Positions 1 through 64,000 of a stretch of DNA of 64,000 nucleotides are shown here, one piece after another. Position 1 is the stretch's first letter. Every line of letters begins with the position of its first letter. Both the position numbers and the translations under genes were made by a program. The notes under the pieces were generated by a model. It saw only the letters and a program-made list of their open reading frames with translations. It was not told where the DNA came from and ran no database searches. Source of the stretch: Gymnodinialimonas sp. 202GB13-11 (lineage in GTDB: Bacteria > Pseudomonadota > Alphaproteobacteria > Rhodobacterales > Rhodobacteraceae); contig NZ_JBFRBH010000001.1 of assembly GCF_040932485.1 (NCBI RefSeq), forward strand, positions 1,984,001-2,048,000, in the 5' to 3' direction.

Positions 1-49
1 GAGCGACCGTGATCGCGAAAAGCTGCCAATGGCCGCGGAGGTAGGTCAT
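1..49 (-). CDS. 5' end of an unidentified protein, cut by the window edge
   Basis: An ATG at 49-47 on the minus strand overlaps the fabA stop codon (TGATG junction), so a downstream gene may be translationally coupled to fabA. Only about 16 codons are visible, beginning [11 protein letters not shown] and continuing hydrophobic. This does not match the start of FabB, which usually follows fabA. It could be a membrane protein or a chance reading frame. Confidence 0.35.
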   Translation of the reverse strand, partial: MTYLRGHWQLFAITVA

Positions 50-558
50 CAACTCTCGCTCAAAGCCACCTTCATGTCCTTGACCTCGTAGATCACCTCG
101 CCATCGGCCTCCACAATGCCGTCGGCTACACCCATGGTCAGCCGCCGCGTCTGGATCGCCTTGGTGAAATCTATCTTATAGGTCAGCATCTTACGGTCCG
201 GCCGCACCATGCCTTTGAGCTTCACTTCGCCCACACCCAAAGCATAGCCACGCCCTGTCCAGCCGCGCCAGCCGAGGTTGAAGCCAGTCAGCTGCCACAG
301 CCCATCAAGGCCAAGGCAGCCGGGCATGATCGGGTTGCCGGGGAAGTGGCAGTCGAAAAACCAAAGCTCGGGCGTGATGTCGAATTCGGCCAACACATGG
401 CCCTTGCCATGGGCCCCGCCATCGCCGGAAATGTCGGTGATCCGGTCCATCATCAGCATCGGCGGCTCAGGCAGTTGCGCGTTCCCGGGGCCAAACAACT
501 CCCCCCGCGCGCAGCGCAGCAGATCGTCCTTGTCGAAGCTCGTTGGAAAGTCGGCCAT
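49..558 (-). CDS. fabA: 3-hydroxydecanoyl-ACP dehydratase/isomerase FabA
   Basis: Dehydrates 3-hydroxyacyl-ACP and isomerises trans-2- to cis-3-decenoyl-ACP, the entry to unsaturated fatty acid synthesis in the cytoplasm. The 169-residue length is normal for FabA. The hot-dog fold active-site stretch is visible as [17 protein letters not shown], with the catalytic His in it, and the C-terminal half carries the expected GVGEVKLKG strand. It is divergent from irr across a 187-bp intergenic region. The usual partner fabB is not visibly next to it. Identification is firm from family knowledge. Confidence 0.97.
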
Positions 559-745
559 ATGCCCCCCGGTCGTTTGTCCCTGCCATTTCAGGCGTTCACC
601 CCGTCTAGCACCCGTGCCATTTCAGGTGCAAGGGTGGCCCAGGACACAGGATCGTGCATCATATCGCATGAACGTTCACGGGATTTGCAAAGCAGTCTCA
701 AAAGGCCATATATAAGGCCAGACCAAAGTAGAAAGCCCCGGGAAG
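559..745. promoter_or_regulatory. Divergent fabA / irr promoter region with two palindromes
   Basis: This non-coding stretch must hold both promoters. Two inverted repeats stand out: a perfect 10-bp palindrome TGAACGTTCA at 669-678 and a near-palindrome GGCCATATATAAGGCC at 704-719. The second lies about 27 bp before irr and could be an operator or part of its promoter. I do not see a clear ICE box of the TTTAGAA-N3-TTCTAAA type, so self-regulation by Irr is not shown. Confidence 0.4.
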
Positions 746-1168
746 ATGACCCCCGAAGCCCTCGAACGCTCAAAGACGTGGCTGTGCCAATCTGACCTAC
801 GCCCAACGCGGCAGCGCCTTGCGCTGGCCTCACTTCTGGTGGGCGACGGGCAGGATCGGCATGTGACGGCGGAAGGCTTGCACGAGGCTGTGCTGGGAAC
901 GGGCGATCGTGTTTCGCTGGCAACGGTCTACAACACGCTACGTGCCTTCTGCGACGCGGGCCTGATGCAGGAAGTCACCGTCGATGGCTCCCGCAGCTAT
1001 TTCGATACCCGCGTCGATGACCACCCGCACTTCTACATGGAAGAAAGCAACGCCCTGACCGATGCACCGGCGGCGGAGCTTGAGATCAAGTCGCTGCCAT
1101 CCGTCCCGCCCGGCTATGAAATCGCCAAGGTGGACGTCGTCATACGGCTGCGCAAAACCGACACGTGA
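746..1168 (+). CDS. irr: Iron response regulator Irr (Fur family)
   Basis: A 140-residue Fur-superfamily regulator. The N-terminal winged helix is recognisable (LRPTRQRLALASLL, then SLATVYNTLRAF as recognition helix), followed by the dimerisation half with the Irr-type histidine motif DDHPHFY. In alphaproteobacteria Irr represses or activates iron and haem genes under iron limitation and is controlled through haem. The N-terminal haem regulatory motif of Bradyrhizobium Irr (a Cys-Pro pair) is not present, as in other Rhodobacteraceae. The start is preceded by a closely spaced GGAAG. Its stop overlaps the next gene (GTGA), so irr and the two small membrane proteins are probably co-translated. 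Confidence 0.9.
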   Translation: MTPEALERSKTWLCQSDLRPTRQRLALASLLVGDGQDRHVTAEGLHEAVLGTGDRVSLATVYNTLRAFCDAGLMQEVTVDGSRSYFDTRVDDHPHFYMEESNALTDAPAAELEIKSLPSVPPGYEIAKVDVVIRLRKTDT

Positions 1169-1410
1169 ACCGGGGGGCTCTGGCCTACCTTGCGACGGCC
1201 CTGGGCCTCGGCTCCGTGCTGTGCGCGGGCTTTTTCATTGATCGTTACTGGCTGCGCCGGGACTGTTTTGACGAAACGGGCGTGTGCTACGATCCAGTGG
1301 CAGGTGCCACCTTCACCTCGGGCTCTTTCGGATATGGACCCGCCGCCGTTCTGACGGGGCTGGCTTGCCTGTACGTCCTGCACCGAATGCGCGTGTTGAA
1401 AAACGCATGA
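1165..1410 (+). CDS. Small membrane protein coupled to irr (copy 1)
   Basis: An 81-residue protein that I do not recognise. A GTG start overlaps the irr stop as GTGA. Two hydrophobic helices (about residues 6-26 and 57-75) flank a polar loop with the motif DRYWLRRDCFDETGVCYD, which has two cysteines and would lie on one side of the membrane. It is a paralogue of the next gene, which has the same helix-loop-helix plan and a DRYW-x-RDCF loop. The chain irr / copy 1 / copy 2 is joined by 4-bp overlaps, implying co-expression with the iron regulator. A role in iron or redox sensing is speculation. Confidence 0.75.
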   Translation: MNRGALAYLATALGLGSVLCAGFFIDRYWLRRDCFDETGVCYDPVAGATFTSGSFGYGPAAVLTGLACLYVLHRMRVLKNA

Positions 1411-1646
1411 AGGCCCGCATCGGAGCCGGGGTGGCGGCTGCAATCAGCTTTTGTTTCGCAGCGCTGTTCACCTTCGCCTTCCATGATCGCTACTGGAGGC
1501 ACCGCGATTGCTTCAATGATCGGGGAAACTGCTGGGTCAGTGAGGACGGCATCAACTACACAACGAGCGGGTTCGTCTGGGGCCCCATGGCAATCATCTT
1601 TGCCACGCTGTTTGTCATCGCATTGGTAAACACAATCCGCCGCTGA
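1407..1646 (+). CDS. Small membrane protein coupled to irr (copy 2)
   Basis: A 79-residue protein starting at the ATG that overlaps the previous stop (ATGA at 1407-1410). A longer frame upstream is just read-through of the other gene. It has two hydrophobic helices (about residues 4-24 and 55-75) around a loop with HDRYWRHRDCFNDRGNCW. The DRYW, RDCF and second Cys match copy 1, and both end the loop with a TSG-x-F stretch, so the pair arose by tandem duplication. Function unknown. Confidence 0.72.
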   Translation: MKARIGAGVAAAISFCFAALFTFAFHDRYWRHRDCFNDRGNCWVSEDGINYTTSGFVWGPMAIIFATLFVIALVNTIRR

Positions 1647-1760
1647 CTGCGCAATTCCTGGCAAGAGTTTTGCCCAAGCCCCCCTTTCACCCTAGCCATC
1701 CCGGCCAAAACCGCCTAAGCGCGCGGCAACTCCTGTTTCCTGACCTAAAGGCCATCTCCC

Positions 1761-3578
1761 ATGGACCTCCGCAATATCGCGATCATCGCGCACGTTGACC
1801 ACGGCAAGACCACGCTTGTGGACGAGCTTCTCAAGCAATCCGGCGCGTTCCGCGAAAATCAGGCTGTCGCCGAACGTGCGATGGATTCCAACGATCTTGA
1901 GCGTGAACGCGGTATCACGATTTTCGCCAAGCCCACCTCCGTCGAGTGGAAGGGCACGCGGATCAACATCGTGGATACGCCCGGCCACGCCGATTTCGGC
2001 GGTGAGGTTGAGCGGATCTTGAGCATGGTCGATGGCGTTGTGCTGCTGGTCGATGCCGCTGAAGGCCCAATGCCCCAGACCAAATTCGTGACCTCGAAGG
2101 CGCTTGCTCTAGGCCTGCGCCCCATCGTGGTGCTGAACAAGGTCGACAAACCAGATGCCGAGCCTGACCGCGCGCTGGACGAAGTCTTTGATCTGTTTGC
2201 AAATCTCGACGCCAACGAAGATCAGCTCGACTTCCCGCATATGTACGCGTCGGGCCGCTCCGGTTGGGCCGACCATGAGCTCGACGGGCCGCGCAAGGAC
2301 CTCCACGCGCTGTTCAACCTGATCGTGAACCACGTCGCCCCGCCGAAGCAGATCGCTAAGCAGGACGATGACTTCCGGATGCTCGCCACAACCCTCGGCG
2401 CGGATGCCTTTGTGGGGCGCTTGCTGACGGGCCGTGTGGAGTCGGGCCGCCTTAAGGTCGGCCAAACCGTGCAAACGCTCTCTCGCCTCGGCGAAAAGGT
2501 TGAGCAATTCCGCGTCACGCGCATTCAGGCCTTCCGTGGCCTTGCGCAGCAGGACATCGATGAGGCCCTTGCCGGTGACATCGTCTCCATCGCGGGCATG
2601 ACGAAATCCACCGTCGCCGACACGATCTGCGCGCTCGCCGTGGATGAGCCGCTGGAAGCGCAACCCATTGACCCGCCCACCATCACTGTGACCTTCGGCA
2701 TCAACGACAGCCCGCTGGCGGGCCGCGACGGCAAGAAGGTACAAAGCCGTGTGATCCGCGAACGCCTGATGAAAGAGGCGGAGAGCAACGTCGCCATTAA
2801 AATCAGCGACACGCCGGGTGGGGAGGCCTTTGAGGTTGCCGGGCGCGGCGAATTGCAGATGGGCGTTTTGATCGAGAATATGCGGCGCGAGGGCTTTGAA
2901 CTCAGCATCTCTCGTCCGCAGGTCTTGTTCCGCGAGATCGACGGGGTTCGCCATGAGCCAGTCGAAGAAGTCACCATCGACGTCGACGACGACTACTCCG
3001 GCGCGGTGATCGAAAAACTGACCGGTGCGCGCAAGGGTGAGCTGGTGGAGATGAAACCGGCGGGCGCAGGTAAGACGCGGATCATCGCGCATGTCCCCTC
3101 TCGCGGACTGATCGGATACCACGGCGAATTCCTGACAGACACGCGCGGCACCGGCGTTTTGAACCGCGTGTTCCACGAATGGGCCCCGCACAAGGGTGCC
3201 ATTCCGGGCCGTCGTCAGGGTGTGCTGATCTCCATGGAAAACGGCTCCTCCGTTGCGTTCGCGCTGTGGAACCTGGAAGATCGCGGCAAGATGTTCATTG
3301 GCGCGCAGGCCCCGGTTTATACCGGCATGATCATCGGTGAGCATTCCCGCGACAACGATCTGGAAGTGAACCCGCTGAAAGGCAAAAAGCTGACCAACGT
3401 GCGGGCGAGCGGAACGGATGAAGCGGTGAAGCTGACCACACCCGTTACGATGTCGCTCGAGCAGGCGATTGCCTATATCGACGATGATGAACTGGTTGAG
3501 GTCACGCCAAACGCAGTGCGGCTGCGCAAACGCTACCTCGATCCCCATGAACGGAAGCGTCAGGCGCGGGCGGGGTAA
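1761..3578 (+). CDS. typA: Ribosome-associated GTPase TypA/BipA
   Basis: A translational GTPase of 605 residues, the normal length. It binds the ribosome and helps 50S assembly and stress or cold adaptation. The G1 motif AHVDHGKT (about residues 10-17), the RERGITI switch region, DTPGHADF and NKVDK are all intact. EF-G-like domains and the TypA-specific C-terminal domain ([16 protein letters not shown]) follow. It is transcribed alone and ends at a strong hairpin terminator shared with cysE. Confidence 0.97.
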
Positions 3579-3596
3579 TTTCCGCTACCTCTAAAG

Positions 3597-3630
3597 AAAA
3601 AAAGCCGCGGCGATCACCGCGGCTTTTTTT
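3597..3630. terminator. Bidirectional rho-independent terminator between typA and cysE
   Basis: A perfect 10-bp stem (AAAGCCGCGG at 3601-3610 with CCGCGGCTTT at 3617-3626) and a 6-base loop, flanked by A-run and T-run on both sides. It can end typA on the plus strand and cysE on the minus strand. Confidence 0.92.
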
Positions 3631-3649
3631 ATCCTCAGGCATTTGCGCG

Positions 3650-4468
3650 TCAAAGCTCAGTCGCGCTACCACCAAACAGGTGATCCATCGTAAGCGACGG
3701 CTGCGCGCAGCCGGCCTCGCCTACGATCTTGGCGGGCACACCGGCGACCGTTTTCATCGGCGGTACGGCTTCCAACACGACCGACCCGGCGGCAATGCGC
3801 GAGCAATGGCCGACCTCGATATTCCCAAGCACCTTCGCGCCCGCACCGATAAGAACGCCATTGCCGATTTTCGGGTGGCGGTCTTCCTCTTCCTTGCCAG
3901 TACCGCCAAGCGTCACGGAATGCAGCATAGATACGTTGTCACCCACCACCGCAGTCTCACCGATGACGATGGAATGGGCATGGTCGATCATGATCCCCTG
4001 CCCCACACGGGCACCGGGGTGGATGTCGACACCAAAGACCTCGGAGACGCGCATCTGGATGAAGTAGGAAAGGTCCTTACGGCCTGTCCGCCAAAGCCAA
4101 TGGCCGACGCGGTAGGCCGTGATCGCCTGGAAGCCCTTGAAATACATCAAGGGTTGCAGGAAGCGGTGGCAGGCCGGGTCGCGGTCGTAAACGGCCACGA
4201 TGTCGGCACGGGCCTGCGCACCAAGGGCCGGGTCCGTCGCAAAGGCCTCATCCGCGATCTCGCGCAAAAGCTGTTCGGACATCTCGGACGATGCCAGCTT
4301 TTGCGCCACGCGATAGGCGAGTGCATTCTCTAATGTGGGATGGTGCAGCACGCAGGCATGGACCAGACCGCCGAGCAGTGGCTCGTCGGAAATGGCAGAG
4401 GATGCCTCATCGGTGATCCGACGCCAAACCGGATCGACTTCGGTTACATGGGATTGCGTGCGGGCCAT
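3650..4468 (-). CDS. cysE: Serine O-acetyltransferase CysE
   Basis: Acetylates L-serine with acetyl-CoA, the first step of cysteine synthesis. The 272-residue frame has the N-terminal helical SATase domain, then left-handed beta-helix hexapeptide repeats with the signature IDHAHSIVIGETAVVGDN and VTLGGTGK. The start at 4468 is chosen because AGGAGG sits six bases upstream; the frame runs 20 codons further up without a comparable site. It lies downstream of the GTA genes in the same direction, about 100 bp after the DUF2793 gene. Confidence 0.95.
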   Translation of the reverse strand: MARTQSHVTEVDPVWRRITDEASSAISDEPLLGGLVHACVLHHPTLENALAYRVAQKLASSEMSEQLLREIADEAFATDPALGAQARADIVAVYDRDPACHRFLQPLMYFKGFQAITAYRVGHWLWRTGRKDLSYFIQMRVSEVFGVDIHPGARVGQGIMIDHAHSIVIGETAVVGDNVSMLHSVTLGGTGKEEEDRHPKIGNGVLIGAGAKVLGNIEVGHCSRIAAGSVVLEAVPPMKTVAGVPAKIVGEAGCAQPSLTMDHLFGGSATEL

Positions 4469-4566
4469 GGCTGGCCTCCTTTGCCTACCGTCATCGCCAA
4501 GATAAGGCAGCGGCAGGCAAAGGTCCATGCAACGATAATGTGAGAGTTGTCAGTTCAGCTTACAGA

Positions 4567-5274
4567 TCACACTGGATCCGGCAGCGACAGCTCCGCGTAA
4601 TGAGCCACGAGGCGGATCGTACCGCCCGCAAAATCGCCGCCCTGCGCCGTGATTTCCAGCGCCGTTGGCGACCAGAAGACCTGCGGCGCACCAGGGCCGT
4701 TGACCCAGGAGTTGAGCGGCAGCCCGAGGCCAGAGCCAAAGCGCTGCAAATCGCCGGTAACGCCCAGATCCCATGAGGAAACCGCACCGGTGATCGCCGT
4801 GATCACGCGGCCCGTCACGCCATAAGCAATTGAACGTGCTGGGAAAAGAACGGGCGTCGTGACGCTCGCGCCTGCGGTGAGGGTCACATCGACTTCAACC
4901 GATCTCATCGCAACCGACGCACCATTTGGCGTCATCGTCACGGCGCCAACGCGCCACGCCGCCCCATCAAAAATGGCCAGCGCCCCGGCATCCATCACCA
5001 GCGCCTGCCAGCCGCGCGACGGCGTCACGAAGACCCAACCGCCGCCCGAGGCGACGGCGACATTCCCCTCCTGCCCTGACCATGCATTCACGGCACCGGT
5101 GGGCACGGCATAGGCCAGCCCGTCAATGGCTGCGGGCGGTGTCGTTTCTGTCACCGAGGTCAGGCGCAACTGCGTTACGCCATCCAGACGCACCAGCGCC
5201 TCGTTCACCGTCACGTGCTTTTGCGCTTGCGCCGGGGCCAGCAGCGGGAGGGCCAGATTTGCGGTCTCAGTCAT
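4567..5274 (-). CDS. DUF2793 protein at the 3' end of the GTA cluster
   Basis: A 235-residue protein beginning MTETANLALPLLAPAQAQKH, the typical DUF2793 opening, with the LAPAQAQKHVTVNEAL motif of this family. The start overlaps the end of GTA g15 by 8 bp, so it is read with the GTA operon. The C-terminal half is rich in beta strands and small residues, as in phage fibre or virion-decoration proteins. In several Rhodobacteraceae a DUF2793 gene follows the megatron gene. A particle-surface or fibre role is likely but inferred. Confidence 0.8.
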   Translation of the reverse strand: MTETANLALPLLAPAQAQKHVTVNEALVRLDGVTQLRLTSVTETTPPAAIDGLAYAVPTGAVNAWSGQEGNVAVASGGGWVFVTPSRGWQALVMDAGALAIFDGAAWRVGAVTMTPNGASVAMRSVEVDVTLTAGASVTTPVLFPARSIAYGVTGRVITAITGAVSSWDLGVTGDLQRFGSGLGLPLNSWVNGPGAPQVFWSPTALEITAQGGDFAGGTIRLVAHYAELSLPDPV

Positions 5275-8200
5275 TGATTTCGGTCCTTGCAAATGGCCCC
5301 GCCCCGAAGCGTTCGGAGACTTGGGCGACCCCGATGGAATAGGTGCTTTGCGTCCCATCAGTGGTGCGCATAGCATCGGTGTACGTGAAGGCGGGCGTGG
5401 TCAGGATTTCCTCGCGCCGGATCGCACCGGCATCCACGACCCGCAGGATGTATTGCTCAGACGCTTCGCCTAGCGGCACATCCGTGCCGCCCCAACTGTC
5501 GGCATCAATGCGGGATCGGCGGATCCAGCTGACCTGCCGCGCGCTACCGTCACGAGGCGCGCGCAGATGGACCGGGCTGTAGGGACGCAAGCCAATACCT
5601 TGAAATGCGATGCTTTTTTCCGTGTAGCTCGCATCATCAACGGCACGGCGCGACGGTCCGACGCGCCATGTGCGCACCAACCCGCGAGCGGAACTTGGCA
5701 GGTCCACCTGGGTCACAGCCGCATCCAGGAGCACAAAGATCGAGCCTTCCGGCCAAACCTCCGGCATGACGCCATCGGTGCCCAACTGTCCACGCAAGCG
5801 CATCCCGATGTCCCACGTTCCGGGGCCGACCAGTGTTGCTTCAGCAAACTGGATCACCTCCCACACATCGTCTTCACCCGACCCGATGGCTGCCGCGTTG
5901 GCGCCAGCCAGAACCGACGCCATCTCAGCCGAGGACAAGGCCCCTGTTTCAAGCTCAACCCGCAGCAAACCAGATCGGTCCCAAAGCCCGGATTTCTGTT
6001 TGAACAGAGGCGTTTGCAAGGTGCCGATGATGGCGGGTTGCTCCACGATCTTGTTCAGCGCAAAGCCGTCCGTTCCAGGCGCTGAATAGACGGCGGCGCT
6101 GCCCGGCCACGGGCTGGCGGCCACGGCCAGATGGGGAGCGTGTTCGACCTCGTCCCCGGTCAAAAGCGGAAGATCCATGAAAACGGGCGTGACGGGAAGC
6201 GGCGGCACGAACGGCTCGACCCGCACCGCCTCTTCCACCTCGTCGGAGGGGATGACCGTCGATGGTTCTACGCGGGAGGCTTCGATTTGCCTGTACCCGC
6301 GATCTTCGACCCGGTCGACGCGCCATGTATGGCCATCTTCCGTGGCCACCAAAGCGCCCGCGCCCAACGCACGGTCCGATGGCGGCAGCGCAAAGCGCAG
6401 CGTGTCTTGCGCCACGCGCCCCTCCGCCAACCAACGTTCGGCCATCCCCTGGCCTTCTGCGCTGGTCAATGCCAGCGGCAGATCCACGTCATTCACCTGA
6501 TCCGCACCGTCGCCTGGGAAAACGGCCTCAGCGACCTTGTCGCCGTAGCTGCCCTCCGCCTCTGCAAACCCGATGCGCAAACGACCCACGGTTTCAGCCT
6601 CCGGCGCGCGGGTGCGCGTGAAACCGCCTTCTCCATCATCATCTCGCGCTGTTTCGGGCGCGTCGATGACCTTGGCCGGTGCATCCGGTAGCGGCAGAAA
6701 AACAAGCTTGCCGTCCCGCTCAACCGCCTGGAATCCATAGGCCATCATCAGCGATTGCAGACGTGCCCGCGCTGTTTCCGTTTGTGCTGAGACATGGCCT
6801 CGTACCAAGCCATACAATGCGGAGACGTCGTAGTGCGTCAGCCCAGCCCGTTCACAGATTTCGGCCACCACGAGATCAAGGGGCTGTGCATCCAGCCGCC
6901 CGGTCAGCCAGTGGCCCCGCTTCCAGTTCGCTCCGTCCGTCCAACGGTCGAGATCATTGGGAAAGGCCGGCCAAGGGCGCGCGTCCCACGCCCAGGCATG
7001 AGCGCGCGACATATCAAGCATCGCGCCATCATATTGGTCCGATCGAGGATTTCGCCCATCCTCGGCCCAGTAGTCCATAACCGCGCGCAAGTATTGCGCT
7101 TGGATCACATCATCGCGACGCCCGTTCGAGAAGTACGGAATATCGCTTTCCGAGCTTTTCGGGTCCAGGAACTTGTTCGGCTGGTTCGTCGCCTTATCGA
7201 TGGCAGCGCACCCAAATTCCGTAAACCAGATTGGCTTGGATTTTGGGACCCAGGGCGTGGCCTCAAGCGGTTGCGGCTTGTCGCCAGTTTCAAAGTAAGG
7301 CGAGGCTGGCGCATATCCGGCTTCGACTTGCGCGCCCCATACCAGGATCGAGCGGATTGCCCCGTCAATTGCATTGCCAATGTGGAAATTGGTATCGACC
7401 GTCACGGCAAAGCTATGCTCGAAGCGTTGCCACGTGTCGGTGGCAATGAATTCCGGGCTATACTGGATGTGGTCCGCGACACTGTAGGTGAACATGCGGA
7501 ACGGCTCGGCCCCATTTTCGGCCTTTACCCAGATCGACATGGTATAGGTGCCCGCTTCGCATTCAACAGTTTGCCGCGCTGCCGAAAGCGGGTGTACGCC
7601 GATGTTCAGACGGTCCGCAAAGGAGTCGAACGGTCCCGGCGCAACATCCGCATCTACGTTTGCGCCAACCTGGTACCGCCAAGGAAGTATCGAGAACGAA
7701 TTGCTGTGTGGCAAAAGGTTATGCGGACGGATACCGCCGACGCGATTGTAATGCTCGTTCGTCCACCAATTGCGCAAATCCTTATGGCGAAATAGCCAGT
7801 CTTCCCCCTGAGAATCCTCGATCTTCGTGCGGCGTTGAGAGAGCCGTGCTTCTGACCCGGAATAGTACCAGTCGTAACCTTCTCCGCCCTCGATGTTGGA
7901 CTTAAGCTGACCCAGTGCATGAAGGGGCCCATTCCCATAGTCGAGGTGGTCCACACCTTCGCGCCAATCGCTCAACGGCATGTAATTGTCGATCGCGATC
8001 ACATCGATATTGTTGTCCGCCCAAAGGGCATCAAGATGGAAAAAGGCGTCGTCCGACCCGTCTTGTGGCCTGTACCCAAAGTATTCGGACCAATCCGCCG
8101 CATAAGTGATTTTGGCATTGGGCAACAGCACGCGCACTTCGGCAGCCAATGCGATGAGCTTCTCAACGGCAGGAAAGCCCTCATCGTCGCGCATTTGCGT

Positions 8201-9616
8201 AAGGCTGCGCATCTCTGACCCGATGCAAAAGGCCTCCACCCCGCCGGCAGCTGCGCACAGAGCGGCCCCGTGCAAAATGAACCGCGAATAGCTCCATTCG
8301 TTTGGCCCGCTGTAAGTGACACCGCCCGAGAATACGCCGAAATGCGAGGCTTTTGCGGTGCCAAAGAACGCTTCAACCGCCGTGCGGTTCGCCGCTGTGC
8401 CATCAGGCGAGCCGGCTTGACCGGGCGCAAGATCCCCCGTCATCCTCCCACGCCACGGCAAGGCCGCCTGCTCCGATCCGCCCCAAGGGTCCGGCAGACC
8501 GTTGCCCTCAAGGATTTCCATCAACAAGAACGGATAAAAGGTGACCTGCTGCCCGCCCTCCGCAATCGCCTGAATGGCCTGAATGACAGAGGTATCGGCC
8601 GGCGTACCCCCATAAACCGGGCGGTCATCGACACGCGCAATAGCCTCCGCCGACGACCGCGTGATTCCGCCCGCACGCCATGGCATGCCTTGGCCGTCAA
8701 AGCTGGTCTGTTCGACCTTGGGCTTTACGAGGCACTGGCACACACGCAGATCATCCCCGAACCAGGAATAGATCAGCGACAGCGATTTCAGGTTGGGCAG
8801 AGTTTCTCGGGCCTGTTCCAACGATTGCACAAAGTCGGTGGACCCGCCCTCCGCACTCACGTTCACGGCTTCGCCGCGGGTTAGCCCGTAGCGCATCGAA
8901 ACGGGCGTCGTGGCCAGCGCGTATTCGCCAGTGCCGGGCATCAGAGCCAACGCCTGCACAGCTTCCGCAGCGGCGGGCACATGCGGTGCCATTGGCTTGG
9001 CGGCACGCACAACCTCAAAAGCGAATTGCGGTACGCGGTTGCCGTACGGCGTCAGGTCCAGATCTTCGAACACGACATAGGCGGTGCCGCGATAGGCCGG
9101 GACATTTCCCGCCCCTTCAACCGCCTCCAACAGCGGGTCTGGCATCTGATCCTGGGTGCCCTTGTAAAGCCGCCAAGTGACGCTTTCGCGGTCAATCTCC
9201 ACGCCATCGGCCCAGATACGGCCGACGCGCGCAATCTCACCCTCGCACAAGGCAACGGCGAGGCTGATCGAATAGGAGTAGGTGGTTGTCTTTGGCTGTT
9301 GCGGCGCACCCTTGCCGCCGCCCGTGGTTCGCGACCGCTCAAGAAATTGCGTGGACCAAACCACATGGCCGCCCAGGCGCATACGCCCATAAAGCTGCGC
9401 AATCGGCGCGCCCTCACCAGCCCCGGTGATCCGAAGACGGTCGGTGCGGCCCGTTTCAATCGGTTGGCTTCCGGTTCCCAGAAGCCGTTGGTCAATAACA
9501 CGGCCGAGGGTTGCGCCCGCAGCACGGCCCAGAACGGCCCCTGTCATGCCAAGGATCGGCGCCTGCACAAGGCCGCCCACCGCAGCACCGGCGGCAGATA
9601 GAAGAATGGTTGCCAT
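5267..9616 (-). CDS. GTA g15: baseplate megatron / TIM-barrel host-interaction protein
   Basis: A 1449-residue homologue of RcGTA g15, the large protein at the tail tip that contacts and helps penetrate the recipient envelope. The N-terminus has a glycine-rich hydrophobic stretch (1-40). A GTA TIM-barrel region runs from about 420 to 830 (FCIGSEMR, ITYAADWSEYFGYRPQDG, WFTEFGCAAIDK). Phage-tail-type beta domains follow to the C-terminus. Residues about 631-785 (7262-7726) are not part of the usual barrel. They interrupt the junction NEHYNRVGG...TPWVPKSKPIW and look like a jelly-roll binding module. The gene overlaps the DUF2793 gene and starts 14 bp after g14. Confidence 0.93.
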   Translation of the reverse strand: MATILLSAAGAAVGGLVQAPILGMTGAVLGRAAGATLGRVIDQRLLGTGSQPIETGRTDRLRITGAGEGAPIAQLYGRMRLGGHVVWSTQFLERSRTTGGGKGAPQQPKTTTYSYSISLAVALCEGEIARVGRIWADGVEIDRESVTWRLYKGTQDQMPDPLLEAVEGAGNVPAYRGTAYVVFEDLDLTPYGNRVPQFAFEVVRAAKPMAPHVPAAAEAVQALALMPGTGEYALATTPVSMRYGLTRGEAVNVSAEGGSTDFVQSLEQARETLPNLKSLSLIYSWFGDDLRVCQCLVKPKVEQTSFDGQGMPWRAGGITRSSAEAIARVDDRPVYGGTPADTSVIQAIQAIAEGGQQVTFYPFLLMEILEGNGLPDPWGGSEQAALPWRGRMTGDLAPGQAGSPDGTAANRTAVEAFFGTAKASHFGVFSGGVTYSGPNEWSYSRFILHGAALCAAAGGVEAFCIGSEMRSLTQMRDDEGFPAVEKLIALAAEVRVLLPNAKITYAADWSEYFGYRPQDGSDDAFFHLDALWADNNIDVIAIDNYMPLSDWREGVDHLDYGNGPLHALGQLKSNIEGGEGYDWYYSGSEARLSQRRTKIEDSQGEDWLFRHKDLRNWWTNEHYNRVGGIRPHNLLPHSNSFSILPWRYQVGANVDADVAPGPFDSFADRLNIGVHPLSAARQTVECEAGTYTMSIWVKAENGAEPFRMFTYSVADHIQYSPEFIATDTWQRFEHSFAVTVDTNFHIGNAIDGAIRSILVWGAQVEAGYAPASPYFETGDKPQPLEATPWVPKSKPIWFTEFGCAAIDKATNQPNKFLDPKSSESDIPYFSNGRRDDVIQAQYLRAVMDYWAEDGRNPRSDQYDGAMLDMSRAHAWAWDARPWPAFPNDLDRWTDGANWKRGHWLTGRLDAQPLDLVVAEICERAGLTHYDVSALYGLVRGHVSAQTETARARLQSLMMAYGFQAVERDGKLVFLPLPDAPAKVIDAPETARDDDGEGGFTRTRAPEAETVGRLRIGFAEAEGSYGDKVAEAVFPGDGADQVNDVDLPLALTSAEGQGMAERWLAEGRVAQDTLRFALPPSDRALGAGALVATEDGHTWRVDRVEDRGYRQIEASRVEPSTVIPSDEVEEAVRVEPFVPPLPVTPVFMDLPLLTGDEVEHAPHLAVAASPWPGSAAVYSAPGTDGFALNKIVEQPAIIGTLQTPLFKQKSGLWDRSGLLRVELETGALSSAEMASVLAGANAAAIGSGEDDVWEVIQFAEATLVGPGTWDIGMRLRGQLGTDGVMPEVWPEGSIFVLLDAAVTQVDLPSSARGLVRTWRVGPSRRAVDDASYTEKSIAFQGIGLRPYSPVHLRAPRDGSARQVSWIRRSRIDADSWGGTDVPLGEASEQYILRVVDAGAIRREEILTTPAFTYTDAMRTTDGTQSTYSIGVAQVSERFGAGPFARTEIND
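7262..7726 (-). other. Extra beta-sandwich-like module inserted in the g15 TIM barrel
   Basis: About 155 residues (631-785) starting PHNLLPHSNSFS. Motifs such as NLL-x-S-x-x-F, a later YTMSIWVKA strand, and WGAQVE near the end resemble the carbohydrate-binding or fibre-associated modules found in phage tail proteins. Flanking residues rejoin the conserved g15 sequence without a frame change. Confidence 0.7.
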
Positions 9617-9630
9617 GGGTTAGGGTCCTT

Positions 9631-10068
9631 TTAGGAGGTGCCGGGGGCCGGAAAGGCGAACCGCGCCGCCACGCGCCGCGCCCAAGGGGCCGTCAACGCA
9701 TTCTCAGTGACACCGCGCCCGGAATAAGCGTGGATAAAACAGGGCGTGGGCGCGACAAGGCTTTGCAGCCCAACATGTTTCGCCACCGCATCGGAGCGCA
9801 TGCGAAAGATCAAAACATCGCCTGGCGCAGCATCGTCGATGGCCTTTTGGGGCAAATGCGCGCGCGCGGCCTCAAGCAGGCGCTCCTCACCTGACACTTC
9901 CGACCAATCATTGGTGTAGGCAGGCACCGGGGCGGGCAAATCGCCGTGCACCTCACGCCAGATCCCCAGCAAAAGGCCCAGGCAATCGCAGCCTGCGCCC
10001 TTGCATGACGCCTGGTGGATATAGGGAGTGCCCAACCAAGCCCGCGCAGTTGAGACAACAAAGCTCAC
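9631..10068 (-). CDS. GTA g14: NlpC/P60 peptidoglycan peptidase
   Basis: A 145-residue tail peptidase, expected to cleave cell-wall peptides during DNA delivery. The NlpC/P60 catalytic Cys is Cys29 in GAGCDCLGL; the His is His98 in AKHVGL, with a further polar partner at His113 (FIHAYSG). The start overlaps the g13 stop by 4 bp (ATGA). The size and order match RcGTA g14. Confidence 0.93.
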   Translation of the reverse strand: MSFVVSTARAWLGTPYIHQASCKGAGCDCLGLLLGIWREVHGDLPAPVPAYTNDWSEVSGEERLLEAARAHLPQKAIDDAAPGDVLIFRMRSDAVAKHVGLQSLVAPTPCFIHAYSGRGVTENALTAPWARRVAARFAFPAPGTS

Positions 10069-10943
10069 CGCCGTGATCCGCCGTCACGGGCGGACATGCG
10101 GGTCGGATGGGCCATTTGCCAATCCTCATCCGGGATATCAGGAAAACCACGAAAATTCAGCAGGTTGTTGAATTTAAGGCGGCATGTCTCCATCCGCTTG
10201 TCGCATCCTGCCGTCAGGCGCACTGAGTCCCCGGCCACCACATCAGCGCGGATCGTGTCCCACAGCTCGACCGTGCGCACATCATCTGAAATCCGGTCCA
10301 ACTTCACCGCGCCACTCAGGCCCGCAGCCTCGCCCGTCAACACGCGCATTTGCCCACGCTCAAACCAGCGCGGCTCAAACTCAGTCTGGCCGTCAAAGGT
10401 GAAAACCCGGCCATCGGTCGACGTCACAGTGAATTCGCCCACATAGCCCGTCTGGTTGAGGTCAAACCCACAATCACCATCGCCCAGAACCGCCGGACAT
10501 GACCGTTGAAACACACGCCCGGTGGGCACGTTCAATTTTTCGGCCAAACCACGCAATTCGGCGGAAAACGCCCCGTTCGCGCGTGTTATCTCACCCAGCG
10601 AGCCACGGAATTGCAGCACCCGGTTCTGCGGCGCGCCCCACTGAACAAGCCAGGCTTCAACCTCCGCGCCGTCAAACCGACCGGCGAAGATGTCGTCCTC
10701 GGAGATCGTGGCATCAGTCAACGCGCCAACGGCCTCCGTATTGTCGACCGAAAGCCCGGTGGTCTGACTCAATGCAGCCGCGCTCAGTCCGGTGCCCGCA
10801 CGAAAGGTGGTGCCATCAAAATCCAGGTCGCAATCATGGTCGGTGAAGCCGTAGCTTTCGCCATCACTGCGGGTTACGCGCCAGCAGCGCGACACGCCCG
10901 TGGTGCCAGATTTCAGATGTTCATCAAGCGCTTGAACACTCAT
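10065..10943 (-). CDS. GTA g13: baseplate hub protein (DUF2163)
   Basis: A 292-residue DUF2163 protein, the tail hub between distal tail protein and megatron. Four cysteines, Cys149 and Cys158 (SCPAVLGDGDC) and Cys247 and Cys254 (CDKRMETC), are placed like the iron-sulfur ligands of phage lambda tail-tip protein L. Cluster binding is an inference. The gene overlaps g12 and g14 by 4 bp on each side, a sign of strict translational coupling. Confidence 0.92.
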   Translation of the reverse strand: MSVQALDEHLKSGTTGVSRCWRVTRSDGESYGFTDHDCDLDFDGTTFRAGTGLSAAALSQTTGLSVDNTEAVGALTDATISEDDIFAGRFDGAEVEAWLVQWGAPQNRVLQFRGSLGEITRANGAFSAELRGLAEKLNVPTGRVFQRSCPAVLGDGDCGFDLNQTGYVGEFTVTSTDGRVFTFDGQTEFEPRWFERGQMRVLTGEAAGLSGAVKLDRISDDVRTVELWDTIRADVVAGDSVRLTAGCDKRMETCRLKFNNLLNFRGFPDIPDEDWQMAHPTRMSARDGGSRR

Positions 10944-11572
10944 ATCCGGATCTCCACGATCGGAACATTGGGCACTTCCCCGGCTTGAAACGACGCAACC
11001 GAGGTCTGGATGCTGTCGGTGTCAAAGCGCACCGGGACGTCAAATTCGAACCCTGCCGTGACCTCCACACCATTCGGCGGAGCATCGACAAAGGTGATCT
11101 CGCCCGTGGTGTAGTTCACGTCGAAATGCACGCCTGCGACCTGCTCATCCACCGACACCCCGGCCAGAACTGTCCCCTCCACCGGCTTGGAGATCGGCCG
11201 TGCGTAAGAGTTGATGCCAGACTGATAGGTTTTGGTGAGTTGAAAGGTCCTCGTCTCTCCGTCGCCCGCCGCAATCACCTGATCGCGGAAACCGGGTGTG
11301 CCTGAGGGTTTGGTCGTTTTGAAATCAGACCAGTCCTTCCAACGGAATCCGTACAGCTGGCCACGTCGTGCCTCGAAGAAGTCGATCAATACCGAAATAT
11401 CGTCGAGCGAGCGCATCGCCACACCCGCGTCATAACGCCTGCGCGAATGCGCCCAGGGCGTGTTGCGTTCCTCGAACCCGTTGGTCAGCGCCACCACATC
11501 CGTGCGCCGTTCCGGCCCACCAACCGAGCCAAAGCTCAGGTTGGCGGGGAAGCGAACCTCATGAAATCCCAT
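10940..11572 (-). CDS. GTA g12: distal tail protein (DUF2460)
   Basis: A 210-residue DUF2460 protein, with the family opening MGFHEVRFPANLSFGS and the conserved segment LIDFFEARRGQLYGFRWKDW. It forms the ring at the end of the tail tube that docks the hub. It begins 12 bp after g11 and overlaps g13. Confidence 0.93.
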   Translation of the reverse strand: MGFHEVRFPANLSFGSVGGPERRTDVVALTNGFEERNTPWAHSRRRYDAGVAMRSLDDISVLIDFFEARRGQLYGFRWKDWSDFKTTKPSGTPGFRDQVIAAGDGETRTFQLTKTYQSGINSYARPISKPVEGTVLAGVSVDEQVAGVHFDVNYTTGEITFVDAPPNGVEVTAGFEFDVPVRFDTDSIQTSVASFQAGEVPNVPIVEIRI

Positions 11573-11584
11573 GATCTTTCTCCC

Positions 11585-12250
11585 TTACCGGTTCCGCTGA
11601 CCACGCGCCAAAGCGCGCTGCATCTCGGCAGCCACCTGGCTGGATGAGCGACGGAAGCCCTGCACGTCGGGCGTTGTGATGTTCATCGTAACGCTGACAT
11701 TCCCGCCGCCCCCGGCAGACGCGACGCCGAGCTTGCCATCCGGCCCACGGCGTAGGGGCATGATCGCCTCAGGCCCTGCCTCGCCCATCAGGCCCGTGCC
11801 ACCGCGCATGGGGAAGGTTGTGGGGCCGTTCACAATGCCACCCCGCGCAAAAGGCATCACACGCCCCTGGCTGATCGCGCCGCCCTTCTCAAACGGCATG
11901 ATGCCGGACAGCAGCCCGTTCATCCCATTGGAAATCGCCGACCCCAAGGCGTTTTGCACAGGCCGCATCGCCGTGTTGTAGGCTGCATCCACCATGCTCG
12001 TCGCAACGCTGCGCAAGGCATCGGACAGGCGCATCCCATCAAAAACCACTCCATCGAAGGCCCGCCGCAAACCACCGCCAATCGCGCGGCTCATCGAGTT
12101 CACCTCGCGGCCCGTGTAAAGCATCGCCCCCTGCATCTCGCGCAGCTCTCCCTGGAACGCCGCCGCCATGGTGGTTGCGCCGCTCAGGCTCTGCTCCAGC
12201 TCCGCAATTTCGGCATCGAACCGACCGAGCGTGTCATCCATCTCTGTCAT
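11585..12250 (-). CDS. GTA g11: tail tape measure protein
   Basis: About 221 residues, short as expected for the short GTA tail. An N-terminal coiled-coil region is followed by small hydrophobic and glycine-rich segments (GLMGEAGPEAIMPLRRGPDG) typical of phage tail tape-measure C-termini. I start at 12250 (MTEMDD) because GAGGA lies five bases upstream; this overlaps g10.1 by 17 bp. Starts at 12262 or 12241 are possible. Confidence 0.88.
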   Translation of the reverse strand: MTEMDDTLGRFDAEIAELEQSLSGATTMAAAFQGELREMQGAMLYTGREVNSMSRAIGGGLRRAFDGVVFDGMRLSDALRSVATSMVDAAYNTAMRPVQNALGSAISNGMNGLLSGIMPFEKGGAISQGRVMPFARGGIVNGPTTFPMRGGTGLMGEAGPEAIMPLRRGPDGKLGVASAGGGGNVSVTMNITTPDVQGFRRSSSQVAAEMQRALARGQRNR

Positions 12251-12455
12251 CTGGGTCCTCATCTTTCGTGTCAGGGAAGCGCGCCAGAAGCGCCTCGAAC
12301 GCATCACGTCTGAGTGGCGCGGCCCCGCTTTCGGGGCCGAGCAGGATCAGGAATTCGGTTGGGGTCAGCGCCCAGAATTCAGCAGGGCTTAGGCCAAGCC
12401 CTTGAAAAGCCGCGCGCATCAACGCGGGCCAGTCAAAGCCGTTGGCCTCGCTCAT
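12234..12455 (-). CDS. GTA g10.1: small tail assembly chaperone
   Basis: A 73-residue protein of the phage tail assembly chaperone (TAC) type, with the family-like FDWPALMRAAFQGLGLSPAEFW segment split here as FDWPALMRAAF and GLGLSPAEFWALTP. It sits between g10 and the tape measure gene, where chaperones are found, and overlaps g10 by 4 bp (ATGA at 12452-12455). Confidence 0.88.
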   Translation of the reverse strand: MSEANGFDWPALMRAAFQGLGLSPAEFWALTPTEFLILLGPESGAAPLRRDAFEALLARFPDTKDEDPDDRDG

Positions 12456-12769
12456 TCCGGCGCGGGCTGGAAGGCCAGCACCAGAAGCCGCGCCGCGATG
12501 GCCGCCGCTTCGATCAAACCGCCCTCAATCTCAGCATGGAGCAGGTCGATCATGTCGCCACGCCACCCGCCGCCTCGCAGACCGGCACAGATCAGCGCCA
12601 GCACATCGGACGATTTCAAGCCATCGCCTTCAAATCGAGACACCATTTCAGTTAGTGACCCCGCCCCCATGCGATCTTCCAACTCGGCCAACGCGCCCAG
12701 CGTCAGCTTCGCCTCATGCCGCTCGCCGTTCAGGACAAGCGCCACCTCCCCGGTCCAAGGGTTGGCCAT
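12452..12769 (-). CDS. GTA g10: gene transfer agent family protein
   Basis: A 105-residue protein of the GTA gp10 family, opening MANPWTGEVALVLNGE and continuing with KLTLGALAELE. The family resembles tail tube assembly chaperones. It starts 3 bp after g9 ends and overlaps g10.1, consistent with production alongside the tail tube protein. Confidence 0.9.
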   Translation of the reverse strand: MANPWTGEVALVLNGERHEAKLTLGALAELEDRMGAGSLTEMVSRFEGDGLKSSDVLALICAGLRGGGWRGDMIDLLHAEIEGGLIEAAAIAARLLVLAFQPAPE

Positions 12770-12772
12770 GGC

Positions 12773-13186
12773 TCAAACCGCCGTAAAGGTCAGGGCGCCA
12801 GCAGAGGCCATCGAAATCTCATAGGTCGCCTCACCATCATGGGTGCCCGCATATTCGATCGAGGTGATCTGAAACGCGCCTTCCACGACGCCAAAATCGG
12901 GGATCACAACCTGGAAATCGGGCATCTCGCCCTCAAAGAAGATATCTCGCGCACGCTCATCGGTGGACGTGTCGCGAAAAATGCCGGACCCACTGATCGC
13001 CGCCGATTTCACACCACCGCCGCGCAGCAATTCGCGCCAGCCGCCGGTCGATTCCAGGCTGGTGACGTCCACGCTTTCTGAGTTGAACGACAGGCGGCTG
13101 GCCCGCAGGCCCGCCATCGTCTCGAACACGCCATTGCCGTCCATGTCGACCTTGACCAAAAGGTCCTTACCACTTTGTGCCGTCAT
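12773..13186 (-). CDS. GTA g9: major tail (tube) protein
   Basis: A 137-residue tail tube protein, opening MTAQSGKDLLVKVD with the motif SFNSESVDVTSLES common to phage major tail proteins. Rings of it build the tail channel. The length matches RcGTA g9, and the gene lies between the tail terminator and the chaperones. Confidence 0.93.
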   Translation of the reverse strand: MTAQSGKDLLVKVDMDGNGVFETMAGLRASRLSFNSESVDVTSLESTGGWRELLRGGGVKSAAISGSGIFRDTSTDERARDIFFEGEMPDFQVVIPDFGVVEGAFQITSIEYAGTHDGEATYEISMASAGALTFTAV

Positions 13187-13225
13187 TGGGCTTCTCCAGT
13201 ATTGTCAATAAGTTGCGATGGGCGC

Positions 13226-13636
13226 TCAGGCGTCCGTCGTATCGATCCGGGCGCGAAACCAAACCTCGATTTCGCGTGTATTCTCGATCCGCCGGGCACG
13301 CGCCCGAAGGAAGTTAAGAGCAATCAGCGAACCGCGCGTCAGGGTCAGGTTCGCGTCCACCAGCGCATCCGAAATCGCCGCTGCGATCTGTTTGGCGACG
13401 TGATAGCCAGCGGCATCCGTGACCACAGTGACCGGAAAATCGTGCACCGCGCCCGAGCCGGTTTTGTCCGACGCATCGCGCGCACGTTCCGCGCCAAGGC
13501 GGACGTAGATGGACGGCACCGCACCTGCGGGCAATGCATCGTAAATTGCCCCGTCGGTCAGGCCCGAGACATTCACATCTGCCGTCAGCGCACCGAAAAC
13601 GGCGGATTGCAAAGCGGCTGTAGCAGCGTAGCTCAT
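13226..13636 (-). CDS. GTA g8: tail terminator (DUF3168)
   Basis: A 136-residue DUF3168 protein that caps the tail tube and joins it to the head. Visible family features are the N-terminal alternating Ala-rich helix and PSIYVRLGAE. The start overlaps the g7 stop by 4 bp. Confidence 0.92.
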   Translation of the reverse strand: MSYAATAALQSAVFGALTADVNVSGLTDGAIYDALPAGAVPSIYVRLGAERARDASDKTGSGAVHDFPVTVVTDAAGYHVAKQIAAAISDALVDANLTLTRGSLIALNFLRARARRIENTREIEVWFRARIDTTDA

Positions 13637-13959
13637 GCGCCCACCTCCTCTTTGACGAAGCAGATCAGATAACGGCCCTCGGCCTCGGCTTCCGTCACGG
13701 CTTCAATGCGGTAGATCCGGTCGCCATCCCGAAACCGCATCGCTGCGGTTGGACGGCTCGGCGCGCCTTGCGGCGCAGCACGGACGGTGACTTTCAGCTT
13801 CAGTTCCGAGGCTTCGACCTCACGGCCCGCACCCCGGGGCAGAACCTCGCCCCAGATGATGCCAAGCGGTGCCCAGGTTTCCGCAAACCCGCCCGCCCCA
13901 TCACTGACCCGGCTCGGAGCCTCAAGGATGAGCTTTCGGTTGAACTGCGGCGGTCTCAT
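13633..13959 (-). CDS. GTA g7: head-tail connector / stopper
   Basis: A 108-residue phage head-tail joining protein (SPP1 gp16-like fold). The opening MRPPQFNRKLILEAP and W-x-x-LGIIWGEVLP fit the family. The start at 13959 overlaps the g6 stop as ATGA; a longer upstream frame is only g6 read in another phase. Confidence 0.9.
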   Translation of the reverse strand: MRPPQFNRKLILEAPSRVSDGAGGFAETWAPLGIIWGEVLPRGAGREVEASELKLKVTVRAAPQGAPSRPTAAMRFRDGDRIYRIEAVTEAEAEGRYLICFVKEEVGA

Positions 13960-14540
13960 ACCACACCTCGCAGCCGCAGCTGGCGGTAAGGCTCGATCAG
14001 GCCCATCACATGGGGCGACATGCGCCGCGGCTCTCCGTCGCGTAGGTTGTAGAATTCCGCCGCCAGCGCCAGAAGCCCGTGCTTCAAATCCGCCGGAATA
14101 CCTTCCCAATCCGCGCTGAACCCGGCGGTGAACGTCACCTCAATGGAGCCGCCCGCCTCAGGCGCAGGCAAACGCGCGCCGGTCGCCACAAGACGTGGGC
14201 GGTGAGCGTCGGGTTGCACGGTGTAAGAACCTGTGTCCGCGACAATCGTGTCACCGACGCGCGAAATCAGCGTAATGGCTTCAATGTCGACAATTGGTGC
14301 CAGCGGCATGGGATGGGACTCGATGTCCGTCCAAAGCATCAGGGTCATTACAAACTGGCGCTGAAACAGAGCTTTGTTGATCCGCGCCTCGATCGCCGCC
14401 ATGGCCGAGCGCAAACAGGTTTCCAACTGCGCGTCCTGGCTGCCGTCATCGGCAAACCCGGAGGACAGGCGCAGGTGGTCCGACAATGCACCAATCGGCA
14501 ATACCGCCGCCGGGACGGAGGTCAGTTCGACCATCATCAT
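13956..14540 (-). CDS. GTA g6: head-tail adaptor
   Basis: A 194-residue connector protein of the phage gp6/phiE125 gp8 type, docking under the portal. It opens with three consecutive Met codons; the first is used because GGAG lies eight bases upstream. Longer in-frame starts run back across the non-coding stretch towards g5. A 157-bp untranslated gap separates it from the capsid gene, the largest gap within the cluster. Confidence 0.9.
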   Translation of the reverse strand: MMMVELTSVPAAVLPIGALSDHLRLSSGFADDGSQDAQLETCLRSAMAAIEARINKALFQRQFVMTLMLWTDIESHPMPLAPIVDIEAITLISRVGDTIVADTGSYTVQPDAHRPRLVATGARLPAPEAGGSIEVTFTAGFSADWEGIPADLKHGLLALAAEFYNLRDGEPRRMSPHVMGLIEPYRQLRLRGVV

Positions 14541-14697
14541 GTTGAATTCTCCGGGAAAAATCTGGTTGGGATGTTGGGGCGTGGCGCCGACCTCCGCGCT
14601 GCTCATGCGGAGAGACGCGCAGCTGGACCCGCGAAGGCCCGCATTCCACGCCCCTTCCAGCCCGGGCTCTGCCGGACTGGATCGGGTCAAGCGTCGC

Positions 14698-15879
14698 TTA
14701 GGCGGTGCCGAACTTCATCAGCTTGATCGCGGCAAAGTCCGTCACGTCGCCGCCCACGCGCTTGGTGGCATAGAACAGGACGTGCGGCTTGGCCGAGAAC
14801 GGATCACGAAGAACACGCAGATCGGGGCGTTCGGCAATAGTGTAGCCAGCGCCGAAGTCGCCGAATGCAATCGCCATGGCGTCCGTTGCGATGTCGGGCA
14901 TGTCTTCCGCGATCAGAACCGGGTAGCCCATCAGGCGTGCAGGCTCACCCGCTGCCAGACCATCCGACCAGAGGAAGCGGCCGTCAGCGTCCTTCATCTT
15001 GCGCACGGCACCAGCCGTTTTGGAGTTCATCACGAACGTCGCATTGGCGCGGTACTGGGCACCGAGCGAGTAGACGAGGTCCACAATCGCATCGGCCGGA
15101 TTGGTGCCGTCGAAATCACCGTCTGTGCCGGTCGCCACGTAACCCACATTGCCCCAGGTCCACGACGCGTTGTCGACGGTCGGATGGTTCAGCAGACCCG
15201 TCGGCTTGCCAGAGCCGTCGCCATTGATGAAGCTATCAGCTTCAGCACGGGCGAACTTGTCGGCGATACGACCGGCCAGCCAGCCTTCGATGTCAAATGC
15301 GCTGTCATCCAGCAGACGCTGCGACGCTTTGGGCAGGGCCGAAAGCTCGTGCAGGGCAATCGAAATGCGCTCGATCTGCGGCGTGTCGGTCTCGGCGGTG
15401 GACGTAACTTCATCGGCCCAACCGGCACCGGTGTCGGTGGAGTCGATCAGCACATCGAACGATGTTGCCTCGACCTGCACAACACTGGCCACGGACCGCA
15501 GCGAGGAGGAGGAACGCAGAACGGACTGGATCATCTCAGATGTCTGAGGATCGACCAGATAGCCACCTTCGGCATTGACGGCGGTGTTCATCGCCTTGCC
15601 TTCTAGCTCAAGGCCGCGCAGACCTTCATCATCGCCGCACTGAAGATAAGTCTTGAGGGCCAGCTTGTGAGGCGCCTGGCTGTCGATCTCGGTCGACAGG
15701 GCCGGACGGGCGAAGGTATTCGTCTTGGTATTCAGCATGGTGATACGCTCTTCCTGCTTTTGAAGCTTTGCATTCATGTCGTCTTGGAATTGGTTGAATT
15801 CGCTCAAGAACCCGCCGATCGCGGTCTTGACTTCAGCCATGGGGGTGCTGTCCGCGCCCCCGTCATGGGTCTCGGTCAT
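14698..15879 (-). CDS. GTA g5: HK97-fold major capsid protein
   Basis: A 393-residue capsid precursor. The first 100 or so residues are charged and coiled-coil-like (scaffold or propeptide removed by g4), then the HK97 core follows (NAEGGYLVDPQTSEMI, DGSGKPTGLL, VFYATKRVGG-like end). Hundreds of copies build the small head that packages a few kb of host DNA in known GTAs. It lies 45 bp after the protease gene. Confidence 0.96.
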   Translation of the reverse strand: MTETHDGGADSTPMAEVKTAIGGFLSEFNQFQDDMNAKLQKQEERITMLNTKTNTFARPALSTEIDSQAPHKLALKTYLQCGDDEGLRGLELEGKAMNTAVNAEGGYLVDPQTSEMIQSVLRSSSSLRSVASVVQVEATSFDVLIDSTDTGAGWADEVTSTAETDTPQIERISIALHELSALPKASQRLLDDSAFDIEGWLAGRIADKFARAEADSFINGDGSGKPTGLLNHPTVDNASWTWGNVGYVATGTDGDFDGTNPADAIVDLVYSLGAQYRANATFVMNSKTAGAVRKMKDADGRFLWSDGLAAGEPARLMGYPVLIAEDMPDIATDAMAIAFGDFGAGYTIAERPDLRVLRDPFSAKPHVLFYATKRVGGDVTDFAAIKLMKFGTA

Positions 15880-15924
15880 GAGATTTCCCTTCTGGTGGAA
15901 ACGGGGGCCCGAAGGCCCCCTCGA

Positions 15925-16476
15925 TCAGCGGGCCTTGCGCGCCGCCAGAGTGCGGCGGGCGTCCTCGAACACCTGCGCCAGGTCTTGGAGCGCGTCGGAT
16001 TTACCCTCATGGGATCCAACCCGCGCCTCGGGTAGCATTGGAAAGGTTACAAGCGAGACCTCCCAAAGCTCCACCTCGTTCAGGAGCCTGCGGCCCCTGT
16101 CATCTTTGCTCGCCTTTACAGTGCGATAGCCGATGGACAGCCCATCGATGGCGCCCGCCTTGGTCAGCGCCGCCGCCTCTCGGGCACGGGCAACATCTTC
16201 CAGCAGACGGCCTTTGACATAGAGGCCCTTGTCGTCTTCGCGGACCTCATCCCAGATGCCAATCGGCTCACGCGGATCGTGCTGCCACAGCATCTTGACC
16301 TGACGACCAGCTGCCAACGACGCCTTGTAAGCCCCCGGCTGCACCACGTCGCCGCCCTGATCGACGGAGCCAAACAGCGAGGCATAACCCTCGATCACAT
16401 GGTCTTCGCCCAAGGTCAGTTCGTCATTAAAGCGGTGGAATTTCACTTCCAACCCGCTTTCGGAAAATCCCTGCAT
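15925..16476 (-). CDS. GTA g4: prohead maturation protease
   Basis: A 183-residue HK97-family prohead protease (peptidase U35). It has the characteristic VIEGYASLFGSVDQGGDVV segment, the WQHDPREPIG box holding the catalytic His, and GLSIGYRT with the nucleophile Ser. It matures the g5 capsid protein. It lies 9 bp after g3.5. Confidence 0.94.
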   Translation of the reverse strand: MQGFSESGLEVKFHRFNDELTLGEDHVIEGYASLFGSVDQGGDVVQPGAYKASLAAGRQVKMLWQHDPREPIGIWDEVREDDKGLYVKGRLLEDVARAREAAALTKAGAIDGLSIGYRTVKASKDDRGRRLLNEVELWEVSLVTFPMLPEARVGSHEGKSDALQDLAQVFEDARRTLAARKAR

Positions 16477-16485
16477 ATCAGGCTC

Positions 16486-16734
16486 CTATCCGCCGATGTT
16501 GAGGTTTAGTAGGTGGTTCACACCCTGCGCGAGGATCACCGAGACGACGCCAAATACCGCCAGCCACAGGCGCTTTTCCAAGCGCATCAGCGCCGTCTCG
16601 ATCCCCTGCAGGCGAAAGGTCAGCGCCGCCCACCGCTCTTCCATCACGCGCTCATTGGCTTCGATCCGGGCATTGGCCGCATCAAAAGGCGCGTAAAGGT
16701 AGCGGGAGCCGCCGATTTCCTTCCCCTCGCTCAT
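16486..16734 (-). CDS. GTA g3.5: small head-formation protein
   Basis: An 82-residue protein between portal and protease, the position of RcGTA g3.5. The opening has GGSRYLYAPFDAANARIEANE, followed by a charged helix and one C-terminal hydrophobic helix (about 57-78). The start overlaps the portal stop by 4 bp. The exact role is not established. Confidence 0.88.
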   Translation of the reverse strand: MSEGKEIGGSRYLYAPFDAANARIEANERVMEERWAALTFRLQGIETALMRLEKRLWLAVFGVVSVILAQGVNHLLNLNIGG

Positions 16735-17891
16735 TCCGGTTGCTCGGGCAGGCCCAACATCCGGCGCTTTTCGCCATCCGTCAGAAAGCTGGCCTCAGAC
16801 ACGCGCCGCCATGCAGCCTCGCGTTCAGCGGCAAGGGCAGGCACTCCATCAAGGTCCGGCGCGATTTCAATCACGTCCCCCGCAAGGCCCGAGATCCAGT
16901 GCGACAGCGACGCCCAGACACGGCTCGCCAGCGGCAGCACAGTCAGACGATAGAAAGCCCGGTTCGCCTCGGCATAGTTTGCATAGGTCGCATCCCCTGG
17001 AATGCCCAACAGCATGGGCGGCACGCCGAAGGCCAGCGCGATATCCCGCGCCGCCGCCTCTTTCGTCTTCTGGAACTCCATGTCCGAGGGCGAGAAGCCC
17101 ATCGGCTTCCAATCGAGGCCCCCTTCCAGCAACATCGGCCGGCCCGCATTCCGCGCGCCCTGATGGTGGCTTTCCAGCTCCATCTGCAACCGATCGAACT
17201 GGTCTTGGCTCATCGTGCCAGCCCCGTCCAAACCACTGTACACAATCGCACCAGAAGGCCGCGCGGCGTTATCCAGCAAGCCCTTCGACCAGCGCGCCGC
17301 CGAATTGTGCACATCAATCGCCGTCGCTGCCGCCTGAATGGGCGCAAGGCCGTGATGATCATCCTGCGGGTGGAAATTGCGGATATGGCAGATCAACTCT
17401 GCCGGAAAGCGGTGCTTCCGGCTGCCCACGGTATAGTCATACGCCGAGGGCCAGCCATCGGCGCCAGGCACCAGGCTCATCCGGTCCGACCGCAGCACAT
17501 GCAACTCCGCCGGATACCCTTCCTCCGGCTGCACGGCCTCCACATAGGCGTTCCCAGACAGCATCAACTGCGCAAAGGCCGCCTCCAGCAAATCCGCCCG
17601 CGTCTGCCCCGCATTGGGCCGCGACAGAAGCATAAGCGCGGGATGGGTGTCATAGCGGCGCTCGGCATCCTTGCAGATGACCGGCAACGCGGCCGCCGCC
17701 TCCGCGATCACTTTCACCGCGCGGTAGCCCACCGGATTGCCCAGAAAGCCATTCTTCGTGAGTGAGCCGACATCGCGCGGGCTCCACACCACCCGGCCCG
17801 AGGCAGCACCCCATACCGCCACCTTCGCACTGGCCGAGGCTTTGGCCTCGGGCGCGTCCACCGGTGATTTCTTCAAGAAATCCAGAACCAT
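16731..17891 (-). CDS. GTA g3: portal protein
   Basis: A 386-residue HK97-type portal that forms the DNA entry and exit ring. Typical segments are NGFLGNPVGYRAV, GNAYVEAV, ELICHIRNFHPQDD and FGVPPMLLGIPGDATYAN. I start at 17891 (MVLDFLKK) with GAGGAGAGG just upstream rather than 21 codons earlier. It lies 66 bp after the terminase gene. Confidence 0.95.
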   Translation of the reverse strand: MVLDFLKKSPVDAPEAKASASAKVAVWGAASGRVVWSPRDVGSLTKNGFLGNPVGYRAVKVIAEAAAALPVICKDAERRYDTHPALMLLSRPNAGQTRADLLEAAFAQLMLSGNAYVEAVQPEEGYPAELHVLRSDRMSLVPGADGWPSAYDYTVGSRKHRFPAELICHIRNFHPQDDHHGLAPIQAAATAIDVHNSAARWSKGLLDNAARPSGAIVYSGLDGAGTMSQDQFDRLQMELESHHQGARNAGRPMLLEGGLDWKPMGFSPSDMEFQKTKEAAARDIALAFGVPPMLLGIPGDATYANYAEANRAFYRLTVLPLASRVWASLSHWISGLAGDVIEIAPDLDGVPALAAEREAAWRRVSEASFLTDGEKRRMLGLPEQPE

Positions 17892-17957
17892 ATGGCCTCT
17901 CCTCAGGTCATGACTAGAGATCCGGCAGGCCGGACCACGGGGCGAATTGCCCATGTT

Positions 17958-19367
17958 TCAAAGGTTGCGAATACCGGGGTTCAGTCGCGCCTTAGCCGGC
18001 ACGATCATCCCCTCATGCAGCGCCCAAACCAGCGCATCCACACGGTCGGGGGAGCCTTTTCCCTCAAAGCCCGATAGGGCCATCTTGCACATCTCATCTT
18101 CCAGCTGGGGCAGCACGCCCAGATGCCGCACACGGCCCTGTTCGTACAAAGCTGCGACCGGTTCGGCCCGCGCCACCTTGCCCACACTGGCCCGCACTTC
18201 GCGGAAGTTGATCAGCGGATCGACCAGCCGGACCGTTTCCGTCACTAACTGCCCGCCCTGGTTCACCTCACCCACCATCCGGCTCGCGCCATGGCGGTGA
18301 TAGGCGGCCACGGCCACTTCGGCCCACTGTTGCGGCGAGACGCCCTGGACCGAGCAATCCTCGATCACCACGGCTTCCCACTGGTTCGGATCACCGCTCT
18401 CGATGATCCCCACAACCACGATCCCGCACGCATCGGAGCCTTTGTGCCCTGTCACCGGCGGATCAACGGCCACGATCACCCGGGCCCCTTCCGGCACCTC
18501 CGACATGCGCTGCGCGTCGATACCGGCGCGCGTCCACAGCGCGTTCTCAACATCGTCGAGCAACACGCCATCCAGTTCCTGCCGCCCCAACCGCTGATCT
18601 CCGTAACGCGCCCGAACTTCTGTCAGGAACGAATCCGCCAGATAGGCCCGGTTCGCCTCGGTCGGCGCATGGGTATGCGCCACATCCTGGCGCGCCAGCA
18701 ATTCCTTCAACACGTCCACATTCCGCGGTGTCGTCGTCACGATCTGCTGCGGGTGTTTCCCCAACCGCAGACCGAATTGTAGCATGTCCCATGTCTCCTG
18801 CGCCTTGGGCCATTTGGCCAGTTCATCGGACCAGGCCAGATCAAATTGCGGCCCCCTCAGCGCCTCCGGGTCGTGGGACGAGTATAGCCGTGCCTCCGCC
18901 CCATTTGGCCAAACCAGCATCCGCTCACCCGCCACCCAACGCGGAACCCGGTCGGGCGGAGAGCAGGCAATCAACCCGCTCTCCCCTTTCACCATAACCG
19001 CCAGCGCTTGGTCATAGGTCTCGCCCACCAGTGCCACGCGGCGGGCCCCGCCGGGGGCGTCAGGCGTATCGCCTTCTACCATCGACCGGACCCATTCTGC
19101 ACCGGCGCGCGTCTTACCCGCGCCCCGGCCACCCAGCACGACCCAGGTGCGCCAATCCCCCGATGGCGGCAGTTGATGCGGCAGCGCCCAGAATTCGAAA
19201 ATCCAGGGCAAGGCTGCCAGCGCATTGTCATCCAGGCTCTCCAGAAACGCCTGCTCCTGCGACGGCGTCGCGGAGGCAAGCAAGCCGGAGGCCGATCTCA
19301 GATCGGGCTGCTCCGAGGTCGAGTTGCCCTGCGCCACTTGCGCCGAACCGTTTGCTTCCTGCGTCAT
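17958..19367 (-). CDS. GTA g2: large terminase
   Basis: A 469-residue packaging ATPase and nuclease. Walker A is LGGRGAGKT (78-86), Walker B is FDLAWSDE (175-182), and the RNase H-like nuclease domain starts near VIVAVDPPVTG. In GTAs it packages near-random host DNA by a headful mechanism. As drawn it overlaps g1 by 140 bp. Its first ~30 residues are low-complexity, and a TTG at GLLAS (about residue 29) would shorten the overlap, so the start is uncertain. Confidence 0.93.
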   Translation of the reverse strand: MTQEANGSAQVAQGNSTSEQPDLRSASGLLASATPSQEQAFLESLDDNALAALPWIFEFWALPHQLPPSGDWRTWVVLGGRGAGKTRAGAEWVRSMVEGDTPDAPGGARRVALVGETYDQALAVMVKGESGLIACSPPDRVPRWVAGERMLVWPNGAEARLYSSHDPEALRGPQFDLAWSDELAKWPKAQETWDMLQFGLRLGKHPQQIVTTTPRNVDVLKELLARQDVAHTHAPTEANRAYLADSFLTEVRARYGDQRLGRQELDGVLLDDVENALWTRAGIDAQRMSEVPEGARVIVAVDPPVTGHKGSDACGIVVVGIIESGDPNQWEAVVIEDCSVQGVSPQQWAEVAVAAYHRHGASRMVGEVNQGGQLVTETVRLVDPLINFREVRASVGKVARAEPVAALYEQGRVRHLGVLPQLEDEMCKMALSGFEGKGSPDRVDALVWALHEGMIVPAKARLNPGIRNL

Positions 19368-19590
19368 GGGCTTTCTCCCGCATCGTCATGGCCAGCATGT
19401 ACGCACCGTTCATCTGGCGAACGGCTTTGCTGACCTCATCTTCGCCCACAGCAGGCTCAGCCCTCAGTTTCTTGCAGCTGTCACGCAGTGCTTCGACGGC
19501 AACATCGAATGCCTCCTGTGCCTGCTCCACAAGCATATCGGCCCGCTCCGGTTCCGGCGTGGTCGTTTCAATCACATCTTCCATGGTCAT
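19228..19590 (-). CDS. GTA g1: small terminase-like protein
   Basis: About 120 residues, first gene of the cluster. The sequence is acidic and helical (EQAQEAFDVAVEALRDSCKK) and ends in a hydrophilic tail, in keeping with RcGTA g1, which acts as the small terminase. I start at 19590 (MTMEDV); 19584 is equally possible, and the frame continues upstream without support. Assignment rests mainly on position and helical character. Confidence 0.8.
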   Translation of the reverse strand: MTMEDVIETTTPEPERADMLVEQAQEAFDVAVEALRDSCKKLRAEPAVGEDEVSKAVRQMNGAYMLAMTMREKAHDAGSKRFGASGAGQLDLGAARSEIGLRLACLRDAVAGAGVSGEPG

Positions 19591-19684
19591 TACCCCGTGT
19601 CCGTAGATCACTCTCGGGCACGAGCAGAATGCGGGCGGACTTCCTGCAACCGACAGCGTCTTGCGACACCGGCTCACACGGCAC

Positions 19685-19723
19685 AAAAAAACGGCCGTCG
19701 GAGGCAGCTACCCCCGGGCCGTT
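19685..19723 (-). terminator. Terminator-like hairpin before GTA g1
   Basis: On the minus strand AACGGCC pairs with GGCCGTT and is followed by seven T. It lies between the candidate promoter region and g1, so it either ends a transcript from mltG or a short leader RNA, or attenuates GTA transcription. Confidence 0.7.
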
Positions 19724-19819
19724 GACCCACATCTTCCAGCGTGCCTAAAGAGGTGCCATGGACCGTTCGATCGGTCAAGAAGTTTTGTCTTTTCAGTTGG
19801 TTAACGGGCGCACCGCACG

Positions 19820-19834
19820 CTAACCAATCATTAA
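19820..19834 (-). promoter_or_regulatory. CtrA-like box upstream of the GTA cluster
   Basis: On the minus strand the sequence reads TTAA-N7-TTAG, one base off the CtrA consensus TTAA-N7-TTAA, with another TTAA 16 bp further on. CtrA control of GTA is known in Rhodobacter capsulatus; binding here is inference. Confidence 0.45.
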
Positions 19835-20040
19835 CCAGACCGCATTTTCCGCAGCAAATTCAACACTCCGCAGGGGCCTGAAGCCGGGCGCGCCCTTCAT
19901 TGTTCCACAAATATGCAATTACAACGGCACGCCTTAATGCAGCGCGGGCGCTCAAAACACCCTGCGGGACGGTGGGAGGGGCGAGGTTCGCGCGTTTTGC
20001 GCCTGCAAAACACGCGGACCAGCGTCTCCCCCGGCGCTCG

Positions 20041-21201
20041 TCAGTTCCCGTCGTTGCGTTCCGCCTCAATCTCTCGCCAGCGCGCGACATTGCGGTTGTG
20101 CTCTTCCAAAGTCACCGCAAAGGCATGGCCGCCCGTGCCGTCGGCCACGAAGAAGATGAAGTCCGTCTCATCCGGGTTCAGCGCCGCTATGATCGCGTCC
20201 GCACCCGGGTTGGCAATCGGCGTCGGCGGCAGGCCGTCGATCACGTAAGTATTCCAAGGCGTCTCACCGCGCAGTTCAGACTGCCGCAAGCCGCGCCCCA
20301 AAATACCACGCCCGTTCGTCACCCCGTAGATCACTGTTGGGTCCGTCTGCAGCCGCATCCCCGTATTCAAACGGTTGATAAAGACAGAGGCCACGCGCCC
20401 ACGCTCTTCCGGCACGCTCGTCTCTTTCTCGATAATGGAGGCAAGGATCAGCGCCTCCTCCGGCGTGGAAATCGGCAGGCCCGGCGCGCGGTTCTCCCAC
20501 GCATCTGCCAAAATCCGCTCCTGCGCCGCCTGCATCTCCGCAATCAGCTCCATCCGGTCTTCGCCCCGGTTCACCTCGATCGTGGCGGGGGCAAGCGAGC
20601 CTTCAACCGGAATGTCAGGAATCTCCCCATCCAGGAAGTCCGCCGCCAAAAGCCCCTGCACCACCTGCCAAGAGGTCAGCCCTTCCGGGATCACCAGCCG
20701 GTAGATCATCGGCACCTCTTGCTCCAGTAGGGCGGCATATTCCTCGGGAATACCGTCTTCATATGCGAACCGCGCGATCTCCTCGACCTCACCGGTGCCT
20801 GGTACCCGTTCACTCAACCGCAACTGGCCAGAACCGGAATTTCGCAGCACGTATGTCGCGCGATACCGGAACGAAGACGGCCCGCCAGCCGTCACGATAT
20901 CGAGGACTTGTTCCATCGTGGCACCCGCCGGGATCTCGTAGTTCCCGAACCGCAAATCGCCAGATCTGTCTGCCGCCCGCACCCCAACCCGGAAAATCGC
21001 GGCCGAGCGGATCACCCCCGCCGCTTCCAGCCGTTCCGAAACTTCGCCCAGCGTATCGCCTTGCTCCACCTCGAAGAACGCGGCGGTCTCCAACGGCCCC
21101 GCCGCGTCCCACTGGTTTTTGCCCCAGCCAAGCGCCGCCGCCGCTGCAATCAATGCAACGATCAGAAAGGACATGCCGTTTGCGGCGATGTGTTTCCACA
21201 T
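20041..21201 (-). CDS. mltG: Endolytic transglycosylase MltG
   Basis: A 386-residue inner-membrane lytic transglycosylase that cuts nascent glycan strands and sets their length. One N-terminal helix (about 9-26) anchors it, a LysM-like segment follows (about 42-100), and the catalytic domain has ASIIEKETS with the catalytic Glu at 258 and the NPGADAIIAALNP signature. It starts 7 bp after fabF and so is in the same transcript. Confidence 0.95.
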   Translation of the reverse strand: MWKHIAANGMSFLIVALIAAAAALGWGKNQWDAAGPLETAAFFEVEQGDTLGEVSERLEAAGVIRSAAIFRVGVRAADRSGDLRFGNYEIPAGATMEQVLDIVTAGGPSSFRYRATYVLRNSGSGQLRLSERVPGTGEVEEIARFAYEDGIPEEYAALLEQEVPMIYRLVIPEGLTSWQVVQGLLAADFLDGEIPDIPVEGSLAPATIEVNRGEDRMELIAEMQAAQERILADAWENRAPGLPISTPEEALILASIIEKETSVPEERGRVASVFINRLNTGMRLQTDPTVIYGVTNGRGILGRGLRQSELRGETPWNTYVIDGLPPTPIANPGADAIIAALNPDETDFIFFVADGTGGHAFAVTLEEHNRNVARWREIEAERNDGN

Positions 21202-21208
21202 ATGCGGG

Positions 21209-22468
21209 TTACTCCACCTGGCCCATGATCAGGCAGGCATTGGTGCCGCCGAACCCAAACGAATTCGACTGCGCAATCCGGATCTCACCTTCCTGCTTGG
21301 CATTGGCACACAGGTTGATCTCGGTCTCAGCCGCAGGGTTGTCGAGGTTGATCGTGGGCGGAGCCACATTGTCCCGGATCGCGAGGATCGAGAAGATCGC
21401 CTCAATCGCGCCAGCAGCCCCCAGCAAATGCCCGGTCATGGACTTGGTCGAAGACATGCGCACGTTCTTGGCGTGATCGCCCATCAAACGCTCCACGGCG
21501 CCAAGCTCGATCGTATCCGCCATGGTCGAGGTGCCATGGGCATTCACATAGTCAATGTCGCTCGGCTGCAATCCAGCTCGCTTCAAGGCCGCGCGCATCG
21601 CACGCTCCGCGCCTTCATGGTCTGGCGGTGGGGCCGTGATGTGATGTGCATCACCCGACAAACCGTAACCAAGGATTTCTGCGTAAATCTTCGCGCCACG
21701 GGCCTTCGCGTGCTCGTATTCTTCCAGCACGACCATACCGGCACCTTCGCCCATCACGAAGCCATCGCTGTCCGCGTCCCATGGGCGCGATGCCTTCTCC
21801 GGCTCATCCGCGCGTTTCGTACTCAACGCCTTGCATGCATTGAAGCCTGCAATCCCGATGGCACAGATCGGGCTTTCCGCCCCACCCGCGATCATAACAT
21901 CGGCATCGTCCAGCGCGATCAGACGCGCCGCATCGCCGATGGCATGCGCCCCCGTGGAACAGGCCGTCACAACCGAATGGTTCGGCCCCTTGTAGCCATA
22001 GCGGATCGAAACCTGACCCGAGATCAGGTTGATCAACGCACCGGGCACAAAAAACGGTGACACACGCCGCGGCCCGCGTTCGTTCAGAACAATGGACGTA
22101 TCCGCAATGGATGACAGACCGCCAATACCGGCACCAATCAAACAGCCCGTGCGCTCAAGGCTTTCCGTATCTTCCGGCGTCCAGCCCGCGTCGGCAATCG
22201 CCTGATCCGCAGCCGCCATGCCGTAAAGAATAAAGTCATCGACCTTGCGCTGTTCCTTGGGCTCCATCCAATCGTCAGCGTTGAATGTACCGTCCGACCC
22301 GTCGCCATGCGGAATTTCGCACGCATAAGTGGTGCCGAACCCTTCGGCGTCGAACCGCGTGATCGGCCCCGCCCCGGATTGCCCGGCCAAAAGCCGCTCC
22401 CAGGTCTTCTCAACACCACATGCCAGGGGTGTCACCAACCCCAGACCTGTCACAACCACTCGACGCAT
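21209..22468 (-). CDS. fabF: 3-oxoacyl-ACP synthase II FabF
   Basis: A 419-residue condensing enzyme elongating acyl-ACP with malonyl-ACP. The nucleophile is Cys170 in VVTACSTGAHAIG; the two His are in NAHGTSTMADT and SMTGHLLGAAG. I start at MRRVVVTGLG, the universal KAS opening, rather than 24 codons upstream. It is separated from acpP by an opposite-strand gene, so it must have its own promoter. Confidence 0.97.
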   Translation of the reverse strand: MRRVVVTGLGLVTPLACGVEKTWERLLAGQSGAGPITRFDAEGFGTTYACEIPHGDGSDGTFNADDWMEPKEQRKVDDFILYGMAAADQAIADAGWTPEDTESLERTGCLIGAGIGGLSSIADTSIVLNERGPRRVSPFFVPGALINLISGQVSIRYGYKGPNHSVVTACSTGAHAIGDAARLIALDDADVMIAGGAESPICAIGIAGFNACKALSTKRADEPEKASRPWDADSDGFVMGEGAGMVVLEEYEHAKARGAKIYAEILGYGLSGDAHHITAPPPDHEGAERAMRAALKRAGLQPSDIDYVNAHGTSTMADTIELGAVERLMGDHAKNVRMSSTKSMTGHLLGAAGAIEAIFSILAIRDNVAPPTINLDNPAAETEINLCANAKQEGEIRIAQSNSFGFGGTNACLIMGQVE

Positions 22469-22639
22469 TATTCGGCCCCCGCGATTTCCAGTGCGGTCAG
22501 TTACCGGAAAGCGCGTGTTGGGTGCAATGCCTTCCAACACGGCAGATATTTATAAGGCGGGCATATGCCAACCACCGGGTTTAACCGAAAAAACACAACT
22601 CAAGCGGTACTACAGGTCGAAGTGCTGCGCAGATTTCCG

Positions 22640-23665
22640 ATGAACACCCTTTTTCAACACCCTCCGTCTTTCGCCCGATGGGCCTTCACCGCCGTTGTTG
22701 CGATGCTGTGTCTCTCACCCACGAACGCACTTGCGTGCCAATCCTTTGCACCAATTGCCCGGTTGGCTGCCCACGGTCAGACCTTGGCCCGCTCGAACGA
22801 TCAGCGCGAATTACAGCGCGTCGCTGCATTGATCCGAAGTGACCTTGCTCAAGTCGATGAAAACCGTGTCGCAACTGTTTTGCGAGAGGACTTTCCATTC
22901 GCGGAACGTGATTGGATACCTCGCGCCCTTTCGGCGTTAGAGACAATGGCCGTAGCTGCTGAAGATGGTCGGATCGAAGACATCCAATCGGTCGCAGAAC
23001 GGCGCTTCATGATCGTCGCGTTGGGGCGTTTTGCTTTGGCGGCACCGCGACACCAATGCGCCACAGGATTAACGACACCAGCATTTCCCACCGCCCAAGT
23101 GCAACAAATTGGCGGAGAAGCCACTTCAATTGTCGAAGAAATGCCTGCGCGCGAGACCCAAAATTACAGCGCCTCGTCAGGTCGGATTTCGCAAACAGCA
23201 GCAATTGGTGGCACGTTTTTGCTTTTGATTGTTCTGGCTCTGGGAAGTTTCTGGATGTGGCGGCGCTTCGTGCGGGGGAAACGATCAGAAACGCGCAAAT
23301 TATGCGAATATCCTACCGAAATATCGACCGCAGGTGCGACAGGCCTGGTCGGGTGGGCGAACGAGGTTTTGGGGCGAGACGAAGATGCAGACAGGTCTGA
23401 ATGCCAGGCCACCCGCCTTATCGACTTTTCGTTAAATGGGGCCTGCTTGACGCAACCAGAAAAAGAAATCGAAAAGGACCGGGTTCAGTTTCGCGTTGGC
23501 GACAACTGGTTGAGCGGGACTATCAAATGGTCCAACCAAACCTGTTTTGGCGTCGTTCTTGATGAACCTATGACGCCTGAACAGATCGGGCACATCCGAG
23601 AAACGACCAAAAAGAAGAACGCACGCTCCAATTTTCGCTTCCGGCGGAAAGAGCAGCTTGCCTAG
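22640..23665 (+). CDS. Secreted/membrane-anchored protein with cytoplasmic PilZ-like domain
   Basis: About 341 residues. A signal peptide (1-32, ending NALAC) is followed by a helical region (about 33-180), a transmembrane helix (about 186-209) and a C-terminal PilZ-like domain (about 255-320) with IDFSLNGACL, matching the D/N-x-S-x-x-G motif, and GTIKW and FGVVLDE strands. The usual upstream RxxxR of c-di-GMP-binding PilZ domains is not clear (CQATRL instead), so ligand binding is doubtful. I start at 22640, before the signal peptide. It sits on the opposite strand inside the fatty acid synthesis genes. Confidence 0.72.
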   Translation: MNTLFQHPPSFARWAFTAVVAMLCLSPTNALACQSFAPIARLAAHGQTLARSNDQRELQRVAALIRSDLAQVDENRVATVLREDFPFAERDWIPRALSALETMAVAAEDGRIEDIQSVAERRFMIVALGRFALAAPRHQCATGLTTPAFPTAQVQQIGGEATSIVEEMPARETQNYSASSGRISQTAAIGGTFLLLIVLALGSFWMWRRFVRGKRSETRKLCEYPTEISTAGATGLVGWANEVLGRDEDADRSECQATRLIDFSLNGACLTQPEKEIEKDRVQFRVGDNWLSGTIKWSNQTCFGVVLDEPMTPEQIGHIRETTKKKNARSNFRFRRKEQLA

Positions 23666-23702
23666 CGCTATCGGCTTCGCTCGGCACCCGTTTGTGCCAA
23701 AG

Positions 23703-23739
23703 AAAAGCGGCGGCCGGATCGCTCCGCACCGCCGCCAAT
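23703..23739 (-). terminator. Terminator of acpP
   Basis: On the minus strand a GC-rich stem (GGCGGCGGTGCGG with CCGGCCGCCGC, small mismatches) is followed by TTTTC, 20 bp after the acpP stop. It may also serve the opposing PilZ-like gene. Confidence 0.75.
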
Positions 23740-23757
23740 TCTAAATCAAGGAAGACC

Positions 23758-23991
23758 TTACTGGGCTTCGTTGATGAACTTCACCGCGTCACCAAACGTC
23801 TGGATCGTTTCAGCTGCGTCATCGGGGATCTCGATGCCGAACTCTTCTTCAAAAGCCATGACCAGCTCAACCGTATCCAGCGAGTCTGCGCCCAGGTCGT
23901 CGATGAACGAGGCGGACTCGGTCACTTTCTCTTCGTCAACGCTCAGGTGCTCAACAACGATCTTCTTCACGCGATCTGCGATGTCGCTCAT
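23758..23991 (-). CDS. acpP: Acyl carrier protein
   Basis: A 77-residue acidic carrier. Ser37 in [10 protein letters not shown] takes the phosphopantetheine arm. The normal start is [10 protein letters not shown]; the frame upstream of it has no coding character. It ends at its own terminator and is the last of the fabD-fabG-acpP group. Confidence 0.98.
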
Positions 23992-24207
23992 TTTAAGGTC
24001 CTCATGGTCTTTCAGGGTTCCGCCCGTGTCGGCTGCCCTTGTTTCAGTACTGCCGTTCCGGCCGCTCAATGTGCCATCGCACCTTTTATCAGGTGGTCAG
24101 GCCCGACCGGTGGAACAAGCCCCCCGGCAATTCTCGCGCCGCCTATAGCATATGTTTCGCCCATGTCCATGCCCCGTGCGCGGGTTTCTGACGTAGGGGA
24201 AAGCGCG

Positions 24208-24945
24208 TCACAGCATCGCCATGCCACCATTCACATGCAGGGTCGTGCCGGTCAAATAGCCCGCCTCGGGGCTCGCCAGGAAAAGGGTCGCAGCTGCGAT
24301 TTCTGCAGGCGTGCCCATGCGTCCTGCCGGAATCTGCGTAAGGATCTTGGATTTCTGGTCATCCGTCAGCTTGTCAGTCATCGCAGTCTCGATAAAGCCC
24401 GGCGCCACACAGTTTACGGTGATCCCGCGGCTTGCCACCTCATAAGCAAGGCTTTTCGACATGCCGACCATCCCAGCCTTGGAGGCTGCGTAATTGCCCT
24501 GCCCCGGATTGCCGGTGGCCCCAACAACGCTTGAGATATTCACGATCCGCCCCCAACGCGCCTTCATCATGCCGCGCAACGCACCCCGGCAAAGCCGCAT
24601 GGTCGAGGTCAGATTCACATCCAAAACGCTCTGCCATTCTTCATCTGACATCCGCATGAACAGATTATCGCGGGTGATGCCCGCATTGTTGACGAGAATG
24701 TCGAGCGAGCCCATGGCGGCAGCGGCCTCTTTCGGCAAAGCGTCGACGGCTTCGGAATCACTCAGGTTGCACGGCAGCACGTGCGCCCGCTCACCCAATT
24801 CAGCGGCCAGTGCTTCCAGCGGCTCCACCCGTGTGCCCGATAGGCCCACAGTCGCACCTGCCCCATGCAAAGCCCGCGCAATATCTGCGCCAATCCCACC
24901 AGACGCGCCCGTAACCAGCGCCGCTTTTCCCGTTAGATCCGTCAT
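24208..24945 (-). CDS. fabG: 3-oxoacyl-ACP reductase FabG
   Basis: A 245-residue short-chain dehydrogenase reducing 3-oxoacyl-ACP with NADPH. It has TGASGGIG (12-19), the NNAG motif, Ser in NISSVVG and YAASKAG with catalytic Tyr and Lys. It starts 20 bp after fabD. A 216-bp gap before acpP suggests an extra promoter there. Confidence 0.97.
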   Translation of the reverse strand: MTDLTGKAALVTGASGGIGADIARALHGAGATVGLSGTRVEPLEALAAELGERAHVLPCNLSDSEAVDALPKEAAAAMGSLDILVNNAGITRDNLFMRMSDEEWQSVLDVNLTSTMRLCRGALRGMMKARWGRIVNISSVVGATGNPGQGNYAASKAGMVGMSKSLAYEVASRGITVNCVAPGFIETAMTDKLTDDQKSKILTQIPAGRMGTPAEIAAATLFLASPEAGYLTGTTLHVNGGMAML

Positions 24946-24965
24946 TCTGTCTCCCCTCTTCCCAA

Positions 24966-25907
24966 TCAGCCGTTGATCGCAGCCGCAGCGGCCCGCACAT
25001 CGTCTGCCGTTCCCACGGCCGCGGTCGTGGCAGCGCGCTCAATCCGTTTTATCATGCCAGACAAAGCCTTTCCCGCTCCGATTTCGTAGAACTCGGTCAC
25101 ACCCTCGGCCACGATCCACTCCATGCTTTCGCGCCAGCGGACCCGGCCCGTGACCTGATCAACCAGATGATTGCGGATCACCATGGCCGAGCTTTCGGCG
25201 CGCGCGATCACATTGCCAACCAGCGGGACAATCGGGGCTTGCAGGTCCACATGGCTGAGCGCCTCAGCCATCGCGTCGGCGGCGGGCTGCATCAGAGCGC
25301 AGTGGAACGGGGCCGAGACCGGCAAAAGCAGCGCACGTTTAGCGCCCTTCTCCTTGGCGATCACCGTGGCGCGCTCAACCGCTGCCTTATGGCCCGAGAT
25401 CACGACCTGCGCCGGATCATTGTCGTTTGCCGCCTCGCAAACCTCACCTTGCGCGGCTTCCGCAGCAACCGCCGTGACCGTATCGAAATCGAGGCCAAGA
25501 ATGGCCGCCATGGCCCCTTCCCCGGCAGGTACCGCCGCCTGCATCGCCTCACCACGTAAGCGCAGAAGGCGCGCGGTGTCGGCAAGGCTCAACGCACCCG
25601 CCGCGCACAGAGCCGAATATTCACCCAAGGAATGGCCTGCTACAAAATCAGCCGCCGTCACCTCGACCCCTTCGGCCTTCAGGGCTGCCATTGCAGCCAT
25701 GGAGGTTGCCATCAAAGCGGGCTGCGCATTGCGGGTCAGCGTCAGCGTCTCTATCTCACCATCCCAGATCAGCGCTGAAAGCTTTTCGCCCAAGGCCGCG
25801 TCGACCTCTTCAAACACAGCGCGCGCCGCTGGATAGGCATCCGCCAGATCACGGCCCATTCCGATGGTTTGCGCCCCTTGTCCGGGGAATACGAATGCGC
25901 GGGTCAT
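24966..25907 (-). CDS. fabD: Malonyl-CoA:ACP transacylase FabD
   Basis: A 313-residue enzyme moving malonyl from CoA to ACP. FPGQGAQTIGMG opens the protein, the nucleophile Ser is in AGHSLGEYSAL, and the His is in VSAPFHCALM. The start at 25907 has AGGAG seven bases upstream; an in-frame Met eight codons earlier lacks one. First gene of fabD-fabG-acpP. Confidence 0.97.
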   Translation of the reverse strand: MTRAFVFPGQGAQTIGMGRDLADAYPAARAVFEEVDAALGEKLSALIWDGEIETLTLTRNAQPALMATSMAAMAALKAEGVEVTAADFVAGHSLGEYSALCAAGALSLADTARLLRLRGEAMQAAVPAGEGAMAAILGLDFDTVTAVAAEAAQGEVCEAANDNDPAQVVISGHKAAVERATVIAKEKGAKRALLLPVSAPFHCALMQPAADAMAEALSHVDLQAPIVPLVGNVIARAESSAMVIRNHLVDQVTGRVRWRESMEWIVAEGVTEFYEIGAGKALSGMIKRIERAATTAAVGTADDVRAAAAAING

Positions 25908-26035
25908 TTTGGCGCTCCTGCTGAACCTCAATTGTTGCAGGATTGGCTACAGCACAGGCGCGATTGGCGCAACGGCAGACGGCGCCCCGTTTCCGAGACG
26001 CCGTCCAACACTTCAAGTCCGGGAATTGAGCGGTC

Positions 26036-27016
26036 TTACCAGCCGCGCACTTCCAAACGGGTGGAGCAGGTGCTGGGATAGTACCCACCGATCCAGATAT
26101 CGACACGACCGTTGAGGTCCGCCGTATCCGTCAGACGCAAGCGCGACCGCGTGTGCGACGGATAGTTGTAGTCGTCGTTGAAGTGGAACGTTCCCGACGC
26201 GTCGCGGATCAACAGCGTCGTGTCACAGCTTGTGGCTTCCACGAGGAACTGCACCGTATCGAACTGGGTCATGTCGCTCAGGTACATGGTGAAGGTCGGG
26301 TTTGCGTCAAAGAAACCACGTGCATACGGCATGCCGCCACCACAGGTCCGCAAATCGGTGAATCCGCTATGCGTGATCGTGTGGTCATACGAATTGCCGA
26401 AGTCCGAGCCATCCGACACCAGCGGCGAGCCGTCGTAGAAATTGTTCGGGCACCCCGCCACAGCCGGGCTGGCCGTCGGTGGGAACGGATCGTTATTACC
26501 GCCCGCATTCGGGTCATTCGGGTCGTTGGGATCAGGATCGGGATCCGGGTTTGGATCGGGATCGGGATCAGGATCGGGGTTTGGATCGGGATCAGGGTCC
26601 GGGTCGGGATTGGTGCCACCGCCGGTTGTCCCGCCGCCGGTCGTCCCACCACCGGTCGTGCCACCGCCGGTCGTGCCGCCGCCCGTGGTGCCGCCACCGG
26701 TCGTCCCACCGCCAGTGGTGCCACCACCGGTCGTTCCGCCGCCGGTGCTGCCGCCACCCGTGTTTCCAGTGCCGCACGTATCGGCGCCGTTGCACTGATC
26801 GCCAGCTTCCGTGTCGGGCAGAACGGCCAGGTCCGCATCCCAGGCGGTCTCAAACATGCCACCCTGCATCTCACCGCGGATCACCGCGGAATGCTCTGAC
26901 AAATCTGCATTTGTCGTATCGGCCATCCAAACGCCGACCCCCACAAGTGCGGCCATCACGACGACATAGTCGATCGTGACGACACCTTTGTCTTTTGTCC
27001 AAAACGGGTGGAACAC
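26036..27016 (-). CDS. Flp-pilin-like surface protein with repeat linkers and C-terminal four-Cys domain
   Basis: About 326 residues. The start is a GTG at 27016 because GGAGG lies six bases upstream; the longer ATG frame is unsupported. Near the N-terminus, KG-VVTIDY plus a hydrophobic helix (to about residue 35) matches a Flp prepilin cleavage site, with Asp in place of the usual Glu5 before Tyr6. About ten Gly-Gly-Gly-Thr units follow (26610-26765), then a Asp-Pro/Asn-Pro repeat (26520-26610), then a four-Cys PPC-like domain (26039-26452; CPNNF, DLRTC, SCDTTLLI, TCSTRLEV). It probably is displayed outside the cell. Function unknown; it may be a minor pilin-like adhesin or sensor partner. 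Confidence 0.7.
   Translation of the reverse strand: MFHPFWTKDKGVVTIDYVVVMAALVGVGVWMADTTNADLSEHSAVIRGEMQGGMFETAWDADLAVLPDTEAGDQCNGADTCGTGNTGGGSTGGGTTGGGTTGGGTTGGGTTGGGTTGGGTTGGGTTGGGTTGGGTNPDPDPDPDPNPDPDPDPDPNPDPDPDPNDPNDPNAGGNNDPFPPTASPAVAGCPNNFYDGSPLVSDGSDFGNSYDHTITHSGFTDLRTCGGGMPYARGFFDANPTFTMYLSDMTQFDTVQFLVEATSCDTTLLIRDASGTFHFNDDYNYPSHTRSRLRLTDTADLNGRVDIWIGGYYPSTCSTRLEVRGW
26520..26765. repeat. Tandem repeats encoding Gly-Thr and Asp-Pro linkers
   Basis: About ten imperfect 15-bp units coding TGGG-x repeats lie beside a run of 6-bp-based units coding Asp-Pro/Asn-Pro. Such repeats are prone to length change by slippage. Confidence 0.9.
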
Positions 27017-27341
27017 CTGTGGCCTCCAATCCAATCTACCAAAGCCGCAACACGCGGCCAAAATACGCTCTTCCGCCCGCATGGACGGAATTCTCCGACG
27101 CTTTTGTCTCAAGACATCGTGGTCGAAATGGGGCGAAAGGCGGCAATCATGTAGACAGTTCGTTGCCGGACCGGCATCAATCGCGACGCCAGGTCGAGGG
27201 GTGGACACGGGCCACGCACGCGCCTATACGCGCGCATCGCTTCGTCGTGCATTTTTGAACGGCGTGATCCCTCGTGGCCGGGGGCGAAGCGAAAATCGCC
27301 CGGCCTTTGAAATGCGCCCTGAAAACTGAACTGGAGTTCCC
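27017..27341. promoter_or_regulatory. Divergent region and rpsF leader (325 bp)
   Basis: No gene supported. It holds promoters for the minus-strand Flp-like gene and for rpsF. A stable hairpin (27276-27287 with 27296-27305; GGCCGGGGGCGA paired with TCGCCCGGCC, one bulge) lies 36 bp before rpsF. It could be an S6:S18-type autoregulatory leader or an attenuator. Confidence 0.5.
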
Positions 27342-27695
27342 ATGCCTCTCTACGAGCATGTGATGATTGCGCGTCAGGACCTGTCCAACGCGCAGGCCGA
27401 AGCCCTCAACGAGCATTTCGGCACTGTCCTCAAAGACAATGGCGGCAACGTGGTCGACACCGAATATTGGGGTGTGAAGACCATGGCCTACAAGATCAAC
27501 AAGAACCGCAAGGGTCACTATTCCTACATCCGCACCGACGCACCGTCGGAAGCGGTACAGGAAATGGAACGCCTGATGCGCCTGCATGACGACGTGATGC
27601 GCGTCCTGACCGTCAAGGTCGACGCCCACGAAGAGGGCCCCTCGGTCCAGATGCAGAAACGTGACGAACGCGACGGCCGTCGCGAGCGCCGCTGA
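27342..27695 (+). CDS. rpsF: 30S ribosomal protein S6
   Basis: A 117-residue small-subunit protein pairing with S18 on 16S rRNA. It opens MPLYEHVMIARQDLS and contains YWGVKTMAYKINKNRKGHY, standard for S6. The lysine/arginine-rich tail is alphaproteobacterial. First gene of rpsF-rpsR-rplI, 20 bp before rpsR. Confidence 0.98.
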   Translation: MPLYEHVMIARQDLSNAQAEALNEHFGTVLKDNGGNVVDTEYWGVKTMAYKINKNRKGHYSYIRTDAPSEAVQEMERLMRLHDDVMRVLTVKVDAHEEGPSVQMQKRDERDGRRERR

Positions 27696-27715
27696 TTCTT
27701 TGAAAGGATAAAGAC

Positions 27716-27943
27716 ATGGCCGCAAAACCATTCTTCCGCCGCCGCAAGACCGACCCGTTCGAGGGCGAGAATGCGCCGAAGATCGACTACAAGGACACGC
27801 GCCTGCTTCAGCGTTACATCTCTGAGCGTGGCAAGATCGTCCCTTCCCGTATCACCGCAGTCGGTGCCAAGAACCAGCGCAAGCTCGCCAAGGCGATCAA
27901 GCGTGCCCGGTTCCTCGCCCTCCTGCCCTATGCCGTTAAGTAA
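27716..27943 (+). CDS. rpsR: 30S ribosomal protein S18
   Basis: A 75-residue S18 with the conserved [16 protein letters not shown] and [17 protein letters not shown] core. It binds S6 on the platform of the small subunit. A good ribosome-binding site (GAAAGGA) lies upstream, and rplI follows 12 bp later. Confidence 0.98.
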
Positions 27944-27955
27944 GGAGACGAACTG

Positions 27956-28600
27956 ATGGACGTTATCCTGCTGGAACGTGTGGCCAAGCTGGGTCAGATG
28001 GGCGAAGTGGTCTCCGTCAAGGAAGGCTACGCGCGCAACTACCTCTTGCCGCAGAAAAAGGCGCTCCGCGCCAACGAGGCGAACCTTGCCACGTTCGAAA
28101 ACCAGAAGGCGCAGCTTGAGGCGCGCAACCTGGAAACCAAGAAAGAAGCCGACGCGCTTGGTGAAAAGCTCGATGGACAGCAGTTCATCGTGATCCGCTC
28201 GGCGTCTGACGCCGGCTCGCTCTATGGCTCCGTCACCACCCGTGACGCGGCCGATGCAGCGACCGAGGAAGGCTTCTCCGTTGATCGCAAGCAGGTCGTT
28301 CTGACCGCACCGATCAAGGATCTGGGCCTGCACGACGTCGTCGTTAAGCTGCACCCCGAAGTTGAGGTGACCATCCAACTCAACGTCGCCCGCTCGCCAG
28401 AAGAGGCCGAGCTTCAGGCATCGGGCAAGTCGATCCAGGAACTGGCGGCCGAGGAAGAGGCACAAGCCGAATTCGAGATCGCGGAACTGTTCGACGATAT
28501 CGGCGCGGCACAACTCGACGAGTTGGAAGGTGGCGACGACGCCCCTGCGGCCGAAGAGACCTCCGAAGAGGCACCAGCCGAGGACAGCGAAGAGGACTAA
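27956..28600 (+). CDS. rplI: 50S ribosomal protein L9
   Basis: A 214-residue L9. The N-terminal RNA-binding domain [17 protein letters not shown] and [15 protein letters not shown] are standard. It is longer than the 149-residue E. coli protein because of an acidic Glu/Ala-rich C-terminal tail (about 165-214), common in this order. It ends at a clear terminator. Confidence 0.98.
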
Positions 28601-28623
28601 GCCCCTCTCCCAAAGAATTGATC

Positions 28624-28655
28624 AAGGCCGCTCCACGCCGGGGCGGCCTTTTTCG
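28624..28655 (+). terminator. Terminator of rpsF-rpsR-rplI
   Basis: AAGGCCGC pairs with GCGGCCTT around a 13-base loop, followed by TTTTTC, 23 bp after the rplI stop. Confidence 0.85.
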
Positions 28656-28757
28656 TTGGCGGATTACAGCTGCGAGGACGACCGCAGGTCGGAGGAGGGG
28701 CTGAACCGCCGCGGCACGCGCCTATATCACGAATAGCCCATAACTCAAGAGGCCCCC

Positions 28758-29951
28758 ATGCTCCGCGCCCTGCCCTTTCTTCTGCTCGCCACGCCCCTCG
28801 CCGCCCAGACGCCCGTGGATGACGGCACCCCCAACTTGCCCGACACGGTGCCCGCCTTCCCCGAGCAAACCAATGCGCCCGAAGTCCTGTCGGGTGTCAC
28901 CTTCGCGGAAGAGGTCATCGTCGGCGCACTCGCGCGTCCATGGGCCGTGGCCGTGCTGCCAGAGGGCGCGGGTTACATCGTGACCGAACGCGGCGGCACG
29001 CTGCGCCACATCTCCCGCGACGGGACCATGGGGCCGGAGATCAGCGGGGTTCCGTCTGTCAGAGCGATGCAGCAGGGCGGGTTGCTGGATGTGGCTCTAT
29101 CTCCGAACTTCGCAGAGAACCGTGAACTCTACCTCACCTATTCTGCCCGCGATGGGCTTGCAGGGTCAGCCACCGCCGTGGCGCGCGCCCAGTTTTCAGA
29201 GGACCACACCGAGCTTGAGGACGTCACGGAGCTTTGGCGCCAGACGCCGGCATCCGTGGTCCCTGCCCATTTCGGCAGCCGCGTGATCGTCGCGCCGTTC
29301 GGCTCTCTGTTTGTGACGACCGGGGATCGCTTCACGCCCGAAAATCGGCAGCTTGCACAAGATCCGGTCGATGCGAGCTATGGTGTCACGATCCTCATTG
29401 ATACCGAAGGCGAATCCTCTCCGGTTCCAATCATCGAAGGCGCGCGGCCAGAGATTCTCACCTACGGCCATCGCAACATCCAAGGTGCGGCCGTGCAACC
29501 AGAGACCAATATCATCTGGACCCTGGAACACGGGCCAGCCGGTGGGGATGAGTTGAACATCATCCGGCCCGGCGCAAATTACGGCTGGCCGCAGGTGAGC
29601 TATGGCGTGAATTACAACGGCTCGGATGTGGGCACGGGCGAGCAGACCCATGCGCCCGATTATGAGGAGCCGCGCTACTACTGGGACCCGTCCATCGCGC
29701 CGTCGGACCTGATCTTCTACGAGGGCGAGATGTTCCCTGATTGGCAGGGCGATATTTTGCTGGGTGCCTTGGCAGGTCGTGCGCTGGTGCGGCTGGATAT
29801 GGAGGGTGATACGGTCATCGGCGAGGAGCGTGTCTGGACGGGTGAGCGGGTGCGAGATGTGGCCATAGATGCGGACGGGGCCATCCTGATCGTGATCGAC
29901 GATGATCCGGGCAGCCTGATCCGGCTGACCCCGTCGCAAGACCCGGAATAG
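28758..29951 (+). CDS. PQQ-dependent aldose sugar dehydrogenase family protein
   Basis: A 397-residue periplasmic beta-propeller of the soluble glucose/sorbosone dehydrogenase family. It has a signal peptide (1-16, cut near PLAAQ), then the blade motifs LARPWAVAVLPEGAG, ERGGTLRHI, GGLLDVALSP, YGHRNIQG, EHGPAGGDELN and YGWPQVSYGVNY. The conserved substrate His of soluble glucose dehydrogenase is expected where PAHFGSR occurs here. It oxidises sugars with PQQ and passes electrons to the respiratory chain in known members; the substrate is unknown. It is transcribed alone. Confidence 0.88.
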   Translation: MLRALPFLLLATPLAAQTPVDDGTPNLPDTVPAFPEQTNAPEVLSGVTFAEEVIVGALARPWAVAVLPEGAGYIVTERGGTLRHISRDGTMGPEISGVPSVRAMQQGGLLDVALSPNFAENRELYLTYSARDGLAGSATAVARAQFSEDHTELEDVTELWRQTPASVVPAHFGSRVIVAPFGSLFVTTGDRFTPENRQLAQDPVDASYGVTILIDTEGESSPVPIIEGARPEILTYGHRNIQGAAVQPETNIIWTLEHGPAGGDELNIIRPGANYGWPQVSYGVNYNGSDVGTGEQTHAPDYEEPRYYWDPSIAPSDLIFYEGEMFPDWQGDILLGALAGRALVRLDMEGDTVIGEERVWTGERVRDVAIDADGAILIVIDDDPGSLIRLTPSQDPE

Positions 29952-30046
29952 GGGACGGTTGCACGCGCGCAACCCGTACCTAAAACATTGCTTTGAAAAG
30001 AGTCCTGGGGATTTTTAACCCAATTTTAAGGAATTGAGCGCGCATT

Positions 30047-30679
30047 TCAGCCCGACGCAGACCGCCCCGCCCGCAAGGCGACCAACCCCGCGACGCCGAG
30101 ACATGCCGCGCCGATCCGGTTGATCAGGCGCAGCACAAACGGTCCGCGCAGATACTCCCGCAGGCTGCTGGCCAGCACCAGCCAACCTAACCCGTTGAGC
30201 GCCGCAACCACCGTAAAAGTCGCCGTTAGCACGGCGAATTGCACCAACACATCGCCGCTTGGGTCCACAAATTGCGGCACGAAGGCCATGTAGAAGACCG
30301 GCCCCTTTGGGTTCAGTGCCGAGATCAGCGTCGATTGCCGGAAGAGCGCGCCAAGCGGGCGTTTAGGTGCGTCATCATCGGTGCGGATCGCCTCAACCGG
30401 GGCTGTCCAAAGCCGATACGCGAGCCACAGAAGGTAGAGCGCGCCGACAACCTTCATCGCCGTGAAGAGCCCCACAGAGGCCGCCAGAATGGCCCCTGCC
30501 CCGGCAAGTGACACAGACATCGCCAGAAGTGCACCGAGCGCCTGCCCCGGCACAGTCGCAAGGCCCGAGCGGAGGCCGTCACGAATGCCGTAGGTGACGG
30601 TCAGCACAATATTCGGACCGGGGATGACAACGACGATGGCGCTTGCCACGACGAAGGCCAGCCAGGTTTCTGTGGTCAT
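30047..30679 (-). CDS. LysE/RhtB family exporter
   Basis: A 210-residue inner-membrane protein with about six helices. The N-terminal PGPNIVLTVTYGIRDGLRSG and SALNPKGPVFYMAFVPQFV are LysE/RhtB signatures, indicating amino-acid or related metabolite efflux. The start at 30679 has AGAGGGG upstream. It follows the DUF3817 and HemJ-like genes on the same strand after a 112-bp gap, so co-transcription is uncertain. Confidence 0.88.
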   Translation of the reverse strand: MTTETWLAFVVASAIVVVIPGPNIVLTVTYGIRDGLRSGLATVPGQALGALLAMSVSLAGAGAILAASVGLFTAMKVVGALYLLWLAYRLWTAPVEAIRTDDDAPKRPLGALFRQSTLISALNPKGPVFYMAFVPQFVDPSGDVLVQFAVLTATFTVVAALNGLGWLVLASSLREYLRGPFVLRLINRIGAACLGVAGLVALRAGRSASG

Positions 30680-30791
30680 GGATGTATCCCCTCTTTCGAC
30701 AAAGAGGATCACCAACCATCGAAAAAGGAAAGAGACGAACTGGATAGCTTGCAGTCGCGTCCCCTTAATCCGCGATAAGTCACCGGCCCCG

Positions 30792-31187
30792 CTAGGGTTT
30801 CAGGACCACTAGAAGAATAATGAGGCCCAACAAAACAAAGCCAACGGGCAGGAACACATCGCGGCTCGATGCCCCCTCCTCCCAGCCGTCCCAGATGGTA
30901 CGGCGCAGCTTTCCAACCAAAGCGCCATGCAGGCCGGACAGGGCAAGGACCAACAGTATCTTCAAGCCCAACCAGATCGACGTGAACCAGCCGCCTTGAA
31001 TGCCAAGGAGGATGCCGAAGAGAAGCGCGAGGATCATCGCCGGGGTCGTCACGGCGCGGTCATAGGCCTTAAGCGGTTTCAGGTGCAGCAAAGTCGGATG
31101 GCGAAGTGCGAAGGCGACGGCCACCATGCCGCCGATCCAAACAAACAGCGAAATCAGATGGGCGGCTTTTGTCAGGTCGTAGAGCAT
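30792..31187 (-). CDS. HemJ/CopD-like integral membrane protein
   Basis: A 131-residue protein with four predicted helices. His10 in AAHLISLFVWIGGM and a second His in GLHGALVGKLRR resemble the haem-ligand and conserved Arg/Lys layout of HemJ (protoporphyrinogen oxidase) and CopD relatives. It is slightly short for HemJ, so the exact reaction is open. Its start overlaps the DUF3817 stop by one base, and a TetR regulator is divergent to the pair. Confidence 0.65.
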   Translation of the reverse strand: MLYDLTKAAHLISLFVWIGGMVAVAFALRHPTLLHLKPLKAYDRAVTTPAMILALLFGILLGIQGGWFTSIWLGLKILLVLALSGLHGALVGKLRRTIWDGWEEGASSRDVFLPVGFVLLGLIILLVVLKP

Positions 31188-31471
31188 CAGATCTCTCCCA
31201 TCTGCTGGCGCAACCAGCGCTCATTCACGAAGCCGCCGAAGGGGATGAATGCGCCCACAAGTAGACGCAACGCCCCCAGCCAATTGATCAGTCCCTCGGC
31301 CCATGAGCGGATCACGAACCACAGGAACACCATGAAGGCGAGGCCATGGATCGGCCCCATGACCGAAACGGCCTGTGGAATTTCCGCAGTGTATTTCAAA
31401 GGCATGGCGACGCAAAACAACGCAAGAAGGGTCAATGCCTCGAAGATCGCGGCGCGCATCAGGCCAACCAT
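31187..31471 (-). CDS. DUF3817 small membrane protein
   Basis: A 94-residue three-helix protein with the family-like arrangement ALTLLALFCVAMPLKY and GPIHGLAFMVFLW, and a terminal basic stretch NERWLR. GGAGAG lies before the start. Translationally coupled to the HemJ-like gene. DUF3817 proteins have no established function; a link with haem or membrane biogenesis follows only from the neighbour. Confidence 0.82.
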   Translation of the reverse strand: MVGLMRAAIFEALTLLALFCVAMPLKYTAEIPQAVSVMGPIHGLAFMVFLWFVIRSWAEGLINWLGALRLLVGAFIPFGGFVNERWLRQQMGEI

Positions 31472-31487
31472 TTAATCTCTCCGACAA

Positions 31488-31543
31488 AAGTAAACACTCG
31501 TTTTCTTTACGTCGTACTTTTGGCGGTGTAAACACTTGTCCAC
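31488..31543. promoter_or_regulatory. Paired operator-like repeats between DUF3817 gene and TetR gene
   Basis: Two similar 15-mers, GTAAACACTCGTTTT at 31490-31504 and GTAAACACTTGTCCA at 31528-31542, lie in the 72-bp divergent gap, one partly palindromic with GTAAA...TTTAC ends. These are candidate binding sites for the adjacent TetR regulator. Confidence 0.5.
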
Positions 31544-32161
31544 ATGACAGTCGCAGAAAAACCCAGACGCAATGTGAAAGACCGCGCCGCGACCGAGGCG
31601 CGCATTCTTTCAGCTGCGCGCGCAGTCTTTTCAGAACGCGGCTATGACGCTGCGGGTCTGCGAGAAATTGCGGAAGTGGCGGAGGCCAATTTGTCGCTGA
31701 TCAGCCGCTATTTTGGCGGCAAGGAAGGCCTACTGACCGCGCTGACTGATGCGTTCGTGACAGCACGCCGCGAAGGAGATCTTGGCTATCCTCCGCAGGA
31801 CAGCTTGGAAAACGAAATCTATCGCTACTTGCATGCAAAGCTGCAGGACGACCTGAAGGATGAGGACATCATCCGCCTAATCATCAGCCGCGCGGCGATT
31901 GACTCCACTTTTCGAGCGGGCGGCGCGGTGCACATGGATGGCAAGGCCGACCAGAATTTCAGGGATCGGGTGCGGCACCTTCAGGACAGTGGCCACGTAT
32001 CAAGTGGTGTGGACATAGACCTGCTTTTCGCCGCCGTGATGAACATGTCATTCTCGGTGAACTTCTTTGGAACGATGATCGCAAACCGGCCGCCGGACGA
32101 GACGGACCGACTGTTCAAAAGTGTAGCGCGGGCCCTGTCACAGGGTCCGTCCTTCGAGTAA
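31544..32161 (+). CDS. TetR/AcrR family regulator
   Basis: A 205-residue one-domain repressor. The N-terminal helix-turn-helix is clear (ARAVFSERGYDAAGLREIAE, then ANLSLISRYFGGKEGL). The C-terminal ligand domain is all-helical without a family signature that names a ligand. It is divergent from the DUF3817/HemJ-like genes with repeats in the shared gap, which suggests it controls itself and them. Confidence 0.9.
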   Translation: MTVAEKPRRNVKDRAATEARILSAARAVFSERGYDAAGLREIAEVAEANLSLISRYFGGKEGLLTALTDAFVTARREGDLGYPPQDSLENEIYRYLHAKLQDDLKDEDIIRLIISRAAIDSTFRAGGAVHMDGKADQNFRDRVRHLQDSGHVSSGVDIDLLFAAVMNMSFSVNFFGTMIANRPPDETDRLFKSVARALSQGPSFE

Positions 32162-32163
32162 CC

Positions 32164-32203
32164 GCAAACGCAAAACGGCCCACCAATTGGCGGGCCGTTG
32201 CGT
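32164..32203. terminator. Terminator between tetR and the single-domain secreted protein
   Basis: AACGGCCC pairs with GGGCCGTT around a 10-base loop. On the minus strand TTTTG follows, so it suits the minus-strand gene best, but it lies between two converging genes. Confidence 0.75.
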
Positions 32204-32226
32204 TCAGACTGTAAGGTCTTGAAAAC

Positions 32227-32682
32227 TTACCAGGTTTCCATCTGCAGCGTCGCGCCGCAGGTGCTGGTGCCGTAGGTGCCGACCCAGATGTCATAGACGC
32301 CGGACTGCGGGCTGTAGAGGTTGATGGCAGGGTTCAGGTTGCCGTAGCTGTCATCGTCGAAGTACCAGTTGCCGGTTGCGTCGTTGACCAGCAGAACCGT
32401 GTCGCACGAGCCGATGGCGCGGATCTCAAGACGGTTATAGGCGTGCAGGCCGTCGATCTGGAATTCGAAGTCCGGGCGCGAAATGACGTAGCCCGAGTGG
32501 TTCCAGCCACAGTTGCGCAGAGACTGCGAACCGCCAGCAACAACCGAATAGCTGTTCGGGGTCCAGAGGTCCTGGCCGGTGGTGTAGCCGGTCTGGACGC
32601 CCTGGTTCTGCCATGCGGGGCAGGCTGCGGCGATACCAGCGGTGGCGAGAAGGACTGCAGTGGCGGCAAGAAGCTTTTTCAT
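32227..32682 (-). CDS. Secreted single four-Cys PPC-like domain protein
   Basis: A 151-residue exported protein: signal peptide MKKLLAATAVLLATAGIAAA, then one complete four-Cys domain. Conserved features are CPAW at the start, SLRNC, SCDTVLLVND with the acidic GNWYFDDDSYGNL strand, GVYDIWVGTY and a closing ATLQMETW. The alternating strands and the acidic Asp-rich loop recall PPC (pre-peptidase C-terminal) beta-sandwiches. No enzyme motif is seen. The same domain occurs in the kinases and the Flp-like protein of this window. Its abundance and partner are unknown. Confidence 0.75.
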   Translation of the reverse strand: MKKLLAATAVLLATAGIAAACPAWQNQGVQTGYTTGQDLWTPNSYSVVAGGSQSLRNCGWNHSGYVISRPDFEFQIDGLHAYNRLEIRAIGSCDTVLLVNDATGNWYFDDDSYGNLNPAINLYSPQSGVYDIWVGTYGTSTCGATLQMETW

Positions 32683-32789
32683 CGTGTGTTACTCCGGGTG
32701 TTCTTTTTCTTCGTAGAAGGGGAAAAGTGTTTTGGTCCAAGTATTTGAGGGCGATGGTGCCCCCGGTGAAGGGTAGGGACACTATCCAT

Positions 32790-32835
32790 TTTTGGCGGAG
32801 AGGGCGAAAGTCGGGAAACCCTTACCCTCTCCGGG
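32790..32835 (-). terminator. Terminator of the three-domain secreted protein
   Basis: On the minus strand GGAGAGGG pairs with CCCTCTCC around a 20-base loop, shortly after the stop codon, followed by an imperfect A/T-rich run. Confidence 0.55.
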
Positions 32836-32847
32836 TGAGACGCTGGA

Positions 32848-34350
32848 TCAGAAGTTCCAGGTCTCCATCTCGATCTCGGCTTCGCAGGCGATTTCCGCGC
32901 CAAATGTGCCGACCCAGACATCCACGCGACCGTTGAGGGCGGCGGTGTCGGTGAGGTTCAGTTCCGGCTGCAGGTTGCCACCGGAATCGTCGTCGAAGTG
33001 CCAGTTGCCCTGGGCGTCGTTGACGAGAAGCGTGGTGTCGCAATCGCTGCTGACTTCGATCTCAAGACGGCCATAGGTCTCCATTCCCGCCAGCTGGAAG
33101 CTGTAATGGGGCTGCGCGTTGATCACGCCGGCACCGGGCAGGCCCGAGCAGGAGGTCAGCGCGGTCACACCACCCGCTTGCACGGTGTAGCGGTCGGGGC
33201 TGTAGAGCTCCTGACCATCAGAGACGACCGGGATGCCTTCCAGCGAAGTCGTCGGGCAACCGCCGGTCTGCGTGGGCGCAGGGGCCGGTGCGGGTGCTGG
33301 AGCGGGCGCCGGGGCCGGAGCCGGTGCTGGAGCAGGTGCTGGCGCAGGGGCCGGAGCAGGCGTCGGCACAGGCGTTGGGGCCGGGGTTGGCACAGGCTGC
33401 GGGACGGGCTGCGGGATCGGCTGCGGCGCAGGTTGCACAACCGGGATCGCCTGAAGTGTGAACGTACCCGGGCAGGACTGGCCGCTGAAGGTGCCGACCC
33501 AGACGTCGATACGACCGTTAAGCGCCGATTGCTCGGTGATCGTCAGTTCCGGCTGCAGGTTCCCCTGCCCGTCATCGTTGTAATACCATGTGGTGTCCGC
33601 ACCGTTCACCAGCAGCGTGGAATCGCATTCCGCATTGGCGCGAAGGGTCAGGTTGTGGCCCTGCATCTCGGACAATGTGATCGAGAATTGCGGCACCTGG
33701 CTGGCCGTACCGCCGCCATCGACACCGGCGCAGGAGCCGACGCTAACGCCACCAGTGGCCTGTGCGATATAGCTGAGCGGCTGCAACAGCTGGTTAGCGC
33801 TGAATGCCAGCGCGGGGCCAGGAACTTCCCAAGTCGGGCAGGCATTGGCTGGTTGCGGCACGGGCTGAGGCACGGGTTGCGGAGCAACGGTACCACCGGT
33901 GGCTTGAACCGTCAGCGTGGCGGGGCAGCCGCCGCCGGAGAATGTGCCGATCCAGACATCGACCCGGCCATCGGCAGAGGCGGAGGGCAGACGCAGACCG
34001 GGCTGAAGACCATTGCTGTCATCGTTGAAGAACCACTGACCCGATGCATCATTCACGAGCATCGCGGGGTCACAGCTGGAGTTCACGAAAAGATCGAGCT
34101 CACGTCCGGCCATATTGGTCAATTGCAGCGTGATGTCCGGGGCAGACCGGAACTGGCCATAGCCAAGGTTGCTCAACCCACACTGCGCAAGCGTAAATTC
34201 ACCGCCCGCGTTGACGTTGAAATTCAAACCATTCGCGATCTGCGAGCTATCGTAATTATAGCTGCTCGTGGCCAATTGGTAGTTTGGGCAGGCCATAGCG
34301 GCACCCCCCATGGCAATCATAGCAATCGCGCTTGCTGTCATAAGACGCAT
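32848..34350 (-). CDS. Secreted protein with three four-Cys PPC-like domains
   Basis: A 500-residue exported protein: signal peptide (1-20), domain 1 about 21-152, a Pro-Gln linker, domain 2 about 171-303, a long Pro-Ala linker (about 305-360), domain 3 about 363-500. Each copy has four Cys at matching places and the CD-x-x-LLVN, FxDD/DDD and DVWVGTF motifs; copy 1 has PAMLVN in place of the TLLVN. Domain 3 is most like the domain of the single-domain neighbour and ends METWNF. The elastic linkers suggest a beads-on-string surface or periplasmic protein. Not recognised by name. Confidence 0.75.
   Translation of the reverse strand: MRLMTASAIAMIAMGGAAMACPNYQLATSSYNYDSSQIANGLNFNVNAGGEFTLAQCGLSNLGYGQFRSAPDITLQLTNMAGRELDLFVNSSCDPAMLVNDASGQWFFNDDSNGLQPGLRLPSASADGRVDVWIGTFSGGGCPATLTVQATGGTVAPQPVPQPVPQPANACPTWEVPGPALAFSANQLLQPLSYIAQATGGVSVGSCAGVDGGGTASQVPQFSITLSEMQGHNLTLRANAECDSTLLVNGADTTWYYNDDGQGNLQPELTITEQSALNGRIDVWVGTFSGQSCPGTFTLQAIPVVQPAPQPIPQPVPQPVPTPAPTPVPTPAPAPAPAPAPAPAPAPAPAPAPAPAPAPTQTGGCPTTSLEGIPVVSDGQELYSPDRYTVQAGGVTALTSCSGLPGAGVINAQPHYSFQLAGMETYGRLEIEVSSDCDTTLLVNDAQGNWHFDDDSGGNLQPELNLTDTAALNGRVDVWVGTFGAEIACEAEIEMETWNF
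33255..33440. repeat. Pro-Ala coding repeat linking domains 2 and 3
   Basis: A run of imperfect 6-bp units (GCCGGT/GCAGGG and similar on the plus strand) codes an Ala-Pro dipeptide repeat preceded by Gln-Pro-rich units. The array is likely to vary in length between strains. Confidence 0.8.
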
Positions 34351-34535
34351 GTTGGAATTATCCTTCCTGTAGTTGGGGGCCGTTGAAGGGCAATCGACCC
34401 GCCGAAAATAGACGTGTGCCGGGTCAGGTTATGGGATGAAATTCCTCCGCCAAACTGCGGAAACCCTGACCTTCGCTTTGCAACCCAAAGGTTAGCGGGC
34501 CTCTGGGCGTTCACCAAAAGCTTTTTTTCCAAATG

Positions 34536-34576
34536 ATAAAAAACCTGCCAAGCCCGTGGCTTAGGGCCCGGCAGGA
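34536..34576 (-). terminator. Terminator of the 166-residue secreted protein gene
   Basis: On the minus strand CCTGCC-GGGCC pairs with GGGCTTGGCAGG and is followed by TTTTTTATC, five bases after the stop. Confidence 0.88.
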
Positions 34577-34581
34577 ATGGG

Positions 34582-35082
34582 TCAGTTGCCGAAAATACGC
34601 TGCCACAGGCTGAGACGCGGGGCCGGGCCGTCACTTTGGATAACAGCCGTATTTGTGCCGTTCACGGCCACGGCATCGCCGCCAGAGACGACAAGCGTGT
34701 TCGCACCAGCTGGTGCATCGGCGGCGGCCACTTCCATTGCACCAATCATTGCCCGCACGTCAGAGGCAACAGGTGCAGCGACCGCAGCGTCGGCGGAGGG
34801 AACCCGCACAGCATCAGCGATGTCCAGCGTCGAGGGGCGCAGCAAAGGACGGGGTGAACGCAGGACGGTCGTGTCCAACTGGAGGGCGGCAATCTCGGCC
34901 GGAGCAACCTCTACCACGCGCGGTGCAGCGATTTGGTTGCCATGGTTGCCCTGCATGATCTGGCTAAGGCCAAGCTCGGCAATCATAGCACGTGGGTTCA
35001 GCATATCGTTGATGTCCTGGGCAAGGACCGGAGTTGCTAGGGTCGCGGCAAGGGCTGCGATCAGGGGGAGTTTATAGGTCAT
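34582..35082 (-). CDS. Exported hypothetical protein, 166 residues
   Basis: I do not recognise this protein. It has a clear signal peptide (MTYKLPLIAALAATLATPVLAQ), then a hydrophilic Ala/Val/Asp-rich chain with few aromatic residues, ending with the amphipathic LSLWQRIFGN. No Cys after cleavage and no repeat. The start at 35082 is the Met before the signal peptide; a longer frame adds 25 unsupported residues. It ends at a strong terminator. It lies among several other secreted-protein genes on the same strand. Confidence 0.65.
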   Translation of the reverse strand: MTYKLPLIAALAATLATPVLAQDINDMLNPRAMIAELGLSQIMQGNHGNQIAAPRVVEVAPAEIAALQLDTTVLRSPRPLLRPSTLDIADAVRVPSADAAVAAPVASDVRAMIGAMEVAAADAPAGANTLVVSGGDAVAVNGTNTAVIQSDGPAPRLSLWQRIFGN

Positions 35083-35160
35083 GGAATTCTCTACTCGATT
35101 GTTTTGAAATGAATTTTGAAAGGACCCTGCCCTGCCGAAGCAGGACAAGGGAAGCATAGT

Positions 35161-35751
35161 TCAGCGAGATGGCAGGATGATCACCGAATTGCCGGGCCGG
35201 TGGGGCAAGGCATAAGGGTTGATGATCGTCGGCCCGCGATGGCCGAACGAATTCGCGCCAGGCAGGTTTCCAAACGGATGCTGCCACGAAAAGCGAGGGC
35301 GCGGCACAACGTGCGCGATGGAAGGGCGATGATCCAACCGTTCCTGCACGCTTTCCAGAAGCGCGTCGATGTCGGACAGGCGGTTCTCCGTCCATCCATA
35401 AAGGCGCGGTGAGGGCGGGTGATAGGGCGTGTAGTGATCGTAAAGCTCGGCCACTTCGGCCCAATCTTCGGCGTAAAGCGCCCAGCGCTTGGCGGCATCG
35501 GCCTGAGCGCGGGGGATGAGGTCAAACAGGTCTGTCGCATCAAGTTCGGCATACCGGTCAGCGCCGGGCACGCTGCAGGCGACGCCGAAACGCTCGCACA
35601 ACTCGACCATGCGGCCAAAAGCGGGGCTTTCGAACGGGGCCAAGCCGTCGGAGAGGTCCGGGCGGGGAAGCAGAGGGGCGATCGTGTCAGCCGAGGCTGC
35701 AGGAACAACCGCAGCAAGGCCAACAAGGGCAAGGAGGGTGGGTTTCAACAT
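35161..35751 (-). CDS. Exported hypothetical protein, 196 residues
   Basis: Not recognised. It has a signal peptide (1-21, ending AASA), two cysteines close together (CERFGVAC), an acidic helical centre, and a proline/histidine-rich C-terminus (NSFGHRGPTIINPYALPHRP). No catalytic motif stands out. It is 78 bp before the previous gene on the same strand, so they may be co-transcribed. Confidence 0.6.
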   Translation of the reverse strand: MLKPTLLALVGLAAVVPAASADTIAPLLPRPDLSDGLAPFESPAFGRMVELCERFGVACSVPGADRYAELDATDLFDLIPRAQADAAKRWALYAEDWAEVAELYDHYTPYHPPSPRLYGWTENRLSDIDALLESVQERLDHRPSIAHVVPRPRFSWQHPFGNLPGANSFGHRGPTIINPYALPHRPGNSVIILPSR

Positions 35752-35915
35752 GGGTCAGGGCTTTCAAAAAAATCAGGGTGCAAGAAAAGACGTGCATAAA
35801 AATCGTGAGCCGTTGGTCGGCGTTTGACCAAAGCTGCCCCTGCCCGCCCTTGTTATACAACCGCCGGGCCGCGTTATCGGATAACAGACATCGCTAGCTT
35901 TTTGATTTTGATTGC

Positions 35916-36470
35916 TTATTCCAGACCGACGCGCACGGAGGAAAACCGTGGCCGCGTGATCTCCATCAGCAGGTCATCGTGCCATGTTTCGCCGATTTTT
36001 AGCGATCTGGGCAGGCGCGCGACGGTTTCGAATCCACAGGCCGTGTAGCAGCGTATGGCGCGTTCGTTGAATTCGAGGACCCTGAGGTCGATCATCTCAA
36101 GCGCCATGGCGTCAAAACCGTGGCAAAGGGTCTGCACGATGGCCTGATGCCCATAACCGCGGCCCAAATCCTCTTCGGCAAAAAGGCCCACGGCAAGGCG
36201 CGCTGTGCGGTCGGCCTCGTCATGGCTGTGCAGGCGAATTTCACCGACGGCGCGCCCCTCAACCTCGATGATCCGGGCAAAGGGATGGTCGCAGAGCCAT
36301 TCATACCAACCCTCGGAACGTGCGAGGTTGGCAGTGGGCGGTATCTCCGGATCGCCGCCATACATGATGTGAATCTCACGGGAGTGCGGCAGGGCTAGGT
36401 GCATCTCGATGTCAGGCGGCACAGGCGCGCGCAGCACAACGAGAGGCTTAGAATTATGATCTTTTGGCAT
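35916..36470 (-). CDS. GNAT family N-acetyltransferase
   Basis: A 184-residue acetyltransferase of the RimJ/RimL-like type. The acetyl-CoA loop is LGRGYGHQAI, and the C-terminal NERAIRCYTACGFE is the classic motif B. It may modify a protein N-terminus or small amine; the substrate is not predictable. GGGAGGGAGG precedes the start. Confidence 0.9.
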   Translation of the reverse strand: MPKDHNSKPLVVLRAPVPPDIEMHLALPHSREIHIMYGGDPEIPPTANLARSEGWYEWLCDHPFARIIEVEGRAVGEIRLHSHDEADRTARLAVGLFAEEDLGRGYGHQAIVQTLCHGFDAMALEMIDLRVLEFNERAIRCYTACGFETVARLPRSLKIGETWHDDLLMEITRPRFSSVRVGLE

Positions 36471-36509
36471 GGGCCTCCCTCCCTTGCGCGCGGTTTATCT
36501 CGTCTGCCA

Positions 36510-36543
36510 ACAAAAAAACGCGCCGCCAAGGGGCAGCGCGTTC
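36510..36543 (-). terminator. Terminator of tig
   Basis: On the minus strand AACGCGC pairs with GCGCGTT around a 12-base loop, followed by a run of T, 27 bp after the tig stop. Confidence 0.9.
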
Positions 36544-36569
36544 TCGTTCCGTAACGTCAGCGTGACCGC

Positions 36570-37895
36570 TTATTCTTCGTCAAGCGCGTCGACGGCCTTT
36601 TTGAGGTCATCCTTGGAGACCTCTTTCTCGGTCACTTTTGCCAGCTCACCGATGAAGTCGACAACTTTGTCTTCAAAGAGCGGTGCGCGAACCTGCTGCT
36701 GTGCGGCCTGGTTCTGCTGGATGAATTCGAAGAAGGCACGTTCCTGACCGGGGTACTGACGCGCTTGGTTCATGATGGCTTGCGTCATTTCGGCGTCGGA
36801 CACCTGCACGTCGTTCTTCTGGCCCAGCTCGGCCAGCAGAAGACCCAGCTTCACGCGGCGCTCGGCCAGTTTGGTGTGCTCGTCCGTTGGCTCGATCTCA
36901 GGGTGATCATGGCCTTCAACGTCCGGGTTTTCCTCGTGCCACAGCTGATGCGCGATCTGGTCGGCCTCGGCCTTCACAAGCGAGGGAGGCAGTTCGAACG
37001 ACACGACATCGTCAAGCTGGTCCAGCAGACCACGCTTCATGACGGCGCGCGCGGCACCGGCATATTCGGCCTGCAGACGTTCGGTGATCTGGCCTTTCAG
37101 TGCGTCGAGGTCTTCGGCACCGAATTTCTTGGCCAGTTCATCATCGACCTCGGCCGGCACGGGCTTTTTCACTTCCTTGACCGTGCAGGCGAAGACAGCG
37201 GCCTTACCGGCCAGATGCTCGGCCTGATAGTCCTCTGGGAAGGTCACTTCGACGTCCTTTTCGTCTTTCGCCTTCACGCCAACCAGCTGCTCTTCAAAGC
37301 CAGGAATGAACTGGCCAGAGCCCAGAACCAGCGGGAAGTCTTCGGCGGAGCCGCCGTCGAACGCTTCACCGTCCACAGTGCCCAAAAAGTCGAAAACAAC
37401 CTGATCGCCATCAGCGGCCTTGCCCTTCTTGGTGGCAAAGTTCTGGGCGTTTTCGGCCAAGTTGCCGAGCGCTTCGTCGATTTCATCGTCGCCGGGCTTT
37501 ACGACCAGCTTTTCGAGCTTGAGCTTCTTGTAGTCGACCTCAGGGATCTCGGGCAGCTTTTCGTAGATCATGGAGACCACGATATCGTCGCCCTCTTTCC
37601 AGTCCTCGTTGGTCATCTTCACGTCAGGCTGCATCGCCGGGCGATCACCCGTTTCTTCAAGATGGCCCTGCATGGCCTCATCGACGCTTTCCTGCATCGC
37701 TTCGCCCATCACGCGGGGGCCGAATTGCTTCTTGAGCAGCGCCATCGGCACCTTGCCCTTGCGGAAGCCCTTCATCTCAACCTCGGGCTGCGCCTCTTCC
37801 AGCTTGGAATTCACGCGCGCCTCAAGGTCGCTCGCCGTGACGGTGATCTGGTATTCGCGCTTCAGGCCCTCGGAAAGGGTTTCGGTGATCTGCAT
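36570..37895 (-). CDS. tig: Trigger factor
   Basis: A 441-residue ribosome-bound chaperone and peptidyl-prolyl isomerase. The ribosome-binding segment [18 protein letters not shown] is intact, the PPIase domain is about 155-245 ([30 protein letters not shown]), and the C-terminal helical arms follow. I start at [10 protein letters not shown]; upstream in-frame residues are not coding. It lies alone on the minus strand, ending at its own terminator. Confidence 0.97.
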
Positions 37896-38441
37896 GTCTG
37901 TCCTCGTGACGGCTAGGCGGCGGTCAGGCAATACGAGCTTGCCCGCGCCATTCAGGTCGGGTGAAAATTTGCGCCGTTCTATGGGGCTGCGGCCCGGTCC
38001 GCAAGGGGGTCGGAGGCTTGGCAAAGGGCCTTCGGCTTGCTTTGATGCCCGAACCGGGGGAGGAGCGATCAATCCGTGCCGAAAATGACCTGTATCACCA
38101 ACAGACAAAGGGAAGAGGCCGCCCATCGCGGCTTTGCGGTGCTGATCGTCGAATCGCTTCCGCCCAAGCGTCCGGTTGGCGGGTTTCGAGACCAGCGCAG
38201 GCGGGCGAGCCACGATATGCGGTGGGTCGAATTCACGCTGCTCGGGGCCATTGCATTGCCTGCCCTTCTTGGCCTGGCCTTGTAACGGTGGATTTACCGC
38301 CTTGCGCCGCGCGCGTAAGGGAATCCCGACATTTACTTTCCCCCCTCTCCTTTACCATATTTAAAGGAACCACGACCTGAGCCCCTTCGCGTCAGCTGCC
38401 CTTCAAAAATGGCGCCCCTTCAAAGGCCGGACCCGGACAAG
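37896..38441. promoter_or_regulatory. Divergent region between tig and the first Ser/Thr kinase (546 bp)
   Basis: I see no firm gene. A plus-strand frame at 38076-38285 (69 codons, ending in a hydrophobic stretch [19 protein letters not shown]) could be a tiny membrane protein but lacks a clear ribosome-binding site or homology I know. AT-rich sequence near 38335-38370 is a plausible kinase promoter. Confidence 0.4.
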
Positions 38442-40739
38442 ATGAGCGACGATCCCAGCAAAACACGCGTGCTGCCGGATGGCCCGGCCGGGGAATTGCC
38501 CGTGGGCGCGGAGCTTTCATCGGGAATGTATCGGGTGACAGGCCGGATCGCGGCGGGCGGCTTTGGCATCACGTACGAGGCGCGCGACAACCTCGACCGC
38601 AAAGTTGCAATCAAGGAATGCTTTCCGGCAGGCCTCGCCCTGAGGGCGGGCGATTTCACAGTTTCCGCCGCCAGTGCGTCGACAGCCGAACCATTCGAGA
38701 CGGCACGCAATCTGTTCCTGCGCGAAGCGCGCACATTGGCCGCCCTGCGCCATCCCAATATCGTGCACGTCCAGACTCTCTTTGAAGAGAACGGCACCGC
38801 CTATATGGCGATGGACTTTGTCGATGGGCGCGATCTGCAGCACATCATCGACAATGAGCGTGAAAAGCTGACTCCGGCTTATGTGATGGAGCTGACGCGC
38901 ACGCTTCTGAATGCGCTTGATTACCTGCACCGCGATGCACCTGAGCGCGGCAAGGAACGCCTGCTGCACCGCGACATCAAGCCGGCCAATATTCGCATCG
39001 ACACGCTGGATACACCCGTCATCATTGATTTCGGCGCGGCGCGGCAGGAAACCAAGAACCGCTCCCGCGCGGCGGGCACGTTTCGCGTGGTCTCGGACGG
39101 CTACTCCCCAAACGAGTTCTATGTCGCAGGCACGGAGCAAGGCCCGGCCTCCGACCTTTATTCGCTGGCGGCCACGCTACACCATTGCATCACGGGCAGC
39201 GCCCCTGCCCCAGCCGATGAACGCGCGCAGAAGGTCTCCAACGGCGAAGAGGACCCGTATGAGCCCATTGCAGGCCGCTTTCCCGACCATGACCCGCGCC
39301 TTCTGGCGCTGATCGACCGCGCCCTGTCGCGGCCCCTTAAGGACCGCCCTGCCGATGCGGCCGCGTGGTTTTCCGCCATTCCCGATGCCACCACACGCAT
39401 TGTCGCCGCAGCCCCATCCGCGGTCGCAGTCGCGGCACCCGTAGCGGACACGCCCACCCCACCCCCGGGCAATGGTGGCTTTTGGAAAGGGGCTGCTGTT
39501 GGCGGCGGTCTTCTCGCGCTTTTGGGCGGTGGTGCCTATTTCGTCTTGCCCGATGGCGGCAGCACCGCAGGCAGCGATGCTGAAATGCAGCGCATGTTGG
39601 ACGAGGCCACCTCGGCTCGTACGGATCTTGAGGCGGAGCTTGAAACCATGGCGACAGAGGCCAGCGCCTTGCAGGCAGAGGTCGCCAATGCAGCGCAAGC
39701 CCGCGAGATTGCCGAGGCCCGCGTGGGCGAACTGGGCGATACAGTTGCAGACTTGCGAGCCCAACTGGCCGCCGCAGAAGACAGCGACGATGGTGCGACC
39801 GTTGAGCTGCGCAATCAATTGAACCAGGCGCTGACCGATCAGGACAGCGCACGCGAGGCGCAATTGGCGCTGGAAGCGGAAATCACGAGCCTGCAAGCGG
39901 CTTTGGAAGCCGCACGGGCCGAGGCCCCTGCCCCGGAAGAAATGGTGCAACTTGAATCTGCACGGGCCGAAGCCGAAGCTGGACAAGCCGCCGCAGAGGC
40001 CCGCGCCGCAGCACTGGCCGCCGAGCTGGCGGCCCTTGAAGCCGCCATTGAGGCGGGTGGTGGTGAGATTGATGCCGACGCCTTGGCCGCACTGGAGGCA
40101 GAGCGTGCCGCGGCCATGCGTGATGTGGAACGCGCGCAGGCCGATTTGCAGCGCATGGCCGAAGACCTGTCGGAGGCTGAGGCTGAGGCCGACCGCCTGA
40201 CGATGGAATTGCGAGAGGCACGTGCCGAGATCGACCTGATGCTGGCCAGCGGCACAACGCCCAATCCCGGCCCCAACACCCCCGGTGGAACCGTGTCGGG
40301 CGGCGGCGGCACGACGGCGAATTGCCCGACCTGGGCCGTTCCGGGCGCAGAATTGCGCTATACCGGTACCGAGATCTACACGCCGCAGACCCAGTTATTG
40401 CGCGCCAGTGGCACAGCTAACCTGGGCGATTGTGCGGATCTGCCCGCCAATGTCGTGGGCTTTGTGGACCAGATCCCTGATTTCACGCTCTACACCTCGG
40501 AGATGGCGCAATTCCGGCGTCTGGAGTTGGAAGTAGAGGCCGGTGAATGCGACACGGTTCTGCTGGTGAACACGCAAGACACGGTTTGGCATTTCGATGA
40601 TAATACCGGCAGCATCACCGCCCCGCTTCTGAACCTGACCGGTCAGACAGCGATTGAAGGACGGATCGACATCTGGGTGGGCACGATCGACGGCGCCGGA
40701 TGTGATGCGACGCTGGAAATCGAGACTTGGCTGAACTGA
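38442..40739 (+). CDS. Transmembrane Ser/Thr kinase with coiled coil and four-Cys sensor domain
   Basis: About 765 residues. The cytoplasmic kinase (about 28-315) has all key residues: AAGGFGITY loop, Lys58 in VAIKE, Glu in LREAR, HRDIKPAN with Asp178, DFG at 196-198, and an activation segment AGTFRVVSDGYSPNEFY. One transmembrane helix (about 347-370) leads to a long Ala/Glu/Arg coiled coil (about 378-605), a Gly/Pro linker, and a C-terminal four-Cys PPC-like domain (628-765, with CDTVLLVN, HFDDN, IDIWVGT, ATLEIETW). This is a receptor-kinase plan with a periplasmic sensor. The Met at 38442 is chosen by alignment to the second kinase; 38409 is possible. Confidence 0.9.
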   Translation: MSDDPSKTRVLPDGPAGELPVGAELSSGMYRVTGRIAAGGFGITYEARDNLDRKVAIKECFPAGLALRAGDFTVSAASASTAEPFETARNLFLREARTLAALRHPNIVHVQTLFEENGTAYMAMDFVDGRDLQHIIDNEREKLTPAYVMELTRTLLNALDYLHRDAPERGKERLLHRDIKPANIRIDTLDTPVIIDFGAARQETKNRSRAAGTFRVVSDGYSPNEFYVAGTEQGPASDLYSLAATLHHCITGSAPAPADERAQKVSNGEEDPYEPIAGRFPDHDPRLLALIDRALSRPLKDRPADAAAWFSAIPDATTRIVAAAPSAVAVAAPVADTPTPPPGNGGFWKGAAVGGGLLALLGGGAYFVLPDGGSTAGSDAEMQRMLDEATSARTDLEAELETMATEASALQAEVANAAQAREIAEARVGELGDTVADLRAQLAAAEDSDDGATVELRNQLNQALTDQDSAREAQLALEAEITSLQAALEAARAEAPAPEEMVQLESARAEAEAGQAAAEARAAALAAELAALEAAIEAGGGEIDADALAALEAERAAAMRDVERAQADLQRMAEDLSEAEAEADRLTMELREARAEIDLMLASGTTPNPGPNTPGGTVSGGGGTTANCPTWAVPGAELRYTGTEIYTPQTQLLRASGTANLGDCADLPANVVGFVDQIPDFTLYTSEMAQFRRLELEVEAGECDTVLLVNTQDTVWHFDDNTGSITAPLLNLTGQTAIEGRIDIWVGTIDGAGCDATLEIETWLN

Positions 40740-40746
40740 TCACGCG

Positions 40747-41397
40747 TCAGAGCGTGGACGGATCATATTCCGTTTCGATCCAGAGCCTTATGGGTATGTC
40801 ACCGTGCTTTAGGCGGTCTTGGTAGGCATCGAGAAAGCGGTCCAGAACGCCTGTCTTGGACCAGCTCAGATGCAGATGGCGCAGTCCAAGCGCGCGTTTT
40901 GCCTCAGCCACCGGATGACCTTCGATATGGATCCCCCATAGCGCGGCCGCCAACCCAGTGCGATCAGCGCCGGATTTGCAGTGGATCAGGGCGGGTCGTT
41001 CTAGCGTGTCGAATATATCGAGCAATGAAAGCAGGCGCTCAGGACGTGGGGCCGATCGCGCCTCTAGCGGGACATTGCGCAGCCGAAGCCCAAGGGCCTC
41101 GCAGGTTCGCGCCTCAAATTCGTGTACGGCGAATTGGGCGGGGCGCAGGCTGATAACCTCAACAATTCCACGCGCTTTCCACTGCCTTAGGGCGTTTTCA
41201 TCGGGATGGTTTGCCCTGAACAGGCCGGGTGCGACCTCTCCCTCATTGCGCCAATGGCGCCGCAGGAGGCCGTGATCGTTCACAGCCGCAAAGTACCGCC
41301 CCTGCCACAGGCCAAGGTCGCTATCGATCCTTTGATCGTAGCGCCCCCGGGCCACGTCCAAGGCCCCGTGCAACTTCTGCATAAACGTCAATGCCAT
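40747..41397 (-). CDS. Cys-dependent (tyrosine/dual-specificity) protein phosphatase
   Basis: About 216 residues with the active-site P-loop HCKSGADRTG (Cys-x5-Arg). Upstream, RANHPDENALRQWKARGI and VISLR fit the dual-specificity-like fold used by bacterial PTP-type phosphatases. The start at 41397 is the first Met giving a normal family length; an earlier Met at 41460 is possible. It lies between the two kinases, convergent with the first (7 bp after its stop) and divergent from the second, a suggestive place for a phosphatase acting on the same pathway. Confidence 0.82.
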   Translation of the reverse strand: MALTFMQKLHGALDVARGRYDQRIDSDLGLWQGRYFAAVNDHGLLRRHWRNEGEVAPGLFRANHPDENALRQWKARGIVEVISLRPAQFAVHEFEARTCEALGLRLRNVPLEARSAPRPERLLSLLDIFDTLERPALIHCKSGADRTGLAAALWGIHIEGHPVAEAKRALGLRHLHLSWSKTGVLDRFLDAYQDRLKHGDIPIRLWIETEYDPSTL

Positions 41398-41502
41398 CCC
41401 GTTTGACGTGTCGCAGCACGGACCAGATTGCAAGCCCTGCCCGTACGATAGGGAAAACATGCGTTTACAGGCGGATGCGCGCGCGCAATTGTGCCTGCAG
41501 CC

Positions 41503-44500
41503 ATGGCTGATGAAACACCAACCCCGCGCGGCCCGGATGCCGTCACTCACCAACTGCCCGCCGGAGAGCTTCCGCCGGGTTGGAAACTGTTGGGCGGCCA
41601 ATATGAGATCAAGCGACTGATCGCGTCGGGCGGGTTCGGGATCACCTATCTTGCACAAGATACACTCGAGCGGGATGTCGCGGTGAAAGAGTGCTTTCCG
41701 CTAGGGCTGGCACAGCGGCAGGCGGCGACCCATGCTGTCAGCGCGACGTCGGCCGGCACTTCCGAGCATTTTGAGACCGCGCGTGCACAGTTTTTGCGAG
41801 AGGCCCGGATGCTGGCGCGGTTGCGGCACCCCAATGTCGTACATGTCCAGACCCTGTTTGAGGAAAACGGCACCGCCTATATGGCGATCGATTTCATCCA
41901 TGGCCGCGATTTGCAGGAAGAGATCGTGGGGGCCGATGGCGCTTTCTCACCGCACCGCGTGCTGGAACTGGCGCGCGATCTGCTAGGCGCTTTGAAATAT
42001 ATCCACGACCAATCGGTCCTGCATCGCGATATCAAGCCACAGAACATTCGGATCGACCGGTTCGGAATGCCAATGCTGATCGATTTCGGCGCGGCACGGG
42101 CGGAAACTCAGGCGCGTTCACGCATGGCGGGAACCTTTCGCGTGGTGACAGACGGCTACAGCCCGCATGAATTCTACGTCTCAGGCGCGCAACAGGGGCC
42201 GTATTCGGACCTGTATGCACTAGCGGCGACACTGCACCACGTCATCACCGGCGCGGCGCCCATCGCCGCCGATGAACGTGCCAGTGCCATAGCGACTGGC
42301 CAGCCCGACCCGTACCAGCCGATTGCCGACGCGCACCCAGACCATGATGGCCGCCTTCTGCACCTGATCGACCGTGCCTTGCGCATGACTCCCGGAGACC
42401 GACCCAAGGACGCGGGCGCGTGGCTGGCAGCGCTGGCCGATGCGCCCACCACGATGGTCACACCAATGGCTGCCCCCGTGGCCGAAGCCCCTGCCCCTGC
42501 GCCCAGATCGGGCCGCCGGTTTCTGGGTGGAGCTCTGCTGGGTGGCGTCTTTGCAGCTTTAGTTGGGGCCGGCATCTGGTCGACCCAACCCGCCTGGCTC
42601 TCGCCCGGTATGGACGAGATGATGGCCGAGATGGGCCGACTGGAAGCCGCGCTGGCGGAGGCCGAGGCCGCACGTGGCGCGGCAGAGGCGGAGCTGTCTG
42701 AGATGCAGGCCGCCCTGAACGCGGCAGAGGAAAACCTCGCCCGACTGGAGACTGCGGACGGGGATATGGCCGCAACAATGGCCGAGCTGGAGGCAGCGCG
42801 CGCCGCCCGGGATGCCGCCGCCGGGCAAGTGGCCGAGTTGGAACGCTCGTTAGAGACGCTGGCCGTCACGCAAGCCGCCCTCGAAGATGCGCGGGCCGCG
42901 CGGGATGCCGCAACCCAGCGCGCAACTGATCTGGCCGCAGACAATGCAACGGCCACCAATCGGATCACAGAACTTGAAGCGCTGTTGGCAGCTGCACAAG
43001 CCGCCTCCAATGGATTGACGCAGGACGCGGAAGCAACCGCCGCCGAGATCGCACGGCTGGAGCGGGAACTAGCGTCAGAGCGGACCCGCGCAGCAGCTTT
43101 GGCCAATGTCGACAACGACCTGACCGCAGCGGAGGCCGCCTTGGCCGAAGCCGCCGAGGATATTGCCGATCTGGAAACGCGCCTTGCCGCCGCCCTTGAG
43201 GCCGGCGAAGGCTCTGCCTCGATGCGCGAAGAAATGGACCGGCTGGAGGGCGCGCTGGAAGTGTCCGAGGCAGAGCGCGCCCGCTTGTTGGCGGATCTTG
43301 CCGAAGCTGAAGAAGCCATGGGCGCGAGCGATGCCAACGCCTCGGAAATCGAGCGGCTCCGCGGCCGCATTGCTGAGTTGGAGGCCGAGAATGCCAATCT
43401 GGCCGAGGCGCTTGCCCTGACCGAGGCCGCATTGGCGGACGCTTTGGGCGAAGGGCCGATGTATCTGGTGGAGACCGCCACGCTCAGCGCGCCAAATGGC
43501 ACTCTCTCGCTGCTGCCGCGCTTCTCTTGGGACAACGCCACGGTCGGTCTGGTCGACAGCACCGGCGGCATCGCCCTGTTCGATCGCGAAAGCGGCGTCT
43601 ACCAAGCCCATCTGGCGCGCGGCATTCCGGACGAGATCACACGCTTGGGCTTTTCGATGGAAGGCGGCTACGCCATTGCCACAACTGGCCCCGGCACCCC
43701 CAACCGGCTCTACGACATCGCCAATCGCCGCGAAATCCTGCGGTTTGAGCCGACAACGGTGACAACCGCGAACCGTGCCATTTCCCGCAGCGAAACGCAT
43801 TTCGTCTATACCCGCGCCAGTGTCGGTGGACAGACCGACATCGTGCTGGTTGATCTGGCCAACACGACCCTCGGCGCGCCGTCCGAACAGATCCTGACCT
43901 CGGTGCCTGATGGAACGTCCGTGCGTGTCACTTTCGCTGAGAATGCAGATCAGATCACGGTCATCACGCCAAGCCTTGTGCGGGTGTTTGAGACCGATGG
44001 GCGTCTGAGCCGCACCGCGGGCAACCGTATCGGCCCATTCGTGGCCATGTCGCCCATGGGCGGCGATCAGGGGCTGTTGATCCTGCGCAATGACGGGGGT
44101 GTCACGCTCTACGACAATGCCCTCGACCAACGCGAATTGGCGGACTTCCCTCCGTCTTCACCTTACACTCGCTATCGCCTGTCCGGCGACCGGCTGAGCT
44201 TCATGCGCGCCAGCGGCACCGCTTGGGAAATCATTGATCTGGTCGGGCGTAACATCCGGGGCAGCGGATCATTGCCCGAAGGCACGGCAGACGCCTTTAT
44301 CTCGGTCTCCTCGGACGGGCAGATGCTGTTTGTGGGCGCAGCGGGTGGCAACACGGCGCAGTTGATCGATGTCGCCACCGGCGGCGCACTGCACGATTTC
44401 GGAGAGGCGGCACAAGGCTATTTCAGCTTTGACAACAGTCATATCGCCGTGGGCATCCCGGATCAGCCACAAGCCACGATCTTCCGGCGAGAAGGCAGCC

Positions 44501-45045
44501 CGCCCGAGCCGCTGTTTGACGAACCCGCGATTGTGACCATCGCACCGCAAGCCCCGCCGCCGGTTGTGCGGATCGACACCGGCAATTGCGCGCCTCTTGG
44601 CCCGGCAGAGGATGGCAGAGGGATCACGCCTGATCTGGAAGGCCGATCGCTTCTGTTCCCGGTTGAGGCCGGGGGCGAGATGAACCTGTCTGAATGCTGG
44701 TCCCATCTGCCGCAGGAATTGACCAATCTGGTCGAGGCTGTAGACCGCCCCCTTTTCGTCACGCCTGCCCCGGCCTATTCGACCACCATCCTCAGCACGT
44801 CACGGGCCCTGTCGCTGGACGTGTCGGCCCGTTCGGGCTGTGACGGCCAGTTGGTGGCCCAATTCGGCCAGACTTGGCGCGTGGCAGATCCGTTATCGGT
44901 TGATGGTGCATTGCGGTTTGGCGATGCGGGTGAGATCGATCAACCGTTGCGCGTGTGGCTGGCCACGGCAGATGCCAATACGACCTGCGACGCGCTCATC
45001 GAATTGCGCACAAGCGCGCCCAGTGGCGAAGGGATTGGAGAATAG
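41503..45045 (+). CDS. Transmembrane Ser/Thr kinase with coiled coil, beta-propeller and divergent four-Cys domain
   Basis: About 1180 residues. The kinase (about 30-315) has ASGGFGITY, Lys62, HRDIKPQN with Asp176, DFG from 194, and AGTFRVVTDGYSPHEFY; it is clearly a paralogue of the other kinase. One transmembrane helix (about 339-360), a very long Ala/Glu coiled coil (about 370-645), then WD40/PQQ-like beta-propeller blades (about 650-1010; VGLVDSTGGIALFD, RVFETDGRL, GVTLYD) and a degenerate four-Cys domain (1029-1180). ATG at 41503 or GTG at 41491. The propeller is absent from the first kinase, so the two may sense different things. Confidence 0.88.
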   Translation: MADETPTPRGPDAVTHQLPAGELPPGWKLLGGQYEIKRLIASGGFGITYLAQDTLERDVAVKECFPLGLAQRQAATHAVSATSAGTSEHFETARAQFLREARMLARLRHPNVVHVQTLFEENGTAYMAIDFIHGRDLQEEIVGADGAFSPHRVLELARDLLGALKYIHDQSVLHRDIKPQNIRIDRFGMPMLIDFGAARAETQARSRMAGTFRVVTDGYSPHEFYVSGAQQGPYSDLYALAATLHHVITGAAPIAADERASAIATGQPDPYQPIADAHPDHDGRLLHLIDRALRMTPGDRPKDAGAWLAALADAPTTMVTPMAAPVAEAPAPAPRSGRRFLGGALLGGVFAALVGAGIWSTQPAWLSPGMDEMMAEMGRLEAALAEAEAARGAAEAELSEMQAALNAAEENLARLETADGDMAATMAELEAARAARDAAAGQVAELERSLETLAVTQAALEDARAARDAATQRATDLAADNATATNRITELEALLAAAQAASNGLTQDAEATAAEIARLERELASERTRAAALANVDNDLTAAEAALAEAAEDIADLETRLAAALEAGEGSASMREEMDRLEGALEVSEAERARLLADLAEAEEAMGASDANASEIERLRGRIAELEAENANLAEALALTEAALADALGEGPMYLVETATLSAPNGTLSLLPRFSWDNATVGLVDSTGGIALFDRESGVYQAHLARGIPDEITRLGFSMEGGYAIATTGPGTPNRLYDIANRREILRFEPTTVTTANRAISRSETHFVYTRASVGGQTDIVLVDLANTTLGAPSEQILTSVPDGTSVRVTFAENADQITVITPSLVRVFETDGRLSRTAGNRIGPFVAMSPMGGDQGLLILRNDGGVTLYDNALDQRELADFPPSSPYTRYRLSGDRLSFMRASGTAWEIIDLVGRNIRGSGSLPEGTADAFISVSSDGQMLFVGAAGGNTAQLIDVATGGALHDFGEAAQGYFSFDNSHIAVGIPDQPQATIFRREGSPPEPLFDEPAIVTIAPQAPPPVVRIDTGNCAPLGPAEDGRGITPDLEGRSLLFPVEAGGEMNLSECWSHLPQELTNLVEAVDRPLFVTPAPAYSTTILSTSRALSLDVSARSGCDGQLVAQFGQTWRVADPLSVDGALRFGDAGEIDQPLRVWLATADANTTCDALIELRTSAPSGEGIGE

Positions 45046-45047
45046 GG

Positions 45048-46004
45048 TCAGGTGGCGAGCAGATAGATGCTCGACGCGATGATCCAGATCGACGCCAGCG
45101 TCTTGAGCCAAAGCGAGCCAAGCAAAGACGCAATGCCTTTGGCTAGGAACCCGCCGACAATGGCGCCGGGCACGGCGATCAGGGCAATCTCCAGCCGGAC
45201 CAATTCGTTGAAGTAGCCATCCCAGAAGCCGGTGATCACGCAGATGACACTGACCCAGACGGCCACGGCTATGGCCACTTTCGTTGGGAAGCGGCGCAGG
45301 ATCAGGTAGATGGCAAGGAATTCACCGATCCCGACCGAGAAAAGCGCCGTGACGGCCCCGCCTATGACGCCCAAGCCCATTAGCACCCACAACTCTCCGG
45401 GGGAGACCCAAAGCTTTCGGTCCTTCGCCGCCTGACGGCGCTGCACCCAAGTGAAGATCAGAAGCGTCACGCCAAGGGCGAGTGAGAATATCTTGAAGTA
45501 AAACAGCAGTTGCGCGCCCTCGACCTCGATAAAGGCTTGGGTCAGGAGAAGCGCGGGAATGCCCGTGGCCAGCGGCGCAAAGGTAAGCGCGGCAAGCGTC
45601 TGGCTAGAGACTTTCTCATCCCAGGCGAGGCCGTCTTTCACGAAGATCGAATACGCCCATGTCAGTGCCCCGATAGACATGCCGAAGCATTGGATGGTGA
45701 AGGAGACGGCCACGGATTCCTCAGGCTTCAGCGTGGCGATCCTGAGCAGTTCCGACGGGATCATGATGCCGCCGTCTTGCAGGGCCGCGAAAACGGGCAC
45801 GAAGACCACACCACCGCCGGTGCCCGTTGCATTGGCGATGATCGCGCCCATGATGCCGACGGGAAAGAAGAACCAAAGGCCCATCAAGACGTCGAGGGTC
45901 ACCTCACTTTCCTGAAACAGCAGATAATATGCGCCCGCCAGCAGCAGAAGGTGGATCGGAATCCACGCCTTGATGACCGGCTTCATGGCGGAGCTGTGCA
46001 TCAT
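45048..46004 (-). CDS. TauE/SafE family membrane permease
   Basis: A 318-residue protein with about eight helices, two halves related by repeat (GIMGAIIANATGTGGGVVFVPVF and GLGVIGGAVTALFSVGIGEF). The family exports sulfite, sulfoacetate or similar anions, but the substrate here is not evident. The start touches the previous gene's stop, so it is the last gene of the FHA/PP2C operon and abuts the convergent kinase gene. Confidence 0.88.
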   Translation of the reverse strand: MMHSSAMKPVIKAWIPIHLLLLAGAYYLLFQESEVTLDVLMGLWFFFPVGIMGAIIANATGTGGGVVFVPVFAALQDGGIMIPSELLRIATLKPEESVAVSFTIQCFGMSIGALTWAYSIFVKDGLAWDEKVSSQTLAALTFAPLATGIPALLLTQAFIEVEGAQLLFYFKIFSLALGVTLLIFTWVQRRQAAKDRKLWVSPGELWVLMGLGVIGGAVTALFSVGIGEFLAIYLILRRFPTKVAIAVAVWVSVICVITGFWDGYFNELVRLEIALIAVPGAIVGGFLAKGIASLLGSLWLKTLASIWIIASSIYLLAT

Positions 46005-46489
46005 CAGAGCTTGCCGAACTGGCCGCCCTTAAAGCGCCAGCGCACGAAGATCGCCTGCATCGGTCCAAGCAGGGCAAGAAAAGACGGGATGAACACGCAT
46101 GTGAAATGGAGAGTAGCAAGGCCGATGGCCGTGGTGCTTGAGAAATCCACAAGCGGTGCCGATTGGCCTTCGACCGAGACCGGCAGCCACGGGATCAGGC
46201 CCGCACGGGCGACGGCGAAGACGATGCCGAATTCGACCCATGAGAAGAAGAATTGATAGGCAAAGGGCCAGTCCCGGTCCCACCGGGTGGTCTGGATGAA
46301 GATGTAGATCGGGTCGAGCAACAGGCCAAGGCCGGTGATCGTGACCAGGAACAGCAGGAACGGCATGGCGATGTCATAATCCCATTTCCATCCAGCAAGG
46401 ATGAAAACGAAGGCCAACGTGACCGGCACACCGATGAAAAGAAACAGGAAAAGGCGGGTTTGCAGCCGTCCGGCGAGGGTGAGGATCAT
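46004..46489 (-). CDS. Integral membrane protein of unknown function
   Basis: A 161-residue protein with about four helices and no motif I know (RLFLFLFIGVPVTLAFVFIL at the start, then WDYDIAMPFLLFLV). The start at 46489 has AAGGAG eight bases upstream; a longer frame antisense to other signal is not supported. It lies 13 bp after the FHA-flavoprotein gene and overlaps tauE by one base, so the pair may form one transport or membrane unit. Confidence 0.7.
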   Translation of the reverse strand: MILTLAGRLQTRLFLFLFIGVPVTLAFVFILAGWKWDYDIAMPFLLFLVTITGLGLLLDPIYIFIQTTRWDRDWPFAYQFFFSWVEFGIVFAVARAGLIPWLPVSVEGQSAPLVDFSSTTAIGLATLHFTCVFIPSFLALLGPMQAIFVRWRFKGGQFGKL

Positions 46490-46502
46490 ATCGCGTTCTC
46501 CT

Positions 46503-48512
46503 TCACGGCCGGGCGCCGACCATCCACTTTGTCCACCCCCCGAAGGACCGGAATGGCCCAAGGTTGCGGACTTTGTGGATGCGTTCTGTGACAAGATGAT
46601 CGACGGATCGGATGGCGGAATATTGCAGGCCAAGGAAGCTATCGACCGCGAGGTAAGGCCCGCCCGTAGTGATCGTGCCGGCGGCGTAAACGCGGCCTTG
46701 ATTGTTCCGCAGCCCCTCGATCTCAAAGTCATTGGTGCAGCGCAGGCCTGTGGCCCCGCCCTTCTGCGGCCCCTGTTCGGTGACGCGATAGCCGTGGTTG
46801 CGCGGCAGATGGTAAGTGTCGAGCAGGTCGGCCAGGAACGGCGAGCGCCGGATATCGGCAATCAGGCCGGTGCAATCGATCAGGTAATCGGCGTTCAGGA
46901 CCTCCTCGTTGCCCTCGACCGTGTTGATCGAGACCTGCACGCCGTCGGGCTGATCGGGCCCCGGCGAAGGCAGCGGCTGCAGGTCTGAGATGTTGCCATA
47001 GACGGGCCTGTACCACCCCTCCTCCGCGCCGCGTTCGGCGATGGCGATCCAGTCGGAACGTTCGGCCGTGGTCGTCCCGCCAAGCTGCGATAGCATCACG
47101 CCGCGATCTTCCTCGCCGGCATTCTCGTATTCGACCCGCAGGTCGCCGCCCCAACAGCTTTTCGGCCAGTTGAAGGGCTGGATTTCCACATTGTTGCGCA
47201 CCAACCGGCGCGCTTTGCGGAAAACCGCCCCATCGCGAGGCCCGATCGGCGTGCGCATCGAGTGCAGGATGCGGATCTGCGGGTTCTTGGCCCGCGCCTC
47301 GTAAAGCCGCTGGATGATGCGAGAGGCCACGATGCCCCTACCCCGCACCACAACCTGAACGGGGCCACCGCGCCGTTCGGCCTCCACATACATCTGATCG
47401 TGTGGCTCATAAGCATTGGCGACCTGCGCGCGACTGTCGGGGTGATTGGTGATAAACGTCTGAAAATCATCGACAAATCGTGTGGCCGGATAGCCTGTCG
47501 CCAGATGCACGACATCTGCGATGAGATAGCGATTGCGTGCCTCACCCTGCGCCTCACCACCCCAGAGCTTGTAGGCCACAGCATAGCGCCCATCGCTCGT
47601 CTTGCGCAGACCAAGCACCTGCGCCTTCACGAACATCTCGGGCCAGCCGATACGTTTGGCCTCGATATCGAGGCTGTCGAACACATCGCCCGCGCGCGGC
47701 GTGTAGCTTTCCGAAAGCGTCGGCTCACCGAAGACCTGGAAAATGCCCTTCACGCCGATGCCTTTGCCGACCTCGCGCAAAGCATAGCCCGGAAAGCCCC
47801 AGATATTGTCAGGGCGGCTGAGGGAGTTGGAGCGCAGGCGTTCATGGTCGGGGATCTGGGAGTTCTTGCAGTAGCGCTGGTAGGTCCGGTAGCAGACCTC
47901 TTCCGTCCCTATCGCCCTGATATCGCTGGCGGAAATGCCGTAGCAGCGCAGGTGGTCGACCCAGACAAAGCTTCCCAACCCGCCGCCCACGGCACAGAAT
48001 TTGACCTCTTCCACCGGGTGGCCAGAGGCGCGCAATGCTTCGATCCCCACGATATCTTTGCCAGCAAACTCCATCTCCGGGAACGTCCGGCGCGACGGCG
48101 GCGGGGCATCGTCATCGGTGATGACCAATCGGCTGACGAGGGAGGCATCCACCTCCACCCCGGCAATGCGCGTGGCACTGGCCGCGCTTTCCGCCGGAGC
48201 CAGCAATTCCAGCAACCAACCGGGGATGGAAACCTGATCGCCCACCTCCAGCACTTGCTCGGCCACCCGCGTGCCGTTCACGTAAGTGCCATTGGTAGAG
48301 CCCTCGTCGCGCACCTGCACATCCTCGGCGCTCAGCACAATCGACATATGCTTGCGGCTGACCGCATCGCCGGTAAGCGGAACATCAGCCTCATCGGTTT
48401 TGCCAACCAAAAAAGCACCGGGTTCTTCACATAGAAGAATGCGCGACGAGCCCATCGTGTTGCCGTCTATGCCAATCTGGCGAACGCGGAAGCGGACCGG
48501 AAAAGTAATCAT
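46503..48512 (-). CDS. FHA domain fused to a flavoprotein (FAD/NAD(P)-binding) domain
   Basis: A 669-residue fusion. The N-terminal FHA domain (about 25-103) has VGKTDEADVPL, SRKH (52-55) and GSTNGTYVNG, the phospho-threonine-binding loops. From about 170 a Rossmann-type CAVGGGLGSF opens a region with further oxidoreductase-like motifs: LATGYPATRFVDD, a central RGRGIVASRIIQRL, and DCTGLIADIRRSPFLA followed by VYAAGTITTGGPYLAVDSFLG near the end. This resembles flavin monooxygenase or lysine-hydroxylase-like folds, but I cannot name the substrate. A phospho-dependent recruitment of a redox enzyme is implied. Third-to-last gene of the operon. Confidence 0.82.
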   Translation of the reverse strand: MITFPVRFRVRQIGIDGNTMGSSRILLCEEPGAFLVGKTDEADVPLTGDAVSRKHMSIVLSAEDVQVRDEGSTNGTYVNGTRVAEQVLEVGDQVSIPGWLLELLAPAESAASATRIAGVEVDASLVSRLVITDDDAPPPSRRTFPEMEFAGKDIVGIEALRASGHPVEEVKFCAVGGGLGSFVWVDHLRCYGISASDIRAIGTEEVCYRTYQRYCKNSQIPDHERLRSNSLSRPDNIWGFPGYALREVGKGIGVKGIFQVFGEPTLSESYTPRAGDVFDSLDIEAKRIGWPEMFVKAQVLGLRKTSDGRYAVAYKLWGGEAQGEARNRYLIADVVHLATGYPATRFVDDFQTFITNHPDSRAQVANAYEPHDQMYVEAERRGGPVQVVVRGRGIVASRIIQRLYEARAKNPQIRILHSMRTPIGPRDGAVFRKARRLVRNNVEIQPFNWPKSCWGGDLRVEYENAGEEDRGVMLSQLGGTTTAERSDWIAIAERGAEEGWYRPVYGNISDLQPLPSPGPDQPDGVQVSINTVEGNEEVLNADYLIDCTGLIADIRRSPFLADLLDTYHLPRNHGYRVTEQGPQKGGATGLRCTNDFEIEGLRNNQGRVYAAGTITTGGPYLAVDSFLGLQYSAIRSVDHLVTERIHKVRNLGPFRSFGGWTKWMVGARP

Positions 48513-48521
48513 ATCAGCCCC

Positions 48522-49385
48522 TTACGAGTGCACCCAGTACGATGTTCCATCCCCAAGGCGTTGCCCGCAATAGCGGCAATTCTCGCCTGGCAGATAAGGG
48601 TTGAGTTGGCGGCAGTCGCGGTTCGTGCAGCTCAAGCCCTTGCCCTCTTCCGCGGACATGATTCGCAGGAGCTGCCCACGAATGTCCAGCGTGGCGAGGT
48701 GATCCATCTGCACCGCTTCACCTTCATCGAGGGTGCGACGGTTGTGTTCGACCTCATTGCTCATGCCGCAAATGGCTTCAACGCCGCCCGCGCCATCTGG
48801 ACCGACCATCACCAAAACCTGCGCACCTTCCGCCTTTGCGGCCTCCAGCGCCTGCGCTGCGCGGCCTTTGCGCCGGCGCATCAAAACCTCAGGGCCGTTG
48901 GCGACCAAGGCAATCGACACACCGTCCAGGTCAAGCGCCTTGAGCCCGCCTGTCGACGTGCTGTCGTAAACGAGATGCAGGGGCTGCCCGATGGCATCGA
49001 CTTGCGCTTCCTTGGGCGAGCAAACTGTTAAACGCAGGCCTACCGTTTCAAACGCACGCATCGCGCCGGGTGCCATGCGCACGGTGCCGCCGCGCCCCAA
49101 TGGCACGGGTGCAGAGCCTTCCTGCCCGATCTGGGCCACGCCATTGGACGACAGGTCCGTCACAACCAACCCACCATCGCCGGATGGCGTGATCGTCAGA
49201 TGCTGGCGCGAAAGTGTGCCGTAGCCTTCGCCGAAATGGACAACGCGCCCGTCACCCGCGCTGACACGGCCCACATTATCGGCGCCGAAACGGCCGATCT
49301 CCACCGGAAGGCGCAGGGTTTCGGTCGCCAGAAGGACATTGCCCCCGGTCACTTGCCGAATTGAAAGCTCCACATCATCGGTCAT
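48522..49385 (-). CDS. FHA domain protein with C-terminal zinc ribbon
   Basis: A 287-residue protein. FHA-like region about 26-115 with IGRFGADN, TLSRQHLTI (His62) and DLSSNG. The last 35 residues have four Cys (253, 258, 270, 273; SCTNRDC, NCRYCG), a zinc-ribbon pattern also used in many FHA/kinase-linked adaptors. The middle part is acidic and helical. It lies 9 bp before the FHA-flavoprotein gene. It probably binds phospho-Thr on a kinase or phosphatase partner. Confidence 0.8.
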   Translation of the reverse strand: MTDDVELSIRQVTGGNVLLATETLRLPVEIGRFGADNVGRVSAGDGRVVHFGEGYGTLSRQHLTITPSGDGGLVVTDLSSNGVAQIGQEGSAPVPLGRGGTVRMAPGAMRAFETVGLRLTVCSPKEAQVDAIGQPLHLVYDSTSTGGLKALDLDGVSIALVANGPEVLMRRRKGRAAQALEAAKAEGAQVLVMVGPDGAGGVEAICGMSNEVEHNRRTLDEGEAVQMDHLATLDIRGQLLRIMSAEEGKGLSCTNRDCRQLNPYLPGENCRYCGQRLGDGTSYWVHS

Positions 49386-49427
49386 CTTGGTGTTGGTCCC
49401 CGTGGTCCGTGTCTTCGGTGTGTTCTG

Positions 49428-51848
49428 TTATCTGCGACGTTGCAGGATGGTCACCGTTCCATCCGGTTGTCGAATGATGGCAAAGCATTGCTGTGCTTGG
49501 CAAATTCTTTGAATGCTGCCCGTGAAGGGCGGTAACATCGGCAGCACATTGGCCCCATCTTCTGCGCCAATGGCAGGGTCGATCAGGGGGGCGGAGGGCG
49601 TGCGCGGGGCCATCTGGGTCGCGCGGTCATCTTCGCCGATTTGCGGGCTGGTCGGTTCAACGCCAATCGGCGCGCGTGGAAGGGTTTGCGGGGCAAGCGG
49701 CACGGGCTGCGGGGCGGGTGCCGGCGCGGGCGCTGCATCCTCACCGCCGGAAGGCGCACTCAGACCCTCGCTGAGCGTTCCAACCCCGGGCACGGCACTA
49801 GGTTCGGGCGTTTCGACTTCTTGCGGTTGAGGCGAAGCTGGCGCAGGCGTGGGTGCTGGAGCGGGTGCGGGCGAAGGGGTCGGTGTTGGTGCAGGAGCAG
49901 GCTGCGGCGCGACGCTCGGTGCTTCGGGCGCTCCCTCTCCGATTGCAGGCGTCGTATCGGTCAGCGCAGATGGCTGAGTTTGCCCAAGACTGGTGCCTTG
50001 GGTCGAGCCTGTTTGCGCCCCGCCAACGGCAGGCGCATTGGGTACGACCTGAACGGGGGCAAGCACCTCCGCGCCATCTTCTGCGGGGCCTTCGGTTGGC
50101 GCAGGCGTCTGTTGCACATCTGCGCCCAGATCGCCGTCTAGCGTGGAGCCTTCGGTGCCACGATCCGCTGCGCCCGCATCGGGTGTATCGCTGTCCGGCG
50201 TATCACCGCCGCGCACGGGCTGTGGCGATTGTGGCTCCTCCGCCGGGGTCGCTTCCTCATCAAGAACCGGTTCTTCACTGCCCAGTTCGGTGCTTTCAGG
50301 CGTGTCTTCCGTGGGTGAGGCTTCCGCCCCCGCCGGGGCAGTTTCAGCGGCTTCTGTGTCTGCCGGACCCTCAGAGGGGTCAGCCTCTGCCTCTGCTTCG
50401 ACGTCACCGTCCTCGGTTTGAGACGCTGGGGCAGAGCTGGTTTCAGGGTCGGTTCCTTCCGTTTCTGACGCAGCAACGGCCTCTTCCTCAGCGGGATTGG
50501 CCTCCAAGGCCGGGTCTTCAGCAGGGGTCGTATCTTCGGGGCTTTCAGCAGCGGGCACATCGGCGTCAGGGACGGCCTCGGGCGCGTCTTCCTCATCCGC
50601 TGCCGGTGTTGCAGGATCATCTTCGAGCAGCGTGTCAGGCGCTGGGTCCAAGGTTTCGAGTGTGGCAGGATCCGTATCTTCGACGGGGTCAACCTCGGCT
50701 GAGGCAGCCTCATCACTGGGTAGGGAGTCATCGGGAACACGCGCCTCGTCCTCAGCCACAGGCGTTTCATCCGCCGTGGGCGTGATCGTGTCTTGCTCGC
50801 TCGGCAGGCCGAAAATCAGCCCAAGTGCCAGTGCCGCCCCGCCGAGAAGGGCCGCAGGCACCAGCAGACTTCGTCGTTTTTCGGGCGGGTCAGGCTCAGA
50901 TGGCTCCTCAGGCACGGCACTGGCCGTCGCCGCCCCGCCGCCGGTCGCCGCAGCTGCCGTGGCTCCGGCAACGGCGCGCTCGCCATCAGCATTTGCAGTG
51001 CCGGTTGCGGCCGCGATTCCGCCGCCGCCACCCATGCCTTGGGTCAATTGCAGCACCATGATCGCGGTGTTGTCCTGCGCCGGATCATCCAGATCAAACA
51101 GCGCCTGCATCAGGGCATCCGCAATCTCGCGGCTGCTCGCTTCCGCGCCAAGCCCTTCCAAAACCTTCACAATTTCAGCTTCATCAAGGTATTGCAGCCC
51201 GTCCGAGGCCTGGATCAGCACGTCGCCCGGATCGAGCACGGTAGCCGTCTTTGGCACATCCATCGACTTCACGCTGCGCCCCATCAGAACCGAGGTGAGC
51301 GCGTTACGATCCGGATGATTTGCGGCTTCTTCTTCCGTCAACTCGCCTGATTTCGCCATCTGGTCGATGATCGGCGCCATCGAATGATCTTCGTTGAGCT
51401 GCTTCAGCTTACCTTCCCGCCAAAGGTACAGCGGGCTGTCCCCTACGGAAGCCCAGTAAAGGCGATCCTCAAACAGGACCGTGGCAAGAAACGTCGCCCC
51501 CATGCCTTGCAACCGGCGATCATCGGCAGCGCGATCCTTGAGAACATCATTGGCCGTCTCGATGGCCGAGGTCAGCTCGGACTGGAGGGTTTGTTCCAGC
51601 GCCGCGCCGTCATGCATCAGGAATTTCAGGTGACTGACCGCGTCGATCACCACAAGGCGGCTGGCGAGATCCCCCGCCGCATGGCCGCCCATACCGTCTG
51701 CCAGCACGGCAAAGCCGCGATCCATCCCGCCATGGAAATCGGCAAGCAGCGTGTCCTCCTGATAAGGGCGTTTGCCCTGCCAGAGGGCCGTGGCGACGTC
51801 ATATCCGATGGCGGTGCTGTCCCCGCCCGTGCCCTGCGGGGCGCTCAT
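49428..51848 (-). CDS. PP2C Ser/Thr phosphatase with transmembrane helix and long acidic/proline-rich tail
   Basis: About 806 residues. The PP2C domain (about 10-270) has the metal-binding Asp residues (RPYQEDT; VLADGMGGHAAGD with Asp51; DGLQYL with Asp216; QDNTAIM with Asp259). After a linker, one helix (about 327-347) leads to about 430 residues rich in Glu, Asp, Pro, Ala and Thr, probably outside the membrane, and an ordered end with CQAQQC and a hydrophobic strand FAIIRQPDGTVTIL. The start at 51848 overlaps the FHA gene by 4 bp. It would reverse the kinases' phosphorylation. Confidence 0.88.
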   Translation of the reverse strand: MSAPQGTGGDSTAIGYDVATALWQGKRPYQEDTLLADFHGGMDRGFAVLADGMGGHAAGDLASRLVVIDAVSHLKFLMHDGAALEQTLQSELTSAIETANDVLKDRAADDRRLQGMGATFLATVLFEDRLYWASVGDSPLYLWREGKLKQLNEDHSMAPIIDQMAKSGELTEEEAANHPDRNALTSVLMGRSVKSMDVPKTATVLDPGDVLIQASDGLQYLDEAEIVKVLEGLGAEASSREIADALMQALFDLDDPAQDNTAIMVLQLTQGMGGGGGIAAATGTANADGERAVAGATAAAATGGGAATASAVPEEPSEPDPPEKRRSLLVPAALLGGAALALGLIFGLPSEQDTITPTADETPVAEDEARVPDDSLPSDEAASAEVDPVEDTDPATLETLDPAPDTLLEDDPATPAADEEDAPEAVPDADVPAAESPEDTTPAEDPALEANPAEEEAVAASETEGTDPETSSAPASQTEDGDVEAEAEADPSEGPADTEAAETAPAGAEASPTEDTPESTELGSEEPVLDEEATPAEEPQSPQPVRGGDTPDSDTPDAGAADRGTEGSTLDGDLGADVQQTPAPTEGPAEDGAEVLAPVQVVPNAPAVGGAQTGSTQGTSLGQTQPSALTDTTPAIGEGAPEAPSVAPQPAPAPTPTPSPAPAPAPTPAPASPQPQEVETPEPSAVPGVGTLSEGLSAPSGGEDAAPAPAPAPQPVPLAPQTLPRAPIGVEPTSPQIGEDDRATQMAPRTPSAPLIDPAIGAEDGANVLPMLPPFTGSIQRICQAQQCFAIIRQPDGTVTILQRRR

Positions 51849-52495
51849 GCGTCGGCCCAATCGAAATCAGGGCCGCAGAGCGCGACAAACCGCAAGGCCG
51901 AGGCCCCAATGCGGATCGTGTCGCCGTGGGAGAGGCTTTCGGCGGTGAGCACAGGGGCGTCATTCAGGCGGACAAGGTTGGTTTTGCCGCCATGGCTGAG
52001 GTGAAAGCGTCGCGTTTCATGGTCGTACGTCACATAGGCATGGGCGTCTCGGCTGATCGTATCGTCGCCGAAATCGACCTGTGCGGCGTTCTCTGGCCCG
52101 CGCCCAACGGCGTTCATGCCCGCGCTCAACCCCACTGCCGCGCCGCGACCGGGCCCACTTGTCACCACAAGCCAGCCAACGACAGGCTGCGCATCCGGTT
52201 CTGCGGCCTCTGCCACCTCATCCACGCGCGATGCATTGCCATAACCATGAATGCGCGTCTTGGGGCGCGCGTGGCCGGAAGCATCCCGCCCCTTTTGCGC
52301 AGGCGGTGGATGCGGCGCTTCATCGGGGGTTGGATCATCCACCATCCGCGTGGACGCGCCCGTAGATTCCGCCGCTGGCACACCCAACGGCCGGGTCACG
52401 CCGGAGCTTGCGCCCGGTAAGGGCGGGGGTGTTGCGGGGCGCGGCGGGAGGCCGCCATCCAATTCGTCGTCCGTGAGGATGGGTTTCTTGGCCAT
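51845..52495 (-). CDS. FHA domain protein, first gene of the phospho-signalling operon
   Basis: About 216 residues. A disordered Pro/Ala-rich N-terminal half leads to an FHA domain (about 110-205) with AVGRGPENAAQVDFG, TISRDAHAYV and LVRLNDAPV. The SRDAH and N of the phospho-Thr pocket are kept. AAGGA lies before the ATG at 52495. The stop overlaps the PP2C start (ATGA), so the two are co-translated. It probably carries a phosphorylated partner to the phosphatase or kinase. Confidence 0.82.
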   Translation of the reverse strand: MAKKPILTDDELDGGLPPRPATPPPLPGASSGVTRPLGVPAAESTGASTRMVDDPTPDEAPHPPPAQKGRDASGHARPKTRIHGYGNASRVDEVAEAAEPDAQPVVGWLVVTSGPGRGAAVGLSAGMNAVGRGPENAAQVDFGDDTISRDAHAYVTYDHETRRFHLSHGGKTNLVRLNDAPVLTAESLSHGDTIRIGASALRFVALCGPDFDWADA

Positions 52496-52707
52496 GATCA
52501 TCCTTTCACCGGCGCTGAGGCGGGTTGGGTTCAGTCGCCGAGTGTCTTGCTGTGTGGGCGTGGTCCAATTGGTAACACACTGGCGGCAAACGTGAAGGAA
52601 TTTGGCAGCTTAGGCGAGTGGCGGAAATCCCTGCCGCGTGACCCTTTGCAATCACGGGCCCGTGTGCGGTGCTCTACGACCTCACCGCGCCGCAAAATGA
52701 CAGAGCG

Positions 52708-53274
52708 TCAATCGTTGTCCGTCACACCGGCCCCTGCCCCTTTGGCCCGACTTTCCTCGGTCGCCGGGGCGTAGGTGCGGGATGCAAAATCCAACAGGAT
52801 TTGCAGAGTCGCATCGTCAACGTCTGCACGGCGCACGGTCGTGCAAGGCTCAGGCGAAGCACAGCGCCCAATCCGCACCTCTGCCAGTGTTTGAGTCATG
52901 TCCGTGCCGCCGATCCCCCCGGCCCCGACCTGCACGACCTGATCGTCCACTGCCAGCGACACACCTGCCTCCGCATCTGCAAGCGCCACCAGAAACGGTG
53001 CAAGCAGCAACGGACAATGCACCTTAACCTGCATCCCACCTTGCAATGCGCCCGCATCGGACAGCGCCGCGCCCGTCGCAATCGGGCAGCCTTCCGCCAC
53101 GCCATCAGTCGCCTGCAACAAAGTGGCCAAGGCGCCCGCGCCATCTTGGCCCCGCTCAACCAACCATCGTACGGCGAAGGCGGCTTCTTCTGCCATCCCG
53201 TGGCTGCGCCCTGCCCCGCGCGTGGCCTTCAATGCAAGGGATTGCACCTCACCCAGCGACAGGTCGTGCCTCAT
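52708..53274 (-). CDS. DUF3726 family protein
   Basis: A 188-residue member of DUF3726, starting MRHDLSLGEVQSLALKA with the signature ARGAGRSHGMAEEAAFAVRWL-like opening (KATRGAGRSHGMAEEA). The family has no known reaction. It overlaps the end of the preceding 556-residue protein gene by 4 bp, and in this setting it belongs to the methylated-amine cluster. The start at 53274 aligns with that overlap; an earlier frame start is not needed. Confidence 0.85.
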   Translation of the reverse strand: MRHDLSLGEVQSLALKATRGAGRSHGMAEEAAFAVRWLVERGQDGAGALATLLQATDGVAEGCPIATGAALSDAGALQGGMQVKVHCPLLLAPFLVALADAEAGVSLAVDDQVVQVGAGGIGGTDMTQTLAEVRIGRCASPEPCTTVRRADVDDATLQILLDFASRTYAPATEESRAKGAGAGVTDND

Positions 53275-54941
53275 GGCGCAGGGTAGCTCCAATCATCAGG
53301 GTCAGCCGCCGCCAATTCATGCGGGAACGGCGCGTTCTGGAACATCGTGATCCGCAGCCAGCGGTCCGAGCGTGGATCAAACCGCGTCGCCCCAAAGAAG
53401 CTGAGTTTTGCACGCAATAAGTCGATCGGGGCCATATCGGCGTGGGTGGTGTTATCGCGCACCTCTGCATAGGGATGCGCCTCGGCAATCTGCAGGCGGC
53501 GCACCGTGTGGCGATGCTCCGGGTGGCGCAAAAGAAATGCGGCGACGGTGCCTTGCGCGCCGTCTAGCGCGGAATAAAGGGCTGCCGCATCCCGCGCCGG
53601 GCAAAGCGGCTGCGCGTACGGGTCCAAGTCTTCCTCCGCGCGTTCGCCCAATCGCGGCTCCAGCTTCTCGGCGGAGACATACCAGACCCTCGCCTGCTCT
53701 TCTGGCGCATCCCAATCCGTAGTCAGGGCTTCCGGATGCACCGCCTCGATCAGCTCCCGGATGTCGGCCACATCGCGCCCACCGTCGATCCGCACCGGTC
53801 CTTCATCGGCGGCCATGCAACCTGCCGCCGTGTCCACAATCGCGCCGTAGGGCTCAAGCAGCAGGGCGGCCAGTTGCTCCTGCCCCTCCAGGCCAAGCGT
53901 TCCTTCGCTCCAACGCCACAGGCGGTCCCACGGCAAAGGCGCCGCGAAATCAAATCGCTCCAGATGCGCAGACAGCGCCGCCATATCGGCCCGCAACTCC
54001 GCAAGCTTTGCCTGCTGGATCGGATGCTCCGACTGCCAGTCTTGCGCGTTCTTGGTCGCGCGCGCCGCATAACCGCGAAACACGTCGACCTTGTCGCCAC
54101 TGGCCTGCGCCAAGCCCCGAACCTCGGCCAAGGCCCATTCGCGCGCGGCGATCCAATTGTGGATCAGGCGGGGGTGATTCATCAGGAACGGCGCCATGCC
54201 GAGGCCCGTCGAATTGCCTATGCCAAAGCGCCGCCGGAGCGCTGGATCAAGCGGCACGGCATCCGCGTTCCGCGCGCGGGCCATATGTTCCACCAGATCA
54301 AGCACAAAGGCGCGGATCAGGTAGACCGTCAGCATCTCTGCCTGAAACGGCGCGCTCAACTCGGGTCGGTCCGCGATTTCCACCCGATCCGCCGCGCCGA
54401 ACTTGGCCGAGCCGTAAACAGCCGTCGTCCGCATCAGGTAGCCTACGCTTTCGACCAGATCGAGGTCCGGTTGCCGCCCCTCGGCCAGCCGCCCAACCAC
54501 ATGATCCCACAGCCGGACAGAGCGGTTCGCGCGGCTGAGCGTTAGCTCCCGACCCGAGACGCGGCCGGCCTCCTGCTTCGGCACATTGCCCCGCAACCGT
54601 TCGATATCGGCCGCCTCCGGCACGTCATCGAAAAGCGCAAACGTCGCGTCCCATGCGGTGGCGATCACCCGGTCAGAGCGTTGATCGGGCGGCAGATCAT
54701 GCGCGAAGGCCACCAGCGAATAAGTCCGCTCAGGCCCCTTGGCGCTATAGACGGCATGGCCCACGCCCGCCGCGTCCACAGACCAGTCCGCACAGGAAAA
54801 CTGCCAGTTCTCCGCCTTCATCCGTCGCAGGAGGATGCGCATGAAGCTGAGACGCGACTGGTGAAAACAGCCCATTCGCTTGAGTTTCATCACCACCTGC
54901 GGATCGCGCAGCGGAATGTCCTGATGTGCTGGCGCCTTCAT
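53271..54941 (-). CDS. Conserved hypothetical protein of the N-methyl compound cluster
   Basis: A 556-residue soluble protein that I do not recognise; it has no signal peptide or helix-rich membrane part. Conserved-looking stretches are DPQVVMKLKRMGCFHQSRLSF, LGMAPFLMNHPRLIHNWIAAREWAL, and the repeated WYVSAEKLEPRLG and FFGATRFDPRSDRWLRITMFQ near the end. The Met at 54941 overlaps the dipeptidase stop (ATGA) and is used rather than a Met 45 codons earlier. Placed between dipeptidase and DUF3726, it is likely to work with them. Confidence 0.75.
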   Translation of the reverse strand: MKAPAHQDIPLRDPQVVMKLKRMGCFHQSRLSFMRILLRRMKAENWQFSCADWSVDAAGVGHAVYSAKGPERTYSLVAFAHDLPPDQRSDRVIATAWDATFALFDDVPEAADIERLRGNVPKQEAGRVSGRELTLSRANRSVRLWDHVVGRLAEGRQPDLDLVESVGYLMRTTAVYGSAKFGAADRVEIADRPELSAPFQAEMLTVYLIRAFVLDLVEHMARARNADAVPLDPALRRRFGIGNSTGLGMAPFLMNHPRLIHNWIAAREWALAEVRGLAQASGDKVDVFRGYAARATKNAQDWQSEHPIQQAKLAELRADMAALSAHLERFDFAAPLPWDRLWRWSEGTLGLEGQEQLAALLLEPYGAIVDTAAGCMAADEGPVRIDGGRDVADIRELIEAVHPEALTTDWDAPEEQARVWYVSAEKLEPRLGERAEEDLDPYAQPLCPARDAAALYSALDGAQGTVAAFLLRHPEHRHTVRRLQIAEAHPYAEVRDNTTHADMAPIDLLRAKLSFFGATRFDPRSDRWLRITMFQNAPFPHELAAADPDDWSYPAP

Positions 54942-55912
54942 GCGGCTGGCCCGAAGTTCTTGTCGAAGAAGTCCAGCCAATTGCCGCCCATAACAGCATC
55001 CACACCCGCCTGATCGAAACCGACCGCGCGTAGGCCCTCCTCCAGCTTTGGAAAATCGGAATTGGAGCGGAACCAATCGGGCTGCGGCGGGAAGCCCGCA
55101 TTGTCAGCCGAGCCTTCGCCGTAGTCGATTTTCTTCGTCCAGCGCCCGACGCGCATCCATTCCACCACGCTGTCAGGCTGGTCCTGGCATAGATCGCTGC
55201 CAATCCCGAAATGCTGCACGCCATAGCGGTCCGCCATGTCAGCAATCATACCACAGAAACTGTCGAGCATGCAGTTAGAGCCATCTTTCAGATGATGCGG
55301 ATAGATCGAGAACCCCATCATCCCGCCGCCCGCGACGACGGCCTCGATCACCACAGCCCGCTTGTTGCGCCGTGCCGGGTGCCAGTCAAAGGGATTGGCA
55401 TGCGTAATCGCAATGGGCCGCGTCGAATGCTCCGCCGCCTCAATGGTCGAGCGATCCGCCGAATGGCTCATGTCCACCACCAGCCCCACCCGGTTCATCT
55501 CGGCCACCACCTCGCGGCCCATCCGCGTCAGGCCCATATCCTCGGCCTCGTAACAGCCCGTCGCCAGCAGCGATTGGTTGTTATAGGTCAACTGCATGAA
55601 GCGCAGCCCAAGCTGGTGCACAATCTCCACCAGCCCGATGTCATCCTCGATCGGAGACGGGTTTTGCGCCCCAAAAATGATCGCAGTCTTGCCCGCCGCC
55701 TTCGCCGCGCGCACCTCCTCGCCCGAGCCTGCGCGCACGATCAGATCGCCATGATCCTCGAAATACCGGTTCCACCGCTCAATCTGCAGAACGGTTTCCC
55801 GGAACACCTCATGGTAGACGATGGTGACATGCACCGCATCAACGCCGCCCTCCCGCATCTCCTCAAAGACGCGGCGCGACCAGTTGCAATATTGAAGCCC
55901 ATCAATGCGCAT
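54938..55912 (-). CDS. M19 (membrane/renal-type) dipeptidase family protein
   Basis: A 324-residue amidohydrolase of the dipeptidase M19 fold. DMSHSADRSTIEA, THANPFDWHPARRNK and GIGSDLCQDQPD hold the expected His and Asp ligands. The N-terminal His-x-Asp motif of true M19 peptidases (usually DGHND) is replaced by MRIDGLQYCNW, so one metal site is likely altered. Its substrate may not be a dipeptide. The start at 55912 is the Met opening the domain; it lies downstream of a repeated terminator-like element. Confidence 0.85.
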   Translation of the reverse strand: MRIDGLQYCNWSRRVFEEMREGGVDAVHVTIVYHEVFRETVLQIERWNRYFEDHGDLIVRAGSGEEVRAAKAAGKTAIIFGAQNPSPIEDDIGLVEIVHQLGLRFMQLTYNNQSLLATGCYEAEDMGLTRMGREVVAEMNRVGLVVDMSHSADRSTIEAAEHSTRPIAITHANPFDWHPARRNKRAVVIEAVVAGGGMMGFSIYPHHLKDGSNCMLDSFCGMIADMADRYGVQHFGIGSDLCQDQPDSVVEWMRVGRWTKKIDYGEGSADNAGFPPQPDWFRSNSDFPKLEEGLRAVGFDQAGVDAVMGGNWLDFFDKNFGPAA

Positions 55913-55956
55913 GCTGACATCTCTCACTGACCCGGCGAACCCGGTCAAGCACCCTG

Positions 55957-56046
55957 CTTCCTTGTTTCAAAAATACCTCGGGGGAGTCGCCTCTGGCGAC
56001 GGGGGCAGCGCCCCCAAAAAGGGGTGGGCGGGCGGGCCCGCACGCC
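55957..56046. repeat. Dispersed intergenic repeat, copy 1 (terminator-like for mttB)
   Basis: About 90 bp shared with 62376-62464 (CTTCCTTGTTTCAAAAATAC, CGGGGGAGTCGC, GCGACGGGGG cores). It contains the palindrome GTCGC-N5-GCGAC and GGGGGCAGCGCCCCC. On the minus strand it ends in a stem followed by TATTTTTG, so it can end the mttB transcript. Confidence 0.8.
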
Positions 56047-56048
56047 CC

Positions 56049-57590
56049 TCACCCAAAGTAAATCGGCCAACGCGCCCGTATCGCTGCATCCATCGCCGGA
56101 TCAACCTGACACGCGCCCTGCGCCAGTATCTCCTTCTTCCGCGCCGTCGCGTTCGCAATCAGATCGGGCTTTTCGGCCTCTTCCCATTCCTTCGGGCTCA
56201 TCCGGTTGCCTAACGTCGGATAAACGAAGTCCGACTGCATCAGCGCCAGCGTTTTGTCGGTGCCCAGATAATGCCCCGGCCCGCCCAGACAGACCTCGGC
56301 CATTTGATCGAGCGCCATCGTCTCGTCATTCACTTCGATCCCCCGCACGCACCTTTGCGCCTGCCCGATCAGATCATCGCTCAAGATCAGGCTCTCCAGA
56401 CAGAAACCCAGAAGCGAGGCATGCATGCCCGCCGCCTCGTAGACCATGTTCAACCCGGACAGGCCCGTCATAACGTTGGAGCACATCTGCTCCCACCCGG
56501 CCTGCATGTCGGGCATCTTCGCATCACTCGCCCCACCGGCCGCACCGCCCGGCACGCCATAAAACTGATGCATCTGCGCGCAGGCCGCCGACAAAAGCGC
56601 CTGCTCACCGGACCCCACGCTCATCGCCCCGGTGCGCAAATCCAACCCGAAGGGCCAGGTCCCGAATACCGCAGGATGCCCCGGCGCCATCGCATTCACA
56701 TAGACAAGCCCGGCCAGACATTCCGCCGTCGATTGCACCACAGCGCCAGCTATGGTCGAGGGCGCCGTTGCACCTGCCATACCCGCACTCAACAAAAGCA
56801 CCGGCATGCCCGCGCGGATGCAATGCTCCATCGTCTCACAGCTTTCCGTGGCGAATTTCATCGGCGGCACAACGAAGCAGTTGGTGTTGGAGATAAAGGG
56901 CCTCTCCCGCCACTTCTCCTCCCCACCTGCGAGCACATGGATCATCTCCATGCAAGGGGCGACGTGAGACGGATCACTGAACGACATGCCAATATGCTTT
57001 TGCGTCCCCGCCACGCAGGCGTAGATCGAGTTCAGGTCCATCTCCAGATTGTCTGCAATATCGCGGCAAACCATCGGGCGCTGGAAAAAATGCACGTTAT
57101 CAAGAACCTGCGTGATGCGCGCCGCATCGTAGAGGTCCTGAGACGTCGAATGCCGATACGAATTCGTCTCGACCTCCACCACATTCACAGCCGCCCCCGC
57201 CGTTCCGTAATGCACTTTGGTGCCGTTCAGATGCAGGTCAAAGCGCGGATCCCGCCCGGGCAGCGTCACGTTACGGTTGGCCTTGGCCAGCATGTCCTCG
57301 ACCAGTGCACGCGGATAGCGCAGCCGCCCGTCCTCGCCCAGAACAGCGCCTGCCGAGACCATGATGTCGATGCCCGATTGCGGGGCGTCGGCCAGTCCAA
57401 TCGTCTCCAACGCCTCCAAAGCCGCATGGTGGATTTGCAGGATCTGCGCCTCGCTCAAGACCTTGAGCGTGCCGCCCTCCATCCCCGGACGGATCGGCCT
57501 CACATCATCCGGCAAAGCCGCCGCTCGTGCCGCAACCCGCGCTGCCCTTCCGCCGCCGCGCCGGCCCTTACGCTCCTGAACCTCAACCAT
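56049..57590 (-). CDS. Trimethylamine methyltransferase (MttB) family protein, non-pyrrolysine
   Basis: A 513-residue member of the MttB superfamily, which transfers methyl groups from quaternary or tertiary amines to a corrinoid protein. It has no in-frame UAG, so it is the Gly-type, glycine-betaine-like form rather than the pyrrolysine enzyme. The TIM-barrel core is seen in DVHFFQRPMVCRD-like and GMSFSDPSHV segments and GAMSVGSGEQALLSAA. The start at 57590 has GGGAGGG upstream. No gene for a corrinoid protein is seen in the cluster. Confidence 0.9.
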   Translation of the reverse strand: MVEVQERKGRRGGGRAARVAARAAALPDDVRPIRPGMEGGTLKVLSEAQILQIHHAALEALETIGLADAPQSGIDIMVSAGAVLGEDGRLRYPRALVEDMLAKANRNVTLPGRDPRFDLHLNGTKVHYGTAGAAVNVVEVETNSYRHSTSQDLYDAARITQVLDNVHFFQRPMVCRDIADNLEMDLNSIYACVAGTQKHIGMSFSDPSHVAPCMEMIHVLAGGEEKWRERPFISNTNCFVVPPMKFATESCETMEHCIRAGMPVLLLSAGMAGATAPSTIAGAVVQSTAECLAGLVYVNAMAPGHPAVFGTWPFGLDLRTGAMSVGSGEQALLSAACAQMHQFYGVPGGAAGGASDAKMPDMQAGWEQMCSNVMTGLSGLNMVYEAAGMHASLLGFCLESLILSDDLIGQAQRCVRGIEVNDETMALDQMAEVCLGGPGHYLGTDKTLALMQSDFVYPTLGNRMSPKEWEEAEKPDLIANATARKKEILAQGACQVDPAMDAAIRARWPIYFG

Positions 57591-58413
57591 CCGCGCTGCC
57601 CTCCCTAAGCATTGCATCAATCTCATCGCCCGACGCGCTCGCTTTGAACGGGGTCAGATCCCCAACCATCAGCCCGGCCATTCCGTCCCGGATCGCCGCA
57701 TGGGTCAGCCGCGCCACCTGTGATCCCAGCGAAATCCGCCGCACACCCATCCCTGCCAGCTCCGCCACCGACAGGTCCTGCAACGGCCCGACCGCCAATG
57801 CATTCACGGGCGCTGATACCGCGCCCAACACCTGCGCCAACTCGGCCTTGCCCGGCGGCACAGGCAGGTAAAGGCAATCAGCTCCCGCATCCTCGAACGC
57901 TTGCAGCCGCCGGATCCCTTCCGCCAAATCGTAGACGCCGTTCATGATCCCGTCGGCCCGCGCCGTCAGTACGAATGGTCGCCCCAGAGATCGCGCAGCA
58001 GCCACGCCAGCCTTCACCTTTTCCAAAGCCAAATCAAAGTCATAAGCCGTCACGGACTCACCAAAGGCCATATCCTCGATCCCGCAACCCGACAGGCCCG
58101 CCTCGGCCGCCAAGCGGACAGTTTCGGCCACATCTTCGGGCGCATCTCCGAAACCGTTCTCAAAATCACCCGAGACCGGCAGGCTCGTCGCCGCCACGAT
58201 ATCCTCGGCATGGGCCAAGGCCTCGTCTCGGCTCACCCCCCCCATATCGGGCCGCCCCAGCGTGAAGGCATGGGCCGCCGAGGACGTGGCCAACGCCACC
58301 GCCCCCATTGCCGCCATCATCCGCGCGCTGCCACGGTCCCATGGGTTCGGCATCACGAAACATCCCGAACCATGCAAATCCGCAAACGTCTCGTGCCGCT
58401 CCGCCATCTTCAT
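57583..58413 (-). CDS. PEP mutase/isocitrate lyase superfamily protein
   Basis: A 276-residue (PEP mutase/ICL) barrel. It has PVSGDFENGFGDAPEDV with the metal-binding acidic cluster and an IED-type loop. The isocitrate lyase KKCGH loop is absent, so it is a PEP mutase-like or oxaloacetate-type C-C cleaving member, substrate unknown. GAGGAGG is six bases before the start. It overlaps mttB by 8 bp and the DUF2867 stop by 4 bp. Confidence 0.88.
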   Translation of the reverse strand: MKMAERHETFADLHGSGCFVMPNPWDRGSARMMAAMGAVALATSSAAHAFTLGRPDMGGVSRDEALAHAEDIVAATSLPVSGDFENGFGDAPEDVAETVRLAAEAGLSGCGIEDMAFGESVTAYDFDLALEKVKAGVAAARSLGRPFVLTARADGIMNGVYDLAEGIRRLQAFEDAGADCLYLPVPPGKAELAQVLGAVSAPVNALAVGPLQDLSVAELAGMGVRRISLGSQVARLTHAAIRDGMAGLMVGDLTPFKASASGDEIDAMLREGSADG

Positions 58414-58829
58414 GCCAGCCTCCTCAGCGCACCGCGCAAAATCAATTTGTGGGGGATCAGAACCACGAGCAGATACAGCCGCCCGGCCCAATGGTTGTAC
58501 CAGATCGAAGTGGTCACAGCCGCCGCGCCGTCGCGCATCTCGGTCAATATCGTGAAGGTCAGATGACGGTCTTTCAGGCCCAGTTCATAGGCTTCATCCG
58601 TCTCGGAGATCACCGGAAGGTCAGCCATCCCCTGCCCCATATCCGGTGTGTGTAGGCCGAATATCCCAACGACCCTATTGCGGATCGCCAGCGCCGCTTC
58701 AGCCCAACGCGGCATGGTTCTCAGCGCAGTTTCATAAGCTCCACGCGCCGTCGCAATCTCGGGCCGCACCGGTCCGGAATGCGTGTCCGCCCAATCTGGC
58801 GGCCGCAATGGGCGCTTCAGGCCGGTCAC
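58410..58829 (-). CDS. DUF2867 domain protein
   Basis: A 139-residue small protein with the DUF2867 segments MPRWAEAALAIRNRVVGIFGL and TTSIWYNHWAGRLYLL. I start at the GTG that overlaps the previous gene's stop as GTGA (58826-58829); a longer ATG frame is that gene read out of phase. DUF2867 may bind small ligands; no function is known. It is translationally coupled to both neighbours. Confidence 0.82.
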   Translation of the reverse strand: MTGLKRPLRPPDWADTHSGPVRPEIATARGAYETALRTMPRWAEAALAIRNRVVGIFGLHTPDMGQGMADLPVISETDEAYELGLKDRHLTFTILTEMRDGAAAVTTSIWYNHWAGRLYLLVVLIPHKLILRGALRRLA

Positions 58830-59728
58830 CGCCCCAGCCTCCGCGCGATTTCCGCGATATGGGCAGGCCCCGTCTCGCAGCAGCCGCCGACAATTGTGGC
58901 CCCCATCTCGACCCAAGTCATCGCGTGATCGGCATAGGCCTCTGGCCCCATATCCCGCCGCGCGCTCAGATCGCTGGCGGTGGTGCCGCCCTCCAGAAAC
59001 GCCTTGGTGATCTGGGTGAACGCATTGGCGTATGCGCCATACGCCACACCGGTCCTCGCCAGAACCTCCAACGCCGCAGGCATCACCTCGGGCGCGGAGC
59101 AATTGGCCAATACTGCATCCGCATCCTTTGCGACGGCTACCGCATCCGCCACGGACTCACCTGAGCGCAAAAGCGACCCGTCCTCATCATCCACCGTCAG
59201 CGCCAGCCAGACCGGCCGCAACGTCTGCCGCCCCGCCTCCAGACAGGTCCGCGCGGCCTCAACGGAGGCAATCGTTTCAAACAGTAGCACGTCACAGCGC
59301 GGGGTCAGCGCCTTTGCGACCTCCGCGTAAAGCGCCACTGCCTCATCGAAAGGAGGGTTCAGGTCCGAGCGATAGCTGGCCCCGAGCGGCCCGATCGATC
59401 CCGCTACCTGCGCCTTGCCGCGCACCGCGTCGGCTTCATCCAGCGACCGCGCCAGCAGCGCCTCGAACTCCGCCTCCCGATCGGGCAGTTCAATCCCCTC
59501 ACCTGCATAGTGGTTTGAGCTTGAGCCGCGAAGCCGGTCACGATGGATCGCGTAGGAATTGGTCGTCACAACCTGCGCGCCCGCGTCCACATAGTCGCTG
59601 TGGACCCCGGCCACCAGGCCCGGATGGTCGATCATCACCTGCGTCGACCAGAGCGGTTGGGCAGGCTGTCCTGAACGACGGATCAACTCCTGCCCCATGC
59701 CGCCGTCAAGGATCGTCACGTCCGCCAT
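58826..59728 (-). CDS. Homocysteine S-methyltransferase (BHMT) family protein
   Basis: A 300-residue zinc-dependent methyltransferase. The opening VTILDGGMGQELIRR is typical, and the zinc ligands are the Cys in LANCSAPEV and the pair in GGCCETGP. Members move a methyl group from betaine or S-methylmethionine to homocysteine. Here it could accept the methyl from the compound used by the cluster. It lies 45 bp after the dehydrogenase gene. Confidence 0.92.
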   Translation of the reverse strand: MADVTILDGGMGQELIRRSGQPAQPLWSTQVMIDHPGLVAGVHSDYVDAGAQVVTTNSYAIHRDRLRGSSSNHYAGEGIELPDREAEFEALLARSLDEADAVRGKAQVAGSIGPLGASYRSDLNPPFDEAVALYAEVAKALTPRCDVLLFETIASVEAARTCLEAGRQTLRPVWLALTVDDEDGSLLRSGESVADAVAVAKDADAVLANCSAPEVMPAALEVLARTGVAYGAYANAFTQITKAFLEGGTTASDLSARRDMGPEAYADHAMTWVEMGATIVGGCCETGPAHIAEIARRLGR

Positions 59729-59773
59729 GTCACGCCCCCTGCGAGGAGGGTCGCAGACCCGAGGAGCGACGGC

Positions 59774-62224
59774 TCACGCACGGATTCGCTCATTCTGCGG
59801 ATCCCAGAGCGGGCCATCACCTTGAACGGTAGCCTTGCAAATCTCGCCATAGATATTGACGTCCAGCTCTGTGCCAGGCTCGGCTAGATCAGCACGGACC
59901 ATGGCCAGAGCTACGGAATGCCCAACCCGGTAGCCCCACGCTCCGCTCGTCGTCTCCCCCACCACGTCGCCATCCTTGATGATCGTCGACATATAGGGCG
60001 CGTCAGCCTCTCCGGCATCGACCTTGAGCGTCACAAACCGCTTTTTCACACCGCTCTGCTTTTCAGACAACAGCGCCGCCTTGCCGGGGAAATCCTGCGG
60101 TTTGTCGAACTTGATGAACCGCTCCATCCCGCCTTCCAACAAGGTGTAGTCGGTCGACAAATCGCCCTTCCAAGCGCGGTAGCCCTTCTCGATGCGCAAC
60201 GCGTTCAGCGCGAACATCCCGAACGGTTTCGCACCAGCCGCCAGAACGGCCTCGTAAATCGTAGGCATCACATCGTTTGCCGCGTGGATCTCCCACCCCA
60301 GTTCACCGGCAAAGGACACGCGCGCCAGAAAGGCGCTTTGACCCGCCACTGTTGCCGTCTGATGCGTCAGCCACCCAAGAGACAGATCCGCGTCCGTGCC
60401 AATCTGCTCGAACAGATCGCGCGCCTTGGGGCCAGTCACGATCAGCGTCGATAATTCGGTCGTGTGATCGGTCAGGCTCACGCCCTCTGGCAGCCCATCG
60501 CGCCATAGCACCTCGTAATCATGCCACTGCGCAGGCGCAGCGGTGATCAGGGTGAAATGGTCCTCGTCATGCCGGATCAGCGACATCTCGGTCAGGATCC
60601 GGCCCCGCGGATCAGGGAAGTAGCCAAGGTTCATCCGGCCCACTTTAGGCAGCGCGCCCGCGATCCGGCCGCGCAGCCACTCCGCGGCACCGTCACCCGT
60701 CAGGTTGAAGCGCGAGAAACCAGGCAAATCGAGGACTCCGACACTATCGCGCACCGCCTCGCATTCTTCCTTCACCCGCTGTTCCCACGGGCCAGCACGC
60801 CCCCAGGTCTCGGTCGCCTCAAGCGAAGTATCGTCGCCGTCCTTCGCAAACCAATTTGCCCGCTCCCAGCCCGCAAACGCGCCCATCTGACCGCCCAGGT
60901 CACGCACCTTCGCATCGTTCGGCGACAGCTTCTTGTCGCGGCCCGCAGGCCAGGCCTTCCACGGGAAGTGCATCCCGTATTCGTGGCCATAGGTCTCAAG
61001 CGCCTTGGCCAGGCAATGCTCGTGATCGGTGTAGTCGGTGTAACGCCGCGGATCGACGGCCCACATGTCCCACTCGGTCATGCCTTCTGTGATCCACTCG
61101 GCCAGCACCTTGCCAGCGCCGCCGCCCTGCACGATGCCAAAGGTGAACGAGTGCGCCTCAAACGCGTTCTCAACCCCGGGCATCGGGCCGATCATCGGCA
61201 GACCATCGGGCGCGTAGGGGATGGGGCCGTTGATATTGCGGCCCACACCGCCCTCAGCCAGCAGCGGCACCCGCTCCATCGCATCCTCGATATACCATTC
61301 CAGACGGTCCAGATCGTCGGGATACAGCTGGAACGAGAAATCCTCGGGCATCGGGTCCTCAGGCGTCACCCAATGCGCCTTACAGTTGCGCTCATAGGGC
61401 CCGAGGTTCAGACCATGCTTGTCCTGCCGCAGGTAGTAGGAGCTGTCCACATCTCGGATCATCGGCAGCTTGCGCCCGTTGGCCTCGGTCCATTCCTTTA
61501 CCTGCGCGATTTCCTCGGTCAGGAAATACTGGTGCGACATAACCACCATCGGCACCCGGCGCCCACCGAAGGGGCGGAACCACTCGCCCACGCGCTGTGC
61601 ATAGTAACCGGCGGCATTGACCACGTATTCGCAGCGGATCTCGCCCTTTTCGGTCTCAACGATCCACTCGCCATTCTCACGCCGCACGCCGGTGGCGGGC
61701 GTGAAGCGATGGATCTGCGCCCCCAGATCGCGCGCGCCCTTGGCCATGGCCTGCGTCAACTGCGCGGGGTCAATGTCGCCATCATAGGGATCCCACAGAA
61801 CCGCGCTCAGATCGTGGGTTTCCAGAAACGGGTAATACTCCTTGGCCTCCTCGGGCTCCAACATCTTCATGTCGATGCCCTGATACTGGGCCATGCCCAT
61901 CACCCGCTCGAACTCCTGCTTGCGCTCTTTCGTGTGACCCAATCGCAAGGCGCCGGTCACATGGTAATTCATCGGATAGTCGACCTTTTCGGCCAGCCCG
62001 CGATACATCTCCAGCGAATAGCGCTGCATGTTCAGCACTGCCCAAGAGGTCGAGAAGTTCGGGCAGTTCCCCGCCGCGTGCCAGGTCGAGCCTGCCGTCA
62101 GCTCGTTCTTCTCCAAGAGCACGCAATCGGTCCAACCGGCTTGCGCCAGATGGTAAAGCGCCGAGGTCCCGACGGCCCCTCCCCCGATGATAACGACGCG
62201 TGCGGTGCTTGGCAGATCAGCCAT
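59774..62224 (-). CDS. Dimethylglycine dehydrogenase-like FAD/tetrahydrofolate oxidoreductase
   Basis: An 816-residue two-part enzyme. The N-terminal DAO-type FAD domain opens VVIIGGGAVGTSALYHLAQAG and has the flavin-attachment-type AGSTWHAAGNC. The C-terminal half (about 430-816) is a GcvT-like folate domain with SRFNLTGDGAAEWL and GELGWEIH. Such enzymes remove N-methyl groups and load them on tetrahydrofolate. First gene of the operon, transcribed away from lysR. Confidence 0.92.
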   Translation of the reverse strand: MADLPSTARVVIIGGGAVGTSALYHLAQAGWTDCVLLEKNELTAGSTWHAAGNCPNFSTSWAVLNMQRYSLEMYRGLAEKVDYPMNYHVTGALRLGHTKERKQEFERVMGMAQYQGIDMKMLEPEEAKEYYPFLETHDLSAVLWDPYDGDIDPAQLTQAMAKGARDLGAQIHRFTPATGVRRENGEWIVETEKGEIRCEYVVNAAGYYAQRVGEWFRPFGGRRVPMVVMSHQYFLTEEIAQVKEWTEANGRKLPMIRDVDSSYYLRQDKHGLNLGPYERNCKAHWVTPEDPMPEDFSFQLYPDDLDRLEWYIEDAMERVPLLAEGGVGRNINGPIPYAPDGLPMIGPMPGVENAFEAHSFTFGIVQGGGAGKVLAEWITEGMTEWDMWAVDPRRYTDYTDHEHCLAKALETYGHEYGMHFPWKAWPAGRDKKLSPNDAKVRDLGGQMGAFAGWERANWFAKDGDDTSLEATETWGRAGPWEQRVKEECEAVRDSVGVLDLPGFSRFNLTGDGAAEWLRGRIAGALPKVGRMNLGYFPDPRGRILTEMSLIRHDEDHFTLITAAPAQWHDYEVLWRDGLPEGVSLTDHTTELSTLIVTGPKARDLFEQIGTDADLSLGWLTHQTATVAGQSAFLARVSFAGELGWEIHAANDVMPTIYEAVLAAGAKPFGMFALNALRIEKGYRAWKGDLSTDYTLLEGGMERFIKFDKPQDFPGKAALLSEKQSGVKKRFVTLKVDAGEADAPYMSTIIKDGDVVGETTSGAWGYRVGHSVALAMVRADLAEPGTELDVNIYGEICKATVQGDGPLWDPQNERIRA

Positions 62225-62332
62225 GTTTCTCTCCCCTTGCGGGCGCTGCCATCCCGGCGCGCCTCCTGATTGTCTCGCGCGAAAGTATCGTATCGGAAAC
62301 TCCGCAGTTCAATTCGCAATCAGCATCTGTTT

Positions 62333-62351
62333 TAATCGGACAAACCGATTA
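62333..62351. promoter_or_regulatory. LysR-type operator
   Basis: TAATCGG-ACAAA-CCGATTA, perfect 7-bp arms around a 5-base centre. It includes T-N11-A (62336 to 62348), the LysR-box core. Confidence 0.65.
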
Positions 62352-62375
62352 GACCACATCCCGCTCGCCCGCCGT

Positions 62376-62464
62376 CTTCCTTGTTTCAAAAATACCTCGG
62401 GGGAGTCGCTTCAGCGACGGGGGTGGAACCCCCAAACGGGGTGGGTGGGCGGGCCCACCCACCC
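62376..62464. repeat. Dispersed intergenic repeat, copy 2
   Basis: Same orientation and core as 55957-56046, with small differences in the loops (GTCGC-N5-GCGAC kept). Here no minus-strand gene ends beside it; it lies just before lysR. Confidence 0.8.
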
Positions 62465-62484
62465 GGCAAAAGGCGACACGGCCC

Positions 62485-63342
62485 ATGCAGATCGAACAGG
62501 TCCAGACCTTCCTAGACCTCCTTGAAACACGGAGCTTCAATCGCACCGCCGACCGCCTCGACGTCACACAATCCACGATCTCGGGCCGTGTGAAAGCGCT
62601 CGAAAAAGCCCTTGGAGAGCGGCTTTTTGAGCGATCCCGCTCCGGCACACAGCCAACGACCGCGGCCCTTCGGTTCGAAACCCACGCCCGTGTTCTGCGC
62701 CGGGCCTGGGCCGACGCGCAGGCCGACGTCAAACCCTACGGCGCAGCCGTGATGCTCCGCATCGGCATTCAGCACGATCTTCTCGATAACCACGTGGCCG
62801 ATTGGCTGACCGCACTACGGTCTGCCCTGCCGGATTGCGGCTTCTATGTTGATGGCGACTACTCCCGGCAGATGTGCCGCGACCTTGAAAACGGCGCCCT
62901 TGACCTCGGCGTCGTCTTCACGCCGCGCCCCTCGCCAGATCTGTATTTCGAGTCGATGGGTGAGATCCCATATCGCATGGTCTCGCTTACCGCAGACACG
63001 CTCGCTCAAGTCAAACCAACCGAATACATCCTGCCCAACTACGCCCCGGCCTTTGCGCAAACCCATGCAACACTCTTGCCGGGCCTCAGCGAAGGCACGA
63101 TTAGCTCTGGCCAGGCCGCTGCCGTTCGCGGTCTGTTGATCGCTTTACAAGGCACCACCTACCTGCCTGCCGAGATGGCCGATGCCCTAATCGCCGATGG
63201 CACCGCGCAGGCGGTTGAAGACGCCCCCATCATCGCACAGCCAGTTTTCACCGCCATGCACCTGCGCAACCGCCACCGCGCGGGGTATCGTCGTATGGCC
63301 AAGGTTCTGCGCGGGCGAATGGCCTTAACCGGCCGCCGCTGA
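62485..63342 (+). CDS. LysR family transcriptional regulator
   Basis: A 285-residue LysR regulator. The N-terminal winged helix is standard (IEQVQTFLDLLETRSFNRTA, then VTQSTISGRVKALEKALG), with a C-terminal periplasmic-binding-like effector domain. It is divergent from the N-methyl compound operon and next to a T-N11-A inverted repeat, so it probably activates that operon with a pathway ligand. Confidence 0.92.
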   Translation: MQIEQVQTFLDLLETRSFNRTADRLDVTQSTISGRVKALEKALGERLFERSRSGTQPTTAALRFETHARVLRRAWADAQADVKPYGAAVMLRIGIQHDLLDNHVADWLTALRSALPDCGFYVDGDYSRQMCRDLENGALDLGVVFTPRPSPDLYFESMGEIPYRMVSLTADTLAQVKPTEYILPNYAPAFAQTHATLLPGLSEGTISSGQAAAVRGLLIALQGTTYLPAEMADALIADGTAQAVEDAPIIAQPVFTAMHLRNRHRAGYRRMAKVLRGRMALTGRR

Positions 63343-63351
63343 CACGCGCAC

Positions 63352-63915
63352 TCAGTAAAGGCCGATCTCACGCACCATCAACTCCGCCTCGTGGTCGCGT
63401 CCGTACGCCACTAGTCCTATGCTGATCACCTGATCCGGAGTGAAACGCGGCGCCATTCCGGCGTGGGAGGGCGTAAACTCCGCAAAAGGCAGCGAGATCT
63501 CAGTCCAATCCGCTCCGGCGGTGAACGACGCACGGTAGGAATGCCAAACCCGCGTCAGCCCCGTGATACGCAAAAACACGTAGTACGTCTCGCCGTTGCC
63601 CCGCACCGTAAGGCGCAGGCCCTCTGTCTGCTCCGGCCAGCCGCCCTCAAACCGTCGTCGCACCTGAATGAAGCCACCATTGTTCGCGGTGCTCACCTGC
63701 CCGCGCAGTGCTATAGCCCCGTCTTCCAGCACCGCCCCTCCTTCGGAGACGCCGCCCATCACACCGTCGGCGACGTAATCCCAACGCGAGTCTGCGCCCG
63801 CATCAAACGCGTCCCAAACCTGTGCCATCGCCTGCCCCATCCCAAATACACTCCACAGTGCCAAGCCAAACAGGCCCGCGCGGAAAGCCTTCCTTGTCGC
63901 TAAAGTCCACTCCAT
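63352..63915 (-). CDS. Exported CIA30-type protein
   Basis: A 187-residue protein with a signal peptide (ending GQAMAQ) and a CIA30-like beta domain: RWDYVADGVMGGVSEG, ANNGGFIQVRR and SLPFAEFTPS fit PF08547, a galactose-binding-like fold. The bacterial members have no fixed role. The ATG at 63915 is used instead of a TTG three codons earlier. It converges with lysR. Confidence 0.82.
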   Translation of the reverse strand: MEWTLATRKAFRAGLFGLALWSVFGMGQAMAQVWDAFDAGADSRWDYVADGVMGGVSEGGAVLEDGAIALRGQVSTANNGGFIQVRRRFEGGWPEQTEGLRLTVRGNGETYYVFLRITGLTRVWHSYRASFTAGADWTEISLPFAEFTPSHAGMAPRFTPDQVISIGLVAYGRDHEAELMVREIGLY

Positions 63916-64000
63916 AATCGTCAAGTTAGCTCACAACGGGTGACGACAAAGAAGAATGTCCGCGGTTAGTTTGTAGCTATAGAAGTCGCCGAAACACTTC

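Follow-up and report, generated by a model that had tools for sequence, protein, structure and literature searches.

A four-cysteine, PPC-type domain on exported proteins, a pilin-like protein and two transmembrane Ser/Thr kinases of Gymnodinialimonas

The window, a 64,000-nucleotide stretch of the Gymnodinialimonas sp. 202GB13-11 genome (NZ_JBFRBH010000001.1, positions 1,984,001 to 2,048,000), holds five ORFs that carry a domain with four cysteines: a pilin-like anchored protein, two exported proteins, and two kinases that we call KinA and KinB. These features and the genes beside the kinases are as follows.

26036..27208, minus strand: pilin-like anchored protein; hydrophobic N-terminal segment at aa 74-92, a linker of (GGT)n/(DP)n type, and a four-Cys domain at the C terminus
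26039..26458, minus strand: four-Cys domain of the pilin-like protein (aa 251-390), profile E 1e-52
32227..32682, minus strand: single-domain exported protein; signal-peptide-like N terminus followed by Cys1, profile E 9e-53; four-Cys domain aa 19-151 (32230-32628)
32848..34350, minus strand: 500-aa exported protein; three four-Cys domains (aa 19-150, 169-301, 364-498) with Pro/Ala-rich linkers
38409..40739, plus strand: KinA; kinase aa 31-335, TM 362-380, stalk about 390-615, Gly/Pro linker, four-Cys domain
40317..40730, plus strand: C-terminal four-Cys domain of KinA (aa 637-774), profile E 4e-56
40747..41658, minus strand: DSP/PTP-like phosphatase; Y_phosphatase3 24.3 bits, cut-off 22.2
41491..45045, plus strand: KinB; kinase aa 26-330, TM 344-362, coiled-coil-like stalk, degenerate four-Cys domain
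44584..45012, plus strand: degenerate four-Cys domain at the KinB C terminus (aa 1032-1174), profile E 2e-35, or 3e-5 without itself
46503..48512, minus strand: FHA-domain protein; its homologue also adjoins KinA/KinB in genome HKCCE2091
48522..49385, minus strand: FHA-like protein, just under threshold (20.0 bits, cut-off 20.7); HKCCE2091 also has its homologue next to the kinases
49428..51860, minus strand: PP2C-type phosphatase with a long acidic/Pro-rich tail
51845..52501, minus strand: FHA-domain protein

The original prediction had placed seven copies of one domain in the five ORFs, with four Cys at equivalent places, and blastp and profile searches bore this out: all seven are present where it had put them, all are related, and each contains exactly four Cys. 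Pairwise blastp among the six clear copies gave E-values of 5e-40 to 2e-14. The KinB copy matched four of the six others at E<1, best the third copy of the 500-aa protein (6e-7), then that of KinA (7e-5) and two more at 0.003 and 0.14; the remaining two gave no match. A seven-copy profile that included KinB itself scored this copy at 2e-35, and a 30-row profile built without it at 3e-5. Six copies have in common two motifs that had been expected in most, an acidic loop [FY]-[DN]-D-[DN] and the sequence D-x-W-[VI]-G, and KinB has lost both. All four Cys are kept in 9 of 9 KinB tails that contain the domain; of the 12 tails compared, the other three belong to one gene that stops before the domain and two cut by the locus edge. 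Across the named genomes, 252 of 255 copies have exactly four Cys (257 were found, and two short matches were left out). A profile search of the whole genome returned ten domain matches, three of them outside the window (C1:1807599, 1906564 and 2486680), the last of which is a two-Cys sister form.

Pfam and NCBIfam models gave no credible match to this domain in the five window proteins at E<=1, so a dedicated model is warranted. Searching the PDB by sequence yielded weak matches only, the best (E 0.21) to a ligand-gated channel. Among PHROGs, the single-domain protein had no match, and one family of unknown function matched the 500-aa protein with 30.6 bits, over a stretch that combines Pro/Ala linker and part of its third copy. 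A phage origin is unsupported by searching the 500-aa protein against a phage collection, and a plasmid origin by searching the single-domain protein against a plasmid collection, neither of which gave a match.

The AlphaFold model of the mature part of the single-domain protein had a pLDDT of 95.6, and the neighbours of this predicted fold include solved PPC and collagen-binding domains, namely 5sv5 (E 8e-4, TM 0.56/0.68, the second value by target length) and the ColG CBD 1nqj (E 1.5e-3, TM 0.52/0.69, again the second by target length). Structure search with the KinB copy was weaker, with 0 matches at E<=0.001 and 5sv5 at rank 10. The PPC model PF04151 matched none of the five window proteins at E<=1 and reached 21.1 bits, below the Pfam cut-off of 25.9, in a six-copy relative (L047). 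The two-Cys sister family provided a bridge: two of the four sister proteins scanned passed the PF04151 cut-off (L111, 39.2 bits; L113, 34.2) and two fell below it (L101, 25.4; L003, 15.9), while hhalign aligned the four-Cys profile with the two-Cys sisters at probability 99.8 over about 107 columns, and with Cys-free PPC at 97.1. Predicted structure and sequence bridge thus agree with the PPC-like fold that had been proposed and, judged by both, the domain belongs to the PPC-type beta-sandwiches as a branch with four Cys.

This branch shares its beta-sandwich class and a D-T-x-L-L...DD...Y-x-I-W-V pattern with PPC (PF04151, including the clostridial collagen-binding domains), but has an extra N-terminal part with C1 and four fixed Cys. 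The window copies also differ in setting, being carried on exported repeats, pilin-like proteins and kinases and never behind a peptidase; peptidase models had no match in the five window proteins. The two-Cys alphaproteobacterial sisters are homologous, mostly exported by their N termini and often tandem, but lack C1, C3 and C4 and have their second Cys in W-Y-C-x-D-D. Collagenase PPC domains bind collagen, according to PMC6168687, but because the fold class holds binding domains for very different ligands it cannot name the ligand here.

For one gene, all 11 orthologs examined have lost Cys3 and Cys4 together, which suggests the pairs C1-C2 and C3-C4 and fits the two disulfides foreseen in the original prediction. 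The Cys are the most constant feature of the domain, and KinB retains all four though its other motifs are lost, as might be expected if the kinase tip were a redox sensor of periplasmic disulfide status. We consider this very unlikely: the Cys are equally constant in exported copies, one gene tolerates losing C3 together with C4, and a structural role accounts for both observations.

The N termini of domain-bearing ORFs are predominantly of export type. In a 12-residue hydropathy test, a hydrophobic segment directly preceded 125 of the 146 first domains but 7 of 146 randomly chosen places (2 further ORFs, with C1 cut or not found, were left out). The 21 negatives were six kinases, 11 pilin-like or otherwise anchored proteins, three ORFs truncated by the end of a locus, and a single borderline case. 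This test was devised, as a replacement, after a crude 19-residue version had missed evident signal peptides: that version found no N-terminal hydrophobic stretch in 56 of 148 ORFs, including both exported proteins of the window. Lying just behind the signal peptide, Cys1 might be taken for a lipoprotein Cys, a reading we rejected: Cys1 is also found in interior tandem copies and in kinases, and A-x-A directly precedes it in 57 of 71 signal-peptide-type ORFs.

G-x4-[DE] at the TM start is a prepilin-like cleavage motif; read by eye, candidate sites are G-VVTID-Y in the pilin-like protein of the window and G-GATVE-Y in a relative. The genome has one Peptidase_A24 gene. Flp_Fap (PF04964) had no match genome-wide at E<=1, the pilin-like protein included, and among ten relatives and neighbours scanned with Flp pilin models the best score was 13.9 bits (Flp1_like, cut-off 33.5). 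Tad/Flp minor pilins with modular tips (Kil system), described in PMC12075869, likewise add a C-terminal domain to a pilin-like N terminus; here, in contrast, PF04964 was not found in the genome, the genes lie beside fabD, and pilus membership is putative.

KinA and KinB are transmembrane kinases, as had been predicted: a Pkinase match (104.8 and 113.7 bits), the VAIK, HRD and DFG motifs and a TM segment by hydropathy mark both as Hanks-type receptor Ser/Thr kinases. The KinA stalk is coiled-coil-like by composition, and a region of about 330 residues in KinB had no convincing Pfam match and appeared propeller-like by eye. PASTA repeats had no match in either kinase, and PknB_PASTA_kin gave 118 and 134 bits against a cut-off of 450. 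By analogy, the two would work like PASTA Ser/Thr kinases and PASTA-bearing PBPs, with a transmembrane Hanks kinase joined to an extracytoplasmic binding module; PMC6213207 notes the PASTA module on another exported protein, PBP2X. In place of PASTA, however, KinA and KinB have a coiled-coil-like stalk and a single unrelated beta-sandwich. The DSP/PTP-like phosphatase lies between the two kinases on the opposite strand, and two DSP-PTPase models scored just under cut-off there. The secreted genes lie on the strand opposite to that of the kinases and so do not share an operon with them, which speaks against a sensor role of the kinase tip.

Both kinases had PD-T4-6 as their best PADLOC match (E 7e-46 for KinA, 1e-51 for KinB), with mad6 matching too, which would suit phage-defence kinases of PD-T4-6 or MAD6 type beside which the exported domains are incidental. 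But the best matches cover the kinase domain common to Hanks kinases, none of the five neighbours tested (three FHA proteins, the PP2C and 53271-55076) was matched by PADLOC, and NCBIfam MADS6 scored 107 and 118, far under its cut-off of 460. These are only such matches as generic kinases would give, and we rejected this extremely improbable reading.

We surveyed 295 genomes of one family, one per genus, and found the four-Cys domain or its sister form in 53 genera. Pkinase (E<=1e-8) was present in 21 of 53 domain-positive and 127 of 242 domain-negative genera (odds ratio 0.59, p 0.097); the co-occurrence with Ser/Thr kinases that had been proposed was therefore not enriched. Of the original prediction, the single module with its Cys frame, the export and the kinases themselves were supported, as were the predicted fold and, indirectly, the two disulfides; a general kinase link was not. 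The 32 of 53 domain-positive genera without Pkinase at this threshold indicate that the exported proteins need no kinase, and count against a sensor role at the kinase tip. Of 70 named loci, taken with flanks of at most 10 kb, only 5 contained a KinA-like kinase. No four-Cys domain was found at ten kinase loci from other genera (L214-L223), read with 1.5-kb flanks and some of their ORFs incomplete; one of those kinases ends, by eye, in WD-like repeats, in keeping with modular tips. Outside the window's genus, exported proteins are the main carriers of the domain, often encoded in the same tig...rplI...fabD interval, and fusion to kinases was seen only in this genus and in HKCCE2091. Other fusions join it to LCCL (L047), HpiC1-like (L043) and TadE-like N-terminal (L049, below cut-off) parts. 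A literature search for Roseicyclus and kinase found nothing, no title or abstract start among the matches listed described the four-Cys domain on a kinase, and 'ppc' had 0 occurrences in an excerpt of a survey of Ser/Thr kinase architectures (PMC1262709).

Within the genus, KinA carries the domain in all ten loci read (the window and L074-L082), and each time a single 20-kb block takes in both KinA and the secreted copies. KinB speaks against a sensor tip: its copy has lost the acidic loop, the KinB of G305 lacks the domain, and G296 has no KinB in the stretch examined. In HKCCE2091 the FHA homologues stay beside the KinA-KinB pair, which favours a common pathway, and the secreted cluster is on another contig. 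In the tree, the KinA copies form their own clade on a long stem, and their neighbours, with support 90/92, are the pilin-like copies together with copy three of the exported protein. The HKCCE2091 KinA domain grouped with those of the genus in 0% of 200 bootstrap trees, but a single clade was not rejected (p-AU 0.21), so the kinase fusion may have arisen once or more than once. The kinase link looks like a local addition to what is elsewhere mainly a family of exported proteins.

These distributions bear on how the copies relate in function. If the domain were a rugged, general-purpose beta-sandwich reused in unrelated roles, kinase and secreted copies would recognise different things and have no functional link. 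The missing kinase enrichment, the separate KinA clade and the variety of fusion partners, to which the two-Cys sister adds a trypsin-like protease (L003), all suit such reuse; the shared 20-kb block and the place of KinA beside exported and pilin-like copies argue against it, and we regard it as rather unlikely, though a serious contender. We find it doubtful, too, and more so, that the secreted single- and triple-domain proteins and the pilin-tethered copies act on the two kinases as ligands, competitors, decoys or co-receptors in a self-recognition or matrix-sensing circuit made from one duplicated domain. The same module on both sides and the neighbourhood conserved in the genus would fit, and tandem copies could cross-link receptors. 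However, a domain common in kinase-free genomes cannot have kinase recognition as its general role, and HKCCE2091 has the two loci on different contigs.

To the remaining explanation, in which an exported PPC-type binding head, free and tethered, was added to receptor kinases as a sensor tip for a shared kind of ligand, we give about an even chance. The repeated unit would be an exported, disulfide-locked beta-sandwich and would work outside the cytoplasm as a portable binding head. It usually occurs on free exported proteins with one to six heads. In several genera a pilin-like N terminus and long linker would tether it to the inner membrane or a pilus, and in the window's genus and HKCCE2091 a copy also caps the periplasmic stalks of one or two of the transmembrane kinases. 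Homology, the Cys frame, export-type N termini, kinase motifs and the conserved gene neighbourhood are evident from sequence; fold class and disulfide pairs are predictions. We infer that free and tethered heads may bind an envelope or extracellular polymer and that a ligand of the same kind may be sampled by the kinase head, whose occupancy would be passed on through the coiled-coil stalk and membrane to the kinase. The neighbouring FHA proteins may read the kinase output, and the PP2C phosphatase, a possible counter-enzyme, may reverse it.

Little seems to be known of the extracytoplasmic ligands that proteobacterial Ser/Thr kinases bind. Present both free and on a kinase, a well-defined head that is predicted to fold by itself would be purifiable and may serve as bait for such a ligand.

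The original prediction of seven copies of one four-cysteine domain in five open reading frames was confirmed: each copy was found where it had been placed, and each has exactly four cysteines. The domain is an exported PPC-like module of about 135 residues, carried by a pilin-like (Flp-like) protein, a single-domain exported protein, a 500-aa protein with three copies, and the C termini of two transmembrane Ser/Thr kinases, KinA (38409..40739, + strand) and KinB (41491..45045, + strand). Six copies were clearly homologous (pairwise blastp E 2e-14 to 5e-40); the KinB copy was degenerate, being matched by four of the six others at E<1 (6e-7, 7e-5, 0.003 and 0.14) with no blastp match to the remaining two, and was recovered at 3e-5 by a 30-row profile made without KinB. 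When run against the whole genome (4.0 Mb, two contigs), a profile of the seven copies returned these seven and three extra copies (own-genome coordinates begin with C1:):

C1:1807599, extra copy matched by the seven-copy profile, E 1e-21
C1:1906564, extra copy matched by the seven-copy profile, E 7e-20
C1:2486680, extra copy matched by the seven-copy profile, E 4e-11

The domain had no credible Pfam or NCBIfam match at E<=1 in the five window proteins, whose matches fell in kinase, coiled-coil and low-complexity regions, with some strays below cut-off, including Phage_TTP_13 (15.1 bits, cut-off 25), which overlaps the domain of the Flp-like protein. In the 500-aa protein, a single PHROG of unknown function matched the linker together with part of the third copy. 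The window also holds, at 4567-19367 (- strand), a gene-transfer-agent-like cluster with a terminase, portal, capsid and GTA_TIM/Rcc01698-type tail protein (four proteins scanned).

The cysteine frame was strongly conserved. Among 147 full-length copies taken from the window and the retrieved stretches, after setting aside 22 small loci that overlap and 6 hits shorter than 110 residues, 138 have four cysteines (Cys1 to Cys4) that align in four shared columns and no further cysteine. Of the copies from named genomes, 252/255 have exactly four cysteines. The Cys1-Cys2 spacing was 36 in 104/138 and 199/246 four-cysteine copies, two partly overlapping sets with some genomes in both. Cys1 was absent from the hit as cut in eight of the 147, namely seven KinB orthologs, where it was found upstream of the hit, and one copy at locus L040, where the start of the reading frame is uncertain. 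Among 12 KinB tails listed, all four cysteines were kept in the nine that contain the domain; the L081 gene stops short of it, and the locus edge truncates L134 and L135. Cys3 and Cys4 were lost in one of the 147 copies (L002), from the gene at C1:1906564, and all 11 genus orthologs of this gene examined (L002, L202-L211) keep Cys1 and Cys2 and have jointly lost Cys3 and Cys4. Predicted disulfides Cys1-Cys2 and Cys3-Cys4 are the simplest reading of this pattern, although it may reflect a single evolutionary loss. The L002 frame (6529-7494; C1:1906555 in its own genome) joins an N-terminal part of unknown kind to the copy with Cys1 and Cys2 only.

The predicted PPC-like fold was supported by structure prediction and profile links, more weakly for the KinB copy. 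An AlphaFold model of the mature single-domain protein (85 sequences; mean pLDDT 95.6, pTM 0.90) has nine strands of at least three residues, and Foldseek against the PDB gave 19 matches at E<=0.001, among them the subtilase jelly rolls 3afg and 1wmd and 5sv5, the PPC domain of a Bacillus collagenase (E 8e-4, TM 0.56/0.68); the ColG collagen-binding domain, 1nqj, comes after the 19 (E 1.5e-3, TM 0.52/0.69, rmsd 3.2). The 19 further include a CUB and a GOLD domain as well as clostridial receptor-binding jelly rolls, so the likeness is to a fold class. The KinB model was less sure (pLDDT 79.3, pTM 0.76) and had no Foldseek match at E<=0.001, with 5sv5 as its tenth hit. In the class sample 11/240 genomes were positive and in the phylum sample 15/299, five of the 15 within the family; outside the family, nearly all matches started at model position 12 or beyond (two at 4 and 5). 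Those read were mostly a two-cysteine sister form with one cysteine in W-Y-C-x-D-D, and a few were cysteine-free PPC domains. Two of four sister proteins scanned passed the Pfam PPC cut-off of 25.9 bits (L111, 39.2; L113, 34.2), L101 fell narrowly under it (25.4) and L003 scored 15.9, while a four-cysteine array scored 21.1. Profile comparison linked the four-cysteine set to the sisters at 99.8% and to cysteine-free PPC at 97.1%. On these scores and links, the domain is a PPC-like family outside PF04151 as curated. The L003 protein (6273-7724; C1:2486644 in its own genome) is a trypsin-like protease with a two-cysteine PPC-like domain at its N terminus, and 13/13 genus genomes each have one or two comparable partial matches to the domain, in frames of about 400-510 aa.

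Most carriers looked exported: a hydrophobic core directly precedes the first Cys1 in 125/146 reading frames from named genomes and the window, as against 7/146 random interior places, and among the frames without it are the kinases and a set of pilin-like proteins with a hydrophobic N terminus (e.g., DEEGGATVEYVVVMAVMVGLGV, L136) and a long, often DP-rich linker to the domain. Proteins carry one to six domains; one exported-looking protein (L047:8751-11912) has six followed by an LCCL domain. Either tig (trigger factor) or rplI was present in 36/70 loci, and loci of other genera that showed no KinA/KinB-like kinase repeat the arrangement tig, exported repeats, rplI, fabD (L034, L035, L039-L041, L043, L137, L140, L146, L161, L168). 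Domain-bearing pilin-like proteins adjoin fabD in the window's genus, L040, L137 and L140; at L140 (13853-16366) three consecutive pilin-like frames precede fabD, the last with the four-cysteine domain. The Flp_Fap model had no match in the genome, which holds one prepilin-peptidase-type gene.

The genus was positive throughout (13/13 genomes, 8-11 matches each), and 53/295 family genomes, one per genus, had a match at E<=0.001, some of them the sister form. The order sample was positive in 45/148 genomes, but all 65 rows shown, positive and negative, belong to the same family, so it says little about other families. The 70 named-genome loci, from the best 80 of 273 matches, were mostly titled Rhodobacterales or Rhodobacteraceae (Roseicyclus, Nioella, Pararhodobacter, Roseibacterium and others); a few titles differed, among them Maritalea mobilis, Rhizobium albus and MAGs whose names go no lower than class or phylum. 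The top match, with 98% over the third copy, came from an uncultured Roseicyclus, and on this ground the window's genus is inferred to be Roseicyclus-like; the scan may have excluded records nearest the window.

KinA carried the domain in 10/10 genus loci read (window, L074-L082), and KinB was seen in nine of the ten, with the domain on eight. Among genus genomes outside these loci, G304 has a 773-aa frame with the domain and the fragmented G298 and G299 have shorter frames. In HKCCE2091, taken as outside the genus, both kinases have the domain and adjoin FHA homologues, and its exported repeats are on a different contig, at the tig site. One of its kinase neighbours is a homologue of a 669-aa window protein (46503-48512) that has an FHA domain at its N terminus and a large C-terminal part that no Pfam model matches. 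A third kinase-FHA-PP2C trio, without the four-cysteine domain, lies at L063:15203-18000 (C1:2063203 onward in its own genome), with resembling trios in other genera (L067, L068, L072). KinA-like kinases at E<=1e-40 occurred in 88/394 family genomes (393 genera); among the matches listed, identity to KinA was at least 64% only within the genus and at best 52% elsewhere. Of 12 kinase loci, the ten from other genera had no domain at E<=0.01 within 1.5 kb flanks, where some frames are cut and a kinase tip beyond the locus edge could be missed; these ten kinases end in other sequences, one WD-like by eye.

A general link to Ser/Thr kinases was not borne out: Pkinase occurred in 21/53 domain-positive and 127/242 domain-negative genera (Fisher p 0.097, towards fewer in domain-positive genera), in a comparison limited by contig breaks and E cut-offs and counting sister-form matches as positive. 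Beside these counts stands the explanation that exported proteins and kinases reuse the domain for unrelated ends, which we consider unlikely. In trees from a short alignment, genus KinA copies formed one clade (SH-aLRT 100; 100/100 for the five used in a second tree) placed beside the third exported-protein copy and the pilin-like copies (support 90/92), a placement that fits capture of the KinA domain from the neighbouring exported gene. The HKCCE2091 copy fell apart from this clade, and one origin was not rejected (p-AU 0.21).

The data show a conserved domain outside the inner membrane, in part capping kinases whose motifs are intact, and the predicted fold is of a kind often used for binding. 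PPC domains of collagenases bind collagen, according to PMC6168687, and PMC6213207 describes PASTA kinases that read peptidoglycan through a module also found in a penicillin-binding protein. From these two analogies, a polymer ligand is expected: KinA and KinB would read it, and the nearby FHA proteins and PP2C phosphatase would act downstream, a scheme to which we give an even chance. Homotypic binding between secreted and kinase-borne copies, a possibility raised originally, strikes us as improbable, more so than unrelated reuse. The observation is sound, and the four-cysteine domain is a useful uncurated family. Because it consists chiefly of exported PPC-like proteins and is tied to kinases in few genomes, the finding is less surprising than proposed.
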